NCBI GenBank assembly: GCA_949285735.1
Contig: CASEAQ010000011.1
Coordinates: 1-58,747, forward strand
From: an uncultured Bacteroidales bacterium
GTDB lineage: Bacteria > Bacteroidota > Bacteroidia > Bacteroidales > Muribaculaceae
Direction: 5' to 3'
DNA: 58,747 bases
Under the pieces are notes generated by a model that made no database searches, was not told the origin of the DNA, and worked only from the letters and a program-made list of their open reading frames with translations. Position 1 is the first letter of the stretch. Every line of letters starts with the position of its first letter. Both the position numbers and the translations under genes were made by a program. Of the stretch, positions 1 to 58,747 are shown one piece after another.

Positions 1-1251
1 TCGTCGGGCAACGACAACCAATACATATCGACCTACGACGAACTGTATAACCCGCCGTTCGACTACACCCACTATGTTTACGACACCGACCAAAAGTTGA
101 TGGAACACACTTTCCAGCTCGACTGGACGCGCCCCATAAACGACAAGCACAAACTCGACTTCGGGGCGAAGTACATCTTCCGCCGCAACCATAGCGAAAC
201 CACCACTCAATACGACAACCAGCCCCCCCTGCTCAGCGACTTCATGCACCGCACCCACGTCGGGGCTGTGTATGGCGAATACTCGTTCACATCGGGGGCT
301 TGGATGGCTCGCGCCGGGGTGAGGTATGAGTTTTCGCGCATGACTGCCGACTACCGCAACAGCGACCGCGCCGGCATCGAAAAGAACCTCAACGACGTGG
401 TGCCTACCCTCAGCCTCGGTTACCGCTTCAACGACCAGCACAGCGTGAAAGCCAATTTCTCGACACGCATCAACCGCCCCGGGCTGGGCTACCTCGACCC
501 TGCCGAAAACAGGTCGATTGCCGAGGTGAGCTTCGGCAACCCTGCCCTCGTGAGCGCGCGCACCAACTCGGTTCAAGGCACCTACACCCTCATTCACCCC
601 AAGCTGACGCTCAACGCCACGCTCGGCCACTCGTTTAGCAACGACCAAATCACGCAATTCCGCTATGCAGCCGACGACGTTCGCTACAACACCTACGACA
701 ACATCGGCAAAACTCGCCAAACCTACCTCAACGTGTATGCCCAATGGATGCCAGCCAAAACGACAAGCATATCGTTCAACGGCAACCTTGCGCATGGCTC
801 ATACCAGAGCGACAACCTCGGCATAAAAAACAGCCGCTGGTCGTTCGGTTTCTATGCCCATGCCTCGCAGCAACTGCCTTGGAAGTTGCGATTCAGCGTC
901 TCGGGCGGACGCAACGATTGGGGCTTGAACGACCTCTACACCTACAACCACCCCACCTACTTCTACATGCTTGGCTTGCAACGCTCGTTCCTTAAAGACG
1001 ACCGCCTCACGCTGCAAGTGTTCGCAATGAACCCGTTCTCGTCGAGACGGCAGACGTTTGAGACAATCACCGCCCACGGCGACTACACGGGCTACCAAAA
1101 CAACCGTTATCTGCACCGAATGGTCCAAGTGTGCATCTCATTCAACTTCGGCTCGCTCAAAGCCTCAGTAAAGAAAACCCGCACCACCATCAACAACGAC
1201 GACGTAGTGGGCAGCGGCAACAACACACCCTCACAAACGAAAAATCAGTGA
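1..1251 (+). CDS. outer membrane beta-barrel protein, C-terminal part (TonB-receptor-like)
   Basis: The reading frame is open from the first base of the window, so only the last 416 residues are present and the true start lies upstream. The sequence is a run of alternating amphipathic strands typical of an outer-membrane barrel, rich in Tyr, Asn and Arg. The segment STRINRPGLGYLDP followed by FGNPALVSARTNS matches the 'SRRINRP...GNP.L.PE' signature of the outer-membrane beta-barrel family 3 (PF14905), which are TonB-dependent-receptor relatives, usually with an N-terminal carboxypeptidase-like domain and a plug. It should sit in the outer membrane; the ligand is unknown. The C-terminus carries a hydrophilic tail rich in Asn, Thr and Gln after the last strand (around FNFGSLKAS), which is unusual because such barrels often end in an aromatic residue. 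The stop codon is also the first unit of a heptamer repeat. Confidence 0.8.
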   Translation, partial: SSGNDNQYISTYDELYNPPFDYTHYVYDTDQKLMEHTFQLDWTRPINDKHKLDFGAKYIFRRNHSETTTQYDNQPPLLSDFMHRTHVGAVYGEYSFTSGAWMARAGVRYEFSRMTADYRNSDRAGIEKNLNDVVPTLSLGYRFNDQHSVKANFSTRINRPGLGYLDPAENRSIAEVSFGNPALVSARTNSVQGTYTLIHPKLTLNATLGHSFSNDQITQFRYAADDVRYNTYDNIGKTRQTYLNVYAQWMPAKTTSISFNGNLAHGSYQSDNLGIKNSRWSFGFYAHASQQLPWKLRFSVSGGRNDWGLNDLYTYNHPTYFYMLGLQRSFLKDDRLTLQVFAMNPFSSRRQTFETITAHGDYTGYQNNRYLHRMVQVCISFNFGSLKASVKKTRTTINNDDVVGSGNNTPSQTKNQ

Positions 1252-1276
1252 GTAGTAAGTATTGAGAAGTTAGTAG
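1249..1276 (+). repeat. heptamer repeat array at the stop codon
   Basis: Four 7-base units (TGAGTAG, TAAGTAT, TGAGAAG, TTAGTAG) begin exactly at the TGA stop of the barrel gene. Similar arrays in the same sense relative to their gene lie at 1635-1676, 7266-7307 and 28004-28038. A 7-base period shifts frame with every unit, so stops appear in all three frames. Confidence 0.7.
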
Positions 1277-1315
1277 TTTTTATTCAAAGAGGAATGAGGA
1301 ATTGCCCCTGTCACC

Positions 1316-1341
1316 GTAGAGACGCGATTCATCGCGTCTAA
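1316..1341. repeat. dispersed 26-bp palindromic element (GTAGAG family)
   Basis: The unit starts GTAGAGACGCGATTCATC and has a perfect inner palindrome (AGACGCGAT, TC, ATCGCGTCT). The identical 26-mer occurs at 57323-57348 and, inverted, at 57378-57403. A degenerate continuation (GGATTCATCGCACC) follows at about 1344, and a related but diverged palindrome (GTAGAGCCGTGGCGTGCC) lies at 1456-1480. The rest of the 1252-1678 gap shows no gene. Confidence 0.75.
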
Positions 1342-1634
1342 ATGGATTCATCGCACCTAAACAACGTCTATTCAAGCAATTATCAATTTTGCCGCCGTTG
1401 CACCTTCCCTCAAGGAACAGCAACGACGGCAATTTTTTACCCACTAGCCATAATCGTAGAGCCGTGGCGTGCCGCAGCTCGTTTACAGTCACAACGTAAA
1501 CGACAGCCACACAAATTGTATTGCAATTACGAACACACACCGACGGCAGCAACAAAAAAGGCTGCCCCACAATGGAACAGCCCAATATCAAATGAGAACA
1601 GAAAATTCCTAATTCCGCAAAGAAAAACTCCTCA

Positions 1635-1676
1635 CTGCTAACTTCTAACTTCTCACTACTAACTACTAACTGACTG
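1635..1676 (-). repeat. heptamer repeat array after the MFS stop codon
   Basis: Six 7-base units (CTGCTAA, CTTCTAA, CTTCTCA, CTACTAA, CTACTAA, CTGACTG on the + strand) end two bases from the stop codon of the transporter gene. Read in the sense of that gene the core unit is TTAGTAG, the same as after the barrel gene at 1249. Confidence 0.75.
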
Positions 1677-1678
1677 AA

Positions 1679-2971
1679 TTATTTCGTGCGGCTTCCTACC
1701 AACGCATAGAAGAGTTGATACAATGCACACACTACTACGAGCCAGAAACTAGTCACATAGTCAGAAACATTAACGATGGCACCTTGCACAACTGGCCAAA
1801 TGCCGCCACCTACCACCATTACCATAAAGATACCCGAAGCAACTTGGGTGTATTTGCCCAATCCGCTAACCGACAGGTTGAATATAGCACCCCACATTAC
1901 CGATGTGCCGAGTCCGCAAAGAATCAACATCAATATGCTGATAGGAACTTCGGTGCTGATAAATTCAAAACCATTGGCACCACTCGAAAATCCAGGAACC
2001 GAAACTATAATATCTTTAGGCAAGAAGATAGCGAGCAGCAGCAACACGGTTGCAAGCGAGGCAACTGCCGTAAGCATGGCACGGCTCGAAACCTTACCGC
2101 CAACAAGACCACCGATGAAACGGCCAACGAGCATCAGCAGCCAGTAAACACCAACGATGGCACCTGCTACCGACATCTGTACACCGAGCCCATTAAGTTC
2201 CGCACCTTTGGTAAGGTATTGCAGTGTGAAATTCGACACACCTATCTCGATACCCATGTACATGAAAATGGCAATTACGCCAAGGGTGAAATTCTTGTAC
2301 TTGAATGCGCCAGAGATGGCAATCTTCTCTTGTTTCTGGCCAAGTGTCGGCGATTCGGGAAGTTTCGAGAAATAAAGCACGATGAATGCCACGGCAAAAA
2401 TACCCATTGCAAGGTAGAACACCGGGTTGGCATCGGCAATGCTGGTAGCCTGGCTACCCATAAGCAAACCCACTACGGTAGGTGCGAGAGTTGCACCGAG
2501 CGAGTTGCAAGTACCACCGAATTGCACCAACTGGTTGCCCTGCTTGTCGTCACGACCAAGGCTGTTGAGCATAGGGTTAACAATAGTGTTGAGCATACAC
2601 ATTGCGAAGCCCGATATGAATGCGCCAATCACATAAACGATGATTGCAGCAGTGTCGTTGCTGGTGATGTAGCCCGACAAGTAAGAAATGAACACTCCCA
2701 CGAAGCCCACCGAAACAGCAAGCATCGACGAAATGCGGTAGCCACGCTTTTGCAGAATCATGCCGGCTGGCAAGCCCATGCACAAGTAAGCCAAGAAGTT
2801 GGCAAGCGTAGGCAACTGCGACATCACTGCATTGTTACCCGATTTTGCTTCAATCACACTACCCAGGGGGTTTTGGTAGCCCGTTACGAATGCAATCATG
2901 AAGAATAGCGCAAACATGATGGCTATTGGCAAAGCGTAATTAGGCCTTGAATTTGTTTGTACTTTTTCCAT
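1679..2971 (-). CDS. sugar:H+ symporter, MFS superfamily (FucP/GluP type)
   Basis: A 430-residue inner-membrane protein with about twelve hydrophobic segments. The N-terminal region (PIAIMFALFFMIAFVTGYQN, then a loop, then PTLANFLAYLCMGLPAGMIL and QKRGYR) follows the layout of the L-fucose and glucose/galactose proton symporters, including the conserved short cytoplasmic loop after helix 2. The family imports monosaccharides with protons; the exact sugar cannot be read from the sequence. It is transcribed alone. A weak -7 box on the minus strand (CAAATTTA at 3109-3116 on +) has no matching -33 box. The translation start is the first ATG after a long AT-rich leader. Confidence 0.85.
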   Translation of the reverse strand: MEKVQTNSRPNYALPIAIMFALFFMIAFVTGYQNPLGSVIEAKSGNNAVMSQLPTLANFLAYLCMGLPAGMILQKRGYRISSMLAVSVGFVGVFISYLSGYITSNDTAAIIVYVIGAFISGFAMCMLNTIVNPMLNSLGRDDKQGNQLVQFGGTCNSLGATLAPTVVGLLMGSQATSIADANPVFYLAMGIFAVAFIVLYFSKLPESPTLGQKQEKIAISGAFKYKNFTLGVIAIFMYMGIEIGVSNFTLQYLTKGAELNGLGVQMSVAGAIVGVYWLLMLVGRFIGGLVGGKVSSRAMLTAVASLATVLLLLAIFLPKDIIVSVPGFSSGANGFEFISTEVPISILMLILCGLGTSVMWGAIFNLSVSGLGKYTQVASGIFMVMVVGGGIWPVVQGAIVNVSDYVTSFWLVVVCALYQLFYALVGSRTK

Positions 2972-3117
2972 TTTATTGGTTTAGTTGGTTTATTATTAAT
3001 GATATATTTGTCAGCAAATTAACCTGATAAATATGTGTAGGTTGCTCAGAATTGGAAATTTTGTGTAAAAGTACATCAAATCAACTAAAAAAACGACATT
3101 TTCCCAAACAAATTTAA

Positions 3118-3294
3118 AACCACACCCCGAATTTTAACAGCAACGGGAGCAACCAATGCAAGGGCTACACCTACATGGACGGCGAAGTTATTGCCTCTCC
3201 CGACGACGAGCGCAACATTTGAGATAACTTGAAAATCGACGGGCACTCATCGGAAGAAGTGCTCAAACGCTCTTACGTTATCGGGCTTCACTAA
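3118..3294 (+). pseudogene. remnant of an unrecognised gene with in-frame TGA
   Basis: This frame reads as convincing protein, with NSNGSNQCKGYTYMDGEV and ASPDDERNI before a TGA at 3220-3222. It then continues in the same frame with DNLKIDGHSSEEVLKRSY and stops at 3292. There is no upstream start, since a stop lies at 3115. The amino-acid composition and codon choice resemble the real genes nearby, unlike the flanking AT-rich DNA. It looks like the 3' end of a decayed gene. I do not recognise the family. It lies between two minus-strand genes. Confidence 0.45.
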
Positions 3295-3326
3295 ACCACA
3301 CCAATTACACAAAAATAAAGGAGGAG

Positions 3327-3383
3327 GCATAATTGTAAATACGTTTATTTGTTGTAGAGCCGTGGCACGCCACGGCTCTACAA
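3327..3383. repeat. dispersed repeat ending in a 15-bp-arm palindrome
   Basis: The left part (3327-3358) is nearly identical to 30035-30066 (shared core TTTATTTGTTGTAGA). The right part, 3352-3383, is a palindrome with arms TTGTAGAGCCGTGGC and GCCACGGCTCTACAA around a 2-base centre. It lies 38 bases beyond the stop of the minus-strand gene at 3422 and could fold in its transcript, but there is no T-tract, so I do not call it a terminator. Confidence 0.7.
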
Positions 3384-3421
3384 ATATTATGACGCTCCTC
3401 CATTCCTCAACTATATATTTC

Positions 3422-4423
3422 TCAATCTATGCCACAATATTTCTTGATTTCTTTGGTGGTGCCGTGACGCTTGCCGCCGAGTTCGTTGAGCCACTTGTGC
3501 TTCTTGCTTGCACGCCACTTTCGAGCGTCGGCAAACTTCTCGGGCTCGGTGATGCGCGTAAACACCACGCGCTGTATGCGCGTGCGAGGACAAGTTGCCA
3601 AGCCGTAGCCCCCTTTCACGGGGTCGTCTGCATTGTTTGAGCTCCAATATATTACATCTCCATTCTCGGCATAGCCCATAAACACGGCAGTGTGGCTGTC
3701 TTCCTGCTCGTCGGCAACCTTACCGTTGTCGCCGATTATCGCTCCGCGGTCGCTCCCATCGGTATCGTTGCTGTTCCAGAATATCTTCATGAAATCGCCC
3801 TTGCGAGCCTGCCCCCACACAGGGTCGGCAATCCATTCCTCGTCGGTCAAGTAGCGTTCGTTTTTCTCCTCGCGATATTTCTCGGTCTTTGCTCCACGAT
3901 ACCCCATGAAGCTGAACCCCACACCGAGTTCCTTGGCTATGACAGCAATGCCGGGACCATTTGCCTTTGCCATGCCCCACAGCCCCTCGCCGTCAGCTTG
4001 ATTGTAGCCCTGATTGTTGACAATGTCGGTCACTCCACAAAAAGGCTTGAAGCAGAACCATGCGAGATTGGGCACTTCGTGTTCGGCATTCCACCTATCC
4101 CAGAGCTGTATCGCCTTGAGCATCACAAGGTAGGTAGCCATCACGTCAAACGACGGCTGCGACTTCGACAGGTCGAGCCGTGCTTCGGCATCGGTGGGCA
4201 GCATTCCGAATGTCTCGTTCATCGCCCTCCATGCTATGCGCTTGAACTGGGCGTTGGAATTGCGCCCCGTGTAGTAGCCTCCCCCCTCGGGGAACGAGTC
4301 GATTGCGGCAACCATCGCATTTTGCCACTCGGCATCCACACGGTCATATTTGTCGTCGGCTGCGACATTCGTTGTTGCCATAATCATTAAAGCCGATATT
4401 AAGCATAATACTTTTATCTTCAT
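3422..4423 (-). CDS. secreted protein, possible papain-like/NlpC-type fold, function unknown
   Basis: A 333-residue protein with a clear signal peptide ([18 protein letters not shown], cleavage near VAADD). The middle and C-terminal parts contain GDFMKIFWN and, about 40 residues later, SHTAVFMGY followed by DVIYWSSN. This Gly-Asp then His arrangement resembles the central strands of CHAP/NlpC-P60 amidases and related peptidoglycan enzymes. I cannot find a convincing catalytic Cys in an N-terminal helix, so activity is uncertain. Its ATG overlaps the stop of the upstream sensor kinase (ATGA at 4420-4423), so the two are translationally coupled and probably act together in the periplasm. Neighbouring genes give no further clue. 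Confidence 0.55.
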
Positions 4424-7059
4424 TTCTTTTTATCGTTTTTTACAGGCAGGGTAAACCAGAACTTGCTACCCTTGCCCTCTTCAGATTCAACTCCCATCTT
4501 GCCCCCGAGTATCCTCACAATGTTTGAACTGATAGGCAACCCGAGGCCTGTTCCTTGTGCAAAGCTATTAAGTTTTACGAATCTGTCAAAAATATTTGCT
4601 ATTTTATCGGCTGGAATTCCGCAACCCGAGTCCTTGACATAGAAATAAACCTCGCTGCCACGCAATTCATAGCCAAACACTATCGCCCCCTCGGCGGTAA
4701 ACTTCATGGCATTGGTGAGCAGGTTGATTATCACCTGCGACAGGCGGTTGCGATCGGTCACCAACACACATTTTTCGGCTCCCGGGCGCAACTCAAATGC
4801 CACACCCTCCTGCACACGCAACTCCATAGTGCGGTAGATGCCATTCATCACCTCGTTGATGTCAACCTCCGAATAGTTGAACTCGAGCGTGCCAGATTCT
4901 ATCTTCGAGAAGTCGAGAATGTCGCTAATCAGTTGCAGCAGCAACTTGCTGTTGGTGTCGATTATCTGTGCATACTCGGTGCGCTCCTCCTCGTCCTCGG
5001 CTTCAAGCAATATCGACGAGAAGCCCACTATCGCATTGAGCGGCGTGCGTATCTCGTGGCTCATGTTGGCAAGGAATGCCGACTTCAGCTTGTCGGATTG
5101 CTCAGCCTTGTTCTTTGCAGCAATCAGTTCCTCCTCGTTGCGCTTGCGCTGCGTTATTACGAGCAACGACCCGATAACCATCGGCGGCTTGCCGTCGGCA
5201 CTCTGCATGAGCATCGCACGAGCCTCAAACCATTCCACATTGCCATCGTCGGTCATCACCTTGAAGTCGATTCTCACCGAGTCGGTCTCGCCCAACAGCA
5301 ACCTGCGGTAGCACTGGCTCACGCGCTCGCGGTCGTCAATGTACACTTTCTGCAAAAAGTCATCAACGTCCATCACCTCCGACTTTCCACCGGGCAATTG
5401 CGCTCCAAATTCCACTTTGCGCGAAAGCATATCTATATGGTATGGGATGATTTGCGCCACCGACATTGCCATTTCGAGCTTCCTGTTTGCCTTCCGCAAC
5501 GAATCCTCCACATTGTGCAACTTTGTCGTGTCAACACCGAACACATCTATCACATTCTTCTCTGCCGACTGGCGCATGATGATGTCGTAATAGTGTTGTG
5601 TGCCTTTCAAGTGGAAGGAAAACGATGCCAGACGCGTGTGCCCGTTCACAACCTTGTCGGCATAGGGCAGTACGGCATCAACGGCTTCGGGCGGCAATTT
5701 GTCGCCTTTGCTGCAACCGTCTCCATTGACGTTGGTAAACACCTCACGGAATTTCTCATTGGTGTGTATGCACTCCATGTCATAGGCCTTGCCCGCCCCG
5801 TCACGCAACACCTGCTCCTGCGCATAAAACACTGGCATATTATCGAGGATGACGTTATGCTTCTTCAGCATAGCAATCCTGCGCATACGTGTTCGGTACA
5901 GCAATGACAATGCGACGAATGCCGCAACGACTATCACAGCTATTGACACTATCTGCCAGCGGTATTGTTCCCACAATGTGGGCGGCTTGTTGATGAAAAT
6001 CGCATCGTCGGGGCACAACGCCTCATCCACGCCGCGCGTCTTCATGTTGATGTAATTGATGAGCGTATATGACTTCTCAATCGTTTGCGGCGGGATGTCT
6101 CGCGGAGCCTTGCCGCCGGCTATCGAGCGAATCAACTCGCTTAGGCGGCAACGCATCTCGTCGCGCGAATAGAAGTGCCCACCCACAAAACCACCGGCAA
6201 TCATATACGACTCACGCAAGGTGTAAATGGGCTTCGATGCCGACATTATCTGCCGATATTCGCCCGAAATGAGCATTGGCATTCCAAGCAAGTTGTCGCG
6301 CTTGTACATCCACGACGAGAACAACAGCCCCACACGAGGATCGTTCTCGACAAGATATTGCTGCAATTGTGACCCGACTTTGAATTGCGGCATCAGGCGC
6401 ACATACTTTATGTCGGGGTAAGTCTTTTCAACATACGGCTTTATATAATGCTCAAAATAGCGATTAAAATAGAGCATGTCGGCGGCAAACACCAGCGTCT
6501 CCATCTCGGGCTGCATCTGCACCATCAGGTCGATTGTCTCTTTGTAGTAGTAAGGAAACAAGACATACGTCATGTTGTAATTCTTGGTAAACTTCGACAA
6601 CGGCACCACGTCATCCTCTTGCGGCAACTCTGCACAACCCGTGTAATAGAAGCGGCGAGGCAGCATGAAGCCCATCTCGGCACACAACACTATCGGCACA
6701 TCGCCCCATTCCTGCCTCACACGGTCGCGCATAGTAAATGCCATGTTACCTATCATCACCACATAATCGGGTGTGATAGTCTCATACCGCTTGAACAGCG
6801 CATCGACCGACGTATTGTAAAGCGAGTCGTTGGTGATAAAAGCCGCATTCACATGCACGATATAGGCACTCACGTTGTGCAACCGAGACACCTCCTCTAC
6901 CATTGGCACAATCACCCCATTACTCCACTCGGCATTCTCACTATAAGTGTTTATTATCAACAGGTTATACATCTCTTTTCGAGCCATACCCGATGCCGTA
7001 AACGCCGATAACAGACTTAACATTACAACCGGCAACATATAACGCAAGCACCTTTGCAT
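4420..7059 (-). CDS. hybrid-type sensor histidine kinase with periplasmic binding-protein-like input domain
   Basis: An 879-residue protein. A signal/anchor sequence is followed by a large periplasmic region (about residues 30-365) that starts [16 protein letters not shown] and resembles the ABC substrate-binding-protein-like sensor family (PF04392 type). A transmembrane helix follows (about 368-393, [18 protein letters not shown]). Next come a long PAS-like cytoplasmic region, a HisKA domain with the phospho-acceptor His near residue 667 ([15 protein letters not shown]), and an HATPase domain with [24 protein letters not shown] and GTGLGLPI. It has no receiver or DNA-binding domain and no response-regulator gene is nearby, so its partner is elsewhere. 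It is the first gene of a two-gene operon with the secreted protein at 3422. The ligand is unknown. Confidence 0.88.
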
Positions 7060-7107
7060 AACTTAAATTAAATTAGTTCTAAGGAAATAGTCAGAATATC
7101 ATATATG

Positions 7108-7138
7108 CAAATATACTAAATTCAAATAGTTCCACAAA
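7108..7138 (-). promoter_or_regulatory. Bacteroidetes-type promoter of the sensor kinase gene
   Basis: On the minus strand a -33 box TTTG (7135-7138), exactly 19 bases, then a -7 box TATATTTG (7108-7115). This matches the established Bacteroidetes consensus TTTG, 19-21, TAnnTTTG. The start codon lies about 40 bases downstream. Confidence 0.75.
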
Positions 7139-7265
7139 ACAAAAAGCAAAAGCCTTTCCTCCCACCCATTTAAATTGCAATGACAGTGCGTTACCGAATA
7201 CAGCGACACAGAGGGCAGCGAAGCCGTCCCGTATTTTTTAGCGGACAGTAATAATTGAATATCAA

Positions 7266-7307
7266 CTGCTAACTAAATTCCTAATTCCTCACTCCTAATT
7301 CCTAATT
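7266..7307 (-). repeat. heptamer repeat array spanning the stop of the S41 protease gene
   Basis: Six 7-base units on + (CTGCTAA, CTAAATT, CCTAATT, CCTCACT, CCTAATT, CCTAATT). The TAG stop of the protease gene (7302-7304) lies inside the last unit. To its left, at 7213-7230, is GGGCAGCGAAGCCGTCCC, a fragment resembling the head of the dispersed element at 27831 and 38188. Confidence 0.7.
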
Positions 7308-8345
7308 AATCGAATTTCCCATTTCTCCTATCACCCTAAACGCCGTTTCAAGGATAGTATCGTGCCCCGAAGCCATATCGGTCGAATCCATGTCAACCTT
7401 GCACTCATCCGACGGCGCAACTCCAAACTCCGTCTCGTTGCCCCCTGGGTCGAGGATTGAGCAAGCAGAAAAACGCACGTTCCACCCGTTGGGCAATTCC
7501 GAAGTAAAAGGCATTCCACTCCCGCCGCCAGTGGTGTCGCCCACGATGCGCACGTTAGGCAACGTCTTCATTATCGAAACAAAATTATTTGTCGCGCTGA
7601 ACGACGATCTGTTGGTCAACACAACCACCGGCTTCAAAAACTTGATGCGCGTGTCGTCGGCTGGGTCGAAATAATAGGCATACGGCTCCGAAAACTCATC
7701 ATGCCCCGGACCCGTCTTGTGCGAGATATACCCCGCATGAATGCGTTCGGTGATGAAACGCCCCACCAGCTTCTCGACATTGGTGAGGTAGCCACCGCCA
7801 TTGTTGCGCACGTCTATCACCAGCCCGTCGCAAGCGGCAAGGTATGCCAAGATATTGTCCAAGTTGCCATCGCCTATGCCCGAACTGAAATCCCCGTAGT
7901 GCATATAGCCGATGTTGTTGCTCAATATCTGGTATTTGATGCCCGAGGCTTGGCGGTAGTTGAAATTCAAGTAATACTCGTCGATGATGCGCTCGTCGTA
8001 GTTCACTGGATATTGCTCCCATATCCAATATCGCGACACATCCCACGACGAAATCAGGTTGGTATGCCCGTCCTTCAGCTCCTTCAACATCTGGGCACAC
8101 ACGTCAAACAGCTCTTCGTTGGTCATTCCGGGCAGCACCTGCGCGCGGTATCGCTGCCCCACCTCGTTCCAATCAATATCCTTGTAGTCGAAGAAGCAAT
8201 AATGCTCGTCGATGATAGTCCACAAGGCATCGAAATTTCCGTATGGGTCGTTTGAAAACTCTTCATACTCGTGGCACGACACAAGAAACATCGACAGTGC
8301 CGCCGCCACCATGCCAAGAAGACTTATTTTGAAACACGCTTTCAT
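7302..8345 (-). CDS. S41-family peptidase, lipoprotein (C-terminal-processing/tricorn-like)
   Basis: A 347-residue protein starting MKACFKISLLGMVAAALSMF with a lipobox LVSC, hence a lipoprotein. An upstream in-frame GTG/ATG extension (to 8423) would bury the signal peptide and overlaps the gene before it, so I prefer this start. The S41 core is visible: GLVIDVRNNGGGYLTNVEKL, then PVVVLTNRSSFSATNNF carrying the probable catalytic Ser, then IVGDTTGGGSG and a Pro/Gly-rich end that matches the tail of this family. The N-terminal helical part (FDALWTIIDEHYCFF) is the usual cap. No PDZ domain is obvious. It lies 11 bases after the DUF3316 gene and is the last gene of the parC operon. Confidence 0.85.
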   Translation of the reverse strand: MKACFKISLLGMVAAALSMFLVSCHEYEEFSNDPYGNFDALWTIIDEHYCFFDYKDIDWNEVGQRYRAQVLPGMTNEELFDVCAQMLKELKDGHTNLISSWDVSRYWIWEQYPVNYDERIIDEYYLNFNYRQASGIKYQILSNNIGYMHYGDFSSGIGDGNLDNILAYLAACDGLVIDVRNNGGGYLTNVEKLVGRFITERIHAGYISHKTGPGHDEFSEPYAYYFDPADDTRIKFLKPVVVLTNRSSFSATNNFVSIMKTLPNVRIVGDTTGGGSGMPFTSELPNGWNVRFSACSILDPGGNETEFGVAPSDECKVDMDSTDMASGHDTILETAFRVIGEMGNSIN

Positions 8346-8356
8346 AGTTCCTGCAA

Positions 8357-9241
8357 TTAATAAAGTGCCGAGATGATGCGGGCTCGCTCCACATCTCCCT
8401 TGCCCGAACGCAACGACATCCATTCTCCACTCACTCCTATCACGGCACTGTGGGTGAAGAAATGGTAATTGAGATTGTTCACATAGCTGGTCTCGATTTG
8501 CCCTCGGTAGCCAAGGCGCAACGACGTGCCGCCAAAGTGCAGGTCAACCGTAAACAGGTTGCGCATATCGAAGCGGTTGCCCCACCAGCCGCAATGCACG
8601 ATTCCACTACGGTCACCAAGGTAAATCTCATAAAACGATTGTCCATACTCGGGCGAGAAGAACGCACCGATGAACGGCAACGTCGCCTCATAGCGGAACG
8701 TGACGGGCAACTTGCCCACACGCATATTGTATGCCGCCATCGCCTGCAAGTTGACGCTCCAATGTATCTTTGCCGACACGGGATTGTTTGAATTGTTGGC
8801 ATTGTATATCACACCGCCACGCAGGCGGGTGCTGCCTCCAGCCATCAGTTGCAGCCCTGGCACACACGTCAATCGCCAACGGTACATCATGCCCCACTGG
8901 TATTCAATCATGAGCGAGTGCATCGTGTGGTTTCGGGGAATGTTTTTCACCTTCTGGTATTCCACCCCCATGTCCATCTGCGACACCCACCGCTCGGGGC
9001 TGAACTTCATGGCTTGCATTCTTTCGTAGCCAAGCCTCATGCCCATGCCAGTGTATTTGATTGGTGTGAGGTAAGTGTCGAGAATTTGCGCACCACCCAT
9101 GTCGAACGTGAATGCCGAGTTCACTGGCCGCACGACCCTCTCGGCGACAGCGATAGAGTCGGCAACCGCCACAACGGGCTCCAACATCGCCACGATGGCA
9201 AATATCCCTGCCAGCAACCACCTACGCATCGTCTCCATCAT
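8357..9241 (-). CDS. DUF3316-type outer-membrane barrel protein
   Basis: A 294-residue protein with a signal peptide (MRRWLLAGIFAIVAMLEPVVA). It then has alternating strands with many Met, Tyr and Trp (GMGMRLGYERMQAM, MIEYQWGMMYRW) and a final aromatic C-terminal Tyr, as in outer-membrane barrels. The pattern and size match DUF3316, a Bacteroidetes family of unknown function. It overlaps the end of parC by 20 bases and is followed within 11 bases by the S41 protease, so all three are probably co-transcribed. A start four codons later (9229) is equally possible. Confidence 0.7.
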   Translation of the reverse strand: MMETMRRWLLAGIFAIVAMLEPVVAVADSIAVAERVVRPVNSAFTFDMGGAQILDTYLTPIKYTGMGMRLGYERMQAMKFSPERWVSQMDMGVEYQKVKNIPRNHTMHSLMIEYQWGMMYRWRLTCVPGLQLMAGGSTRLRGGVIYNANNSNNPVSAKIHWSVNLQAMAAYNMRVGKLPVTFRYEATLPFIGAFFSPEYGQSFYEIYLGDRSGIVHCGWWGNRFDMRNLFTVDLHFGGTSLRLGYRGQIETSYVNNLNYHFFTHSAVIGVSGEWMSLRSGKGDVERARIISALY

Positions 9242-11948
9242 CGGGTTCTATGTCAAACAGTTTTTTCTGCCCCGTCAGTTCGTCAAACACGTCTTGCTGG
9301 CTTATGGGCTTTTCTTGGACGGTTCCTTCTTCCTCTGCCGTCTCGTCGGCGGCTTCAAGTTCCTCTTCGGGCACCTCGCGTGGCTCGATTTCGACCACAG
9401 TATCAACCGTATAGTTGGAAACTCGTTTACCCTTGGCTTTAAAGCTCTTCACGCCAATGAATTCCTCGGCATCAATCACCAGGTTCTCGCGGAAGCTGTC
9501 GCCGCCGCCAAATTTCACGTCAAAGCGTGGATAACGCTCATCGGTGAGCAGCATGAGGCGCGACGACGGGTTGCCGCCAATGAAACTCTGCCTGCGCACC
9601 GACGGCTCAAACTCAAACCGCTTGACATATACAAATCCCTGGTCGGCATCAAACAGCACCGCCGTCCACACGGCATGGGGGCGGAACTTCTCGATGCGCA
9701 ATATGTCGTCGCTGTAATGGTTGCCCGAGTCGAACGAGGTGGTGTAATACTCGCCGTTGTTGCACACGACAAGTACCATGTCGGTGCCGCCAAACTCGCC
9801 GAGCGACCGTCCGCGCCCGTCGTAGTTGAGCCTGAGCACATCGGGGTCGAACCACACTTCCCTGCCGCCAAGCGTTGACGTGCCACGCTCCTTGAGCGAG
9901 ATGCGGTGCACCTCGTTCTTGGTCACCACGTTGCCGCGCGACTGCTTCCCCTTTATGGCGAGGTCGGCAAGGTCAACGTCGAACTGCAACACCTTCAGGC
10001 GGAACTTGGGCTTCAACGTGATGCGAAGCACCTCGGCTTCGCCATTGGGGTTGGCAGTGAACCACAACACCTTCGAGCCGGGCTTTCCCTGCGTCAGGTC
10101 ATACTCCTTGTCGCGCGTGATGCCAGTGACGGCAAATCGCTTCATATACACCACGCCACCCTTGCCGTCTTGGTAAACGGCATTATAGATGGTGCGGGTG
10201 TCGTTGCGCTTGAATACGTTCAAGTACAGTATGTTTTTCCCCACGTATATCTTTTCGGCAACCTTTATCACCTTGTATTTGCCATCTTTGTAGAAAATAA
10301 TCACATCATCGATGTCGGAGCAATTGCACACAAACTCGTCCTTCTTCAACGACGTGCCGATGAATCCCTCTTCGCGGTTGATGTATAGCTTTTCGTTTGC
10401 CTCGGCAACTTTCGTAGCCTCGATGGTGTCGAAGTTGCGGATTATGGTGCGGCGCGGATACATCGCTCCATATTTCGTCTTCAGCCCTTCAAACCATTCT
10501 ATCGTGAACTCCACGATGTGGGCAAGTTCATAGTCGATTTTCTCGATGCGCTCCTTGAGCGTGGCTATATATTCATTCGCCTTTTCGCTGTCAAACTTGG
10601 TGAACCGGCGCGTCTTTATGTCGAGCAGTTTCAATATGTCGTCGCGCGTCACTTCGCGGTAGAACGACGGCTTCCACGGTTCAAGGCGGCGGTCGATATG
10701 GGCTATCGCCTCGTCGATGTCGCGGCTGTCCTCAAATTCCTTGTCCTTATATATCCGTTCCTCGATGAAAATCTTTTCAAGCGAGGCAAAGTGTATCGCT
10801 TCGAGGGTCTCGTTACGTTGTATTTCAAGCTCCTGTCGCAACATGTCCTTGGTGTGGTCAACGTTGTTGCGCAATATGTCGCTCACCGTCAGGAATTTCG
10901 GCTTCTTGTCCTCAATCACGCAACAATTGGGCGAGATGCTTGCCTCGCAATTGGTGAAGGCATAGAGCGCATCTATCGTCTTGTCGCTCGACGTGCCGGG
11001 TTGCAACGTGACTATGATTTCTGCCGACGACGATGTGTTGTCGTCGATTTTCTTGATTTTGATTTTCCCCTTGCGCTGGGCAAGCAATATCGACTCTATC
11101 AGTTTGGGCGTGGTGTAGCCATAAGGCAAGTCGTTTATGACGAGCGTCTTGCTGTCGCGCTTCTCTATCTTTGCCCTTGCGCGCACCTGTCCTCCGCGTT
11201 CCCCATCGTTATAGCGGCGCACATCGACATAGCCCCCCGTCGGGAAATCGGGGAATAACTGAAACGGCTCGCCGCGCAGGTAAGCCACGGCGGCATCAAT
11301 TATCTCATTGAAATTATGCGGCAGAATCTTGGTCGAAAGCCCCACGGCGATACCCTCTGCCCCGTGGAACAGCACAAGAGGAAATTTCACCGGCAGTGTG
11401 ATAGGCTCGGGCTTACGACCGTCATACGAACGCCCCCAGTCGGTAATCTTGGGGCTGAACACCACATCGAGGGCAAACTCCGACAACCGTGCTTCGATGT
11501 AACGCCCAGCAGCGGCATCGTCGCCTGTGAGAATATTGCCCCAGTTACCCTGTGTGTCGATAAGCAGGTTCTTCTGCCCAAGTTGCACCAAGGCATCCTT
11601 TATCGACGCATCGCCATGTGGGTGGTATTGCATTGTGAAACCAACGATATTAGCCACCTTGTTGTAACGCCCGTCATCAAGCTCCTTCATCGTGTGCAAG
11701 ATGCGGCGTTGCACGGGCTTCAACCCGTCCTCGATATGCGGTACGGCACGCTCCAATATCACGTATGACGCATAATCGAGATACCAATTGCGGAACATTC
11801 CCGACAACTGCATACGGTTGTCCTTCGGCACGTAGTTCGAATGAGCCTGCGTCACAGCATCGGTGTCGCCGCTATCCTCTTCTTGCCACAACTCATCGTT
11901 GCCGTCGTTTTCCAACTCATCTTCGGGTGTTTCGTTGTCTTCTCTCAT
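9222..11948 (-). CDS. parC: DNA topoisomerase IV subunit A
   Basis: A 908-residue protein starting MREDNETPEDELEND. A further 39-residue in-frame extension exists but is AT-rich and unlike the family. The topoisomerase IIA breakage-reunion domain begins at MFRNWYLDYASYVILERAVP and has DGLKPVQRRIL. The active-site Tyr lies in DDAAAGRYIEARLSEF. The C-terminal part shows degenerate gyrA/parC beta-propeller blades. A highly acidic tail (EELEAADETAEEEGTVQEK) precedes the end. The lack of the canonical GyrA box and the Bacteroidetes-typical acidic N-terminus favour ParC over GyrA. It relaxes and decatenates DNA with ParE, whose gene is not in this window. It heads the operon with DUF3316 and S41. 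Confidence 0.85.
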   Translation of the reverse strand: MREDNETPEDELENDGNDELWQEEDSGDTDAVTQAHSNYVPKDNRMQLSGMFRNWYLDYASYVILERAVPHIEDGLKPVQRRILHTMKELDDGRYNKVANIVGFTMQYHPHGDASIKDALVQLGQKNLLIDTQGNWGNILTGDDAAAGRYIEARLSEFALDVVFSPKITDWGRSYDGRKPEPITLPVKFPLVLFHGAEGIAVGLSTKILPHNFNEIIDAAVAYLRGEPFQLFPDFPTGGYVDVRRYNDGERGGQVRARAKIEKRDSKTLVINDLPYGYTTPKLIESILLAQRKGKIKIKKIDDNTSSSAEIIVTLQPGTSSDKTIDALYAFTNCEASISPNCCVIEDKKPKFLTVSDILRNNVDHTKDMLRQELEIQRNETLEAIHFASLEKIFIEERIYKDKEFEDSRDIDEAIAHIDRRLEPWKPSFYREVTRDDILKLLDIKTRRFTKFDSEKANEYIATLKERIEKIDYELAHIVEFTIEWFEGLKTKYGAMYPRRTIIRNFDTIEATKVAEANEKLYINREEGFIGTSLKKDEFVCNCSDIDDVIIFYKDGKYKVIKVAEKIYVGKNILYLNVFKRNDTRTIYNAVYQDGKGGVVYMKRFAVTGITRDKEYDLTQGKPGSKVLWFTANPNGEAEVLRITLKPKFRLKVLQFDVDLADLAIKGKQSRGNVVTKNEVHRISLKERGTSTLGGREVWFDPDVLRLNYDGRGRSLGEFGGTDMVLVVCNNGEYYTTSFDSGNHYSDDILRIEKFRPHAVWTAVLFDADQGFVYVKRFEFEPSVRRQSFIGGNPSSRLMLLTDERYPRFDVKFGGGDSFRENLVIDAEEFIGVKSFKAKGKRVSNYTVDTVVEIEPREVPEEELEAADETAEEEGTVQEKPISQQDVFDELTGQKKLFDIEPDDGDDA

Positions 11949-12215
11949 ATATTTCTTGATTGCTATACAGTTATTGGTGAGCTTCCGGGTGACAAATGAA
12001 AAAAGTATATGCGCAAAAGGCAAAACACACTCCTTGTTACGCAACCATGATAAAAATCCACCCAAAAGCCTCGATTAGAAACCGTTCTGATTTTCAAGTC
12101 CGATGATTTGATAAATGCCAGTAAAAACCAAAACAACTTCTTATTCTATGCAAAAATACAAAATATCGAAAAATCCATCTGCATAATTATCGTTAAATCC
12201 CACGCATACAAACTT

Positions 12216-13817
12216 TCATTCCACTTTCCAATCATCGATAGTGCCAGTCTGCGACGAGAAGCTCACGCCGATGCGATACAAACGGCGGCGGTCGGCAGCA
12301 TACGGTCGGGCATAGCCTCGCGCCTCTATCTGACGCAACGCCTCGTCGGCACTGCCGTCGAGCTTGAACTCAAATATATAAACATAGTCGGGCGTCTCGA
12401 CTATGCAGTCAACCCTTCCCTCGCTCTGCTCCTTCTCGGTATAGACCGCGTAAACGCTCACCAGGCGGAATATCAGGTAGAACGTGTAGTGGAAGTAGCG
12501 TTCCCTTTCACGTTCGTCCTCCTTGCGACGCATCGTGTAGGGTATGTCGGCAAAAAAGGCTGTGAACAACTTGCGCATTCCATCGGTGTCGCCATCTTCG
12601 AGAGCGTCAAGCAACTCTTGAACCCAACTGCCAACACTGGAGCGGCGAGGCTTCAGATAGTCGGACGCGACAAGCGACACAAACCCCTTCTTGACCTCGT
12701 CGTTGGGGAAATCGAGCAGGAACGTGCCTCGGCGCGGCTTGTAGTCCTTGATGGTGAGGTAGCCGCTCTGGTAAATCATCGGCAACGGTCGCTCAACGCT
12801 CGCCTTGTAGTCGATGAACTCCTGTGGGTCGTAATACTTCCCGGTCATCTCGTCAAGGTTCTCGTCGCAATGGTTCATCAGCCTTATCAGGTAGGTCGGC
12901 GTGCCGCTGCTGAACCAATAGTCGCGTATCGACCCCGAAGCAAACGCGTTGAGCAGGCTGAACGGATTGTAAACATCTGTCATCGCCTCGCTGAAGTGGT
13001 AGCCGTCATACTGCCGTTTGAGCTTCGCCGTCATCTCCTCCACCCCGATGCCTTTCATCCTCGCCATGTTGGCTATCGATTCTGAAAAATAGGCTGCCAA
13101 CTCCTCCTGCGTGATGCCGCACAATGCCTCGTATCGGCTATCCATGCTTATGTCTGCAGGCTGATTGAACCCGCTGAAGACGCTTACCTGCGAGAATTTA
13201 GTCACGCCAGTCAGCAACACGAAGCGTAGATGCTCGTCTGCCGCCTTGAACACCGAATAGAACCCTTTCAACACTTCACGGTGCACGTCCTCAAGCAGGC
13301 GCATTTCGCCGCCTGTCGCCTCGATGCCCCGCCCCGTGTCGAGAACGTCGAGTATCGGCTTGTCATACTCATCGACAAGCACAACGCACCTGCGCCCGGC
13401 ACGCCTGTGGGCTTCACCAAACACCCGCGCGAAGCGGTCGCCCAAGTCACTCGCCCCAGGTTCAGACTCAATGCCATATTCAACCTCCCAGTCCGAAACA
13501 TACCTGTCGAGCTTGCGCTCAAGCGCACCAGCCGAAGTAAAATCCGTCCCGTTGAAGTCGATATGGAACACCGGGTATTCGAGCCACTCCGTTTCAAGCC
13601 TGTCGATGGCAAGCCCCGTGAACAACTCCTTCCGTCCAAGGAAATAGTTCTTCAACGTTGACATCAACAAGCTCTTCCCGAACCGCCGAGGACGGCTCAG
13701 GAAATATATCTTGCCGAGGGTCACCAAGCGGTAAACCAATTCGGTCTTGTCAACATACACATACCCTTCCTCGCGTATCTGTTCGAAGCTTTGGATGCCT
13801 ATCGGATATTTCATCAT
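12216..13817 (-). CDS. AAA-ATPase-like / PD-(D/E)XK nuclease-like protein (PF09820 + PF08011)
   Basis: A 533-residue protein. The start MMKYPIGIQSFEQIREEG is the standard beginning of this family; a TTG 15 bases upstream is less likely. The N-terminal half is an ATPase-like domain with a degenerate P-loop (SRPRRFGKSLLMSTL) and a Walker B (RCVVLVDEYDKPI). The C-terminal half has the nuclease-like motif GRVDCIVETPDYVYIFEFKL, with the D...ExK core intact, then LRQIEARGYARPY. This is a very common, multi-copy family in gut Bacteroidales; its role is not established and defence or mobile-element links have been suggested. It is a single gene with its own promoter at 13845. Confidence 0.88.
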   Translation of the reverse strand: MMKYPIGIQSFEQIREEGYVYVDKTELVYRLVTLGKIYFLSRPRRFGKSLLMSTLKNYFLGRKELFTGLAIDRLETEWLEYPVFHIDFNGTDFTSAGALERKLDRYVSDWEVEYGIESEPGASDLGDRFARVFGEAHRRAGRRCVVLVDEYDKPILDVLDTGRGIEATGGEMRLLEDVHREVLKGFYSVFKAADEHLRFVLLTGVTKFSQVSVFSGFNQPADISMDSRYEALCGITQEELAAYFSESIANMARMKGIGVEEMTAKLKRQYDGYHFSEAMTDVYNPFSLLNAFASGSIRDYWFSSGTPTYLIRLMNHCDENLDEMTGKYYDPQEFIDYKASVERPLPMIYQSGYLTIKDYKPRRGTFLLDFPNDEVKKGFVSLVASDYLKPRRSSVGSWVQELLDALEDGDTDGMRKLFTAFFADIPYTMRRKEDERERERYFHYTFYLIFRLVSVYAVYTEKEQSEGRVDCIVETPDYVYIFEFKLDGSADEALRQIEARGYARPYAADRRRLYRIGVSFSSQTGTIDDWKVE

Positions 13818-13844
13818 AATGCAAGTTCCCAACTTTTATACATA

Positions 13845-13875
13845 CAAAAATAATGAATCATTCCAAAGCGACAAA
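13845..13875 (-). promoter_or_regulatory. Bacteroidetes-type promoter of the ATPase/nuclease-like gene
   Basis: On the minus strand -33 TTTG (13872-13875), 19 bases, then -7 TATTTTTG (13845-13852). The expected transcript start is about 20 bases before the ATG at 13817. Confidence 0.75.
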
Positions 13876-13967
13876 AATCCAACACCAACAATTTCACCTG
13901 AATATACAAATTAAATCGAAAAAAATCACTTACTTTGCAACCTGAATTATAATTGATTATTTTACAT

Positions 13968-13998
13968 GGAGAGGGCAAGCCCCCTCCCATATTTTTTC
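13968..13998 (+). terminator. terminator-like hairpin in the glyS leader (candidate attenuator)
   Basis: GGAGAGGG and CCCCCTCC (13968-13975 and 13980-13987) form a GC-rich stem with one mismatch and a 4-base loop, followed by ATTTTTTCTT. It lies between a probable glyS -7 box (TTACTTTG, 13930-13937) and the glyS ATG at 14017. The upstream gene is divergent, so no upstream transcript needs ending here; the hairpin would act on the glyS leader itself. Confidence 0.5.
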
Positions 13999-14016
13999 TT
14001 AAGAATACTCACAACA

Positions 14017-15561
14017 ATGGCTAAACAAGAAGACATCTTCAAAAAAATTGTTTCTCACGCCAAAGAATATGGCTTTGTTTTCCAATCAAGCGAAATCTAC
14101 GACGGTCTTGCCGCAGTGTATGACTACGGGCAAATGGGCGTAGAAATGAAGAACAACATAAAACGTTACTGGTGGGAAGCCATGACGCTGCTGCACGAAA
14201 ACATCGTGGGCATCGACTCGGCTATTTTCATGCACCCTACCATCTGGAAAGCATCGGGCCACGTTGACGCTTTCAACGACCCCTTGATTGACAACCGCGA
14301 CTCGAAAAAACGCTACCGCGCCGACGTGTTGATTGAGGACGAAATCGCCAAGTATGACGACAAGATAGAAAAGGAAGTTGCCAAGGCTGCAAAGAAATTC
14401 GGCGACAGCTTCGATGCCGAACTCTTCCGCACCACCAACCCCCGCGTGCTTCAGCACCAGAAAGAGCGCGACGAGCTGCACGAGCGTTACCAGAAGGCGA
14501 TGAACGCCAACGACCTCGCCGAGTTGAAGCAAATCATTCTCGACTACGAAATCGTTTGCCCAATATCGGGTACAAAGAACTGGACCGACGTGCGCCAATT
14601 CAACCTCATGTTCAAGACCGAAATGGGCAGCACCGCCGACGGCGCAATGACCGTTTACCTGCGCCCCGAAACGGCACAAGGCATATTCGTCAACTTCCTG
14701 AATGTGCAAAAGACTGGCCGCATGCGCATCCCGTTTGGCATCGCACAAATCGGCAAGGCATTCCGCAACGAGATTGTTGCTCGCCAATTCATCTTCCGTA
14801 TGCGCGAATTTGAACAGATGGAAATGCAATTCTTTGTGCGTCCAGGCGAAGAACTCGAATGGTTCAAACGCTGGAAAGAAACCCGCATGAAGTGGCACAA
14901 GGCTCTGGGCATGGGCGACAACAAATATCGATTCCACGACCACGACAAACTCGCACACTATGCCAACGCAGCAACCGACATCGAATTTGAAATGCCGTTT
15001 GGCTTCAAGGAGGTGGAAGGCATACACTCCCGCACAAACTTCGACCTCGGGCAACACGAGAAGTTCTCGGGCAAGAAACTGCAATACTTCGACCCCGAAC
15101 TCAACCAGTCGTATGTGCCATACGTCATAGAGACCTCGATTGGCGTTGACCGCATGTTCTTGTCGGTGCTTTGCTCGTCTTACGAAGAAGAGAAGCTCGA
15201 AAACGGCGAAACCCGCGTCGTGCTGCACCTGCCCAAGCAATTGGCTCCAGTGAAGGCTGCAATCATGCCGCTCGTGCGCAAGGACGGACTCCCCGAAAAG
15301 GCTCGCGAAATCATGAATATGCTCAAGTTTGACTATGCTTGCCAATACGACGAAAAAGACTCAATCGGCAAACGCTACCGCCGACAAGACGCAATTGGCA
15401 CACCGTTCTGCATCACCGTTGACCACCAGACACTCGAAGACGGCACGGTGACCATTCGCCACCGCGACTCGATGCAGCAAGAACGCGTTGCCATCGACCA
15501 GTTGCACGACATAATCGACAACGAGGTGAGCCTGAACAAGTTGCTCAAGTCTTTGGCTTAA
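14017..15561 (+). CDS. glyS: glycyl-tRNA synthetase, class II, single-chain type
   Basis: A 514-residue protein starting MAKQEDIFKKIVSHAKEYGF. An in-frame ATG at 13966 would add 17 residues encoded by the leader hairpin and is rejected. Class II motifs are present: a long insertion with DVLIEDEIAKYDDKIEKE, motif 2 around FGIAQIGKAFRNEI followed by FIFRMREFEQMEMQFFV, and motif 3 as the ETSIGVDRMFL segment. The anticodon-binding domain begins near LPKQLAPVKAAIMP. It charges tRNA-Gly with glycine in the cytoplasm as an alpha2 enzyme. The FKBP lipoprotein gene follows after 31 bases and probably shares its transcript. Confidence 0.95.
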   Translation: MAKQEDIFKKIVSHAKEYGFVFQSSEIYDGLAAVYDYGQMGVEMKNNIKRYWWEAMTLLHENIVGIDSAIFMHPTIWKASGHVDAFNDPLIDNRDSKKRYRADVLIEDEIAKYDDKIEKEVAKAAKKFGDSFDAELFRTTNPRVLQHQKERDELHERYQKAMNANDLAELKQIILDYEIVCPISGTKNWTDVRQFNLMFKTEMGSTADGAMTVYLRPETAQGIFVNFLNVQKTGRMRIPFGIAQIGKAFRNEIVARQFIFRMREFEQMEMQFFVRPGEELEWFKRWKETRMKWHKALGMGDNKYRFHDHDKLAHYANAATDIEFEMPFGFKEVEGIHSRTNFDLGQHEKFSGKKLQYFDPELNQSYVPYVIETSIGVDRMFLSVLCSSYEEEKLENGETRVVLHLPKQLAPVKAAIMPLVRKDGLPEKAREIMNMLKFDYACQYDEKDSIGKRYRRQDAIGTPFCITVDHQTLEDGTVTIRHRDSMQQERVAIDQLHDIIDNEVSLNKLLKSLA

Positions 15562-15592
15562 ACGCACACAATCTATAAACACACATAAACTG

Positions 15593-16156
15593 ATGAGAAA
15601 ATTTGCATTATTAGCAGTAGCAGCATTACTCTTGTCTTCGGTTGCGACATCGTGCCTGAGCGACGACAATGAAAACAGCACGTGGGAAGAGTATGCCGAA
15701 TGGCGCGATGCCAACAATGCTTGGCTCGAACAAACCATTCAGCGCACCGACGACGATGGTAACCCCTACTACAAAACCGTGAGAGGAGTGTGGGACTACA
15801 ACTCGTATGTGTATATGCACTACTTCAACGATACTACACTGACGCGAGACAACTTGAGTCCTTACTACACCTCAACGGTCGATGTTATTTACCACGGGCA
15901 GATGTACGACGGAACACCTTTCGACTCGTCATACTTGAGGACTACTCCTGCCGATAGTGTTTATCGCACGACGCTCACAAACGTCATCACGGGATGGGTC
16001 ATCGCTCTTAGCGACATGCACGTGGGCGACTCTTGCGAAGTAATCGTGCCATACTCAGTTGGATACAACGCATCAAGCACGGGTGCAATATTACCCTACT
16101 CACACCTCATTTTCAACATGAAACTTGTGGGTGTGCCATACTACGAAACCGACTAA
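15593..16156 (+). CDS. FKBP-type peptidyl-prolyl isomerase, lipoprotein
   Basis: A 187-residue protein with a lipoprotein signal (MRKFALLAVAALLLSSVATSC). The FKBP fold is seen in STVDVIYHGQMYDGTPFDSS, the usual 'V.Y.G...dG..FDsS' strand-loop, then VITGWVIALSDMHVGDSCEV and the final HLIFNMKLVGV. It would act as a prolyl isomerase or chaperone in the periplasm or on the inner face of the outer membrane. A 40-residue acidic linker after the Cys is typical of Bacteroidetes members. It is co-transcribed with glyS and followed by a strong terminator. Confidence 0.88.
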   Translation: MRKFALLAVAALLLSSVATSCLSDDNENSTWEEYAEWRDANNAWLEQTIQRTDDDGNPYYKTVRGVWDYNSYVYMHYFNDTTLTRDNLSPYYTSTVDVIYHGQMYDGTPFDSSYLRTTPADSVYRTTLTNVITGWVIALSDMHVGDSCEVIVPYSVGYNASSTGAILPYSHLIFNMKLVGVPYYETD

Positions 16157-16180
16157 GTACAAACGCTCATTAGCCATAAC

Positions 16181-16243
16181 AAGGAAAGGGTCGTGTCAAG
16201 CTCTACTTCGAGCAATGATACGACCCTTTCCTTAGTCTTTTAT
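16181..16243 (+). terminator. intrinsic terminator after the FKBP gene
   Basis: Arms AAGGAAAGGGTCGTGTC (16181-16197) and GATACGACCCTTTCCTT (16217-16233) pair almost perfectly, with a small inner hairpin, followed by AGTCTTTTATTTG. It lies between convergent genes and may also act on the opposite strand. Confidence 0.85.
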
Positions 16244-16285
16244 TTGAATAGCATGATCTATAACAATGTTATAGTCAACGGAACA

Positions 16286-16302
16286 CGGCGGCAAAGCCGC
16301 CG
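16286..16302. repeat. short perfect hairpin resembling the head of a dispersed element
   Basis: CGGCGGC, AAA, GCCGCCG: a 7-bp stem. Similar GGC-rich hairpins with AAGCCG lie at 7213, 27837 and 38200, two of them at the head of the element described at 27831 and 38188. The remaining 16303-16336 is AT-rich. Confidence 0.5.
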
Positions 16303-16336
16303 AACTAATAATGCTGGAAATTCCTAATTTCCCAAA

Positions 16337-17191
16337 TTACAAATCAAATCGGTCGATGAAATAAGAAGCCACCACAAAAACAAGCATAAACCACAGCGCA
16401 AGCAGGGCAGTCACCACTGCCACCACCAACGGCCCGCGATAAACGCCTCCACCCTTGTGGACATTCTCGGGCACAGCATCGGCAACTTCCTCATCTTCCT
16501 GCACATCGGTTATATGCACCAAATATTCCCGGCGGCTGTCGCCTCCAACTGTTGCCAAAGACAGCCGTATCAACTTCTCGCTGTCGGCTATCGACCCGTC
16601 GGCAAGCAATGCCACAATCTCATCATCAGCCATTATGCCACCCTTGTCGTTGCTCAGATAAATGTAATCTCCAGGCTGCAAATCGGTAAGATTCTTTGTA
16701 ACGGCATCGAGCCGGTGTTCCCCTGTTTTGTCGCCGAGCAACGAATGTTCGTCAACATTGCGAGAGCGATAGATTATCCCCTCCGACGGCCTTACAAGCA
16801 TCACCTGCGCACTACCTGCCGTGGCAAGAAAACAACCGCCACGGTGCAGCAAGGCAAATGCCAGTGCAACATCACCCTTGCGCACACTGCCGCCATCAAC
16901 ACCATCGACCGAGTCGAGCACATCGCTTGCCGAGTGCAAGGCATCGGCAAACGTGCTTTCGGCAAAAGGCTTAACCGCATCATACCCCGCACTCACCGAG
17001 TCGCACACAGCATGATAGACGGCTCGGCACGCCACCTCGTCGATTTCCTGCTCACCCTTAACGTCACAAACCACAAACATACGGCTGCCCGCATTGGCTG
17101 CCTCTGCCGCAGGGTAGATATAGTCGCCCCTACCGCATTTGCCCGCGGCATTCACACAATTTGACAATGGTGTAGCAATCTTGTATGTCAT
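16337..17191 (-). CDS. degenerate PP2C-like protein with C-terminal membrane anchor
   Basis: A 284-residue protein from MTYKIATPLSNCVNAAGK; an upstream extension to 17233 lacks family resemblance. The PP2C/SpoIIE phosphatase layout is recognisable: MFVVCDVKG in place of the usual DGxGG metal site, DVALAFALLHRGG, LATAGSAQVMLVRP in place of GDSR, and PGDYIYLSNDKGG in place of SDG. Several metal-binding Asp-Gly pairs are altered, so it may be a pseudo-phosphatase or a sensor of phospho-proteins. A single hydrophobic helix (LVVAVVTALLALWFMLVFVV) close to the C-terminus anchors it, with the phosphatase-like part probably cytoplasmic. It is transcribed alone. Confidence 0.65.
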   Translation of the reverse strand: MTYKIATPLSNCVNAAGKCGRGDYIYPAAEAANAGSRMFVVCDVKGEQEIDEVACRAVYHAVCDSVSAGYDAVKPFAESTFADALHSASDVLDSVDGVDGGSVRKGDVALAFALLHRGGCFLATAGSAQVMLVRPSEGIIYRSRNVDEHSLLGDKTGEHRLDAVTKNLTDLQPGDYIYLSNDKGGIMADDEIVALLADGSIADSEKLIRLSLATVGGDSRREYLVHITDVQEDEEVADAVPENVHKGGGVYRGPLVVAVVTALLALWFMLVFVVASYFIDRFDL

Positions 17192-17235
17192 ATTTCTTGG
17201 CTTGCTAACAAGGCATGATGCCAGCCTCGTCAATG

Positions 17236-17264
17236 ATTTGCAAATTTACTAATAATTTGCAAAT
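17236..17264. promoter_or_regulatory. twin ATTTGCAAAT palindromes upstream of the PP2C-like gene
   Basis: Two perfect 10-bp palindromes ATTTGCAAAT at 17236-17245 and 17255-17264, centres 19 bases apart. The first overlaps a -7 box on the minus strand (TAAATTTG, 17241-17248). Position and symmetry suggest an operator. The rest of 17265-17547 is AT-rich and I see no gene in it. Confidence 0.45.
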
Positions 17265-17547
17265 ATTTTTAATGCCGTCACTACTATTAGCCATGCCACA
17301 ATGTTCCTTTTTCCTCTACCACGCCTAACCATATTCGTCACACGCCCCTCTACAACGAGTGTTTCAAGCACAAAACAGCCAAACATAATTTTATATCCCA
17401 AACAATCCCAGCGCTATCAATTTAAACATTATTAACACATTGAATCCAATCCAAAATCCCTAACTAACAATTATATAAAAATGCCATCACCACAGCCCTC
17501 ACAAAGAGTCGTTGCAACGATGGCAAAATCCCTTATCTATGCATCAA

Positions 17548-18612
17548 CTACTCACGACTGCCAACTGCCAACTGAAGCAGCTGTGCCTTATTGCATGTCT
17601 CATTCCATTCCTGTTCAGCGACCGAGCCGCTCGTCAAGCCGCCTCCCACATAAATGCAATACCGCTCGCCATCAAACTCCAACGAACGCACATTCACAAA
17701 CAAGTCAAACCGCCCGTCGTCACCCACGGGGCCCATATATCCGCCATAGTAACGACGGCTGTGGCTCTCCACTTCACCAATCAACTTCACGGCGGCCTTA
17801 ACTGGCAAACCGCCAAGTGCTGGCGTCGGGTGCAACGTGTTGCGCATTCCGTCGAGTTGCGATGGACGCGACGCCGTGCCGACAAATTCCGTGCACAGAT
17901 GCTCCACGTTGCCTGCAAGGCGCGTCGTCCGCGGCAGGCGCTCATAGTCTATCTTCATCTCGGCAAACTTTGCAGCGATGTAATCGGCAACGATAGCCTG
18001 CTCCTCGCTCTCTTTCTCGCCCCACTCACCCTCGGTGCCGGCAGGACGGGTGCCAGCCAATGCCATAGTGCGCAATTGCTTGCCGTCATAGCTCAAATAC
18101 CTCTCAGGCGACGCACCCATCCACGCACCTGTGGCTTCGCTGTTAAACACAAAGACAAACGAATCGGGGCAACGGTCAAGCAGCTTCCGAAACACCTGCG
18201 TCCATGTGAGCGACTTGTCAAATTCATCGACAATCACCCTCGACAATACCACCTTCTGCAACTCGCCGCGCTGCAATGCCTCGATGCACCGTGTGGCATT
18301 CTCCATATACTCCTCCTTGGGTGTCGATACCTCGTCCACCTTGTGCAACGAAGTCACCGGCAACGACGACACTGGCAACTTCATATATTTCTCGGCATTG
18401 AATTGTGCCGATATGAAATATGGCACACAATCGGGCTTTTCCACAAATGGAACAATAGTGAACCCCTCGGGCGTCCTCTGGTCGATTATCTGTGCGCCAA
18501 AGTGCAACTGCGCTTCCCCAGGCAAGCGGTAGGCATAAAACTGAGCCTTGTGCTTGATGGCTTTGTCGATAGCCTCTATGATAATGGTATTGTCCATCGT
18601 TATTTTATTCAT
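17548..18612 (-). CDS. menF: isochorismate synthase
   Basis: A 354-residue chorismate-binding enzyme converting chorismate to isochorismate, the entry to menaquinone synthesis. Visible signatures: KVVLSRVIVDEF, GAWMGASPERYLS, MALAGTRPAG, the segment LHPTPALGGLPVKAA, and the C-terminal YVGGGLTSGSVAEQEWNET. It is shorter at the N-terminus than enterobacterial MenF, as usual in Bacteroidetes. The start overlaps the stop of rimO by one base (TAATG), so it is the downstream gene of that operon. The other men genes are not in this window. A second ATG five codons later (MDNTI) is an alternative start. Confidence 0.9.
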   Translation of the reverse strand: MNKITMDNTIIIEAIDKAIKHKAQFYAYRLPGEAQLHFGAQIIDQRTPEGFTIVPFVEKPDCVPYFISAQFNAEKYMKLPVSSLPVTSLHKVDEVSTPKEEYMENATRCIEALQRGELQKVVLSRVIVDEFDKSLTWTQVFRKLLDRCPDSFVFVFNSEATGAWMGASPERYLSYDGKQLRTMALAGTRPAGTEGEWGEKESEEQAIVADYIAAKFAEMKIDYERLPRTTRLAGNVEHLCTEFVGTASRPSQLDGMRNTLHPTPALGGLPVKAAVKLIGEVESHSRRYYGGYMGPVGDDGRFDLFVNVRSLEFDGERYCIYVGGGLTSGSVAEQEWNETCNKAQLLQLAVGSRE

Positions 18613-19910
18613 TACTTTATTTCCCCAATCAATTCAAAAGGCAAAGCCTCGGTTATCGTCACCGTGGCAAACTCTCCGACTCGCAGACCGCCCGACTTGC
18701 GCACAAGCACCTCGGGGTCAACTTCGGGAGAATCAAACTCGGTGCGACCAACAAAAAATTCATCCTCCTCGCGGTCGATCAGCACTTTGAACGTCTGACC
18801 AACCTTCTCCTCGTTAAGTTCGAGTGCAATATCCTCTTGCAACTCCATTATTTCGGCAAGGCGGGCTTCTTTCACCTCCTCGGGCACTTCGTCGGCAAAC
18901 TGCTTGGCGGCATACGTTCCTTCCTCTTCGCTATAAGCAAATGCGCCCATGCGCTCGAAGCGTGCCCACCGCACAAATTCCTTCAGCTCCTCAAACTCGG
19001 TTTCGCCCTCGCCAGGGAAGCCCACCATGAGCGTCGTGCGCAGGTGTATGCCTGGCACTTCGCGCCTTATGCGCTCTATCAGCTCGATGGTTTCGGCCTT
19101 GGTGATGTGGCGGCGCATATTTCCAAGCACCTTGTCGCTTATGTGCTGCAATGCAATGTCGAGATAGCGGCACACGTTGCTGTGGCGAGCCATCACCGGC
19201 AACACCTCCCACGGGAACTGAGCCGGATAGGCATAGTGCAGTCTCAACCATTCCACCCCCTCGATGCTTGCAAGGCGGTCGATTAGCTCGGCAAGCATCG
19301 GCTTGCCATACAGGTCGATGCCATACGACGACAAGTCCTGCGCAATCACGTTAAACTCCTTCACGCCATGCCCCACGAGCGAGCGCACCTCCTCCTCAAG
19401 TTCTTCGATAGCCACCGACGTGTGACGCCCGGTGATGAGCGGAATGGCGCAAAAGGCACAAAAACGGTTGCACCCTTCCGATATTTTCAAATATGTATAA
19501 TGGCTCGGAGTGGTTATCAGCCTTTCATAAGGCTTCACATCGGCAGGCACAGCCGCCCTAAGGTCGGCAATTATCCCATCCCAGTCAAATTTGCCATAGA
19601 AACGGTCAACCTCTGGCAACTCCACCTTCAAGTCGTCGAAATAGCGTTGCGACAGGCATCCCATCACGAAAATTCGCCCGATGCGCCCATGTCGTTTTGC
19701 CTCGGCAAGTTCAAGTATCGTGTCGATTGATTCCTGCTTGGCATCGCCGATGAATCCACAAGTGTTCACCACCACGATTTCGCCACGCACGTCGTCGCTG
19801 TCGTTCACCACCTCATAGCCGGCAGCGGCAAGACGGCGCGACAGCCGCTCGCTATCAACCAAGTTTTTCGAGCACCCCAGTGTGATGATGTCAATTCGTT
19901 TCCTTACCAT
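18612..19910 (-). CDS. rimO: ribosomal protein S12 methylthiotransferase
   Basis: A 432-residue radical-SAM enzyme that adds a methylthio group to the conserved Asp of ribosomal protein S12. The N-terminal UPF0004 domain holds three iron-sulphur Cys residues (TLGCSKNLVDSE, VNTCGF, MGCLSQRY). The radical-SAM cluster is SEGCNRFCAFCAIP. The C-terminal TRAM domain runs from about LNEEKVGQTFKVLIDREEDE to TVTITEALPFEL. FDWDGII and RHTSVAIEELEEE are typical of RimO rather than MiaB. It is followed directly by menF and preceded by ftsY after 89 bases. Confidence 0.93.
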   Translation of the reverse strand: MVRKRIDIITLGCSKNLVDSERLSRRLAAAGYEVVNDSDDVRGEIVVVNTCGFIGDAKQESIDTILELAEAKRHGRIGRIFVMGCLSQRYFDDLKVELPEVDRFYGKFDWDGIIADLRAAVPADVKPYERLITTPSHYTYLKISEGCNRFCAFCAIPLITGRHTSVAIEELEEEVRSLVGHGVKEFNVIAQDLSSYGIDLYGKPMLAELIDRLASIEGVEWLRLHYAYPAQFPWEVLPVMARHSNVCRYLDIALQHISDKVLGNMRRHITKAETIELIERIRREVPGIHLRTTLMVGFPGEGETEFEELKEFVRWARFERMGAFAYSEEEGTYAAKQFADEVPEEVKEARLAEIMELQEDIALELNEEKVGQTFKVLIDREEDEFFVGRTEFDSPEVDPEVLVRKSGGLRVGEFATVTITEALPFELIGEIK

Positions 19911-19942
19911 TAATAGTTATCCTTTTAAAAGTCAACTACCGG

Positions 19943-19950
19943 CAAATGTA
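19943..19950 (-). promoter_or_regulatory. -7 box upstream of rimO
   Basis: TACATTTG on the minus strand, 33 bases before the rimO start. A -33-like TTTG lies 16 bases away rather than 19, so the promoter is only moderately convincing. The identical -7 octamer precedes ftsY (20976) and hutH (32994). Confidence 0.4.
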
Positions 19951-19999
19951 TTACCAATGCCGGCAGCAAAAAACACACAATAAAACCGCTATCTGGCAA

Positions 20000-20953
20000 T
20001 TACTTCCCAAACAACGATTTCACAAATTCTTCCTTGCGGAACACCTGCAAGTCTTCCATTCCTTCTCCAAGGCCTATGTACTTGACGGGTATCTTGAACT
20101 GGTCGCTGATACCTATCACCACGCCGCCCTTGGCTGTTCCGTCGAGTTTCGTCACCGCCAACTCGTTGACTTCGGTAGCGGCTACAAACTGCCGTGCCTG
20201 CTCAAAGGCATTCTGCCCCGTCGAGCCGTCGAGCACAAGCAATATTTCATGGGGGGCATCGGGCACCACGCGCTTCATCACGTTCTTGATTTTCGTCAAT
20301 TCGTCCATCAACCCCTTCTTGTTGTGCAACCTGCCCGCGGTGTCGATAATCACCACGTCGGCATTATGGGCTTTGGCAGATGTGAGCGTGTCGAATGCCA
20401 CCGATGCCGGGTCGGCACCCATGCGTTGCTTCACCACTGGCACACCCACGCGCTCGCCCCAAATGTCGAGCTGCTCCACGGCTGCCGCCCTGAACGTGTC
20501 GGCTGCGCCGAGCACCACGCTGTTGCCAGCCTTCTTGAACTGGTAGGCGAGCTTGCCTATGGTAGTCGTCTTGCCCACGCCGTTCACGCCCACCACCATT
20601 ATCACATACGGGCGGCGGTCTTTCGGCACCTCGAAGTCGGCACCCGTTTCGGTGTCGTTCTCGGCGAGCATATCGGTTATCTCCTCACACAGCAAGTTGT
20701 TGAGTTCACTGGCTCCTACATATTTGTCGCGAGCCACACGTTTCTGTATGCGGTCAAGGATTTTCAATGTCGTGTCAATGCCGACATCTGAAGTCACAAA
20801 CACCTCTTCGAGGTTGTCAAGCACATCGTCGTCGATTTTCGACTTGCCTGCAATAGCACGTGTCAACTTAGAGAACACACCCTGCTTCGTCTTGGCAAGC
20901 CCCTTGTCGAGTGTCTCTTTTTTTTCTTTCGAGAAAAAACTGAATATGCCCAT
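20000..20953 (-). CDS. ftsY: signal recognition particle receptor FtsY
   Basis: A 317-residue SRP-GTPase starting MGIFSFFSKEKKETLDKG. A long upstream in-frame extension covers the non-coding RNA candidate and is rejected. The NG domain is complete: helical N part (LTRAIAGKSKIDDDVLDNLEEV), G1 VGVNGVGKTTTIGKLA, DTFRAAAVEQL, G3 DTAGRLHNKKGLMDEL, G4 TKLDGTAKGG, and the closing GLGEGMEDLQVF. It lacks the long acidic A domain of E. coli FtsY, as is common in Bacteroidetes. It docks ribosome-SRP complexes at the inner membrane. Its -7 box TACATTTG lies at 20976. Confidence 0.95.
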   Translation of the reverse strand: MGIFSFFSKEKKETLDKGLAKTKQGVFSKLTRAIAGKSKIDDDVLDNLEEVFVTSDVGIDTTLKILDRIQKRVARDKYVGASELNNLLCEEITDMLAENDTETGADFEVPKDRRPYVIMVVGVNGVGKTTTIGKLAYQFKKAGNSVVLGAADTFRAAAVEQLDIWGERVGVPVVKQRMGADPASVAFDTLTSAKAHNADVVIIDTAGRLHNKKGLMDELTKIKNVMKRVVPDAPHEILLVLDGSTGQNAFEQARQFVAATEVNELAVTKLDGTAKGGVVIGISDQFKIPVKYIGLGEGMEDLQVFRKEEFVKSLFGK

Positions 20954-20975
20954 AAGCCCAATTCCAAATTTTCCA

Positions 20976-20983
20976 CAAATGTA
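20976..20983 (-). promoter_or_regulatory. -7 box of ftsY
   Basis: TACATTTG on the minus strand, with about 16 bases expected between transcript start and ATG. No TTTG lies at the ideal -33 distance. It separates ftsY from the terminated RNA upstream at 21105-21245. Confidence 0.5.
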
Positions 20984-21104
20984 CGAAATTATTTGCAAAA
21001 TCCCCCCTTTCTCCCCACCATCGCTCCAAAAAACATTCACCCAAATGCCAACCAGAACCAATGGTTTATCCGTAATATAGAGATTGATATAGTTAAATAC
21101 ATTG

Positions 21105-21143
21105 AAAAAAACTCCCCGGGAATGCGGTGCAGTTCTCGGGGAG
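21105..21143 (-). terminator. intrinsic terminator of the phosphatase transcript / RNA candidate
   Basis: A 9-bp GC-rich stem (21112-21120 with 21135-21143, including one G-T pair) followed on the minus strand by seven T residues. Confidence 0.85.
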
Positions 21144-21245
21144 ACGAAACTAAAACTAATAAGTATGCACTTCCCATGCGGGCTGGAGGCGAGCCGTTGA
21201 GGGTGGTGTTGCCTCAACGGTTTACGCTTTTGCACCGCAGTGGAG
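21105..21245 (-). ncRNA. candidate structured RNA ending in an intrinsic terminator
   Basis: Read on the minus strand this stretch has, in order: a 5' segment TGCGGTGCA (21239-21231), a 9-bp hairpin CCGTTGAGG/CCTCAACGG (21220-21212 with 21202-21194), a purine-rich linker, and a terminator. The terminator has a 9-bp stem of CTCGGGGAG type (21143-21135 with 21120-21112) and a T7 tract (21111-21105). The terminator loop contains TGCACCGCA, the perfect complement of the 5' segment, so a pseudoknot or an alternative anti-terminator pairing is possible. It starts just after the phosphatase gene stop and ends before the ftsY promoter. It could be a 3'-UTR-derived RNA, an independent small RNA, or a leader element. 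I cannot assign it to a known class. Confidence 0.5.
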
Positions 21246-21254
21246 AATGGTGAT

Positions 21255-22526
21255 TTATTCACCAAGTATTTTCATGAAGTAGCTGCGAACGTCGTTCCAG
21301 CGATAGTAGGGGTACATGTCGGTGTCGAGCGGAATGGAGGTTTCGCGCTCGTTGTGCAAGAATTTCACCACAATGTCGTCGTGGTTCTTCTTGTTGCGGA
21401 AAAACACTATCTGCACATTGCCTGCCATAGGCGAGATTTCATACGACACGAAGTGCTTGTAGAAGTCGGCAGGGTCCTCGACCGAGGCATAGCACCCGTC
21501 AAGCCCGAGCAACCCGGCAAACGGAATGAGGTTGCCGTCGTGCCCAAACCTGAACGTTGCCCCCGTGTTGCCGCTGGCAATCACCTCGTCGGCACTCTCC
21601 ACCACGTTCCTCAACAGCGGCTTGGCATTGTCGAGCAGCATACCGTGGCTGCCGGGATAGTTGCTGTCGCCCACATAGAAACGGTAGTTGAACGACTGGT
21701 AGAGGTCGAACAGCTCCTGCGGCTCAAACAAGTCCATAAACGACACCTGCGTCTCGATGTCCTGCATTCCCACTGCAAGCCAGTAGAAGCCCCACATGAG
21801 GGTGTGGGGGTTGACGTTGCGCACGACAAAGGTCTCGTCGTTGAACAACGACTTCACCAAGCGGTCGCCCTGCGTGTGCGACACCTCAAATTTGCGGTAT
21901 TCCTCCTGCCACGGCCCGTCGGGGGCGTTGAAGGCATTCGACTCGGGGCTGTGGTAATTGAGGTAGCACATATAGCGGTTGCTCGCCTCGCGCGTTATGT
22001 TCAGCTCTGGGTTCAACTCCTTCAGCCGTTCGCAGAAGGCGTCCATGCTCATGGCACAGCGCAACACAATGGTCGAGCGTGCCGATATGTCAACCTTGCC
22101 CTTGAACACCTCGGGGAAGGTGGCAAACATTCGCTCGGCAATGCCGCGCTGCTGCCTCACGCCAAGCGGAGCAAGGTCGCCGCCGCGCCCCTCGGCTTCG
22201 AGCCACACCTGCTCAATCCTGTCGAGCGCGTCAAGCCCGAGCGGTGTCAACGCTCCGGCATCTTTCGCCTTGCGCATGAGCTGCAACACCCACAGATAAT
22301 CGTTGTCGGCAACCAGGTAGCGCGAACCGTGCCGTCCGTAGTGGCTTATGTAGAATGGCTCATAACCCTTGGGAGTGGCAGTCTGCTCGACCGTGCTCAC
22401 GGGATAGGCATAATACACGCCGCCAGCTTTGTTCAAATCTTCAAAAATCTCTTCACGCGCCGTCTGTGCAAATGCCATCACCGGCAACAGCACCCCGACA
22501 AGCGCAACCTTCAAAATCCTATTCAT
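21255..22526 (-). CDS. histidine acid phosphatase, multiple inositol-polyphosphate phosphatase (MINPP)-like
   Basis: A 423-residue secreted protein starting MNRILKVALVGVLLPVMAFA, a clear signal peptide; a 29-residue upstream extension is rejected. The histidine phosphatase signature HYGRHGSRYLV supplies the nucleophilic His. The C-terminal FRFGHDGNLIPFAGLLG supplies the HD proton donor. This is clade 2 of the histidine phosphatases, which includes phytases and the MINPP enzymes of Bacteroides. The likely reaction is removal of phosphate from inositol phosphates or other phospho-esters in the periplasm or outer-membrane vesicles. It lies downstream of SusD but a terminator-like hairpin (22566-22596) intervenes, so full co-transcription is uncertain. 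Confidence 0.85.
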   Translation of the reverse strand: MNRILKVALVGVLLPVMAFAQTAREEIFEDLNKAGGVYYAYPVSTVEQTATPKGYEPFYISHYGRHGSRYLVADNDYLWVLQLMRKAKDAGALTPLGLDALDRIEQVWLEAEGRGGDLAPLGVRQQRGIAERMFATFPEVFKGKVDISARSTIVLRCAMSMDAFCERLKELNPELNITREASNRYMCYLNYHSPESNAFNAPDGPWQEEYRKFEVSHTQGDRLVKSLFNDETFVVRNVNPHTLMWGFYWLAVGMQDIETQVSFMDLFEPQELFDLYQSFNYRFYVGDSNYPGSHGMLLDNAKPLLRNVVESADEVIASGNTGATFRFGHDGNLIPFAGLLGLDGCYASVEDPADFYKHFVSYEISPMAGNVQIVFFRNKKNHDDIVVKFLHNERETSIPLDTDMYPYYRWNDVRSYFMKILGE

Positions 22527-22554
22527 AATATCTCTTTTTTTGTGTGTATGCTTG

Positions 22555-22596
22555 TTTTTACAAAATGTGTCGGAGCAAAGCCCCTGCCCCGACACA
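22555..22596 (-). terminator. hairpin between susD and the phosphatase gene
   Basis: Arms TGTGTCGGAGC (22566-22576) and GCCCCGACACA (22586-22596) pair over 10 of 11 positions. On the minus strand TTTTGTAAAAAC follows, a weak T-tract. It could terminate or attenuate the SusCD transcript before the phosphatase. Confidence 0.55.
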
Positions 22597-22628
22597 AAGA
22601 TAAAAACTCTCAAATGTAAAACCGTGCA

Positions 22629-24335
22629 TTAATAACCATCATTTTGTTCCAGGGTCGGGTTATTGGTCATTTCACTTTCTGGTATCGGGAACAATTTGTA
22701 AAAGTCGCTTACATCGCTGCCAAGGCGGTCGCCGTTCTTCCAATCCCAATTGTTACCCTTTGTGAACTTGCCGAAACGAATCAAGTCGGTGCGGCGCACG
22801 CATTCCGAAGCCAATTCCCTCTGGCGTTCACCAAGGATATAATCGAGGTTAAACTCGCTGTCGTCGATTTCGCCCGAGACTTCCGACTTCACGCCCGGCT
22901 GGGCATATTCGCCCGACATATAGGCGCGGCGGCGCACTTTGTTGAAGTATTCCAATCCCTCGCTGCGGGAGCCTTGTGTCGAACCGCGCAATATTGCCTC
23001 GGCAGCCATCAAGTAGGCATCTGCAGTGCGGAACAACGGGAAGTCAATCGAAGTATAAGTATCGCCCTGTGCAGGAATTTCGTCATTCTTGGTCACGTTG
23101 CGCCACTTAATGTAGCCATAGCCGCAAGTGAACGTGCTGGTCATGTTCATGTCGGCATCCCAAGTCTCCTTGGTCTGTCCGTCGAGGGCGGTCATAAATT
23201 GGGCACGCTTGTCGTTCTTGTTGTTGCCCCAAGTGTCATTCGGGTCGAATGTCACGTCGGCAGGGTTGAACGCGTTGACGAGCGTAGTCTTCGAGCGCAC
23301 GTTGCCCCAGCCTCTCGAACCGACACCGGTCTTGTACAACTCATCCATCGGCCCGTTGACGAAAGCCTTCACATAGAAGTTGGTTCCAGCCGAGCTTTGA
23401 GCCTTTTCACCGTCTTGCACGAGCGGCCAGATGATTTCCGAGCACGTTTCATTGTCGGCAAGGAAGATGTGGCGGTAGTCTGATGCAAGAGGATAGGTGT
23501 TCGAGTCTATGAGACGCTTGGCATAGATGTAGCAATCGGTGTAACGGTCTTCGCCAATCCAAGTATCGGCATTAAGGTACATTCTTGCGAGCAAGAACCA
23601 ACCGGCAGCCTTATCAACACGGGCATACTCGTTTTGCCCTGCATCCTTAAGCACATCTCCGTTGCCTTCAGCCTCGCCGATGATTGTGAGAAGCTCGCCC
23701 TCGGCATAGTCAAACACTTCCTTGCGCGTATTCTGTGCCGGAACATCTTTCACGCCAGTGTTCTCGTCGATTATCGACACGTTGCCAAACAGGTCGCAAA
23801 GCATCGAGTAGCAATAGGCGCGAATGAAACGTGCCTCGGCGCGATAGTTAAGGTAGTCGGCACTCATGTCATTCCACACGCCGCGCTCCTGCATCTTTTC
23901 GGGAGTACATTCGCGCAAGAACTCGTTGCAATATGCAATCGACATGTACAGGCGTTGATAAGTCCACGTAACGACCGAGGTCGATGGAGTCCAGTTCAGG
24001 TTCAAGCAATTGCGCAACCCGTTTGACGACGAAGGCATCAAGAAGTTGTCGGTGTCGAGTTCCTGCAAGTAGAACAGCAGGCGCATGTATCCCGAGTAAC
24101 CCTCGTTTGCACCCTCAAGGTCGCCGTCGCCGCCGTCGCCACCTTGCTGCCCGGTCAATATGAGCGATGCATAGCACTTGGCAAGCACACCCATGTAACC
24201 CTTTTTGCTTCTATACACTTGCTCCGAAACGAGACTGTTGTCGTCGATGGGCATCGTGTCGAGGTCGCCTATACAAGAGGTAAGCCCAAGGCAACCTATA
24301 ACAAACATCAATATATATTTTTTCATTGTTGTCAT
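22629..24335 (-). CDS. SusD/RagB-family outer-membrane nutrient-binding lipoprotein
   Basis: A 568-residue protein with a lipoprotein signal (MKKYILMFVIGCLGLTSC) and the SusD layout. There is an N-terminal TPR-like region, then YLMAAEAILRG, and a C-terminal block with ERQRELASECVRRTDLIRFG and LFPIPESEM. The segment LTGQQGGDGGDGDLEGANEG and the end closely follow the original B. thetaiotaomicron SusD subgroup. However, the aromatic starch-binding stretch after ELPTDE in SusD is replaced here by NFLMPSSSN, so a different ligand is likely. It works as the lid of the SusC channel on the cell surface. Twelve bases separate it from susC. A start three codons earlier (MTTMKK) is included here. Confidence 0.93.
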   Translation of the reverse strand: MTTMKKYILMFVIGCLGLTSCIGDLDTMPIDDNSLVSEQVYRSKKGYMGVLAKCYASLILTGQQGGDGGDGDLEGANEGYSGYMRLLFYLQELDTDNFLMPSSSNGLRNCLNLNWTPSTSVVTWTYQRLYMSIAYCNEFLRECTPEKMQERGVWNDMSADYLNYRAEARFIRAYCYSMLCDLFGNVSIIDENTGVKDVPAQNTRKEVFDYAEGELLTIIGEAEGNGDVLKDAGQNEYARVDKAAGWFLLARMYLNADTWIGEDRYTDCYIYAKRLIDSNTYPLASDYRHIFLADNETCSEIIWPLVQDGEKAQSSAGTNFYVKAFVNGPMDELYKTGVGSRGWGNVRSKTTLVNAFNPADVTFDPNDTWGNNKNDKRAQFMTALDGQTKETWDADMNMTSTFTCGYGYIKWRNVTKNDEIPAQGDTYTSIDFPLFRTADAYLMAAEAILRGSTQGSRSEGLEYFNKVRRRAYMSGEYAQPGVKSEVSGEIDDSEFNLDYILGERQRELASECVRRTDLIRFGKFTKGNNWDWKNGDRLGSDVSDFYKLFPIPESEMTNNPTLEQNDGY

Positions 24336-24347
24336 CTTTCTTATTCG

Positions 24348-27314
24348 TTAAAATGTGAGATTTGCACCAAATGTATAAGAACGCGGACGCGGATAGACTT
24401 CGCGGTCGATACCGTCGGTCAACTCGGGATCCAAGCCCGAATATCCAGTGATTGTTGCAACATTCGACACCGAGAAGGTCAAGCGCAAGCGGCTTGAGTT
24501 GTTCCACAGTTTGTTGAATGTGTAACCAAGAGTGATGTTGTCGAAACGGAAGAACGAACCCTTTTCGAGCCACATGTCAGAGTAGAGCTGCTGTTGCTGG
24601 AAGCCGAGGTCGCGTGTTGACTTCAAGATGTTGGAGAAGCTGCCTTGGTCGCTGTAAACCGATTGCACGTATTGGTCGGCTGCTACATAGTTGTAAACAT
24701 AGTTGCCAAACGAACCGTGGCCGCTGATGGCGAGATCCCAGTTTTTCCATGACAATTGGGTGTTGAAGCCCAAGTAAGATGTTGGCAACGCGCTCTTGCC
24801 AGTGGCATAGCGAGTTTCGGTGGCTGAAACCGACCCGTCGGGCTGCACATACTGTCCTTCGATAGGCTTGCCGTTTTCGTCGTATGCCTGCTTGCACAGG
24901 TAGAACGTGTAGGGGCGTTCGTCAACCATGAACACTTGCACATATTTGCCCGTGCCAGAGATTGCACCGGTCTGCACGAAGTTGTTGCCCGTGTCAATAG
25001 TGTTGAGCTTGGTGATTTTCGAGTCATTCCAAGTGTAGTTGAAGCCGATGGTCCACTCAAAGTCGTTTGTACGCACCGGCACGGCGTTGATGGCAAATTC
25101 CACACCTTGGTTCTCCATCTTGCCAATGTTGGTCGTGAGCACCGACGAATAGTTTGTACCCGAAATAACATTGATTGTGTTCAACAGGTCTTTGGTAAAT
25201 CGCTTGTAGTAGTCGATGCTACCATAGATGCGGTTGCCGAGGAAACCATAGTCGATACCGGCGTTCCACGTGGTGGTAGTTTCCCACTTGATGTCGCGGT
25301 CGTAGCCGTTGGGGCGGTAGGTGTAATACCATATATCACCCAATTGGTAAGACGATTCGGGATAAGAAACCGTGAACGTAGTCATGTAGGGATAGTCGTT
25401 GATAATATCCTGCTGACCAGTGATACCGTAACCGAGGCGCAGCTTGAGGTCGGACATAACGTCTTGCTCCTTCATGAAGTCTTCTTGGATTATGCGCCAT
25501 GCAAGTGCCACCGACGGGAATACGCCCCAGCGATTGTCAGATGCAAATCGCGAAGATGCGTCACCACGCAACGTTGCAGTCACCAGGTAGCGGTCGTCAT
25601 AGCTGTAGTTGACACGTCCGTAGAACGAGAGCAGGTAATACTCTGTTTCATAGTGGGTGTCGCTTTGCAGCTCGTTACCACGCGGGTCGTCATACGAGAG
25701 GTTATATTTTTTCCAGAAGTGCTGCCAGCCATAACCCACCATTGCGCCAAACGTGTGCTTGTCGCCAAAAGTCTTGTCGTAGTTGGCAAATGCATCGAGC
25801 AACAGGTTGCGCTTGTTTTGCACACCGCGCTGCATCAAGCCTGTACCGTCCTTTTGGTTTTCGGTGTACATGGTGCCGGCGAGGTCGGGAACATCCTTGT
25901 TATACTTGCTCTCAAGCACGTCATAACCAAGGTTTACGTTCAACTTCAAGTCTTCAAGCCCGTGTACCTTGTACTGGATAGCTGCACTACCTATCGAGCG
26001 GACAACCTTGTTAGCCTGGTCGGTCAATTCGAGTTGAGCCACAGGGTTGTTGGTCTGGATTGCCATCGGCGAGCCGCCATTGGTCCAAATGAAGTAGCCA
26101 AGACCCGGGTCGGTAGCCGCTGTCGAGCTGCCAGTCATCACTGGGCGAGTGGGGTCATAACGCAATGCTGCACCCACCACCGAGTTGTCAACCATCTTGT
26201 TGTTTTCATACGACACCTTCACGTTCAAGTTGGCAGTCAAGTGGTTGTCGAAGAACGACGGAGCAATATTGCCGCCGAACGATAAGCGCTGATAATTGTT
26301 GGTTTCGATGATACCGTTCTGGTTGGTATAGCCGAGCGACACGCGGAAAGGTGCCTCGATGGGCTTAACCTTGCCCGAGAGAGAAATATTCTGCTCGGTG
26401 CCGAATGCTGCACGGTATATCTCGTCTTGCCAGTCGGTGTTGGCAGTGCCAAGTTCCACGTCCGACGGAACGCCGGTCACCGTAGGCACAAAAGCACGGA
26501 ATTCGTCGGCTGTAAGCACGTCGAGGCGATTGGCTGTGGTGCTCACCGAGTAGCTGCTCGAATAGTTGACCGACAGGCGGTCGCTACCCTTCTTCGTTGT
26601 GATTACAATCACACCGTTAGATGCACGCGAACCATAAATGGCAGTTGCCGAAGCATCTTTCAACACCGTGAAAGTTTCTATATCGTCGGGGTTGAGCGAA
26701 CCGATTATGTTAGAAGAACCCTCGATAGTAGAGTTATCGACTGGCACACCGTCGATTACAATCAACGGGTCGTTGCTTGCCGACAACGATGCACCGCTAC
26801 GAATGCGGATGGTTGCGCCCGAACCCGGTGCGCCCGAACCGTTAACCACATTCACGCCAGCCACCTTGCCCACAAGAGCGTCTTGCGCCGTCACGCGGTT
26901 ACCTTTGTTGAACTCGTCGGGCTTGATTGCTATCACCGAACCCGTTGCATCCGACTTCTTCACACTTCCATAACCGATTACTACCACTTCGTCGAGGTTC
27001 TGGACATTTTCACGCAACACTATACCACTCTGCAACTCAGGAGCGTTGGCTGCTACCTCCTGTGTCTCGCACCCCACATAAGAAATTACAAGGATTGAAT
27101 TACTCTCGGGAACTTTCAAAGCAAACCGCCCGTCGAAGTCGGTGGCAGTTCCTGTCGAAGTTCCCTTTACCAATACCGATGCACCAATCACGGGCTCATG
27201 GTTGCTGTCGAGGACAAGACCATTGACCGTTGTCTGCGCATACACTTCAAAGTTCAAGATTAGTGACAATACCAAAATCGCCACCCTGAACAAATTAGAT
27301 TTTAGACATCTCAT
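24348..27314 (-). CDS. SusC/RagA-family TonB-linked outer-membrane transporter
   Basis: A 988-residue protein with a signal peptide (SNLFRVAILVLSLILNFEVYA). A carboxypeptidase-regulatory-like domain follows (TVNGLVLDSNHEPVIGASVL...DFDGRFALKV), then a plug with GYGSVKKSDATGSV, LIVIDGVPVDNS and the RagA signature ATAIYGSRASNGVIVITTKK. The remainder is a 22-strand barrel ending YTFGANLTF. It imports a glycan or other large ligand with energy from TonB. No N-terminal STN domain is present, so it is not coupled to an anti-sigma factor; the DUF6377 gene upstream is the probable regulator. A -7-like TAATTTTG lies at 27372-27379 on the minus strand. Confidence 0.95.
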   Translation of the reverse strand: MRCLKSNLFRVAILVLSLILNFEVYAQTTVNGLVLDSNHEPVIGASVLVKGTSTGTATDFDGRFALKVPESNSILVISYVGCETQEVAANAPELQSGIVLRENVQNLDEVVVIGYGSVKKSDATGSVIAIKPDEFNKGNRVTAQDALVGKVAGVNVVNGSGAPGSGATIRIRSGASLSASNDPLIVIDGVPVDNSTIEGSSNIIGSLNPDDIETFTVLKDASATAIYGSRASNGVIVITTKKGSDRLSVNYSSSYSVSTTANRLDVLTADEFRAFVPTVTGVPSDVELGTANTDWQDEIYRAAFGTEQNISLSGKVKPIEAPFRVSLGYTNQNGIIETNNYQRLSFGGNIAPSFFDNHLTANLNVKVSYENNKMVDNSVVGAALRYDPTRPVMTGSSTAATDPGLGYFIWTNGGSPMAIQTNNPVAQLELTDQANKVVRSIGSAAIQYKVHGLEDLKLNVNLGYDVLESKYNKDVPDLAGTMYTENQKDGTGLMQRGVQNKRNLLLDAFANYDKTFGDKHTFGAMVGYGWQHFWKKYNLSYDDPRGNELQSDTHYETEYYLLSFYGRVNYSYDDRYLVTATLRGDASSRFASDNRWGVFPSVALAWRIIQEDFMKEQDVMSDLKLRLGYGITGQQDIINDYPYMTTFTVSYPESSYQLGDIWYYTYRPNGYDRDIKWETTTTWNAGIDYGFLGNRIYGSIDYYKRFTKDLLNTINVISGTNYSSVLTTNIGKMENQGVEFAINAVPVRTNDFEWTIGFNYTWNDSKITKLNTIDTGNNFVQTGAISGTGKYVQVFMVDERPYTFYLCKQAYDENGKPIEGQYVQPDGSVSATETRYATGKSALPTSYLGFNTQLSWKNWDLAISGHGSFGNYVYNYVAADQYVQSVYSDQGSFSNILKSTRDLGFQQQQLYSDMWLEKGSFFRFDNITLGYTFNKLWNNSSRLRLTFSVSNVATITGYSGLDPELTDGIDREVYPRPRSYTFGANLTF

Positions 27315-27693
27315 GAATCAAACAGGTTTGTTAATGTATATTAATAATTTTCGATTCGCTATTCACACCTGCAAAATTATTATCCGACTGTAACAATAGT
27401 GTGACAGTTGACTGATGCAAGTAAACTTGTTATGCCGTTTTTTAAAGGCAAAACACTATATTCAAGCATCTTACAATTCAGCACCATCATAAATTTAGTA
27501 AACTTTTCCCACGTTTTAGGGAAGTTGGAATACCGATATTTAACCCGCATTTGGGGCGATAATATAACAAACCTGTAACAACTCAGTCTTATTCAATTTT
27601 TCACATTTGAGATTTAATGATATGCAATTATGTTATATAACATTAATTTGCCAATCGCCCATTTTCACACCTCGACACCCAATCCACCTCTGC

Positions 27694-27714
27694 TGCAGAG
27701 ATGCGATTCATCGC
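27694..27714. repeat. diverged palindromic element (GTAGAG family)
   Basis: GCAGAGATGCGATTCATCGCA is a diverged copy of the 26-bp palindrome at 1316 and 57323. It lies in the 27315-28040 gap, which holds several dispersed elements and no convincing gene. Confidence 0.5.
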
Positions 27715-27830
27715 ACTGCGCCAAACAGGAATCCTAACACACGTTTTTCGGCATTGATTAGTGTATCAGAAATAAAAAATACCCGAAACAAGACTACCTT
27801 AGACCAATAAAATGTTTTGCAGCAATGGAA

Positions 27831-27965
27831 CGAAACAGGCAGCAAAGCCGTCCAACTATCAGCAACACGGTGGAGCGCAAACGTAACCTGTGGAAGCCCA
27901 CTACCGCCCTCCCCCAGAGATAGCACTTCGGAGAAGTGTAGCATACCGCTTGTACTGTCTGTGGG
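27831..27965. repeat. dispersed non-coding element, copy 1
   Basis: Aligns with 38188-38330. Shared blocks are CGAAA...AGCCGTCCAACT, then AACGTA, ACCTG-GGA, CCACT and CCTCCCCC, then a hairpin followed by GTAGC. The final hairpin is CACTTC-GGA-GAAGTG here and GACCTC-GAA-GAGGTC in the other copy, so the stem is kept while bases differ. A further hairpin (GGATTTCG with CGAAAATCC) lies just right of it at 27970-28004. Confidence 0.6.
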
Positions 27966-28003
27966 GGGGAGGATTTCGTTCCGCAGCTACAGTGACGAAA
28001 ATC

Positions 28004-28038
28004 CCTAACTACTAACCACTAATTGCTAACTACTAACT
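28004..28038 (-). repeat. heptamer repeat array at the DUF6377 gene stop
   Basis: Five exact 7-base units on + (CCTAACT, ACTAACC, ACTAATT, GCTAACT, ACTAACT) end two bases from the stop codon of the DUF6377 gene. Confidence 0.75.
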
Positions 28039-28040
28039 AT

Positions 28041-29693
28041 TTACAAGTTCTGCACCGCCTCGACAAACTTGTCTTTGGGCACTATGGCACGATTGCGCAC
28101 CTTCTGACGGTAGTTATACACCGTCTGCGACGAATAGTGCAAGAAGCCGGCAATCTTCGTGCTGTCGTTGATTCCGAGCCTCACAAGGGCATATATCCTC
28201 AATTCGGTCGTGAGCGTGTCTTTCTCCTTGGGTATAATCTCCGCCCCGGGCTGGAGCAACTTGTTGAAGTCTTCGACAAACGTCGGGAATAGTTCGAGGA
28301 ATATCATGTCAAACTTGCGGAAAAAGTCTTTCAACGCATCGGTAGTCACCGGTTTCGACACCACCGACTTTATGTCGGCAACCTGCCCAGCCTTAAACTT
28401 ACGGGCGAGCGACATGCGGAATTTTTCCATCTCGTCGATATACTCGGTGCATATCTTAAACAACTGTGCGATATACGTCTCCTTGATTTTGTTTGACTCG
28501 CCAAGGCGGCTGTTTGCTACCTTCAAGTCCTCGTTGAGCGACACAAGTTCCTGGTTTTTGGCATCGAGGCGGTGTCGCATCTCGGTCAATTTACAGTTGC
28601 GCTTGTGCAAGTAGAGCAGCACCACGGCAAGCACCAGCACCAACAAGCCCACTACCACGTCAAACGTGATGCGGTTGGCACGAATGCGACGCTGCACCTG
28701 TGCATGTGCATCGAGTATTATAGGCATATACTGCGACACCTGCAGCAGACGGCTGCGCGCATTGCCAGCCATTATGTCGCCCATTGCGCAAGTTATGTAT
28801 CGGTATGCCCGTTCCGAATCGCCCTCCTCATTGAGCAGTAAGGCAAGGTCTTGCAACGATGTATAGGTCTTCACACAATTACGCTTGTCGATTATCGCTC
28901 CCATAGTTAAGCAATACTTTTTGGCTTCGCTGTTGCCAAGGTGGCCATATACGTCGGCAAGCGTACACCAATATATGGCATCTCTGGCGACAAGTTCGCG
29001 ATTCTCTGCCCCAAAGTCGGTCAACAACCCCAAGGCGGCATTATATCGCTTCTCGTCCATGAAAATTTCGCTCATGTTTATTGTATATCCCAACGGTTCG
29101 TCGGCATTGACAGTCGAAATTGTATCACGATAGCTACGCAACAGGCTCGCATAACGTGCAGCCTGCTCGCTGTCGGAAGCCTCCTTGTATAACGACAAGG
29201 TGATTGAGTGCAACAGATAATAATAGTAATTGCTATCCTTCACGTATGGCGACTGGGGTACACTCTTAAGCAAGTCGAGCCCGTCTTGGAAGCGGCCAAG
29301 CCCCTTCAACCCGTCCACAACGTTCATCGTCGCCACAGCCACCGAGTCGGCAATCCCTATCCTTTGCGCCACCACGACACGCTTGCGGGCATAAAACAGA
29401 GCCGAGTCGAGCCTGTATTTCCTATATTGCCCAAACACCTCCCCCAGCGCATCAAACATTGCCTCGTCGCCACGTGCCTGCTGCAACTGGTGCTGCGCGG
29501 CGGCTATCGACCGCTGTTTGTTCTCCTCGATAGGTTCTCGCCCTGCAACGATGTCATCGAGCACCGTCAACAGGGAATCGGTATTAAAAGTAGTTTTTCC
29601 ATGACTCGTTTTCCCGAATGCCAAACCGACACCCAGCAAAACCATCATAGCCACAAGACTAATTTTACGTCTATTCATATTTGTCTGTTTCAT
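28041..29693 (-). CDS. DUF6377-type membrane regulator (TPR sensor with C-terminal helix-turn-helix)
   Basis: A 550-residue protein. The N-terminal signal/anchor (ISLVAMMVLLGVGLAFG) is followed by an all-helical TPR-like periplasmic part (about residues 30-330). A transmembrane helix (TFDVVVGLLVLVLAVVLLYL) follows, then a coiled coil (EMRHRLDAKNQELVSLNEDL). The cytoplasmic C-terminal domain has ALVRLGINDSTKIAGFLHYS and SQTVYNYRQKVRNRA, a helix-turn-helix. This is the DUF6377 architecture, typically next to SusC/SusD genes, and it probably senses the imported ligand or envelope state and activates the neighbouring SusCD operon. The start is taken at MKQTNMNRRK; MNRRK at 29678 is also possible. 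Its promoter lies in a 75-bp repeat array. Confidence 0.8.
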   Translation of the reverse strand: MKQTNMNRRKISLVAMMVLLGVGLAFGKTSHGKTTFNTDSLLTVLDDIVAGREPIEENKQRSIAAAQHQLQQARGDEAMFDALGEVFGQYRKYRLDSALFYARKRVVVAQRIGIADSVAVATMNVVDGLKGLGRFQDGLDLLKSVPQSPYVKDSNYYYYLLHSITLSLYKEASDSEQAARYASLLRSYRDTISTVNADEPLGYTINMSEIFMDEKRYNAALGLLTDFGAENRELVARDAIYWCTLADVYGHLGNSEAKKYCLTMGAIIDKRNCVKTYTSLQDLALLLNEEGDSERAYRYITCAMGDIMAGNARSRLLQVSQYMPIILDAHAQVQRRIRANRITFDVVVGLLVLVLAVVLLYLHKRNCKLTEMRHRLDAKNQELVSLNEDLKVANSRLGESNKIKETYIAQLFKICTEYIDEMEKFRMSLARKFKAGQVADIKSVVSKPVTTDALKDFFRKFDMIFLELFPTFVEDFNKLLQPGAEIIPKEKDTLTTELRIYALVRLGINDSTKIAGFLHYSSQTVYNYRQKVRNRAIVPKDKFVEAVQNL

Positions 29694-29777
29694 AGAACAA
29701 TGCCTCTCGCAGTCAAAGCCTCCGACCTCATGGCACATCATCGGCATATAAGCCCGCGCAACATTATTCCGTTTCAA

Positions 29778-29808
29778 CAAAAGTAGTGCAAATCGAGTGC
29801 AGAACAAA
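29778..29808 (-). promoter_or_regulatory. promoter within repeat array A, for the DUF6377 gene
   Basis: On the minus strand -33 TTTG (29805-29808), 19 bases, -7 TACTTTTG (29778-29785), matching the Bacteroidetes consensus exactly. The spacer contains CTGCACT and TTGCACT 11 bases apart. The gene starts about 78 bases downstream of the expected transcript start. Confidence 0.75.
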
Positions 29809-30027
29809 ACAAACTTGTTCGTTTTTTTATGCCGAGATGCAGCCTACCTTATAAAAAGGTAGTGCAAATCGAGTGCAGAACAAAACAAACTTATTTGTTT
29901 TTATTGCCTAAACGAAGCCTACCTTATCAAAAGGTAGTGCAAATCGAGTGCAGAAGAAACAAATTCATTTGTTTTTGTTGCCAAGACGCCGCCTATTTTA
30001 TCGAAAGATAGTGCAAATCGAGTGCAA
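29778..30027 (-). repeat. 75-bp promoter-bearing tandem repeat, array A
   Basis: Three full units plus a partial fourth; the landmark GTAGTGC/ATAGTGC occurs at 29783, 29859, 29934 and 30008 (periods 76, 75, 74). Each unit has a dyad around AAACAAA...TTTGTTT, the TTTG...TGCACT...TTGCACTA promoter region, and a hairpin over the -7 box (CTACCTT with AAGGTAG). Distal copies have -7 TACCTTTT, TACCTTTT and TATCTTTC instead of TAnnTTTG. Spurious short reading frames in it are not genes. Confidence 0.9.
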
Positions 30028-30034
30028 TGAAGCT

Positions 30035-30066
30035 GTGCCATAATTGAAAATACATTTATTTGTTGT
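30035..30066. repeat. dispersed 32-bp repeat, second copy
   Basis: CATAATTG, AAATAC and TTTATTTGTTGTAGA match 3327-3358 with about three differences. Here it is not followed by the palindrome present at 3352-3383. The remaining bases up to the terminator at 30110 show nothing else. Confidence 0.65.
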
Positions 30067-30109
30067 AGATACTTTATCCCAAACAACCCATATTCTTTAC
30101 TGAATATTT

Positions 30110-30159
30110 AGGAATTAACAGAAACAGGGTCGCACTCCATGCGAGGAATGCGACCCTGT
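30110..30159 (-). terminator. intrinsic terminator of the hutHI transcript
   Basis: Arms ACAGGGTCGCACTCC (30124-30138) and its near-complement ending CGACCCTGT (30159) form a long stem. On the minus strand TTTCTGTTAATTCC follows. It lies 26 bases after the hutI stop. Confidence 0.8.
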
Positions 30160-30184
30160 AAATATCTGCCACAGAGGGGCAATA

Positions 30185-31423
30185 TCATTCAACCCGAAAT
30201 CCTCCAATGTATGCCTTGCCCACGATGGGGGTCGTGTAGGCATAGGGGATAAAGTCAACCGACGGTATCGGTCGGGCTGTGATGTAGAAATTGGCTTGCT
30301 TGCCCACGGCAATCGAACCGTGGTTGTGGCTCTGCCCCATTGCACAAGCGGCGTTGAGCGTCGCGGCATTGATTGCCTCGGCTGGCAGAAGCCGCATCTT
30401 GATGCAGGCAAGCGACACGGCAAACTTCATGTCGCCCGACGGCGTTGACCCCGGATTGTAGTCGCTGGCTATTGCAACGCCACACCCGGCATCAATCATC
30501 TTGCGCAATGGCGCATAAGGCATATTCAGGAAAAACGACGTGCCCGGCAGACCCGTGGGAATTGTTGCCGACTGGCGCAGCATCTCAATTTCGGCATCGG
30601 TGATGCGCTCAAGGTGATCGACCGACAACGCCCCGTGGTCAATCGCCACCTTCACGCCGCCCGACGCAGCAAGCTCGTCGGCATGGATTTTGGGCTTCAT
30701 ACCCCACTTCGCCCCGGCTTCGAGTATTCGTGCCGTCTCGTCGGGAGTAAAGAATCCTTCGTCACAAAACACATCGATATACTCGGCAAGCTGCTCACGC
30801 CCCACTTCGGGTATCATTTCGTTAATCAGCAGTTCGATATATTGGGGCTTGGTATAATTGCGCCCCACGGCATGTGCCCCGAGGAAGGTTGCCGACACGT
30901 GCATCGGCACGCTCTCCTTTATGCGCCTCACCACTCGCAGCATCTTCAGCTCGTCGGCAGTGTTAAGCCCATATCCGCTCTTTATTTCCACACATCCTGT
31001 GCCCTTTGCCATCACCTCGCGCACACGCACCATCGACTGCTCAAGCAGTTCGTCCTCGCTAAGCGTGTGCAGCAAGTCGGCAGAGTTGAGTATGCCGCCA
31101 CCACGGCGGGCAATCTCGGCATAGCTCAACCCTCGTATCTTATCGACAAACTCGCCCTCGCGACTGCCGGCATACACAATGTGGGTGTGAGGGTCGCACC
31201 ACGACGGCAGCACCATGCATCCACGGGCATCAACCTCCTCGTCGGCATTGACACCCTCGGCTGGCAACTCCTCCATCTTGCCAAATGCAGCCACCTTGCC
31301 GTCTTCGACAAGCAAATAGGCATCGTCGATTGTATCGAGGCGAGCCATCTCTTCGCCCTGCAACCGCTGCTTGCGCTGGCAGTCACACACAAGTGTCGCT
31401 ATGTTTGTTACAATCAGTCGCAT
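30185..31423 (-). CDS. hutI: imidazolonepropionase
   Basis: A 412-residue amidohydrolase that opens the ring of imidazolone-propionate to N-formimino-L-glutamate, step 3 of histidine breakdown. The metal motif DPHTHIVYAGSREGEF is present, then RGGGILNS and GTGCVEIKSGYGL. Further motifs are IHADELAASGG, VDHLERI and ASDYNPGSTPSGDMKF, all characteristic of HutI. Its start overlaps the end of hutH by 10 bases, so the two are co-transcribed and probably translationally coupled. A terminator follows at 30124. Confidence 0.95.
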   Translation of the reverse strand: MRLIVTNIATLVCDCQRKQRLQGEEMARLDTIDDAYLLVEDGKVAAFGKMEELPAEGVNADEEVDARGCMVLPSWCDPHTHIVYAGSREGEFVDKIRGLSYAEIARRGGGILNSADLLHTLSEDELLEQSMVRVREVMAKGTGCVEIKSGYGLNTADELKMLRVVRRIKESVPMHVSATFLGAHAVGRNYTKPQYIELLINEMIPEVGREQLAEYIDVFCDEGFFTPDETARILEAGAKWGMKPKIHADELAASGGVKVAIDHGALSVDHLERITDAEIEMLRQSATIPTGLPGTSFFLNMPYAPLRKMIDAGCGVAIASDYNPGSTPSGDMKFAVSLACIKMRLLPAEAINAATLNAACAMGQSHNHGSIAVGKQANFYITARPIPSVDFIPYAYTTPIVGKAYIGGFRVE

Positions 31424-32913
31424 ACGCCGCCAAAATCATTTTGTTGCAAGAACTCGATTGAATGTCGTATGTGTGGGTACATCACCTCGTCGTTGACGAT
31501 GAATGGCACCACCTTGCGGTAATCGTCATATATTGCCTCGATGGGTTTCGATGACCTGAGCGGACGGCGGAATTCGAGTGCCTGTGCAGCATTAAACAGC
31601 TCAATGGCAAGTACACGCTGGGTGTTCAGAATCACCTTGTATAGCTTGATGGCGGCGTTGGCACCCATGCTCACGTGGTCTTCCTGCCCCTGGCTCGAAG
31701 GGATGCTATCCACCGACGACGGTGTACACAAGCTCTTGTTCAGGCTCACTATCGATGCCGCCGTATATTGCGTAATCATGAATCCGCTGTTCACACCCGG
31801 GTTGGCAACAAGGAAGCTCGGCAATCCGCGAGTGCCCGACACGAGTTTATAGATGCGACGCTCCGATATGTTGGCAAGTTCGCTCATGGCAATGGCAAGG
31901 AAATCCATCGGCAAGGCTATCGGCTCGCCGTGGAAGTTGCCGGCTGAGATTATCAGGTCGTCGTCGGGGCACACCGTCGGATTGTCGGTTGCCGAGTTTA
32001 TCTCGGTATCGATAACCGACTTCACATATCCCAACGTATCCTTGGCTGCACCATGCACCTGCGGAATGCAACGGAACGAATAGGGGTCTTGCACATACGA
32101 CTTTGGGGTGTCAACAATGCCGCTCCCTGCCAACAGCTGTCTGATGGTGGCGGCAGTCTGTATCTGCCCCGAGTGTGGGCGCACCTGGTGTACGGCATCG
32201 GTGAACGGTTCGACAAGCCCGCAATATGCGTCGAGCGACATAGCCGCAATTGCATCGGCTTGGCGGCACAGGCGTTGCCCTGCCAGCAAAGCCCACACGG
32301 CAAACGCGCTCATGTTTTGTGTTCCGTTAAGCAGCGCAAGCCCTTCCTTCGATGCAAGCTGTATTGGCTTCCACCCGTTGCGGCGCAACATGTCGGCACC
32401 GCTCATCACCTTGCCACGGAACTCCACTTCGCCAAGCCCCACGAGCGGCAGCGTCAGGTGGGCAAGCGGAACCAAGTCGCCCGATGCTCCCAACGACCCT
32501 TGCATATACACCACGGGGTAAACATCGTTGTTGAAGAAGTCAACGAGCCGCTCCACGGTGTCGAGCTTGCAGCCCGAATAGCCATAACTCAACGACTGCA
32601 CCTTCAGCAGCAGCATTATTTTCACAATCTCGTTTGGCACACGGTCGCCAGTGCCGCAAGCGTGCGACATCATCAAGTTGATTTGCAACTGGGCAAGGTG
32701 GTCGCCGCCAATCGACACGTTGCACAACGAACCAAACCCCGTCGTCACCCCATAGATGGGTGCCCGATTTTCGGCAATCTTCCTGTCGAGATATTCACGA
32801 CACTTCACGATGCGGTTGCGCGCGTCGTCGCTAAGTTCTATTTTATAACCCTTGTCGATAATCTCCCCAATGCGTTCTATGGTGAGATGTTCAGCCGATA
32901 TTTTATGTACCAT
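31414..32913 (-). CDS. hutH: histidine ammonia-lyase
   Basis: A 499-residue enzyme converting histidine to urocanate and ammonia. The prosthetic MIO group forms from Ala-Ser-Gly in GSLGASGDLVPLAHL (about residues 142-144). Other family marks are YGVTTGFGSLCN at the N-terminus, LLNGTQNMSAF, RPHSGQI, QDPYSFRCIPQVHG and DNPTVCPDDD. It is a cytoplasmic tetramer in characterised members. It is separated from the Fic gene by 183 bases containing a -7 box, so hutH and hutI probably form their own transcript. Confidence 0.96.
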   Translation of the reverse strand: MVHKISAEHLTIERIGEIIDKGYKIELSDDARNRIVKCREYLDRKIAENRAPIYGVTTGFGSLCNVSIGGDHLAQLQINLMMSHACGTGDRVPNEIVKIMLLLKVQSLSYGYSGCKLDTVERLVDFFNNDVYPVVYMQGSLGASGDLVPLAHLTLPLVGLGEVEFRGKVMSGADMLRRNGWKPIQLASKEGLALLNGTQNMSAFAVWALLAGQRLCRQADAIAAMSLDAYCGLVEPFTDAVHQVRPHSGQIQTAATIRQLLAGSGIVDTPKSYVQDPYSFRCIPQVHGAAKDTLGYVKSVIDTEINSATDNPTVCPDDDLIISAGNFHGEPIALPMDFLAIAMSELANISERRIYKLVSGTRGLPSFLVANPGVNSGFMITQYTAASIVSLNKSLCTPSSVDSIPSSQGQEDHVSMGANAAIKLYKVILNTQRVLAIELFNAAQALEFRRPLRSSKPIEAIYDDYRKVVPFIVNDEVMYPHIRHSIEFLQQNDFGGVCD

Positions 32914-32993
32914 AACTTATTAATAATTTATTGACCATGCTAATCGGAGAGGGCAATAACAACACACAGTGTCACCACCATCAGCCCATAATG

Positions 32994-33001
32994 CAAATGT
33001 A
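32994..33001 (-). promoter_or_regulatory. -7 box upstream of hutH
   Basis: TACATTTG on the minus strand about 80 bases before the hutH start. The same octamer precedes ftsY and rimO. No ideal -33 box is seen. Confidence 0.4.
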
Positions 33002-33096
33002 GCGATTTTATTCCGAAATAATACCAATTATGCAAAATGATGCACCCACATTTCACACTTCCAATAACGAAGGCGATGAAACCGTCCTAAAGGGCA

Positions 33097-34110
33097 TTAA
33101 CATGGCGGTTCGGCATCTTCGAGGGGCGAAACTATCTCCCAATATCCACCTCTTGCCCCACCTATGCGATTGATAATTCCCTTGCTTCGCAACTGCCTTA
33201 TTATCTTCTTCACTCCGCTTTCCGACAAGCCTATAAACTCTTGCAACTCTCGAATCGACACGCGTGGATTAAGCCGCATGGCTTCAAGAATTTTCTGGTT
33301 ACTTTTCTGGTTACTTTTCTGGTTACTGCTTTGCACCTCCTGTAATGCCGACAACAAGCAACGAAGCATGAACACAACAAACGATGTGCTTGCTCCTTCT
33401 CTGTCGCTCTGCGCAATAGCCGCGTAATATTTCTGTTGGTTTTCTTTGACAATCGTTTCCACCGGTATCCAAGCAAATACCGTGTTCCATTGCATCAGCA
33501 GCAATGTTTGCCACATACGCCCCATGCGCCCGTTTCCATCGGCAAACGGGTGGATAAACTCAAGCTCGTAATGAAACACGCAACTGCTGATGAGCGGATG
33601 CACTTTTGTATTCTTCACCCACTGCAGCAACTCGCGCATCAATGCCGGCACTCGCGTAGCCGGAGGGGCAAAGTGTATGCACTTGTTTCCTTCAAATACT
33701 CCGACACCTCCACGTCTGTAACACCCATTCTCGGCAGTCAGGTCTGCCATCATAAGGCGATGCGTCCTCAACAGGTCGGCTTCGCTGCAAGGGTCTAAGT
33801 CAAAAAGTAAATCGTATGCGTCAATGGCATTTTTCACCTCCCTGATTTCGACAGGCGGACCAAGCACGCGTTTCCCATCGAGAATGTCGGTCACTTGCTC
33901 TATCGAGAGTGTATTATTTTCAATCGCCAACGATGAATGAATCGTCTTGATGCGATTTTGCTTGCGCAGCGTAGGAGTGGGCACACCGTGCCCACTCGCA
34001 GAGATGCGCCCCACCGACTCGGCGATTTCAATCACGAGATTGGTCATCTCGTCGGTCACCGTGAACGGTGGCGTGTATGTTGTAGTGGTGACTGCTGCCA
34101 TCACTGCCAA
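33097..34110 (-). CDS. Fic-family protein with C-terminal winged helix
   Basis: A 337-residue protein. The N-terminal inhibitory helix carries SLAIEN, the (S/T)xxxE(G/N) motif that blocks AMP transfer in class II Fic proteins. The Fic motif is HPFADGNGRMGR near residue 187, with the catalytic His, so it should be an AMP-transferase under self-inhibition. After a Ser-Asn-Gln-Lys repeat linker comes a winged helix (NPRVSIRELQEFIGLSESGV...IIRQLRSKGII) that probably binds DNA. It starts two bases after the hutU stop and so shares the ftcD-hutU transcript, an unexpected partner for histidine degradation. A start at the second Met (34101) is also possible. Confidence 0.9.
   Translation of the reverse strand: MAVMAAVTTTTYTPPFTVTDEMTNLVIEIAESVGRISASGHGVPTPTLRKQNRIKTIHSSLAIENNTLSIEQVTDILDGKRVLGPPVEIREVKNAIDAYDLLFDLDPCSEADLLRTHRLMMADLTAENGCYRRGGVGVFEGNKCIHFAPPATRVPALMRELLQWVKNTKVHPLISSCVFHYELEFIHPFADGNGRMGRMWQTLLLMQWNTVFAWIPVETIVKENQQKYYAAIAQSDREGASTSFVVFMLRCLLSALQEVQSSNQKSNQKSNQKILEAMRLNPRVSIRELQEFIGLSESGVKKIIRQLRSKGIINRIGGARGGYWEIVSPLEDAEPPC
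33291..33326 (-). repeat. three perfect 12-bp repeats inside the Fic gene
   Basis: TTTTCTGGTTAC on + three times without mismatch, encoding Ser-Asn-Gln-Lys units in the linker between the Fic domain and the winged helix. Twelve bases keep the frame, so copy-number change would only alter linker length. Confidence 0.85.
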
Positions 34111-34112
34111 TT

Positions 34113-36128
34113 TTAAAGACTACTGTCCAAGATGCTGTCGTCAACGAGGTTGGGCATGGTCACTTTCAGTTCGGGGCATTGTTCCATGGCTCGCTCGATG
34201 CTGCGCATCGACCCTCCATTGCGCGCCCAGCTGCGACGAGCTATACCGTTGTTGACATCCCAGAAGAGCATTTCGCGTATGTGACGCTCGCTGTCGGCTG
34301 AGCCGTCGATCACCATGCCGAAACCGCCATTTATCACTTCGCCCCAGCCTACGCCGCCACCATTGTGCAACGACACCCATGTGGCACCGCGGAACGAGTC
34401 GCCAATGACATTCTGCACAGCCATATCGGCACAAAATTGCGAACCATCGTATATATTGCTCGTCTCGCGGAAAGGCGAGTCGGTGCCCGACACGTCGTGA
34501 TGGTCACGCCCAAGCACCACGGGCGCAGTGAGTTCACCGCTGGCGATGGCACGGTTGAAGGCAAGGGCAATCTTGGTACGTCCTTCGGCATCGGCATAAA
34601 GAATGCGCGCCTGCGACCCCACGACAAGGTGGTTGCGCCCAGCCTCGCGTATCCAGTGTATGTTGTCGTCGAGCTGCCCCTTTATCTCGTCGGGCGCAGT
34701 GGCTCGAATCTCTTCAAGCACCTCGGTAGCGAGGCGGTCGGTCAAGGCAAGGTCGTCGGGGTTGCCCGATGTGCACACCCAGCGGAACGGACCGAAGCCA
34801 TAGTCGAAGAACATTGGACCCATAATATCCTGCACATACGACGGATAACGGAAACGTCCGTCGGCTGCCATGATTTCGGCACCGGCACGTTGCGATTGCA
34901 ACAAGAATGCGTTGCCATAGTCGAAGAAATACATTCCACGGCTGGCAAGGCGGTTGATGGCTGCCACCTGGCGGCGCAACGATGCCTGCACCATCTCCCT
35001 GAACTTTGCCGGGTCGTCAGCCATCATGCGTTTCGACTCCTCAAAGGTTAATCCCACAGGGTAGTATCCACCTGCCCAAGGATTGTGGAGCGAAGTCTGG
35101 TCACTGCCGAGGTCAACATGAATATCCTCGTCGGCAAGGCGTTCCCACAGGTCAACCACATTGCCCACGTATGCCATCGACACCGTGCGACGCTCAGCCA
35201 CAGCACTCTTCACGGCAGGTATCAACTCGTCGAGGTCGCTGTGCAGCTCGTCAACCCACCCCTGGTCGTAACGCTTCTGCGCCGCCTGCGGGTTGATTTC
35301 AGCTACCACGCTCACCACCCCGGCTATATTGCCAGCCTTGGGTTGTGCGCCCGACATTCCGCCAAGCCCCGACGACACGAACAGCATTCCATGCTGGTCG
35401 TTGCGCCCAGGATAGTCGGCAAGTTTCTTGCGGGCGGCATTGAGCACCGTGATTGTGGTGCCATGCACGATGCCTTGCGGGCCTATGTACATATACGACC
35501 CGGCAGTCATCTGCCCATACTGGCTCACGCCGAGCGCGTTCAGGCGTTCCCAGTCGTCGGGCTTCGAATAATTGGGAATCACCATGCCGTTGGTGACAAC
35601 CACACGCGGCACATTCTTGTGCGACGGGAATAGCCCGAGCGGATGCCCCGAATACATCACAAGCGTCTGCTCGTCGGTCATCTCGCTCAAGTATTTCATC
35701 GTCAACAGGTATTGCGCCCAGTTTTGGAACGCCGCCCCGTTGCCGCCATACACAATCAATTCGTGCGGGTGCTGCGCCACGGCAGGGTTCAAGTTGTTCT
35801 GTATCATCAGCATGATGGCAGCCGCCTGACGGCTACGGTGTGGGTACTCGTCGATAGGACGGGCATACATCTCGTAGCGCGGACGGAAACGATACATATA
35901 TATGCGGCCATACTTGGCAAGCTCCTCGGCAAACTCCGGTGCAAGCGTGGCATGGAACTTTGCCGGGAAGTAGCGCAAGGCGTTGCGCAAGGCGAGCCGC
36001 TTCTCCTCGGCGGTGAGTATCTCTTTGCGGCGGGGAGCGTGGTTCACGCTCTCGTCATAGGGCTGCGGTTGCGGCAGTTCATCGGGAATGCCGGCACATA
36101 TCTGTCGTGCAAATTCTTCTTGGGTCAT
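34113..36128 (-). CDS. hutU: urocanate hydratase
   Basis: A 671-residue enzyme converting urocanate to imidazolone-propionate with tightly bound NAD. The dinucleotide-binding stretch is LFVSSGLGGMSGAQPKAG. Further marks are LIVYGGNGAAFQNWAQY, MYSGHPLGLFPSH, GDSFRGATWVSLHNGGGVGW and the C-terminal GGSMRSIERAM. It is longer at the N-terminus than the roughly 550-residue proteobacterial enzymes, matching the long urocanase form found in Bacteroidetes. It lies 11 bases after ftcD and 2 bases before the Fic gene. Confidence 0.95.
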   Translation of the reverse strand: MTQEEFARQICAGIPDELPQPQPYDESVNHAPRRKEILTAEEKRLALRNALRYFPAKFHATLAPEFAEELAKYGRIYMYRFRPRYEMYARPIDEYPHRSRQAAAIMLMIQNNLNPAVAQHPHELIVYGGNGAAFQNWAQYLLTMKYLSEMTDEQTLVMYSGHPLGLFPSHKNVPRVVVTNGMVIPNYSKPDDWERLNALGVSQYGQMTAGSYMYIGPQGIVHGTTITVLNAARKKLADYPGRNDQHGMLFVSSGLGGMSGAQPKAGNIAGVVSVVAEINPQAAQKRYDQGWVDELHSDLDELIPAVKSAVAERRTVSMAYVGNVVDLWERLADEDIHVDLGSDQTSLHNPWAGGYYPVGLTFEESKRMMADDPAKFREMVQASLRRQVAAINRLASRGMYFFDYGNAFLLQSQRAGAEIMAADGRFRYPSYVQDIMGPMFFDYGFGPFRWVCTSGNPDDLALTDRLATEVLEEIRATAPDEIKGQLDDNIHWIREAGRNHLVVGSQARILYADAEGRTKIALAFNRAIASGELTAPVVLGRDHHDVSGTDSPFRETSNIYDGSQFCADMAVQNVIGDSFRGATWVSLHNGGGVGWGEVINGGFGMVIDGSADSERHIREMLFWDVNNGIARRSWARNGGSMRSIERAMEQCPELKVTMPNLVDDSILDSSL

Positions 36129-36139
36129 ATCTTAGTTTC

Positions 36140-37843
36140 TTATTTTATTTTTTCGTTTACAATCTTCAGCACTTCAGCCTCGGCTGCTACGGCTTGTGCG
36201 GCAAGGCGGTCGGCTTCGGCAATCAGTTCGGCGGCACAAGCCTTGTCGGCAAGTCCGGCGGCATTGATTTTCACATTCAGCCCAGCCCCGAGCACGGCAC
36301 TGCGGGCAGCAAGCGCGCCCACACCAGCGTCCGACACGCTGTTGGGATTCCCCTCGGCAGCCATAGCCTTGCATATCTCAAACACCTCGCAAGCACGGCG
36401 CATCGTCTTGAGCGGCACCTGAGCCGCACCCAATGTGGCACGCTCCAATGCCTCGGCGCGCAACCGCTTCTCCTCGTCGTTGCCCTTGGGCATCGACAAT
36501 GCGTTCATTATGGCATTGAATGCCTCGGTGTCCTCGTCAACCAAGTGCAACAATTCGGCTTGCAGAGCGATACCCTTGTCGGCATAGTTGCTGAACTCCT
36601 CCCAGCGGTCGTCCCAGCCGGCTTTGTGTGCCGACAGGTTGGCAACCATCGTGGCAAGCGACGCACCAAGCGCGCCCATATATGCCGACACCGACCCTCC
36701 GCCCGGGGCTGGCGACTCGCGGGCAGTCTCGTCGGCAAATCCCTTCACGGTCAACTCTGTCAAGCGTTTACCACCCTCTCTTTCGGCATCGAGCAAATAT
36801 TCTATCACCTTTTCTTGCGGATTGAACGGGCGCAAGTCGTCGAGCCCGAGCGACTTGATTGCTATCTTCATTATATCTTCCTTGGGTATTCCCGTCGAGC
36901 GGTTTTGCAAACGCAAGTAGTGCCGCCCGGCATCGAGCAAAGTGCGCTCTGGCACAAGCCCCACAATCTCGGTTCCTGTCACGCGCAACCCGCGCAACGC
37001 GGCACACCGGCACACTTCGTCAAACGCCTTGTGCAATGGCGTAATGCCTATGTTGGTTATGTTCATCGACACCTGTGCTATGCCATATTCCTCGATATAC
37101 CACCCTATCGCCTTTGTGGCTTTCAACGTGCCGGGCCGCATAATCTTGCGCCCCTCGGCATCGGTCTTGATTTTCCCAGTGATAGGATTCCCCTCGCGTT
37201 CGGGGCGACCCTTCTCGCGCACGTCGAATGCCACCGCATTGGCGCGGCGCGTCGAAGTCGTGTTCAGGTTGAAATTCACGGCAATCAAGAAATCCCGTGC
37301 GCCTACCACCGTGCAACCCGTCCGCGCTATACGCTCGTCCATCGGTCGCGCCCCGAAGTCGGGAGCTTCGGCAGGATCGGTCAACCGCTCGGCAATCGCT
37401 TCATATTCACCCTTGCGGCACACGGCAAGGTTGTTGCGACCAGGCTTCAATGCAGCAGCCTCATAGCAGTAGCACGGAATGTCGAGCTCGCGGGCAATGC
37501 GCTCGGCAAGCCGCCTTGCAATCTCGGCACACTCCTCAAGCGTTATGCCACTCACCGGCACAATCGGCAACACGTCGGTAGCCCCGATACGCGGATGCGC
37601 CCCGTGGTGCTGCCTCATGTCTATCACCTCGCCAGCCTTTGCCACAGCCCTGAAAGCCGCCTCTGCCACAGCCTCTGGCGACCCAACGAAGGTCACCACC
37701 GTGCGGTTGGTAGCCTCGCCTGGATCGACATCGAGCAGCCTGACACCCTCAACAGCCTCTATCTCATCGGTTATCTGTTTTATCACCTTCTTGTCGCGCC
37801 CCTCACTAAAGTTAGGCACGCATTCCACAATTCGCCTTTCCAT
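36140..37843 (-). CDS. ftcD: glutamate formimidoyltransferase - formimidoyltetrahydrofolate cyclodeaminase
   Basis: A 567-residue fusion that completes histidine breakdown. The N-terminal transferase half (to about residue 330) begins RRIVECVPNFSEGRDKKVI and moves the formimino group from formiminoglutamate to tetrahydrofolate, releasing glutamate. The C-terminal cyclodeaminase half (FADETARESPAPGGGSVSAY, VANLSAHK) releases ammonia and makes methenyl-tetrahydrofolate. The bifunctional arrangement resembles the animal enzyme. It is the first gene of ftcD-hutU-fic. Its promoter is the gene-proximal unit of repeat array B, giving a leader of only about 15 bases. Confidence 0.94.
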   Translation of the reverse strand: MERRIVECVPNFSEGRDKKVIKQITDEIEAVEGVRLLDVDPGEATNRTVVTFVGSPEAVAEAAFRAVAKAGEVIDMRQHHGAHPRIGATDVLPIVPVSGITLEECAEIARRLAERIARELDIPCYCYEAAALKPGRNNLAVCRKGEYEAIAERLTDPAEAPDFGARPMDERIARTGCTVVGARDFLIAVNFNLNTTSTRRANAVAFDVREKGRPEREGNPITGKIKTDAEGRKIMRPGTLKATKAIGWYIEEYGIAQVSMNITNIGITPLHKAFDEVCRCAALRGLRVTGTEIVGLVPERTLLDAGRHYLRLQNRSTGIPKEDIMKIAIKSLGLDDLRPFNPQEKVIEYLLDAEREGGKRLTELTVKGFADETARESPAPGGGSVSAYMGALGASLATMVANLSAHKAGWDDRWEEFSNYADKGIALQAELLHLVDEDTEAFNAIMNALSMPKGNDEEKRLRAEALERATLGAAQVPLKTMRRACEVFEICKAMAAEGNPNSVSDAGVGALAARSAVLGAGLNVKINAAGLADKACAAELIAEADRLAAQAVAAEAEVLKIVNEKIK

Positions 37844-37864
37844 AGCCTATATGAAGTTTTTATT

Positions 37865-37895
37865 CAAAGATAGTGCAAGTTGAGTGCAATACAAA
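37865..37895 (-). promoter_or_regulatory. promoter within repeat array B, for ftcD-hutU-fic
   Basis: On the minus strand -33 TTTG (37892-37895), 19 bases, -7 TATCTTTG (37865-37872). The spacer contains TTGCACT twice, 11 bases apart. The ftcD ATG lies about 15 bases beyond the expected transcript start. Confidence 0.8.
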
Positions 37896-38114
37896 ACAAA
37901 TTCATTTGTTTTTATTCCCGAGACGCCGCCTGTCTTATCGAAAGATAGTGCAAGTTGAGTGCAATACAAAACAAATTCATTTGTTTTTATTGCCGAGACG
38001 CCGCCTATTTTATCGAAAGATAGTGCAAGTTGAGTGCAATACAAAACAAATTCATTTGTTTTTATTCCCGAGACGCCGCCTGTCTTATCGAAAGATAGTG
38101 CAAGTTGAGTGCAA
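37865..38114 (-). repeat. 75-bp promoter-bearing tandem repeat, array B
   Basis: Landmark GATAGTGC at 37869, 37944, 38019 and 38094, an exact 75-base period. Three full units and a partial fourth are nearly identical, so the expansion is recent. Distal copies all carry -7 TATCTTTC. Each unit has a perfect AAACAAAT-TC-ATTTGTTT dyad and a dyad over the -7 box (CTATTTT or CTGTCTT with AAGATAG). The remaining gap to 38188 is AT-rich and featureless. Confidence 0.92.
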
Positions 38115-38187
38115 AAGCAAAAAATAGCTCGCTAATTTTTCGCTTTGCCCACGGTTCTTTCATTTAAAATGTGATAACGGTATGCCA

Positions 38188-38330
38188 CGAAATACGGGGG
38201 CGGCGGAGCCGTCCAACTGTGCCTTAACCGCGGGTGACGCAGCCCAACGTAGTGGGCAAGGAACCTGCGGACACCACTGGCCTCCCCCTGTCCAGGACCT
38301 CGAAGAGGTCCAACGTAGCTATGCTGCCAT
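38188..38330. repeat. dispersed non-coding element, copy 2
   Basis: Matches 27831-27965: head CGAAATAC...GGCGGAGCCGTCCAACT, then AACGTAGTGGGC, ACCTGCGGACACCACT and CCTCCCCCTG, and the hairpin GACCTC-GAA-GAGGTC followed by CAACGTAGC. It provides the 3' part of the small reading frame at 38224-38469. Confidence 0.6.
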
Positions 38331-38469
38331 TCTTGCGTGAAAGAACAACACACATATCCACACCATGATACTTATGCACTACCAAAGTACCATATTGAGG
38401 GTGTTGCAAAACCTCTTTACGGCGCGCATATACACCCCAGCAGCACACCCCAAAAGCAGCCTTAGTCAT
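38224..38469 (-). CDS. small hypothetical protein, C-terminus formed by a dispersed repeat
   Basis: An 81-residue reading frame starting MTKAAFGVCCWGVYARRKEV and overlapping the end of the upstream membrane-protein gene by 8 bases, as coupled genes do. Residues from about 47 on (LFEVLDRGRPVVSAG...) are encoded by the dispersed element at 38188-38330, so the original 3' end may have been replaced. I do not recognise a family. It may not be expressed. Confidence 0.3.
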   Translation of the reverse strand: MTKAAFGVCCWGVYARRKEVLQHPQYGTLVVHKYHGVDMCVVLSRKNGSIATLDLFEVLDRGRPVVSAGSLPTTLGCVTRG

Positions 38470-39118
38470 ATCTATTTCCCTTGCCTATGACGAACAAGAT
38501 AATAATCATCAAAATCGGTGAGGCTATAATACTCAAAAGCACCCACACGGCAGCACTCCTATTCCGCTCTTTTGCCATCACTGCAACACAGACATACAAT
38601 CCCACCCATGCCAAAGCAACGAACACCAATATCACAAGCATTATCAATGCAGCACCTTTACCTGAAGAATGAGAAAACGGAGATACTCCATTATTGTCGT
38701 TCGGCACACTCTCCATCACCTCCTCAAAGTTATAATCTTTAAGTTCAAACTCTATCTTGAATCTTTTACCTGAAGCACCCAATGCCTCTTCCGATTTATA
38801 ATACGAATAACACCTATCATATTCATAAGCAGGAATGTCAATCTTCTTTGTCTTACCCGGCGCAATGTTAACGCTCCTCCAAAATTCCTCATAGTCGAGT
38901 TGCGTACCCGACATATCGGTATATACTATCATGAAATGCAGATTGTGGATTTCTTCATCGGTATTGTTCTTTAAAGCCAAAGTTCCTTCACTGTCCGACC
39001 AACTTTGCTCATAAGAAACCATCGTCACTGCATCAGCCACACCATTCTTTTCGGCTGCGGCACAAAACAACACACAAACCAATCCCATCAAAAACAAGGT
39101 CACTCTCTTCATTTCCAT
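38462..39118 (-). CDS. membrane protein of unknown function, extracytoplasmic beta domain plus C-terminal helices
   Basis: A 218-residue protein starting MEMKRVTLFLMGLVCVLFCA, a signal peptide; MKRV (39112) and an upstream ATG at 39139 are alternatives. The extracytoplasmic part (VSYEQSWSDSEGTLALKNNT...VYTDMSGTQLDYEEFWRS) looks like a small immunoglobulin-like beta domain. It is followed by two transmembrane helices (ALIMLVILVFVALAWVGLYV and VWVLLSIIASPILMIIILFV) joined by a short basic loop (AKERNRS). No family recognised. It is the first gene of a possible two-gene unit with 38224. Confidence 0.6.
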   Translation of the reverse strand: MEMKRVTLFLMGLVCVLFCAAAEKNGVADAVTMVSYEQSWSDSEGTLALKNNTDEEIHNLHFMIVYTDMSGTQLDYEEFWRSVNIAPGKTKKIDIPAYEYDRCYSYYKSEEALGASGKRFKIEFELKDYNFEEVMESVPNDNNGVSPFSHSSGKGAALIMLVILVFVALAWVGLYVCVAVMAKERNRSAAVWVLLSIIASPILMIIILFVIGKGNRYD

Positions 39119-39337
39119 AGCAATTAACATTAAATCCAATCAACACAAAATTACAAAAAAACTACACAACCCGGCAAGATTCCACGTCTCAAAAAACGCA
39201 GTCATAAACAACTGGCAGTAAACATCTCACAATCAGTTGCCCTGCAACTTTTTTCCACATTTTCACCCACCATTTTGCAACTTTTTGCAACGACAGCACA
39301 TTTCTCCCCCCACAATCATCTACACCCAATATGCTAA

Positions 39338-41908
39338 TCATCTGCCGAGGGGGAGCGAGACTGAGACGCAGGTTGTGTGGTAGTCGATGCCGTGCCACGA
39401 GGTGAACACGCCCACCGATGCCATGTCGAAGATGTTGACCGAGTAGCCGAGTTCGCTGTATGGGCGACGATGGTGCGTCACTGCCGAGCGCAGGTGCAGG
39501 CACTCCGAGAAATTCTTGTCGCGCAAGAAGGGCAACTGCTTCAATATCATGCGCGGCGACTGCCACGTCACGCCTGCCTCGGCATAACGGCTGTCGGTGG
39601 AATAGGCATAATTGTCGAGCAAGACAAAGCTGTCGGTGAAGCGGCGGGCAGTCAACGGGAAGCGTGTCGCCGAAAAGTGCTTGAAGTCGGGGAATTGCAG
39701 CCTCGATGCTCCAAAGAACATTCCACCCCGCACCTGGTATATAATCTTGTTGAAAATGCCCAACTCCACCTCCTGCTCTATGCTCAAGTCGAGGCGATTA
39801 TATGCCGGCGCGGCATCGTTGAAGCCGAAACCGCGCACGTAGGTCAACTCAAACGTAGGGAAACGCGAGCGCAGATAACGCTTGCGCCCGTCAATCACAT
39901 AATAATAGGCAGCGGGGATGTAAGAAATGGTTGCCGCGGCAGTCAACGCATCATTCACTGCCGGCAGTGCCGCAAACATCTCGTTGCGCGGCACATTGGG
40001 CGACGCATCTTTCTTAAACCAGCTGTGGGCTACATGATTGTCGAGCGGACGGCGGCGTTCCCACGTGCCACCGATGGCAAACCGTGTGCCATTGGCAATC
40101 TCAATGTCGTTCTTCACCGACACAAACGCACGATCGTACAGCTTCACATCGTTTCGCCCGAACAGTGCCGTCTGTATGGCGACAACGCCAGCCGCCTCGG
40201 GACTTTCGCCATTGTAGTCGGCAGAAACTCGTCCACCCGACACAGACAGCCGTCCACGGCGCAACAGCGCATAGCTGAGTGTTGCTTCGACCTGCCCCGT
40301 GACACGCTTGCGAGCAGTGTTGTAATATGCCGATGGCTTAACCCGTATCGACAGCGCATCGCTGAAGTCATACCCGGCACTGAACCCCAGTCCTACTTTG
40401 TAGCCATCAACGAAATTAAAACCCGAAATAATCGAAGTCAGCCCGCCGAGCCTAATCCATGCCTTGTCGTTCTCAAGCAGTGCGCTATTCCCCGTGAACA
40501 AGGCATCGCCGATAATATCGGAAATATCCTCATCTTCGGCAGCCGTCGTCGCTGCAGTGTCGCCACGATGCCGGCGATAGCTTTCAAGCTCCTCGTCGTC
40601 GAGCGGCACACTGCGCACGCCAGCCCAATAAGCCGAGTCACGCCGTGCAGCGGCACTGTCGGTAGTGATGCTCCTGCTACCAAGGCGATAGGTGAGGTCG
40701 TACTTCGACCTCCGTTTTATCTTTCCTTGCGTGGCAAGGTTCTCTTCCATCAATTGCGCCGTCAATGCAGCCAGTCGGTAGGCATCACTCTTCGACAACT
40801 CCCCTTTTTGCTCCACCTCGCCTATTTCGTCCATCAGGCGGTTACCGCGCTCCGACAATCCCACGATTTCGCCCCTCGGCTGACTCTCGATGTGGGAATA
40901 TTGCACCGAAGTGGTGTAAGAAGCCGTGACACCTATCCCAAGCACACCTATGCGGCACCTCAGCACCTGAGAAACAGGCAGGAACAAACTGGGCGACACC
41001 TCTTGGAAATTAGCCACCAAATGGGCATCATACAGTGCTGCCGACACCTCAAGGTCGGCAGCAGCAAGGCACCATTCCCCGTCAATCACATATATGCAGC
41101 CCCTGAAAAGTCCTTTGGCATCTCGCCGCGGCATAACGCTTATCTTGCTTATGCTCCGCCCATTCTCTTCATAATGGTCGTCGAGCTTATATTTATAATA
41201 GGTGAACGCACCTTCCCTCAATGGCGATGGCGAGCCAAATAGTTCCTTGGCGTAGAAATTGGCAATCATGGTGGGAATCTCGGCTGAAACTTCGCTCGGA
41301 AATGTGTTGCTTTCTGCCTCAACATGTTCAACCCAACTATTAGGCGCACCAAATTCCACGTTGCTCACCTTTTCAAGCACGAAAAGTCGATTCACCACGT
41401 TGTCTTTCTCCTTCCTGAAATCGGCTGACAAATTGAAAACTCCAGGCGTGTCGGTTATCTTCCCCGACCCCTTCACATACACCTTGGCAGCGAAGCTGTC
41501 GGGGCGGCATTCATAATAGGGCGCACGGGCAATTACATGGCGCATGATGCCATAGGCAGGATCTTCGCTACCGTCTGCCACCACCTGCACTTCGTCAAGG
41601 GCAATGGGCCTCATTTCGAGCGTGAAGTGACACTCGGTCTCTTCGCCCGCGACATCTACCTGCGTCTCGAGGCTCTTGTAGCCCAACGAAGTGACGCGGC
41701 AACAATAATTGCCTGTCGGCAATTCCAGTTGGAAACGCCCGTCAGCATCAGTCGAAATGCCGCGATGCAATTCATCAAGATAAACGGCGGCATACGGTAT
41801 GGCATTGCCGTCAACATCGGTAACAGTTCCTCGCAACATCTGCGCCGAAACTGCGAATGACACCACCACGCACACCAATGCAAGCCACAACCTCATCACC
41901 ATCATCAT
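39338..41908 (-). CDS. DUF5686-type outer-membrane protein with carboxypeptidase-like N-terminal domain
   Basis: An 856-residue protein with a signal peptide (MRLWLALVCVVVSFAVSAQ). A carboxypeptidase-regulatory-like domain follows (LRGTVTDVDGNAIPYAAVYL...DADGRFQLELPTGNY), then a central region with RHVIARAPYYECRPDSFAAK and KVYVKGSGKI. A long C-terminal barrel (SIRVKPSAYYNTARKRVTG, LTYVRGFGF) ends in FTSWHGIDYHTTCVSVSLPLGR. This matches DUF5686 proteins, TonB-receptor relatives without a plug. Its start overlaps the stop of the muramidase gene by four bases (ATGA at 41905-41908), so they are coupled. Function unknown. Confidence 0.82.
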   Translation of the reverse strand: MMMVMRLWLALVCVVVSFAVSAQMLRGTVTDVDGNAIPYAAVYLDELHRGISTDADGRFQLELPTGNYCCRVTSLGYKSLETQVDVAGEETECHFTLEMRPIALDEVQVVADGSEDPAYGIMRHVIARAPYYECRPDSFAAKVYVKGSGKITDTPGVFNLSADFRKEKDNVVNRLFVLEKVSNVEFGAPNSWVEHVEAESNTFPSEVSAEIPTMIANFYAKELFGSPSPLREGAFTYYKYKLDDHYEENGRSISKISVMPRRDAKGLFRGCIYVIDGEWCLAAADLEVSAALYDAHLVANFQEVSPSLFLPVSQVLRCRIGVLGIGVTASYTTSVQYSHIESQPRGEIVGLSERGNRLMDEIGEVEQKGELSKSDAYRLAALTAQLMEENLATQGKIKRRSKYDLTYRLGSRSITTDSAAARRDSAYWAGVRSVPLDDEELESYRRHRGDTAATTAAEDEDISDIIGDALFTGNSALLENDKAWIRLGGLTSIISGFNFVDGYKVGLGFSAGYDFSDALSIRVKPSAYYNTARKRVTGQVEATLSYALLRRGRLSVSGGRVSADYNGESPEAAGVVAIQTALFGRNDVKLYDRAFVSVKNDIEIANGTRFAIGGTWERRRPLDNHVAHSWFKKDASPNVPRNEMFAALPAVNDALTAAATISYIPAAYYYVIDGRKRYLRSRFPTFELTYVRGFGFNDAAPAYNRLDLSIEQEVELGIFNKIIYQVRGGMFFGASRLQFPDFKHFSATRFPLTARRFTDSFVLLDNYAYSTDSRYAEAGVTWQSPRMILKQLPFLRDKNFSECLHLRSAVTHHRRPYSELGYSVNIFDMASVGVFTSWHGIDYHTTCVSVSLPLGR

Positions 41909-42645
41909 TTCCCCTTTCTATAATAATTATAAGCCCGTTCGAGCCTCGTGTGATAGCCGCTGCGTGCATATCCCTCACCATTATAGGCACGGGCAAAACG
42001 AGCCCAATCCTTGGCTTTCAAATATTTGTCCAGTCCGGCATTCTTTATGTAATTGGCAAACAGGCGGTGCTGCATCGCCGTGGAAGTGCTCATCTTCTCG
42101 ACAAAGTCGTCAACCGAGCTCGCGCCACATAACGCCCAGTTGCTGCCACGTATCTGGTACATTCCCCAGTAAGTACACAACTTGGCTATGCTGTCGTTTA
42201 TCGCCGAGGCGGCACGGTACATGGCACGCTGAGCCAGCAACGGGTCGGCATATCGGCTGCGACTGGGGCGGCTGAAGGCATCGGGCACAGCCTTGGCAAG
42301 CGAATCGACATCATATCCGGCGCGGTTCAACTGCTCTCTGAACATCGACACTTCGAGGTTCACCACTGGCGACCCGGCAGAGATAAACGCCGTGTGACTC
42401 CGACCCGACTCGATGCTACTCACCGCCCTCATTGCCGCCACCTCTACGCCAAGCTCGGCGGCGAGGCTGTCGTATATCGAGCGCGGCGAAACATCTGGCA
42501 CGGCAAGCACCACGGGATAACGCCACACGGTGTCGATTGGCTCATAGCCCTGCCCCTCGGCAACGCCGCCACTCCGGCACGTGCACAAGCCCAACACGGC
42601 AAGTACCACGGCAACAACGACAATCGAAATGATAAACTCCTTCAT
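41905..42645 (-). CDS. N-acetylmuramidase-like protein (DUF3380 type), membrane-anchored
   Basis: A 246-residue protein from MKEFIISIVVVAVVLAVLGL, an N-terminal membrane anchor or signal with a nearby Cys (LCTC). The catalytic part fits the DUF3380 (PF11860) muramidase pattern: AAMRAVSSIESGRSH with the probable acidic residue, VVNLEVSMFREQLNRAG, YWGMYQIRGSNWALCG, and the end KDWARFARAYNGEGYARSGYHTRLERAY. It is expected to cleave peptidoglycan glycan strands in the periplasm. Phage endolysins share this fold, but nothing else here is phage-like. Coupling to the DUF5686 barrel suggests a joint envelope role, for example opening the wall for an outer-membrane assembly. Confidence 0.75.
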   Translation of the reverse strand: MKEFIISIVVVAVVLAVLGLCTCRSGGVAEGQGYEPIDTVWRYPVVLAVPDVSPRSIYDSLAAELGVEVAAMRAVSSIESGRSHTAFISAGSPVVNLEVSMFREQLNRAGYDVDSLAKAVPDAFSRPSRSRYADPLLAQRAMYRAASAINDSIAKLCTYWGMYQIRGSNWALCGASSVDDFVEKMSTSTAMQHRLFANYIKNAGLDKYLKAKDWARFARAYNGEGYARSGYHTRLERAYNYYRKGK

Positions 42646-42682
42646 GGCTGTAACATTTGAAATCAACAATTTGTCGCCAATT

Positions 42683-42728
42683 ACAAAACGGGGGCATTGC
42701 TTCCCCTTTTACAAGAAACAGTGCCCCG
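42683..42728 (-). terminator. intrinsic terminator after pepD
   Basis: GGGGCATTG (42691-42699) pairs with CAGTGCCCC (42719-42727), and on the minus strand CGTTTTGTAATT follows. It lies 29 bases after the pepD stop. Confidence 0.6.
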
Positions 42729-42755
42729 CTATAATCAACTATGAACAATATGCGC

Positions 42756-44216
42756 CTATTCTCCCTTTGCCACCATTTCAAGAATCTTGGTCAAATAGCT
42801 CCAGAACTTGTCAACGGCAGGAATGTGCATGGCTTCCTTGGGCGAATGCACGTCGCGCAACGTCGGACCAAACGAAATCATGTCGAGATGCGGATAATTG
42901 GTCAAGAACAAGCCACATTCAAGCCCGGCATGGATTGCCGTGGCACGCGGTGTTTCGTTAAAAAGCGTCTCATAGGCAGTAGTAGCCACTTGCAATATCT
43001 TCGAGTCGATGTTTGGTGCCCACCCCGGGTAGCCGTCACCATGCGAAACAGTGGCACCTGCGAGTTGGAACACAGCTTCAACCTGATGTGCAATATCAAT
43101 CTTGCGACTCTCGACCGAGCTGCGCTGCGAAGTAGTGACGAGTATCTCGTTGTCTGGCATCATCTTCACCGAGGCAAGGTTGGTAGAAGTTTCCACAAGC
43201 CCAGGAATGTCGTGGCTCATCGACACCACACCATGAGGTGCGCAATAAAGCGCGCAAATCAATGCCTTTGCCGTCTCGGCATCGATGCAATGCTCGGGCA
43301 CTTCGGTGCTCTCGATGGTTATAACCATGTCTTTCTCGATATGCTTGTATTCATTCTCGATGTCGGCTATATACTGGTTGAGCCTTACGCTAAGCTGCTC
43401 CTTGTGGTCACAGTGTATGCCCACAACGGCATGAGCCTCACGGGCGATGGCATTGCGCAAGTTGCCGCCATTGATCGACGAGAGCGAAATTCCATAGTCT
43501 TGCGACAAATCCCACAAGAAACGGGCAAGCAATTTATTGGCGCAAGCACGACCAGTGTTGATGTCTGTTCCAGAGTGTCCGCCCTGCAATCCCGAGATGT
43601 TGATTTTGAAATACAAGAACTTTTCGGGAGCAAGCGACTGCTTATACTTGAATGTCACCGTCGTGTCGATACCGCCGGCGCAGCCTATGCATATCTCGCC
43701 ATCCTCTTCCGAGTCCAAGTTGAGCAAAATGTCGCCCTCAATCATTCCCTCACCAAGGTTGTTGGCTCCAGTCAACCCGGTTTCCTCGTCAACTGTAAAC
43801 AATGCCTCGATAGGCCCGTGCACCAAGTCGTTGCTAACCAGCACTGCAAGCGATGCAGCCATGCCGATGCCGTTGTCGGCACCGAGCGTTGTACCCTTGG
43901 CTCGAACCCATTCGCCGTCGATATAAGTTTCAATCGGGTCGTTCTCAAAATCATGCACAACATCGTTGTTCTTCTCACACACCATGTCCATGTGGCCCTG
44001 CAGCACCACGCGCTTGGCATTCTCGTAGCCCGGAGTTGCCGGCTTGAACATTGCCACGTTGCCTATCTCGTCGGTCTTGTAGGCAATGCCATGCTCTTTT
44101 GCGAAGTTCACAAGGAACTCATGTATTTTGCCCTCCTTCTTCGACGGACGCGGCACTTTGGTAATCTGGTCAAATATGCTCCAAATGAGCGTCGGTTTCA
44201 ATTCTGCGATATTCAT
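42756..44216 (-). CDS. pepD: aminoacyl-histidine dipeptidase (M20 family)
   Basis: A 486-residue zinc peptidase that cleaves Xaa-His dipeptides such as carnosine. The motifs are VVLQGHMDMVCE (first zinc ligands, with HxD), GTTLGADNGIGMA (bridging Asp), FTVDEETGLTGA (catalytic Glu and ligand) and IGCAGGIDTTV. It continues with the large lid domain and ends with a His ligand in the GPTLRDVHSPKEAMHIP segment. The fit to PepD is full length. It is cytoplasmic and would supply free histidine for the hut genes 5-10 kb away, though it is not in their operon. The 44217-44533 gap upstream is AT-rich with no gene that I can see. Confidence 0.93.
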   Translation of the reverse strand: MNIAELKPTLIWSIFDQITKVPRPSKKEGKIHEFLVNFAKEHGIAYKTDEIGNVAMFKPATPGYENAKRVVLQGHMDMVCEKNNDVVHDFENDPIETYIDGEWVRAKGTTLGADNGIGMAASLAVLVSNDLVHGPIEALFTVDEETGLTGANNLGEGMIEGDILLNLDSEEDGEICIGCAGGIDTTVTFKYKQSLAPEKFLYFKINISGLQGGHSGTDINTGRACANKLLARFLWDLSQDYGISLSSINGGNLRNAIAREAHAVVGIHCDHKEQLSVRLNQYIADIENEYKHIEKDMVITIESTEVPEHCIDAETAKALICALYCAPHGVVSMSHDIPGLVETSTNLASVKMMPDNEILVTTSQRSSVESRKIDIAHQVEAVFQLAGATVSHGDGYPGWAPNIDSKILQVATTAYETLFNETPRATAIHAGLECGLFLTNYPHLDMISFGPTLRDVHSPKEAMHIPAVDKFWSYLTKILEMVAKGE

Positions 44217-44533
44217 ATCTTTTATTATAAAACAAGTCTAATTTAAAACAATGTTAAAATCATCGTTTTTTCGTTGACTAAATTACAAAAAATATATTGA
44301 AAACAACATAGCTCAACCATTTTTAATTCCAAAACACCCCCACCTACCTCAATTCAACCTCTACGACAACCTACGAGCCTCATTGAATATTTGCCTATTA
44401 GCAAGATTTATAAACTCAAAATTTCAACGCTCTGCTATCCAAAACAATGCATCCAATGGTTAATACGCATTCGACAAACGTAGTCCGCTTGTTGCCTGTC
44501 GCCAAACAACATAAGGAGAGTATTTTATCCTGC

Positions 44534-45106
44534 TTAATGGAGTTCTGGGTTGCTGAACGATTCGAGCAGCATTTTTGCCTCCCAATAGTCAATCTCCATT
44601 TTCATGGAATCTTGCTCTTGGGAAGTGTATGTAGAATCTGTTTCCCAATCGTGGAAAAGCGAATCGATGGTATCAATTTTCTCCTTACAGAGTTGTCGAA
44701 AAATTGTCGGTATGTCGGAATTTCGCTCACGAGGAATGCTAATTTGAAAATTGCCACTCTCAATCCTTTGGTTCACTTGTGGGCTCGAAACAATCGAATC
44801 ATTAAATACAAAAGCAATATGCTTTCCCACAGCTCGTTCCGTAGCATCTGCCCACTCCTGTTGTTTATGCTTGCTCACTACCCCCGTAATGACATACACA
44901 CCTGACGTATCTGAATCCAAGCGTACCTCGGCAAATTCTTTAACAGTAACAATCGGCTCGCGCGACAAGCTGTCCTGGTTTTCACCAAGCACATAATACC
45001 AGCCATTTTCACGGTGAACAGCTTGCGGCTGGCTTTGTGAACACGCCACAAGGAAACAAAACATTACCCCAATACCCAAAAGGTTGCTTACTATTTTCAT
45101 ACCCAC
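44534..45106 (-). CDS. lipoprotein with SecD P1-head-like domain
   Basis: A 190-residue protein with a lipoprotein signal (LLGIGVMFCFLVACSQSQ); MKIVS two codons later is an alternative start. YYVLGENQD and ITGVVSKHKQQEWADAT lead into GKHIAFVFNDSIVSSPQVNQ and RIESGNFQIS. This block parallels the SecD/SecDF P1 head ('G..lAivldg.v.saP.v...I..G...I'). The C-terminal part is a charged helix, possibly a coiled coil. It is not SecD itself, since it has no transporter helices. Role unknown. It is divergent from the small-membrane-protein/ompH genes, with repeat array C between them. Confidence 0.65.
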   Translation of the reverse strand: MGMKIVSNLLGIGVMFCFLVACSQSQPQAVHRENGWYYVLGENQDSLSREPIVTVKEFAEVRLDSDTSGVYVITGVVSKHKQQEWADATERAVGKHIAFVFNDSIVSSPQVNQRIESGNFQISIPRERNSDIPTIFRQLCKEKIDTIDSLFHDWETDSTYTSQEQDSMKMEIDYWEAKMLLESFSNPELH

Positions 45107-45202
45107 ACAATTAAAAGATTAATATACATCAACAACACGACATCAAATATAGCGAAAATCACCTTCACGATCAAATTTTAGACAAGACATATTGCCATTT
45201 GA

Positions 45203-45236
45203 GCCGTAAAGGCGAGATGAATCGCATCTCTACGGC
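45203..45236. repeat. palindromic element, GTAGAG family, with outer stem
   Basis: Outer arms GCCGTA and TACGGC and inner arms GAGATG and CATCTC make a hairpin; the core GATGAATCGCATCTCTAC is a diverged inverted copy of the element at 1316. It abuts repeat array C. Confidence 0.6.
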
Positions 45237-45242
45237 CATGTT

Positions 45243-45384
45243 AGGCGGCGCCTTGGCAACAAAAACAAATGAATTTGTTTTGTATTGCGCTCGACTTGCA
45301 CTATCTTTCGATAAGACAGGCGGCGCCTCGGCAACAAAAACAAATGAATTTGTTTTGTATTGCGCTCGACTTGCACTATCTTTG
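45243..45384 (+). repeat. 75-bp promoter-bearing tandem repeat, array C
   Basis: Two units, landmark CTATCTTT at 45301 and 45376 (period 75), in the orientation reading toward the plus-strand genes. The distal copy has -7 TATCTTTC, the proximal copy TATCTTTG. The spacer reads TTGCGCT then TTGCACT, 11 bases apart. The AACAAAT-GA-ATTTGTT dyad is perfect. Confidence 0.9.
45354..45384 (+). promoter_or_regulatory. promoter within repeat array C, for the small membrane protein and ompH
   Basis: -33 TTTG (45354-45357), 19 bases, -7 TATCTTTG (45377-45384). The GTG start at 45406 lies about 15 bases beyond the expected transcript start. Confidence 0.8.
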
Positions 45385-45405
45385 CAAGCAAAAATTTGAG
45401 GTAAA

Positions 45406-45564
45406 GTGAAATTAGTCTTGATTTCGATAGTGTTGGTGGGCATCTGCGTCCTGCTTTTGGGCGTGAGGGTATTCTTTGTGAAAGGGGGAAAGTTCCCCAA
45501 TACCCACATACATGGCAACCGCGCCCTAAGAGATAAAGGCATCACTTGCGCCAGTGAAGAATGA
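45406..45564 (+). CDS. small conserved membrane protein (52 residues)
   Basis: Start GTG at 45406; a stop at 45397 in the same frame excludes an earlier start. A single hydrophobic helix (LVLISIVLVGICVLLLGVRV) is followed by the segment GKFPNTHIHGNRALRDKGI and a TCASEE end. I recognise this as a widespread Bacteroidetes small-protein pattern (FPNTHI.GN..LR..GI.CA) without known function. The stop overlaps the start of the OmpH gene (ATGA at 45561-45564), so the two are coupled. The promoter is the proximal unit of repeat array C. Confidence 0.75.
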   Translation: MKLVLISIVLVGICVLLLGVRVFFVKGGKFPNTHIHGNRALRDKGITCASEE

Positions 45565-46187
45565 AAAAAATTAAACCTACAGAAATGAAACTTTATAGGC
45601 ACTTAGCAAAATCTGTTTTTGTAGCAGCCGCTCTCGTGTTGGCAGCTTCTTGTACTAATAGCAACTCTGGCACAAATGCCGCATCTGCCTCACCAGCCGC
45701 CGATACCGCGTCAGATGGCAAAATGGTTATCCGCTACATCGACGGCGACTCATTGATGGCAAGCTACAACCTCGCCAAAGAAATTAGCGAAGCAATGTTG
45801 CGCCGCTCAAACCAGCTCGACAGCGAACAACAAAAACGTGGAGCCGAAATCACACGGTTTGGCAATGAAATCCAAAACAAATACCAAAACAACGGCTACC
45901 TGACACAAGAGAGCTTCAACGCCGACCAAGCCAAACTGCAACAGATGCAGATTGACGCTCAAAACTACATGGCAAAGTTGCAACGCGACGCTCAGAACGA
46001 AATGCAACAATACAATATGCAACTCAACGACTCGGTGGAAAACTTCATCAACGAATATGCCCGCCAAAAAGGTTTCGACATGATTATCTATAAGGCTTCG
46101 GGCGTGTATATGGACGCAAAATACGACGTTACAAAGGAAGTTGTTGACGGACTCAACAAGCGTTACACCAAAGTCGAAAAGAAATAA
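45561..46187 (+). CDS. OmpH/Skp-family periplasmic chaperone-like lipoprotein
   Basis: A 208-residue protein with a lipoprotein signal (SVFVAAALVLAASCTNSNSG). The Skp/OmpH layout follows: a strand VIRYIDGDSLMASYNLAKEI, a long alpha-hairpin rich in Gln (EQQKRGAEITRFGNEI...DAQNYMAKLQRDAQNEM), then the closing MIIYKASGVYMDAKYDVTKE. Skp proteins hold unfolded outer-membrane proteins in the periplasm; lipid anchoring is common in Bacteroidetes versions. The start chosen overlaps the preceding stop; MKLYRHL at 45585 is also possible. A hairpin follows the stop. Confidence 0.88.
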   Translation: MKKIKPTEMKLYRHLAKSVFVAAALVLAASCTNSNSGTNAASASPAADTASDGKMVIRYIDGDSLMASYNLAKEISEAMLRRSNQLDSEQQKRGAEITRFGNEIQNKYQNNGYLTQESFNADQAKLQQMQIDAQNYMAKLQRDAQNEMQQYNMQLNDSVENFINEYARQKGFDMIIYKASGVYMDAKYDVTKEVVDGLNKRYTKVEKK

Positions 46188-46209
46188 ACGCGATTTTTAT
46201 CAATTGAAT

Positions 46210-46266
46210 TATCTTTGCGAGTTGCAGCCTCGATTTATTTGAGTCGAAGGTGCAACTCGCTTGTTT
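46210..46266 (+). terminator. hairpin overlapping a promoter between ompH and hflX
   Basis: GCGAGTTGCA (46217-46226) and TGCAACTCGC (46251-46260) form a perfect 10-bp stem with an inner stem, followed by TTGTTTT: a terminator for the ompH transcript. A -7 box TATCTTTG (46210-46217) ends on the first base of the stem, so a transcript for hflX starting there would lack most of the left arm and escape the hairpin. Confidence 0.6.
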
Positions 46267-46283
46267 TACACAATAGCCAACAC

Positions 46284-47513
46284 ATGATTGAAGACCACGT
46301 TATAACCGACAGCCTCAACGAGAAGGCTGTACTTGTGGGTATAATCACGCCCACGCAATCGGAGGCGAAAGCCAACGAATATCTCGACGAACTCGATTTC
46401 CTTGCCGACACCGCCGGTGCTACGACGGTAAAGAAGTTTCTGCAACGCATGGACTCGCCCAACAGCACTACTTTCGTGGGCAAAGGCAAGCTCGAAGAGA
46501 TTCGCCAGTATGTCGAGGACAACGAGATAGGGCTCGTAATCTTCGACGACGACCTTACACCCAAGCAGGTGGCAAACATCGAGAAGGAGCTGAAAGTGAA
46601 AATCCTCGACCGCACGAGCCTTATCCTCGACATTTTTGCCAAGCGGGCAAAGACCGCCAACGCAAAGATGCAAGTCGAACTCGCCCAATACCAATACTTG
46701 CTGCCAAGGCTGACACGAATGTGGACCCACCTCGAACGTCAACGGGGCGGTATCGGTATGCGCGGTCCAGGTGAAACGCAAATCGAGACCGACCGCCGTA
46801 TAATCCTCGACAAAATATCGTTGTTGAAGGAACGGTTGCGCTCGCTCGACAAGCAGAAGACGATACAGCGCAAGAATCGCGGCAAGCTCACGCGCATTGC
46901 CCTCGTGGGATATACCAACGTGGGCAAATCGACACTAATGAACCTGCTGAGCAAGAGCGACGTGTTTGCCGAAAACAAGCTGTTTGCCACGCTCGACACC
47001 ACTTGCCGCAAGGTGATTATCGACAACCTGCCTTTCTTGCTGACCGACACCGTGGGCTTCATTCGCAAGTTGCCAACCCACCTCGTCGAATCGTTCAAGA
47101 CCACACTCGACGAAGTGAGGGATGCCGACATTCTCGTGCATGTGGTTGACATATCCCACCCACAGTTTGAGGAGCAAATCGAGGTGGTGAACAAAACCCT
47201 GCACGAAGTGTGCGACGCTGCCAACAAGGAGATGGTGCTCGTGTTCAACAAGGTTGACGCATTCAACTATATCCCCAAAGATGCCGACGACCTCACGCCG
47301 CGCACTCGCCGCAACATTCCGCTCGAAGAGCTGAAAGAGTCGTGGATGGCCCGCGCCGGTGCCAACTGCGTGTTCATCTCGGCAAAGAACCGCACCAACA
47401 TCGAGGAACTGAAATCGCTGCTTTACGAGAAAGCCAAGATTATACACACGCAGCGTTTCCCATACAACGATTTCCTGTTCCAAAAATACGACGACCTCGG
47501 CGAAGAAATATAA
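46284..47513 (+). CDS. hflX: ribosome-splitting GTPase HflX
   Basis: A 409-residue protein starting MIEDHVITDSLNEKAVLVGI; an upstream in-frame ATG (46215) lies in the hairpin and is rejected. The HflX N-terminal domain contains FVGKGKLEEIRQYV and FDDDLTPKQVANIE. The linker RLTRMWTHLERQRGGIGMRG and GPGETQIETDRR are highly diagnostic. The GTPase has GYTNVGKSTLMNLLS, DTVGFIRKLPTHLVESFKTT and FNKVDA. It binds 50S subunits and rescues or splits stalled ribosomes under stress. A bidirectional terminator follows. Confidence 0.94.
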   Translation: MIEDHVITDSLNEKAVLVGIITPTQSEAKANEYLDELDFLADTAGATTVKKFLQRMDSPNSTTFVGKGKLEEIRQYVEDNEIGLVIFDDDLTPKQVANIEKELKVKILDRTSLILDIFAKRAKTANAKMQVELAQYQYLLPRLTRMWTHLERQRGGIGMRGPGETQIETDRRIILDKISLLKERLRSLDKQKTIQRKNRGKLTRIALVGYTNVGKSTLMNLLSKSDVFAENKLFATLDTTCRKVIIDNLPFLLTDTVGFIRKLPTHLVESFKTTLDEVRDADILVHVVDISHPQFEEQIEVVNKTLHEVCDAANKEMVLVFNKVDAFNYIPKDADDLTPRTRRNIPLEELKESWMARAGANCVFISAKNRTNIEELKSLLYEKAKIIHTQRFPYNDFLFQKYDDLGEEI

Positions 47514-47532
47514 CCCGCCGAATCCCTCCATA

Positions 47533-47580
47533 AAAGAGAAGAGCCAACTGCCCCATGCGGTCAATTGGCTCTTCTTTGTT
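47533..47580. terminator. bidirectional terminator between hflX and the alpha-2-macroglobulin gene
   Basis: AGAAGAGCCAA (47537-47547) pairs perfectly with TTGGCTCTTCT (47565-47575). T-runs lie on both sides (TTTG on +, CTCTTTTATGG on -). The flanking genes are convergent. Confidence 0.8.
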
Positions 47581-47596
47581 GCATTATCAGTTTGTG

Positions 47597-50500
47597 TCAC
47601 TTCACCTCGATTGTGCCACCAGCCGAGTGTGCCGTGATTTGCGGTGCATACTGGCTCTGAATCGTAGCCACACCAAGGTTGTAGGTGCCTGCCGATGTCA
47701 CTGTCACTTCATAAGTGATGATGTGGGTACCCTTGGGCAGGTAGTTGAAGAACAAGCGTGTCGCGCTGTCCTTTGTCTCAAGGTAGTAACCCACGCCGTC
47801 GGCATAATGGTAGCCCGAAAGCTGGTCGGCAGGCTCGCAGCAAGCTGCACGCTCATCATTAAGGGTGACAAATTCCAAATCTCGAGAATTTTTAATTACA
47901 AACCTCACGAGCACCTTGTCGCCCTCGGCAAGCACAGCCTTCTTGTCGAGCTTGCCGCCATCGAGCCTGCGCACCTGTTTTTCAATCGACACGTCGTCGG
48001 TCTTGGCAGCCTTCACCTCGTCCATCTTTGCCGAATACTGGTGGTAAACCGCGCCCCATGCCGGTGCTGTTGCTCCATGGCGGTCAATCGACAATTCAAA
48101 TTTGCCATCGCGCGGCTCCACTTGCTTGCGGAAGTAACCAAGATACTTGTCGGTAGTGCCACAGTCGAGCGTCTCACCGTTAACCGTGATTGTCGGCAAC
48201 GTTTGTTCGCCAATCCATTCGGTTCCTGTCGATAATATCGAATACACGGCATCGGCAGCCATGCTGCTGTTGCCCCAGTCGGTCGATTGCTTTTGCAGCA
48301 ACATCCATTTGCGGATGCCATCGATAGTCTCGGTGTCGTCGGTCACCTCGCCAAATGCCTGCAAGAGCGTCGCAGTCACTGCCACCTTGCCGAAACCGCG
48401 GTCAGAGCCATTGTTGAAGTTATCCCAATATATTCCGTTGTCGCTCGATATGCTATATTGCAGCACAGACTCCATTATGGCGCGGGCAGTCTTGCGCTCG
48501 CCGCTGCGGTAGAGCGTCATTGCGCAATAAGCCTTGTTGCTCAACCCTGCAGCTTCGCCCCAATTCTTCTTCATATACTTCACGGTGCGGTCATACACCT
48601 TGCGCGCATCGGTAGTGAAATCACAATCGGGGAACAACGAACGCACATACACATAGCCATAGAAGCCGCTCAGGTGTTCCTTGTCGGTCATCAGGTCATA
48701 GTCTTTCGCTATGCAACGGTCGAGATATGCGACAGCCTTTTCCGACATAGCCTTTATATCAACATTATCAGTCAAGTAGCCCAAGTGGTTAAGCTCGCCT
48801 ATGAGTTGCAACACCTGCATGGTGACATATTGCGACGATTTGCAACCGCTGTGCCAGAACCACGTCCAGCCGCCGTCGCTCATCTGCAAGTCGCGCAACT
48901 TGGTGATTATCCTGTTGGTCTCGGCAGCCACAGCCGTCGAATCGAAGAGTTCGCCTATCGACTGCATACGCAGCGTCTGGCGGTCGGCTTCGCTAATCCA
49001 TGGAGAGGCAAGCAATGTGCCTATCTTCAAGTCGCCATTCTTCGACAGGTTGGAAACGAGCGTCGAATCGTTCTCGTCGTTCAGCCACGAGTCAACAGCC
49101 TCCTTTATTTCGGGGTTCGAAGCTGCCACACCTTGGGCAACGGCAACTGCATAAAGCGAATGAATGAGTTCGCTCGCCGTGAGATAGCTGTCTTGCTTTA
49201 TCGACGGCAGCGCAGTAACGCAATACCACACCGGATTGCTGCAAAATTCCAGCAGCAGCCTGCCACCTTCGCACTTCTTGCCTTCGAGCGCAAGGTCATA
49301 CGTCACATTGTCGGTCAGGTAGAACGGAGTTGCCTCTATCACGGGCGACACCGACGGCAACACGGTGAGCAAGTGTTGCTCGCCGTCGCCAAATGCAGCC
49401 GTTGCGGCCTTGACGCGGTAACCGATTACCGACACGTCGGCAGGCACCGTCCATTCGATGTCGAGGGCAACCGACCCTTGGGCATCGAGCGACTTCTCAA
49501 ACGACTTCGACATCACCACGTCGCCCGTCTCGACATCGAAGAGTTCGACAACGGCAGTGCAATGCTGTACCGAGTCGATGGCATTCATCAACATCGACGA
49601 CAATGTAGCCTTGTCGCCATTGCGCACGAAGCGCGGCAACGAAGCGCGCACCATTATCGGCTTGCGAGTGACAACCTCCTGCACCATCGATGCCGTGTGC
49701 AAGTCTTGCGTGTAGGCAATCGCCTTGAAGAGCCAAGTGGTGTTGAACAGCGGCGCATCAAAAGCCACCGACACGTTGCCGTCTGTATCGGTCACAAGGC
49801 TTGGTCGCCACAGTGCATTCTTGACATCGGCTGTGCGCATTTGCACATTGTCGAGTTGTGAAGTGCCTGTTGCTCCGCCGGCATCGGCAATAGCAGACTG
49901 CTCGACCTCGCTCACCTCGTCGTTCGACACTACAACCGACTCGGCAAGGGCTAAGTCGGCTGAGGCATATTCGCGCTCTGCATGGGCATTCTTCGCCATC
50001 ATGACTGGTGCAACACCAACGCCCCTGACATATACCCTGCCGTTATAGTTCAATCCATAGAAGTCAAGATCGGGCAATATTGCAGCCTGCGTCTTTTCGG
50101 TGACGCAGTCCAGATAGGCATACAGGTTGGCACCATACACATAGTTCACGCCTACATTGTAAATCTGCCCATACCACCCTTGCGGAGTGAAATTCCACTG
50201 GTGCGGTTCAATCATGTCGAGGGCTTTGTCATACATGTCGCAAATCATCGCCCCCGTGCGCAATTTACCATCTTGGTTCACCAGCCTGAACTGCCACGTC
50301 TCGGGCGTGCCCGGTACCAAGTTGTCGCGGAACGCCACAGGCATGATGTGCAACGTGTCGCAATTCATCACCGAAGCAAAGCGGTGGCTCCACGTGTGCG
50401 CCTGGTTCTCCTTGTAGGTTATAAACGTGAGATCGACATATTCGCCCTCTTCTTGCGGAATCTTTATCGTAAACTTGTGCAATCCCTTGTCATAGCGCAA

Positions 50501-53155
50501 CCACGTCTCCTTGACAATGCCTTTCTTGGTGGCTGCGATGCAATACACATGGGCTGCGTCATACGAATTGCCGAGCAACAACGAAGCCTCGTTCTTGTCG
50601 CTCACCGAGAGCTGGCACTGCGGAATCCACAACGGAGACTTCACCGGCGACTCGCTGTCGGTGAGGCGGAACAGCACCATGTCGGCATCGAAGTCAACCG
50701 TGCTGTCACCCTCTATCGTAATGTTCAACTTATATTCGCCCGAGGGCAGCGACGAAACGTCGATGCTTGGCGCGTTGGCGCGGAACGAGCCTTTCAAGCC
50801 GGCTTTACCCGATATTGCATAATTGCACACTATGAGCGTATCGGCGGGGTCCGACGTGCGCACGTTTATCGGCAATTTGATCACACCGCGGCTCGCCTCG
50901 AATGTGAAGTCGCCGCTTCCTGTGGCTTCGATGCTGCGAGTCTTGCCAATCCAGTAGAGCTTAATTGCCGACTGCGTTTCGCCGGCATCGTCGGTAACGG
51001 CGGCTTCGAGGTTGAATTGTACCCTGCCGGGCAACTCCTCGTCGTTAAGCAGCTCCTTGGGTATGGTGATGGAGAATTCTCCCTTGCCGTCGGTCACGAC
51101 ATCGAAATTCTGCACAAACGACAGCACACCCAACCCGGCGCGATACCACCAGTTCCATTGCTGGTAGCTCAGTCGCAACGACACGACGGCATTCGACACC
51201 GGCACACCGCTGAAGTATTCGGCACGCCCTGTAATGGTCACATCGGTGTTGCGGGCATAGCTCTGCTGGTCGCCGTCAAACTCCACGAAGAATGTAGGCG
51301 TCTTGTATTCGCTCACGGGGAAGAAATGCGACATATAGGCATTTTCACCCATAAGTGCTATGCGGAACCTGCCGTTCATGCGGTCGGTGGGAATGGCAAA
51401 CTCCCCTGCCACGCGCCCATACTCGTCGGTGATGAGCGAGTCGGTGGCAACCTCCTTGCCGTTGGCATCATAAAGCGTCAACGCCACAGGGAAGTTTTTC
51501 ACCACGTTGCGGCTGTCGCGATCCACTTTGTAGCAAATGGCAGAGTAGTGTACCGTTTCGCCCGGGCGATACACCCCGAGGTCGGTGAAGATTCTCACGC
51601 TCACGTTGTTCGACTCATAATCGCCATATTCGCTTATGTACACACCCATTCCATATCGGTCGTCGCCCTTCATGGCTGCCACGCGGTTGCGCATTCGGCT
51701 GTCGCTGTCCTTCACCAAGCAGTAGCCTTCGGCATTAGTGCGGTTGGCAGCCACGCGCCCCGGTTGTGGCAAGTCGTATTTCGTCACCTTGTTGATGTAA
51801 ACATCTTTGAGCGGCTCGCCAGTGATTGCATTCACGGCAAACACCTTCACGCCGCCGTTGCTATTGGTGTGGAATAGCGATATGTCGGTAACACGGAACT
51901 CCTGCGGATAGATTGCGCTCTTTTCAAGCGCATTGTCATAGTCGGGCAGCACGATGTAACGCCCGTAGGGCAGCGGTTTCAACTTCACATCAAGCGTGTC
52001 GGCAAATGGCACCACTCCCTGCGGCTCTATCGTGGTCGAAGCCACGAGTTGCAAGCGGCTGCGGTCGCGCGTCAACTTTACGTCCATCTCCACGTCGCTG
52101 GGAACCCTGAACACAAGCAACTTGCACGACGCCACATTGCAGGCTTCCACTTTTATGGCAATCGAGTCGGCTGACGTGAACGATGTCTTGTAATTCAATA
52201 CAACTGCTTTTTGTGTAATTTGCCCGATTATATTCCGCGCATTCGGCGCAAATGCCGATTTGGGGAATCGGTCGAGGTATTCATTAAGTAACTTATAAGC
52301 CTCCTTGTCATTGCCGAGCAGCCCCACATATCGTTCCAAGGCTATAAAACAAGCCGGGTCGCTGGCAAACTGTTCATATAGCGACTTGGCAACGCCGAGG
52401 GTTCCTGCTCCATTGCGGTTGCGCTGCTCGCGCGCCAATGCTGCTGTTATATAGGGTGCAGCTTCTGTCTTATGCACGGCAGTGAGAAGGTCGAAAGTGC
52501 TGTCGATAAACTCATTGGCACGCTTCGATGCATCGCTGCCAAAGGCAGCTTCGCCACGCCTGTAATTATCGACATATTCCAGCATTTCTATGCCTCGGTA
52601 GGCTATCATGTCGAGCAACGTCGGATATATTGTTGCCGTCAGCTCGCCATCTACCTTTACATACTCCTCTATCGGAGTCGCGAGCAGGGCATTCTTGTTC
52701 TGCAACGCCTTCGACAGGCTTTCGGTGATGGCTTCGAGGAAATTATCCTTGCACCACTCATCGATGCCAGTCGTCGAGCCGGCTACAGCCTTGCGTTGCG
52801 CGATTGAATAGGCGTTGGCTGCGAAGTAAGAGTTATACACCACCGCCTTCAAGTAGTGCATCGTGGCAATGGCTGCACTGTCGGTCTCCAATGCCGCCAC
52901 ACTATCGATTTTGCTCAAAATGCCAGGAGTATTGTCGCTTGAAATTTGCGCCTCGGCAATGGTGCTTTGTGTCAAGTACCTCACCACATCGGCGTGATTT
53001 CCGTTCTTCAGGGCCTTATCAAGCGATTTGTCGGCTTCTTTCATAACCGTCTTCGGATAATTAAAATTAGGCACATTGTCGGCTGCGCCTGCGCCAAGCC
53101 ACGGAATGGCGAAAAGCAGCAACGTCACAATTGCGTTGATTACTAAAATTCTCAT
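47597..53155 (-). CDS. bacterial alpha-2-macroglobulin family protein, thioester motif absent
   Basis: An 1852-residue secreted protein (signal MRILVINAIVTLLLFAIPWL; no lipobox). The first 300 residues are helical, followed by macroglobulin-like beta domains. MG domains are seen from VRIFTDLGVYRPGETVHYSA and TFFVEFDGDQQSYARNTDVT. The bait-adjacent alpha-2-macroglobulin domain is LWRPSLVTDTDGNVSVAFDA, and the toroidal helical domain contains QMSDGGWTWFWHSGCKSSQY. Where family members with a covalent trap have GCxEQ, this one reads ALPSIKQDSYLTASE (about residue 1318), so no thioester forms. It may act as a non-covalent protease trap or an envelope structural protein. No pbpC neighbour is present. 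Confidence 0.9.
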   Translation of the reverse strand: MRILVINAIVTLLLFAIPWLGAGAADNVPNFNYPKTVMKEADKSLDKALKNGNHADVVRYLTQSTIAEAQISSDNTPGILSKIDSVAALETDSAAIATMHYLKAVVYNSYFAANAYSIAQRKAVAGSTTGIDEWCKDNFLEAITESLSKALQNKNALLATPIEEYVKVDGELTATIYPTLLDMIAYRGIEMLEYVDNYRRGEAAFGSDASKRANEFIDSTFDLLTAVHKTEAAPYITAALAREQRNRNGAGTLGVAKSLYEQFASDPACFIALERYVGLLGNDKEAYKLLNEYLDRFPKSAFAPNARNIIGQITQKAVVLNYKTSFTSADSIAIKVEACNVASCKLLVFRVPSDVEMDVKLTRDRSRLQLVASTTIEPQGVVPFADTLDVKLKPLPYGRYIVLPDYDNALEKSAIYPQEFRVTDISLFHTNSNGGVKVFAVNAITGEPLKDVYINKVTKYDLPQPGRVAANRTNAEGYCLVKDSDSRMRNRVAAMKGDDRYGMGVYISEYGDYESNNVSVRIFTDLGVYRPGETVHYSAICYKVDRDSRNVVKNFPVALTLYDANGKEVATDSLITDEYGRVAGEFAIPTDRMNGRFRIALMGENAYMSHFFPVSEYKTPTFFVEFDGDQQSYARNTDVTITGRAEYFSGVPVSNAVVSLRLSYQQWNWWYRAGLGVLSFVQNFDVVTDGKGEFSITIPKELLNDEELPGRVQFNLEAAVTDDAGETQSAIKLYWIGKTRSIEATGSGDFTFEASRGVIKLPINVRTSDPADTLIVCNYAISGKAGLKGSFRANAPSIDVSSLPSGEYKLNITIEGDSTVDFDADMVLFRLTDSESPVKSPLWIPQCQLSVSDKNEASLLLGNSYDAAHVYCIAATKKGIVKETWLRYDKGLHKFTIKIPQEEGEYVDLTFITYKENQAHTWSHRFASVMNCDTLHIMPVAFRDNLVPGTPETWQFRLVNQDGKLRTGAMICDMYDKALDMIEPHQWNFTPQGWYGQIYNVGVNYVYGANLYAYLDCVTEKTQAAILPDLDFYGLNYNGRVYVRGVGVAPVMMAKNAHAEREYASADLALAESVVVSNDEVSEVEQSAIADAGGATGTSQLDNVQMRTADVKNALWRPSLVTDTDGNVSVAFDAPLFNTTWLFKAIAYTQDLHTASMVQEVVTRKPIMVRASLPRFVRNGDKATLSSMLMNAIDSVQHCTAVVELFDVETGDVVMSKSFEKSLDAQGSVALDIEWTVPADVSVIGYRVKAATAAFGDGEQHLLTVLPSVSPVIEATPFYLTDNVTYDLALEGKKCEGGRLLLEFCSNPVWYCVTALPSIKQDSYLTASELIHSLYAVAVAQGVAASNPEIKEAVDSWLNDENDSTLVSNLSKNGDLKIGTLLASPWISEADRQTLRMQSIGELFDSTAVAAETNRIITKLRDLQMSDGGWTWFWHSGCKSSQYVTMQVLQLIGELNHLGYLTDNVDIKAMSEKAVAYLDRCIAKDYDLMTDKEHLSGFYGYVYVRSLFPDCDFTTDARKVYDRTVKYMKKNWGEAAGLSNKAYCAMTLYRSGERKTARAIMESVLQYSISSDNGIYWDNFNNGSDRGFGKVAVTATLLQAFGEVTDDTETIDGIRKWMLLQKQSTDWGNSSMAADAVYSILSTGTEWIGEQTLPTITVNGETLDCGTTDKYLGYFRKQVEPRDGKFELSIDRHGATAPAWGAVYHQYSAKMDEVKAAKTDDVSIEKQVRRLDGGKLDKKAVLAEGDKVLVRFVIKNSRDLEFVTLNDERAACCEPADQLSGYHYADGVGYYLETKDSATRLFFNYLPKGTHIITYEVTVTSAGTYNLGVATIQSQYAPQITAHSAGGTIEVK

Positions 53156-53319
53156 AGCTCATTCAAATTGAGGTTGAACATATTTTTTTATTAGTTAGAA
53201 AGCGTTTTAGGTTACTGGTTAAAAATACTACTGTTAATTTTTTAAAAACCTGTCTTTAAACCCAAAGAGTTTTTCTTCAGAAAGGGAAAAAACTTCGAGC
53301 GGTCTAATGACCGATTTGG

Positions 53320-53382
53320 TTTAAAAACGACACATCTCCAAGTATTGCCAGTCTTAGACAAGAGGGCGATACTGGGAGATGT
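53320..53382 (-). terminator. intrinsic terminator of the sigma/Spy-like operon
   Basis: Arms ACATCTCCAAGTATTGCC (53332-53349) and GGCGATACTGGGAGATGT (53365-53382) pair at 17 of 18 positions counting one G-T. On the minus strand GTCGTTTTTAAAC follows. A second small hairpin CGGTC-TAAT-GACCG lies at 53300-53313. The rest of 53156-53457 is the AT-rich leader of the macroglobulin gene. Confidence 0.75.
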
Positions 53383-53457
53383 AATCGGATTGAGGAGAGT
53401 GGTTGGTAGAAAAAAGTTAGTTAAGTGTGTATGTATTATGTTTGAAGCTGTGTATTG

Positions 53458-53943
53458 TCATTGCGAATTAAGCTCCTTGCTGCGGTTGTAGTGCCTCAGC
53501 ATATCGGTAGCGAAGTGTGTCTCGGCACGTTTGAGCAGGAAAAGCTGTTTGTCCGACAATATTTCGGCAAACTGAGGATAGTATTCCAGCTCTATCTCGG
53601 CTTCCTTTATTTTAACATTCGACAACGCATCGGCAGCCTGCCTCAACTCCTCGCTGGTGGCATTGTCGAAGTTGTCTGACACTTGCATTTCAAGGCGGCG
53701 TGCCTCAAGGTTGGCTCTGAACACTTTGTGTTCCATTTCCTGATACAAGGGAAAGAACTTATCTGCTTGTTCAGGGGTCATTTGTGCCTCGCGTTCAAGC
53801 ATCTGGTACTTGTAGTCCTTCACGTCGGCAAGCCACTGGCGGCTGTCATTGGCAGTAACCGAGTCACTCGCTTCCTGCGCGAAAGCCGGAGCAAGCGGCA
53901 TAACTGCCAAGGCAATAATCAAAGAAAAGATGCTACGGTTCAT
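53458..53943 (-). CDS. Spy/CpxP-like periplasmic protein
   Basis: A 161-residue protein with a signal peptide (SIFSLIIALAVMPLAPAFAQ), then entirely helical and charged: DVKDYKYQMLEREAQMTPEQ, ADKFFPLYQEMEHKVFRANL, AEILSDKQLFLLKRAETHF. The MTPEQADKFFPLYQEM stretch resembles the 'LT.eQ...i..l..e' repeats of Spy/CpxP-type chaperones and metal-resistance sensors, but similarity is weak. It is the last gene of the ECF-sigma operon and so perhaps a target or modulator of it. A terminator follows. Confidence 0.6.
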   Translation of the reverse strand: MNRSIFSLIIALAVMPLAPAFAQEASDSVTANDSRQWLADVKDYKYQMLEREAQMTPEQADKFFPLYQEMEHKVFRANLEARRLEMQVSDNFDNATSEELRQAADALSNVKIKEAEIELEYYPQFAEILSDKQLFLLKRAETHFATDMLRHYNRSKELNSQ

Positions 53944-53958
53944 AGGTTAAATGTGGAT

Positions 53959-54375
53959 TTATTTCTCTGTTTCACTTTCCCCGAGAGATACTTTCGTCGC
54001 CATGTCGGCGGCTGCCGAATCTTCCTCGTAGGTCATCATGATGTCATATTCCGAGATGTCACCCCTCATCAACAAGTACTCGATGTTGGTCTCGTTCTCG
54101 AAACCGGCAAGTATCTCAGGATTATACATTCCTGGCTCTTGCCTACCCCAACCGTCAAAAATCTTCATCATCAGCCATATACCGACAAACATGGCAGCCA
54201 TATACACAAACGGGCGTACACGTTGCCAACGCGTAACTGGCTGAATGGGCGTAACATCGGGCTCGGGTAATTCTTTCACAATTTTCTCGGCAAAAGAATC
54301 GAAATACCCCTCTGGAACACGGAACCCTGCATCCTTGCCAATCTTGGCCAATATGTCTTTCTTATCTTTACTCAT
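53959..54375 (-). CDS. putative anti-sigma factor, single membrane helix
   Basis: A 138-residue protein: a cytoplasmic N-terminal part of about 55 residues (KKDILAKIGKDAGFRVPEGY, FDSFAEKIVKELPEP), one transmembrane helix (VYMAAMFVGIWLMMKIF) and an acidic extracytoplasmic tail. Position directly after an ECF sigma gene and this layout are what is expected of an anti-sigma factor, although no zinc motif (HxxxCxxC) is seen. I infer function from context. A 15-base gap separates it from the Spy-like gene and 33 bases from the sigma gene. Confidence 0.55.
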   Translation of the reverse strand: MSKDKKDILAKIGKDAGFRVPEGYFDSFAEKIVKELPEPDVTPIQPVTRWQRVRPFVYMAAMFVGIWLMMKIFDGWGRQEPGMYNPEILAGFENETNIEYLLMRGDISEYDIMMTYEEDSAAADMATKVSLGESETEK

Positions 54376-54408
54376 TGCGATAATTTGACTGTTTAGAGTG
54401 GTGAAGGT

Positions 54409-54969
54409 TTAATCGTTGTCCGAAAAAAATTGTTCAATCTTCTTCAACGCATGATGGTAAGATGCCTTCAATGCTCCCTCCGAAGTGTCGAGTATCTCGC
54501 TCATCTGCTCATAGGTCAACTCATTGTAATAACGCATATTGAACACAAGGCGTTGTTTCTCGGGAAGTGCGTTTATGGCTTTTTGCAACTTCAGTTGCAG
54601 TTCGTCGCCGTCGAAGTAGCTATCGGCTTCCAAATTGTTGACCAAGAAAGAATCGTCGCCATCAATCGGCACTTGGTTCCTCATCCTCTCGCGCGAGATA
54701 TAGGTGAGAGTCTCGTTTATGGCTATCTTGTAAAGCCATGTCGATAGCTTGGCGTCGCCCCTGAAATGGTCGATATTGCTCCACGCCTTCATGAAAGTAT
54801 TCTGCAACAGGTCGTTGGTAGCATCATGGTCGATGACCATGCGTCTTATTTGCCAATAGAGCGGACGGCTGAAATAGTTAATGATTTCGGTAAACGCCTC
54901 ATGACACGTCTCCACATTGTGCAGACGCGCCACAAAAACCTCATCGTTAAACCTACTTTCTGATGCCAT
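54409..54969 (-). CDS. RNA polymerase ECF-type sigma factor
   Basis: A 186-residue protein with sigma region 2 (RRMVIDHDATNDLLQNTFMK, AWSNIDHFRGDAKLSTWLYK, IAINETLTYISRER). Region 4 has LPEKQRLVFNMRYYNELTYEQMSEILDTS followed by the recognition helix EGALKASYHHALKKIE. It directs transcription of a small regulon, probably including its own operon with the putative anti-sigma and Spy-like genes, in response to an envelope signal. The usual Bacteroidetes -7 box is not evident upstream, as expected if it is autoregulated. Confidence 0.93.
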   Translation of the reverse strand: MASESRFNDEVFVARLHNVETCHEAFTEIINYFSRPLYWQIRRMVIDHDATNDLLQNTFMKAWSNIDHFRGDAKLSTWLYKIAINETLTYISRERMRNQVPIDGDDSFLVNNLEADSYFDGDELQLKLQKAINALPEKQRLVFNMRYYNELTYEQMSEILDTSEGALKASYHHALKKIEQFFSDND

Positions 54970-55064
54970 TTCAAAAAAATATCACGCTAAATTAGCATAA
55001 ATATTCCAATTGGCAACAGCCACACCCCATTACTTTCCGTAAAATTTTCAAATTTCTGTAAAAC

Positions 55065-56282
55065 CTAAAAATATATCGAGGCGGAGCCACCTACCGACAC
55101 ATACTGTGCAACCTTGTCTTGCCCCGACACATACGACCCGGCAAGCCCGTAATCGCAGAAGAAGCGGAAACCAAACTGCTCGGCGGTGAGCAACGATGCC
55201 GACACGCCCACTTCCATGCCGCCAGTCGAGCGACCACCTATCTCGACATCGGTCAACTGGCAATTGCCATAATATGTGTAGCCGGCTGCAACCTTAGCCC
55301 CAAGCCGCAACTGCGAGAACACAGGATAGGAGAAATAGGCTCCGGCCATCAGGCGCAACGAGTTCATAGTCTCTTGCGCCAATGCGCCATTATACTCGAT
55401 GGGCGAAACTGCCATCACGCCACTGCCGCCGACTCCCACATAGGGATTAAAGAAATAGGCACCCTGCAACCCAGTGTTTGCACCCACTGCGGGTTTCACA
55501 GTTCCACCCGGCAGACGATACTCGGTGAGCGGCAATGCCATCGCAAGGTCGGCTGACAGGAACGACGGGTTGCGCCAGCGGTCGAGAGGGTCGGAATATA
55601 TCAAATCGCTCAATCCGCGGTCTTTAAATATCAAGTCGGCAAAGTAGTATCCAAGTTCGGTAGCAATTACACCAATACCTGCCCCTACCACTATGTCGTT
55701 CATCCAGTGACAATTGTGCAACACACGGCTTGCCGCTGTCACAGTCGCCACCGTGTAGCCGCCAAGGCTTATCCACGGGCTGCGGCAGCCATACTCCTTG
55801 TGGAGCATCGTGGCAAGCATATATGAAATGGCTGTATGCCCCGATGAGAACGAGCGGTTATCGTCACCATCTGGCCGCATCTCGCCCACCGAGCGTTTGA
55901 GAATCTCTGTCGCACCCAACGCCATCACCCCCGAAAACGCATCTGAAACAATCATACGCGGCCACGAACTGCGCCCCTCCACACCGCTCAGTTTCAGCGC
56001 AAGCAGCGCAACGCCCGGGGTAAATTGCAGATAGTCCTCATATTGCGTGTCGTAGTGGCGGGCAAATGTGCCACTCGTAGCATCTTTCAAATTGTTGTCG
56101 GCTCCATAAATAGCCAATCCGCCTATTATTACCGGTACTCCTGCATAGGTGATTCGGAATGCCGGCTTGCTTGCCGCGCGATCAAAACGCTTGATACTGT
56201 CATTCTCCACTTGGGCTGCTACAGGAAACCAGCAACTGACCACTGCCACCCACACAGCCAATATTTTCACAATATTTTCCAT
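55065..56282 (-). CDS. PAP2-family phosphatase fused to a C-terminal outer-membrane-like barrel domain
   Basis: A 405-residue protein with a signal peptide (ILAVWVAVVSCWFPVAAQ). The PAP2 active site is complete: KRSVGEMRP, then SFSSGHTAISY, then SRVLHNCHWMNDIVVGAGIG. The enzyme domain ends near residue 220. The last 160 residues are beta-rich (GLQGAYFFNPYVGVGGSGVM, LRLGAKVAAGYTYYG) and end in SASIYF with a terminal Phe, as in outer-membrane barrels. It probably dephosphorylates a lipid phosphate such as undecaprenyl-PP or lipid A at the outer membrane or periplasm. Transcribed alone, with a -7-like TATGTTTG (56360-56367, minus strand). Confidence 0.8.
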   Translation of the reverse strand: MENIVKILAVWVAVVSCWFPVAAQVENDSIKRFDRAASKPAFRITYAGVPVIIGGLAIYGADNNLKDATSGTFARHYDTQYEDYLQFTPGVALLALKLSGVEGRSSWPRMIVSDAFSGVMALGATEILKRSVGEMRPDGDDNRSFSSGHTAISYMLATMLHKEYGCRSPWISLGGYTVATVTAASRVLHNCHWMNDIVVGAGIGVIATELGYYFADLIFKDRGLSDLIYSDPLDRWRNPSFLSADLAMALPLTEYRLPGGTVKPAVGANTGLQGAYFFNPYVGVGGSGVMAVSPIEYNGALAQETMNSLRLMAGAYFSYPVFSQLRLGAKVAAGYTYYGNCQLTDVEIGGRSTGGMEVGVSASLLTAEQFGFRFFCDYGLAGSYVSGQDKVAQYVSVGGSASIYF

Positions 56283-56421
56283 TAAAAAGTGGTTTAATTT
56301 TTACGAAAAAGTGGTTTGTAAAGAAGCTGATAACTTCTTAAAAACTTCATTAGTTAGTACAAACATAATAAAAAAAACGCAACCACACGCCCGGTAGTAT
56401 ATTTATATGCCGCAAACTCAG

Positions 56422-56429
56422 TATTTTTG
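56422..56429 (+). promoter_or_regulatory. -7 box of prmC
   Basis: TATTTTTG, 12 bases before the prmC ATG at 56442. No TTTG stands at the -33 position. The transcript would be nearly leaderless. Confidence 0.45.
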
Positions 56430-56441
56430 TACCACAATTTT

Positions 56442-57296
56442 ATGGAAAAGACTCTTCGCGAAATACTTCACAACCTAAGACTGCGGCTCGCCCCACACTA
56501 CTCGCAAGGCGAAATAGAGGGGATAGAACTTGCCATGCTCGACCAGTTGCTCAACTACAGCCGTGTCGATGCCATCTTGCACAGCGACAGCAAGATGCCG
56601 CAATTCGTCGCCAACAAATTCTCGTCGATTGCCGACAGGCTTATGAACGACGAGCCAATACAATACATTCTTGGCGATGCCTACTTCTACGGCCACCACT
56701 TCAACGTGACACCTGCCACACTCATTCCACGCCCCGAGACTGCCGGACTTATCGACATGATTGTTGATGAAAACCACACCCCCGACCTGCGTGTGCTCGA
56801 CATCGGCACCGGGTCGGGCTGCATAGCCATTTCGCTCGCCCTCGCGCTGCGGTTTGCCTCGGTGACGGCAATTGACATCAGCACCGACGCCCTTGCCGTC
56901 GCCCGCGAGAATGCACGGAAACTACGTGCAAACGTCAAGTTCGAGCAAGCCGACATCTTGACGCTACCGCCACCCTCCGCGCCGCTCTATGACATAATAG
57001 TGAGCAATCCACCTTACATCGCCGACAGCGAAAAAAGCTCGATGCACAACAACGTGCTCGACTACGAGCCACACAGCGCGCTGTTCGTTCCCGACGAGCA
57101 ACCGTTGCTCTTCTACCAAGCCATTGCCCAATATGCCAGCCGCGCCCTCGCCCCGGGAGGCAAGCTATACCTTGAAATCAACAGCCGCTTCCCCGTCGAA
57201 ACCTGCCGACTGCTCACCCACCACGGGCTGACGGCAGCACAATCATTCCCCGACTACTGCGGCTTGCCTCGCTTCGTCACCGCCACAAAGCCTTGA
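56442..57296 (+). CDS. prmC: peptide-chain-release-factor N5-glutamine methyltransferase
   Basis: A 284-residue SAM-dependent enzyme that methylates the GGQ glutamine of release factors. The N-terminal helical domain (EIEGIELAMLDQLLNYSRVD) recognises the factor. PIQYILGDAYFYGHHFNVTP and LIPRPETAGLID are diagnostic. The methylase core has VLDIGTGSGCIAISLAL and the NPPY motif in DIIVSNPPYIADSE. The start is MEKTLREIL; an ATG five codons upstream overlaps the -7 box. Monocistronic, followed by dispersed palindromes. Confidence 0.93.
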   Translation: MEKTLREILHNLRLRLAPHYSQGEIEGIELAMLDQLLNYSRVDAILHSDSKMPQFVANKFSSIADRLMNDEPIQYILGDAYFYGHHFNVTPATLIPRPETAGLIDMIVDENHTPDLRVLDIGTGSGCIAISLALALRFASVTAIDISTDALAVARENARKLRANVKFEQADILTLPPPSAPLYDIIVSNPPYIADSEKSSMHNNVLDYEPHSALFVPDEQPLLFYQAIAQYASRALAPGGKLYLEINSRFPVETCRLLTHHGLTAAQSFPDYCGLPRFVTATKP

Positions 57297-57322
57297 CACA
57301 CAACACACTTGCACCATCCCCC

Positions 57323-57403
57323 GTAGAGACGCGATTCATCGCGTCTAAAACGCGCCAACACAATAAATTACACACCCTTAGACGCGATGAATCGCGTCTC
57401 TAC
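57323..57403. repeat. pair of 26-bp palindromic elements in perfect inverted orientation
   Basis: 57323-57348 and 57378-57403 are perfect inverted copies (26 of 26) around a 29-base spacer; each copy is itself palindromic. The left copy is identical to 1316-1341. The structure could extrude as a cruciform or act as a miniature mobile element. Flanks show no obvious target duplication. Confidence 0.85.
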
Positions 57404-57427
57404 CCAAGATAATATCATCCCTACCTA

Positions 57428-57480
57428 AAAAAGAAAAGTGGAAAGGAGGCATCGGGCGATGCCGCACTTTCCACTTTACA
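57428..57480 (-). terminator. terminator of the GH97 gene
   Basis: Outer arms AAAGTGGAAAG (57435-57445) and CTTTCCACTTT (57467-57477) and inner GGCATC/GATGCC form a long stem. On the minus strand TTTTCTTTTTTAGG follows. It lies about 70 bases after the GH97 stop. Confidence 0.8.
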
Positions 57481-57550
57481 ATACACTGACTTTCGGTTAA
57501 TTTTGTTTTTTACCCAAATGTATATATACCTATGATTAGATTCCTATTCT

Positions 57551-58747
<1,197 letters not shown>

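Follow-up and report, generated by a model that had tools for sequence, protein, structure and literature searches.

Promoter-bound inverted repeats of the Bacteroidales: a dispersed element family with probable tandem growth and copying from one promoter to another

Three tandem arrays of a ~75-bp repeat, here called A, B and C, lie in a 58,747-nt stretch from an uncultured Muribaculaceae bacterium (contig CASEAQ010000011.1, positions 1 to 58,747; hereafter the window) and are members of a large family of promoter elements present in dozens of copies per genome. The element is best explained, with somewhat better than even confidence, as a promoter-bound, hairpin-forming repeat, REPIN- or MITE-like in form, whose units multiply in tandem and are copied from promoter to promoter.

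Tandem Repeats Finder placed A at 29778-30026, B at 37866-38122 and C at 45243-45383, with consensus periods of 74, 75 and 75, respectively. The earlier note had claimed one repeat unit for all three, and array B used as a query matched A (E 2.4e-62) and C (E 2.5e-56), far above chance. Array A (29778..30003, minus strand) consists of three full units (29778-29854, 29854-29929 and 29929-30003) with the promoter directed towards a DUF6377 gene, and a degenerate outermost copy lies upstream of it (30003..30098, minus strand; weak match, E 0.083). Array B (37865..38090, minus strand) likewise has three full units (37865-37940, 37940-38015 and 38015-38090), directed towards ftcD, with a degenerate outermost copy upstream whose central stem is of a different subtype (38090..38168, minus strand; E 2.8e-4). 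Array C (45234..45384, plus strand) has two units (45234-45309 and 45309-45384), directed towards a short frame and ompH. The short frame, of 52 codons with a GTG start (45406..45564, plus strand), lies between the array and ompH; similar frames were seen by eye at the ompH promoter of other genomes shown. Pfam bore out the assignment of the downstream genes as DUF6377 (A), FTCD (B) and, behind the short frame, OmpH (C).

The pattern TTTG-N19-TAnnTTTG was read in the gene-proximal unit of each array, as had been reported. The -7 box is TACTTTTG in A (29778..29785, minus strand) and TATCTTTG in B (37865..37872, minus strand) and C (45377..45384, plus strand); the -33 TTTG stands across an N19 spacer at 29805..29808 (A, minus strand), 37892..37895 (B, minus strand) and 45354..45357 (C, plus strand). 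The final G is absent from the -7 box of all seven distal units, which read TATCTTTC, TACCTTTT and TACCTTTT in A, TATCTTTC three times in B and TATCTTTC once in C. The copies of array B are near-identical (95% matches), again as described before.

Beyond the three arrays, the unit was found at 46 further places in the examined stretches of the same genome. BLAST gave 34 places in this genome and a model search 63 matches at E<=0.1; the model search gave 94 in genome G001 and 87 in G008, and in a sample of the family the element was present in 65 of 198 genomes. Pfam scans, which took in 30 of the 47 downstream frames of the window's own genome, returned mixed housekeeping functions, among them ArgS, PheS alpha, PriA, PFK, DapB, FtcD and sulfatases. 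This dispersed family, the inverted repeat with co-varying arms and the replacement of the central stem between species had been overlooked in the earlier note. An origin from phages or other viruses was rejected on the basis of a strict pattern that had no match in viral contigs, although the pattern was insensitive, since it matched only two stretches in genome contigs.

Family members sit at promoters. Across four genomes of the genus, an ATG opening a frame of 80 codons or more lay downstream of 151 of the 153 arrays with a readable box, at a median distance of 31 nt; it was within 100 nt in 134/151 arrays, compared with 35/136 on the divergent side. The reading of the arrays as promoter cassettes, which a family without any link to gene starts would have contradicted, was thereby upheld, and no array was found directed away from its own gene. 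The boxes are those of Sigma-ABfr type promoters (-33 TTTG and -7 TAnnTTTG, PMC7366714): the -7 box ended in G in 150/153 readable proximal units, and the -33 TTTG occurred at N17-22 in 130/152 proximal and 67/82 distal units, the proximal spacing being mostly N19 (73) or N20 (54). A few boxes were read by a relaxed pattern, and three proximal and three distal units without a readable box were set aside. The right arm is not simply the general promoter of the organism with a left arm added by chance, since the extended right-arm pattern occurred at just five sites in the window, three of which are the arrays.

The rule that only the gene-proximal box keeps its final G was confirmed within the genus (G in 150/153 proximal and 11/85 distal units), which bears out this part of the earlier reading in part. 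In two other lineages the rule fails: by eye, distal boxes had the final G in 9/11 cases in G488 and 4/7 in G429, and in 0/5 in G405. G488 and G429 contradict a universal rule of selection for that G, and the pattern is closer to an inherited junction sequence than to any overall requirement that distal copies be silenced. Such selection is possible within this genus.

Each unit is a single long imperfect inverted repeat. Both the -33 TTTG and the -7 box lie in the right arm, which is about 27 nt long (...CTCGNCTTGCACTANNTTTG). The left arm (AANNTAGGCNGCGNCTCGGCA) precedes the core promoter and mirrors the right arm, except at two conserved internal loops that do not pair, and between the arms lies a palindromic stem in several recurring subtypes. 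Because the unit is nearly its own mirror image, a single strand could fold into a hairpin. The unit ends, AANNTAG...CTANNTT, co-vary as terminal inverted repeats, as in MITEs.

Pairing of the arms is well supported by double-sided changes, which were found at 10/15 pairs in alignment A1, 9/15 in A3 and 10/15 in A4, with shuffles and slid controls well below these values. A1 comprised 58 units; partial and a few irregular units were excluded from it, as were those of L038, L040, L052, L060 and L061. A4 was drawn from five genomes of other families. The copies of G417 (L332-L337), which are embedded in a longer conserved repeat, were omitted from the covariation test. Of the 40 double changes between homologous promoters, spread over 22 of 62 locus pairs and 12 promoter groups, 37 preserved the pair, against 0-2 in the six slid controls. 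Pairing is tolerant, as single changes that make or break a pair (60) outnumber the double changes (40), and several of the latter reflect wholesale replacement of the element rather than step-by-step compensation (e.g. L214/L278 and L265/L251). Folding z-scores below -2 were obtained for 86/164 full units versus 23/158 upstream controls. The palindrome score of the centre, too blunt a measure, was weak (9.2 of 14 pairs versus 7.5 in shuffled sequences; at least 11 in 40/234 units).

Related genomes differ in unit number and in stem subtype. Between matching flanks, locus L222 of G001 has two units and L272 of G004 has one, in agreement with the proposed growth of arrays by whole units, and L277/L237 gave a second such difference. 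Several discrete stem subtypes are each found at many loci of one genome; they recur and switch between species, and homologous promoters often carry different subtypes. The stem was replaced while the 27-nt arm was kept in L292 and L267 versus L247 and in L216 versus L246 (arm identity 1.00, core 0.12-0.39); at strict thresholds, a swapped centre with kept arms was present in just 4/62 locus pairs. A closer match within the same genome was obtained in 59/86 pairs, a figure biased upward because one homologue was set against the best of many loci. Centres were extracted for 200 of 244 units, 4 of 93 arrays had no sequence stretch, and 34 of 40 loci were taken in from one further locus set. Among the loci fetched, neither a target-site duplication nor a clean empty site retaining both flanks was found; nearly all of these loci were chosen for carrying the element and so do not make a fair test.

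Comparison with known systems places the element near several of them. Integron attC sites act as single strands folded into a hairpin, whose ends are conserved and which has internal loops and a stem free in sequence, and mobile promoters are promoter copies before unrelated genes; the element resembles both, although membership of either class is not claimed. The invertible promoters of Bacteroides combine a promoter with inverted repeats that flank a flippable segment. The element shares this combination, but its symmetry lies inside the promoter and a second orientation was not found (in 151/153 arrays with a readable box, a gene start lay on the side to which the promoter points). REPINs are marked by GTAG or CGTC at one end; the consensus unit here has GATAAGATAGG and CTATCTTTG as its ends, and in one subfamily CGTC occurs within the left arm. 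As with REPINs and REP-BIMEs, the element is a short, dispersed, extragenic inverted repeat with a predicted hairpin, forming tandem clusters of alternating orientation with conserved ends and a variable middle. In PMC3116915, REPINs are described as short dispersed extragenic inverted repeats with predicted hairpins that are randomly distributed in extragenic space. The element departs from this in containing a promoter and in sitting at a gene start and pointing to the gene in all but a few readable-box copies with enough flank, and the excess of nearby ATGs on the downstream side is not that of random placement. A RAYT-driven REPIN was rejected because the distribution of PF01797 does not track the element: the domain was absent from eight element-rich genomes (G001, G002, G004, G005, G006, G012, G048 and G051) and present in G015, G018, G019, G020 and G023, all without a match to the element model, some of these genomes being incomplete. 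With PF01797 as the only enzyme family searched, no transposase or recombinase was linked to the element. The BrickBuilt MITE of Porphyromonas gingivalis, as described in PMC4596501, has 23-nt units between a leader and a tail, lies 49-591 nt from genes and has bidirectional promoter activity. Both are intergenic repeats of Bacteroidales with tandem units of varying number and a link to promoters (by reported activity for BrickBuilt), but the present units are of 69-89 nt (74-75 in the window), show no leader or tail, end exactly at the -7 box and point in one direction. The right arm has both boxes of the Sigma-ABfr promoter at N19-20, as defined in PMC7366714, and to these the element adds a left arm, a palindromic centre and tandem units.

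Under the preferred explanation, replication or negative supercoiling would let a single strand fold into the hairpin, and this folding may expose the site to cutting, slippage and template exchange. Arrays would as a result add or shed whole units, and either the central stem or the entire promoter would be copied from locus to locus, so that the family would behave like a mobile promoter. Both the role of the hairpin and a copying agent are inferred. Only the gene-proximal unit with a complete TAnnTTTG would normally fire, distal units being inert or modulatory. A stronger form, in which this is a new kind of mobile promoter carrying its own mirror image, with the folded DNA hairpin recognised by a putative enzyme, promoters and regulatory stem copied between unrelated genes across a bacterial order and arrays serving as a store of spare units, is speculative and regarded as rather doubtful.

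Much of the same evidence could arise passively, if replication slippage multiplied a promoter palindromic by chance and ectopic gene conversion made its copies uniform; hairpin-templated repair alone would maintain the pairing, and the left arm would have no function. Whole-unit differences and the greatest likeness of units within one array agree with such a history, and repair on a hairpin template would yield double changes; it should, however, erase the two internal loops, yet the loop bases are conserved and unpaired across families, and genomes of other families retain the left-arm motif. This account is thus considered unlikely. Less likely still is a regulatory rather than mobile nature, with the central palindromes as operators for dimeric regulators, one subtype each, arrays as multi-operator promoters and species differences as regulon rewiring. 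Symmetric centres adjoining the -33 box, discrete subtypes each at many loci per genome and a conserved position relative to the promoter would suit operators, but these leave unexplained why the outer arms co-vary when one partner is the -7 box, and neither the mixed housekeeping genes downstream (30/47 scanned) nor the differing subtypes of homologous promoters favour them. Good RNA folding z-scores might point to hairpins acting in the transcript of the upstream gene as a terminator or a processing or stability signal. Among 146 arrays with enough upstream sequence, though, the nearest long upstream frame by a frame heuristic was divergent in 81, co-directional in 62 and absent in 3, Rfam gave no match at the gathering score in the window, and in the proximal unit the downstream transcript is expected to start only after the entire hairpin; such an RNA element was rejected as very improbable.

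If the explanation by a promoter-bound, copied hairpin repeat is true, then in some Bacteroidales of gut and rumen much of the housekeeping promoter set would consist of copies of one exchangeable hairpin element and not of independently evolved sites. Promoter turnover between species could be followed directly in this family, and variation in unit number and assembly breaks before core genes would be explained. For annotation, short frames called within the arrays are not genes. The element also poses the question of how an upstream arm stays complementary to a -7 box when that box has to be read by sigma as well.

Repeat detection on the window placed the three tandem arrays where the earlier note had reported them; the full units span 29778-30003 in array A (minus strand, DUF6377 gene), 37865-38090 in array B (minus strand, ftcD) and 45234-45384 in array C (plus strand, a short frame and ompH). 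A search with array B recovered A (E = 2.4e-62) and C (E = 2.5e-56), confirming one common unit; as had also been claimed, TTTG-N19-TAnnTTTG was found in the gene-proximal unit of all three arrays, and the final G of the -7 box was absent from 7/7 distal units. ORFs of 60-143 codons traverse the arrays (29829-30011, plus; 37873-38127, plus; 37847-38044, minus; 45199-45399, plus; 45171-45602, minus), and genes could be miscalled there. Between array C and ompH lies a frame of 52 codons that begins with GTG (45406-45564), and similar frames precede ompH in the other genomes compared. A second dispersed repeat, G+C-rich (GGCGGCGGAGCCGTCCAAC..., 38130-38340), adjoins array B; stretches like it, some of them short matches, were found at ten other element loci of G000, the genome carrying the window (L183, L177, L014, L176, L013, L015, L016, L029, L011 and L008). 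A REP-like hairpin (GTAAAGGCGAGATGAATCGCATCTCTACGGCC, 45199-45240) lies immediately upstream of array C, with similar sequence in L190 and, on visual inspection, close to L007 and L009. A perfect 12-bp tandem repeat (3.1 copies, 33291-33327) within a long frame encodes QKSN repeats.

The array B search matched 34 places across many contigs of G000 (2.6 Mb, 85 contigs, 79.8% complete). A covariance model (R1) built from 58 units gave 63 matches in G000 at E<=0.1; at E<=0.001 the counts were 94 for G001 and 87 for G008, and at E<=0.0001 they were 40 for G004 and 35 for G006. The element was found in 9/9 genomes of the genus and in 65/198 of the family sample, spread over 17 of 30 genera. In the order sample 26/295 genomes matched at E<=1e-6 (16 families, by our own count of rows), several of them with a single match that may be due to chance, and in the phylum sample the only match among 296 genomes was G000 itself. 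Carriers include the MAG records uncultured Bacteroidales RUG13250 (50 matches) and uncultured Paraprevotella (15 matches). Together with the promoter type and the gene content, these labels suggest a Bacteroidales origin for the window. Four G001 contigs (C11, C12, C18 and C24) have ends that lie within arrays, which makes the repeats a probable cause of assembly breaks. The nearly identical single units L332-L337 of G417 have conserved flanks on both sides and thus belong to a longer repeat in that genome.

The element occupies promoter positions. Stretches around matches were taken from G000, G001, G004 and G006 and units were located by profile HMM, yielding 244 units in 156 arrays (49 in G000, the window's three included); among arrays with a readable box, 88 held one unit, 46 two, 16 three and 3 four. 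Distance to start codons and the terminal base of the -7 box were tabulated as the earlier note had proposed. With the gene start defined as the closest ATG that opens a frame of 80 codons or more, a downstream start was found for 151/153 arrays at a median of 31 nt (<=100 nt in 134), and on the divergent side the median was 240 nt (<=100 nt in 35/136). L233 (G001 C11:78306-78469), with two units, ends in TATCTTTC, is followed by no frame of 80 codons within 1.5 kb downstream and is a rare copy away from this position. The -33 TTTG was present at N17-22 in 130/152 proximal and 67/82 distal units, and the right arm has the boxes of an ordinary promoter of the sigma-ABfr type (PMC7366714). The downstream genes of G000 are unrelated, including arginyl- and phenylalanyl-tRNA synthetase, PriA, phosphofructokinase, DapB, FtcD, UDP-glucose dehydrogenase, sulfatases and a Y1 transposase; of 47 downstream frames, 30 were scanned and 29 had a Pfam family.

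In these four genomes the -7 box ended in G in 150/153 proximal units, the exceptions (one A and two C) including L201 and L293, and in 11/85 distal units (C in 46, T in 25, A in 3), with three further units of each class lacking a readable box. The final-G rule therefore held here but not generally: by eye, distal boxes in genomes of other families ended in G in 9/11 cases in G488, 4/7 in G429 and 0/5 in G405, and the distal junction of G226 was changed in another way. The rule is lineage-specific, and the differences are most simply accounted for by a founder junction inherited along with the unit.

Each unit is an inverted repeat. In aligned units, RNAalifold pairs the left arm (AANNTAGGCNGCGNCTCGGCA) with the right arm (TGCNCTCGNCTTGCACTANNTTTG) over 15 positions, with double-sided changes at 10. 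In alignment A1, 94.2% of cells were paired and both-side changes numbered 76 against 24.0 in shuffles; the covariation score was 0.252 against 0.097 shuffled and at most 0.063 with the partner arm slid. Corresponding values were 93.8% and 57 against 13.3 for A3 (G001, a few units shared with A1), and 95.8% and 67 against 14.2 for A4 (five genomes of other families), both of which lean towards the model because they were fitted to it. Relatedness likewise raises scores of this kind. For most measures the observed value was attained by 0/500 shuffles, and for further pair types by 1/500 in A1 and A4. Single-strand folding with DNA parameters gave z of -2.0 to -4.2 for five units against dinucleotide shuffles; with RNA parameters, 164 full units had a mean z of -2.33 (below -2 in 86) and upstream control segments -0.47 (below -2 in 23/158). 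The internal loops are conserved and remain unpaired, which argues that the folded form is recognised by something.

Promoters were paired through blastn homology of downstream sequence, which falls short of proof of orthology, and 62 pairs with both arms were scored at 15 base-pair positions. There were 797 unchanged positions, 24 single changes keeping and 60 making or breaking a pair, 5 positions where neither promoter had the pair, and 40 double changes. Among the last, 37 kept the pair, against 0-2 after sliding the partner 1-3 columns; they were spread over 22 locus pairs in 12 promoter groups. Some look like true compensation within one stem subtype, for example at the ompH promoter (G-C and G-C in G000, T-A and C-G in G001, G004 and G006) and at the promoter of the FAD-oxidase (L177 versus L209, L260 and L239). 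Other cases reflect replacement of the whole element.

Units and stems turn over. Unit number differed in 48/86 homologous pairs. L277, for instance, has one unit and L237 three, and L222 of G001 and L272 of G004 differ by exactly one unit with matching flanks. In 59/86 pairs the 33-nt core was matched better by another locus of the same genome than by the homologue, a comparison of one homologue with many loci; under strict thresholds on both arms, 4/62 pairs had the core swapped and the arms kept. In clear instances the 27-nt right arm was identical and the core different: in L292 and L267 against L247, and in L216 against L246. Stem subtypes recur with species-typical use by eye, TGAACAAGTTC-type being common in G000 and ATCAGCAAGCTG and TTCATGCAAGCATGA types in G001. 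At ftcD, TTTGAATAAAAAC directly 3' of the -7 box was kept in seven genomes and everything upstream differed: an array in G000, a single unit in G003 and in G007 whose stems differ between the two, and another promoter in G001, G004, G006 and G008; G005 diverged further, and no ftcD match was present in G002.

The unit resembles REPINs in form (PMC3116915) and the BrickBuilt MITE, a tandem Bacteroidales element with promoter activity (PMC4596501), but fails defining features of each. Nothing like it is mentioned in the passages of PMC5771137 and PMC12306157, a literature search returned no description of the element, and one for six motif strings found a single unrelated paper; subscription journals lie mostly outside the coverage, and an earlier description is possible. 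Y1 transposases (PF01797) were absent from eight element-rich genomes and found in five genomes without the element. One such gene lies directly 3' of the element at L176 (G000 C56) and another near an element in G008 (C81:2895-3658).

Promoter position, arm pairing and turnover were shown, and we infer that the hairpin would form in single-stranded DNA and render the site recombinogenic, and that units would duplicate in tandem. Instead or additionally, the hairpin may tune the promoter. Under the recombinogenic reading, stems or entire promoters would be copied from locus to locus, and promoters would thereby be exchanged among genes.
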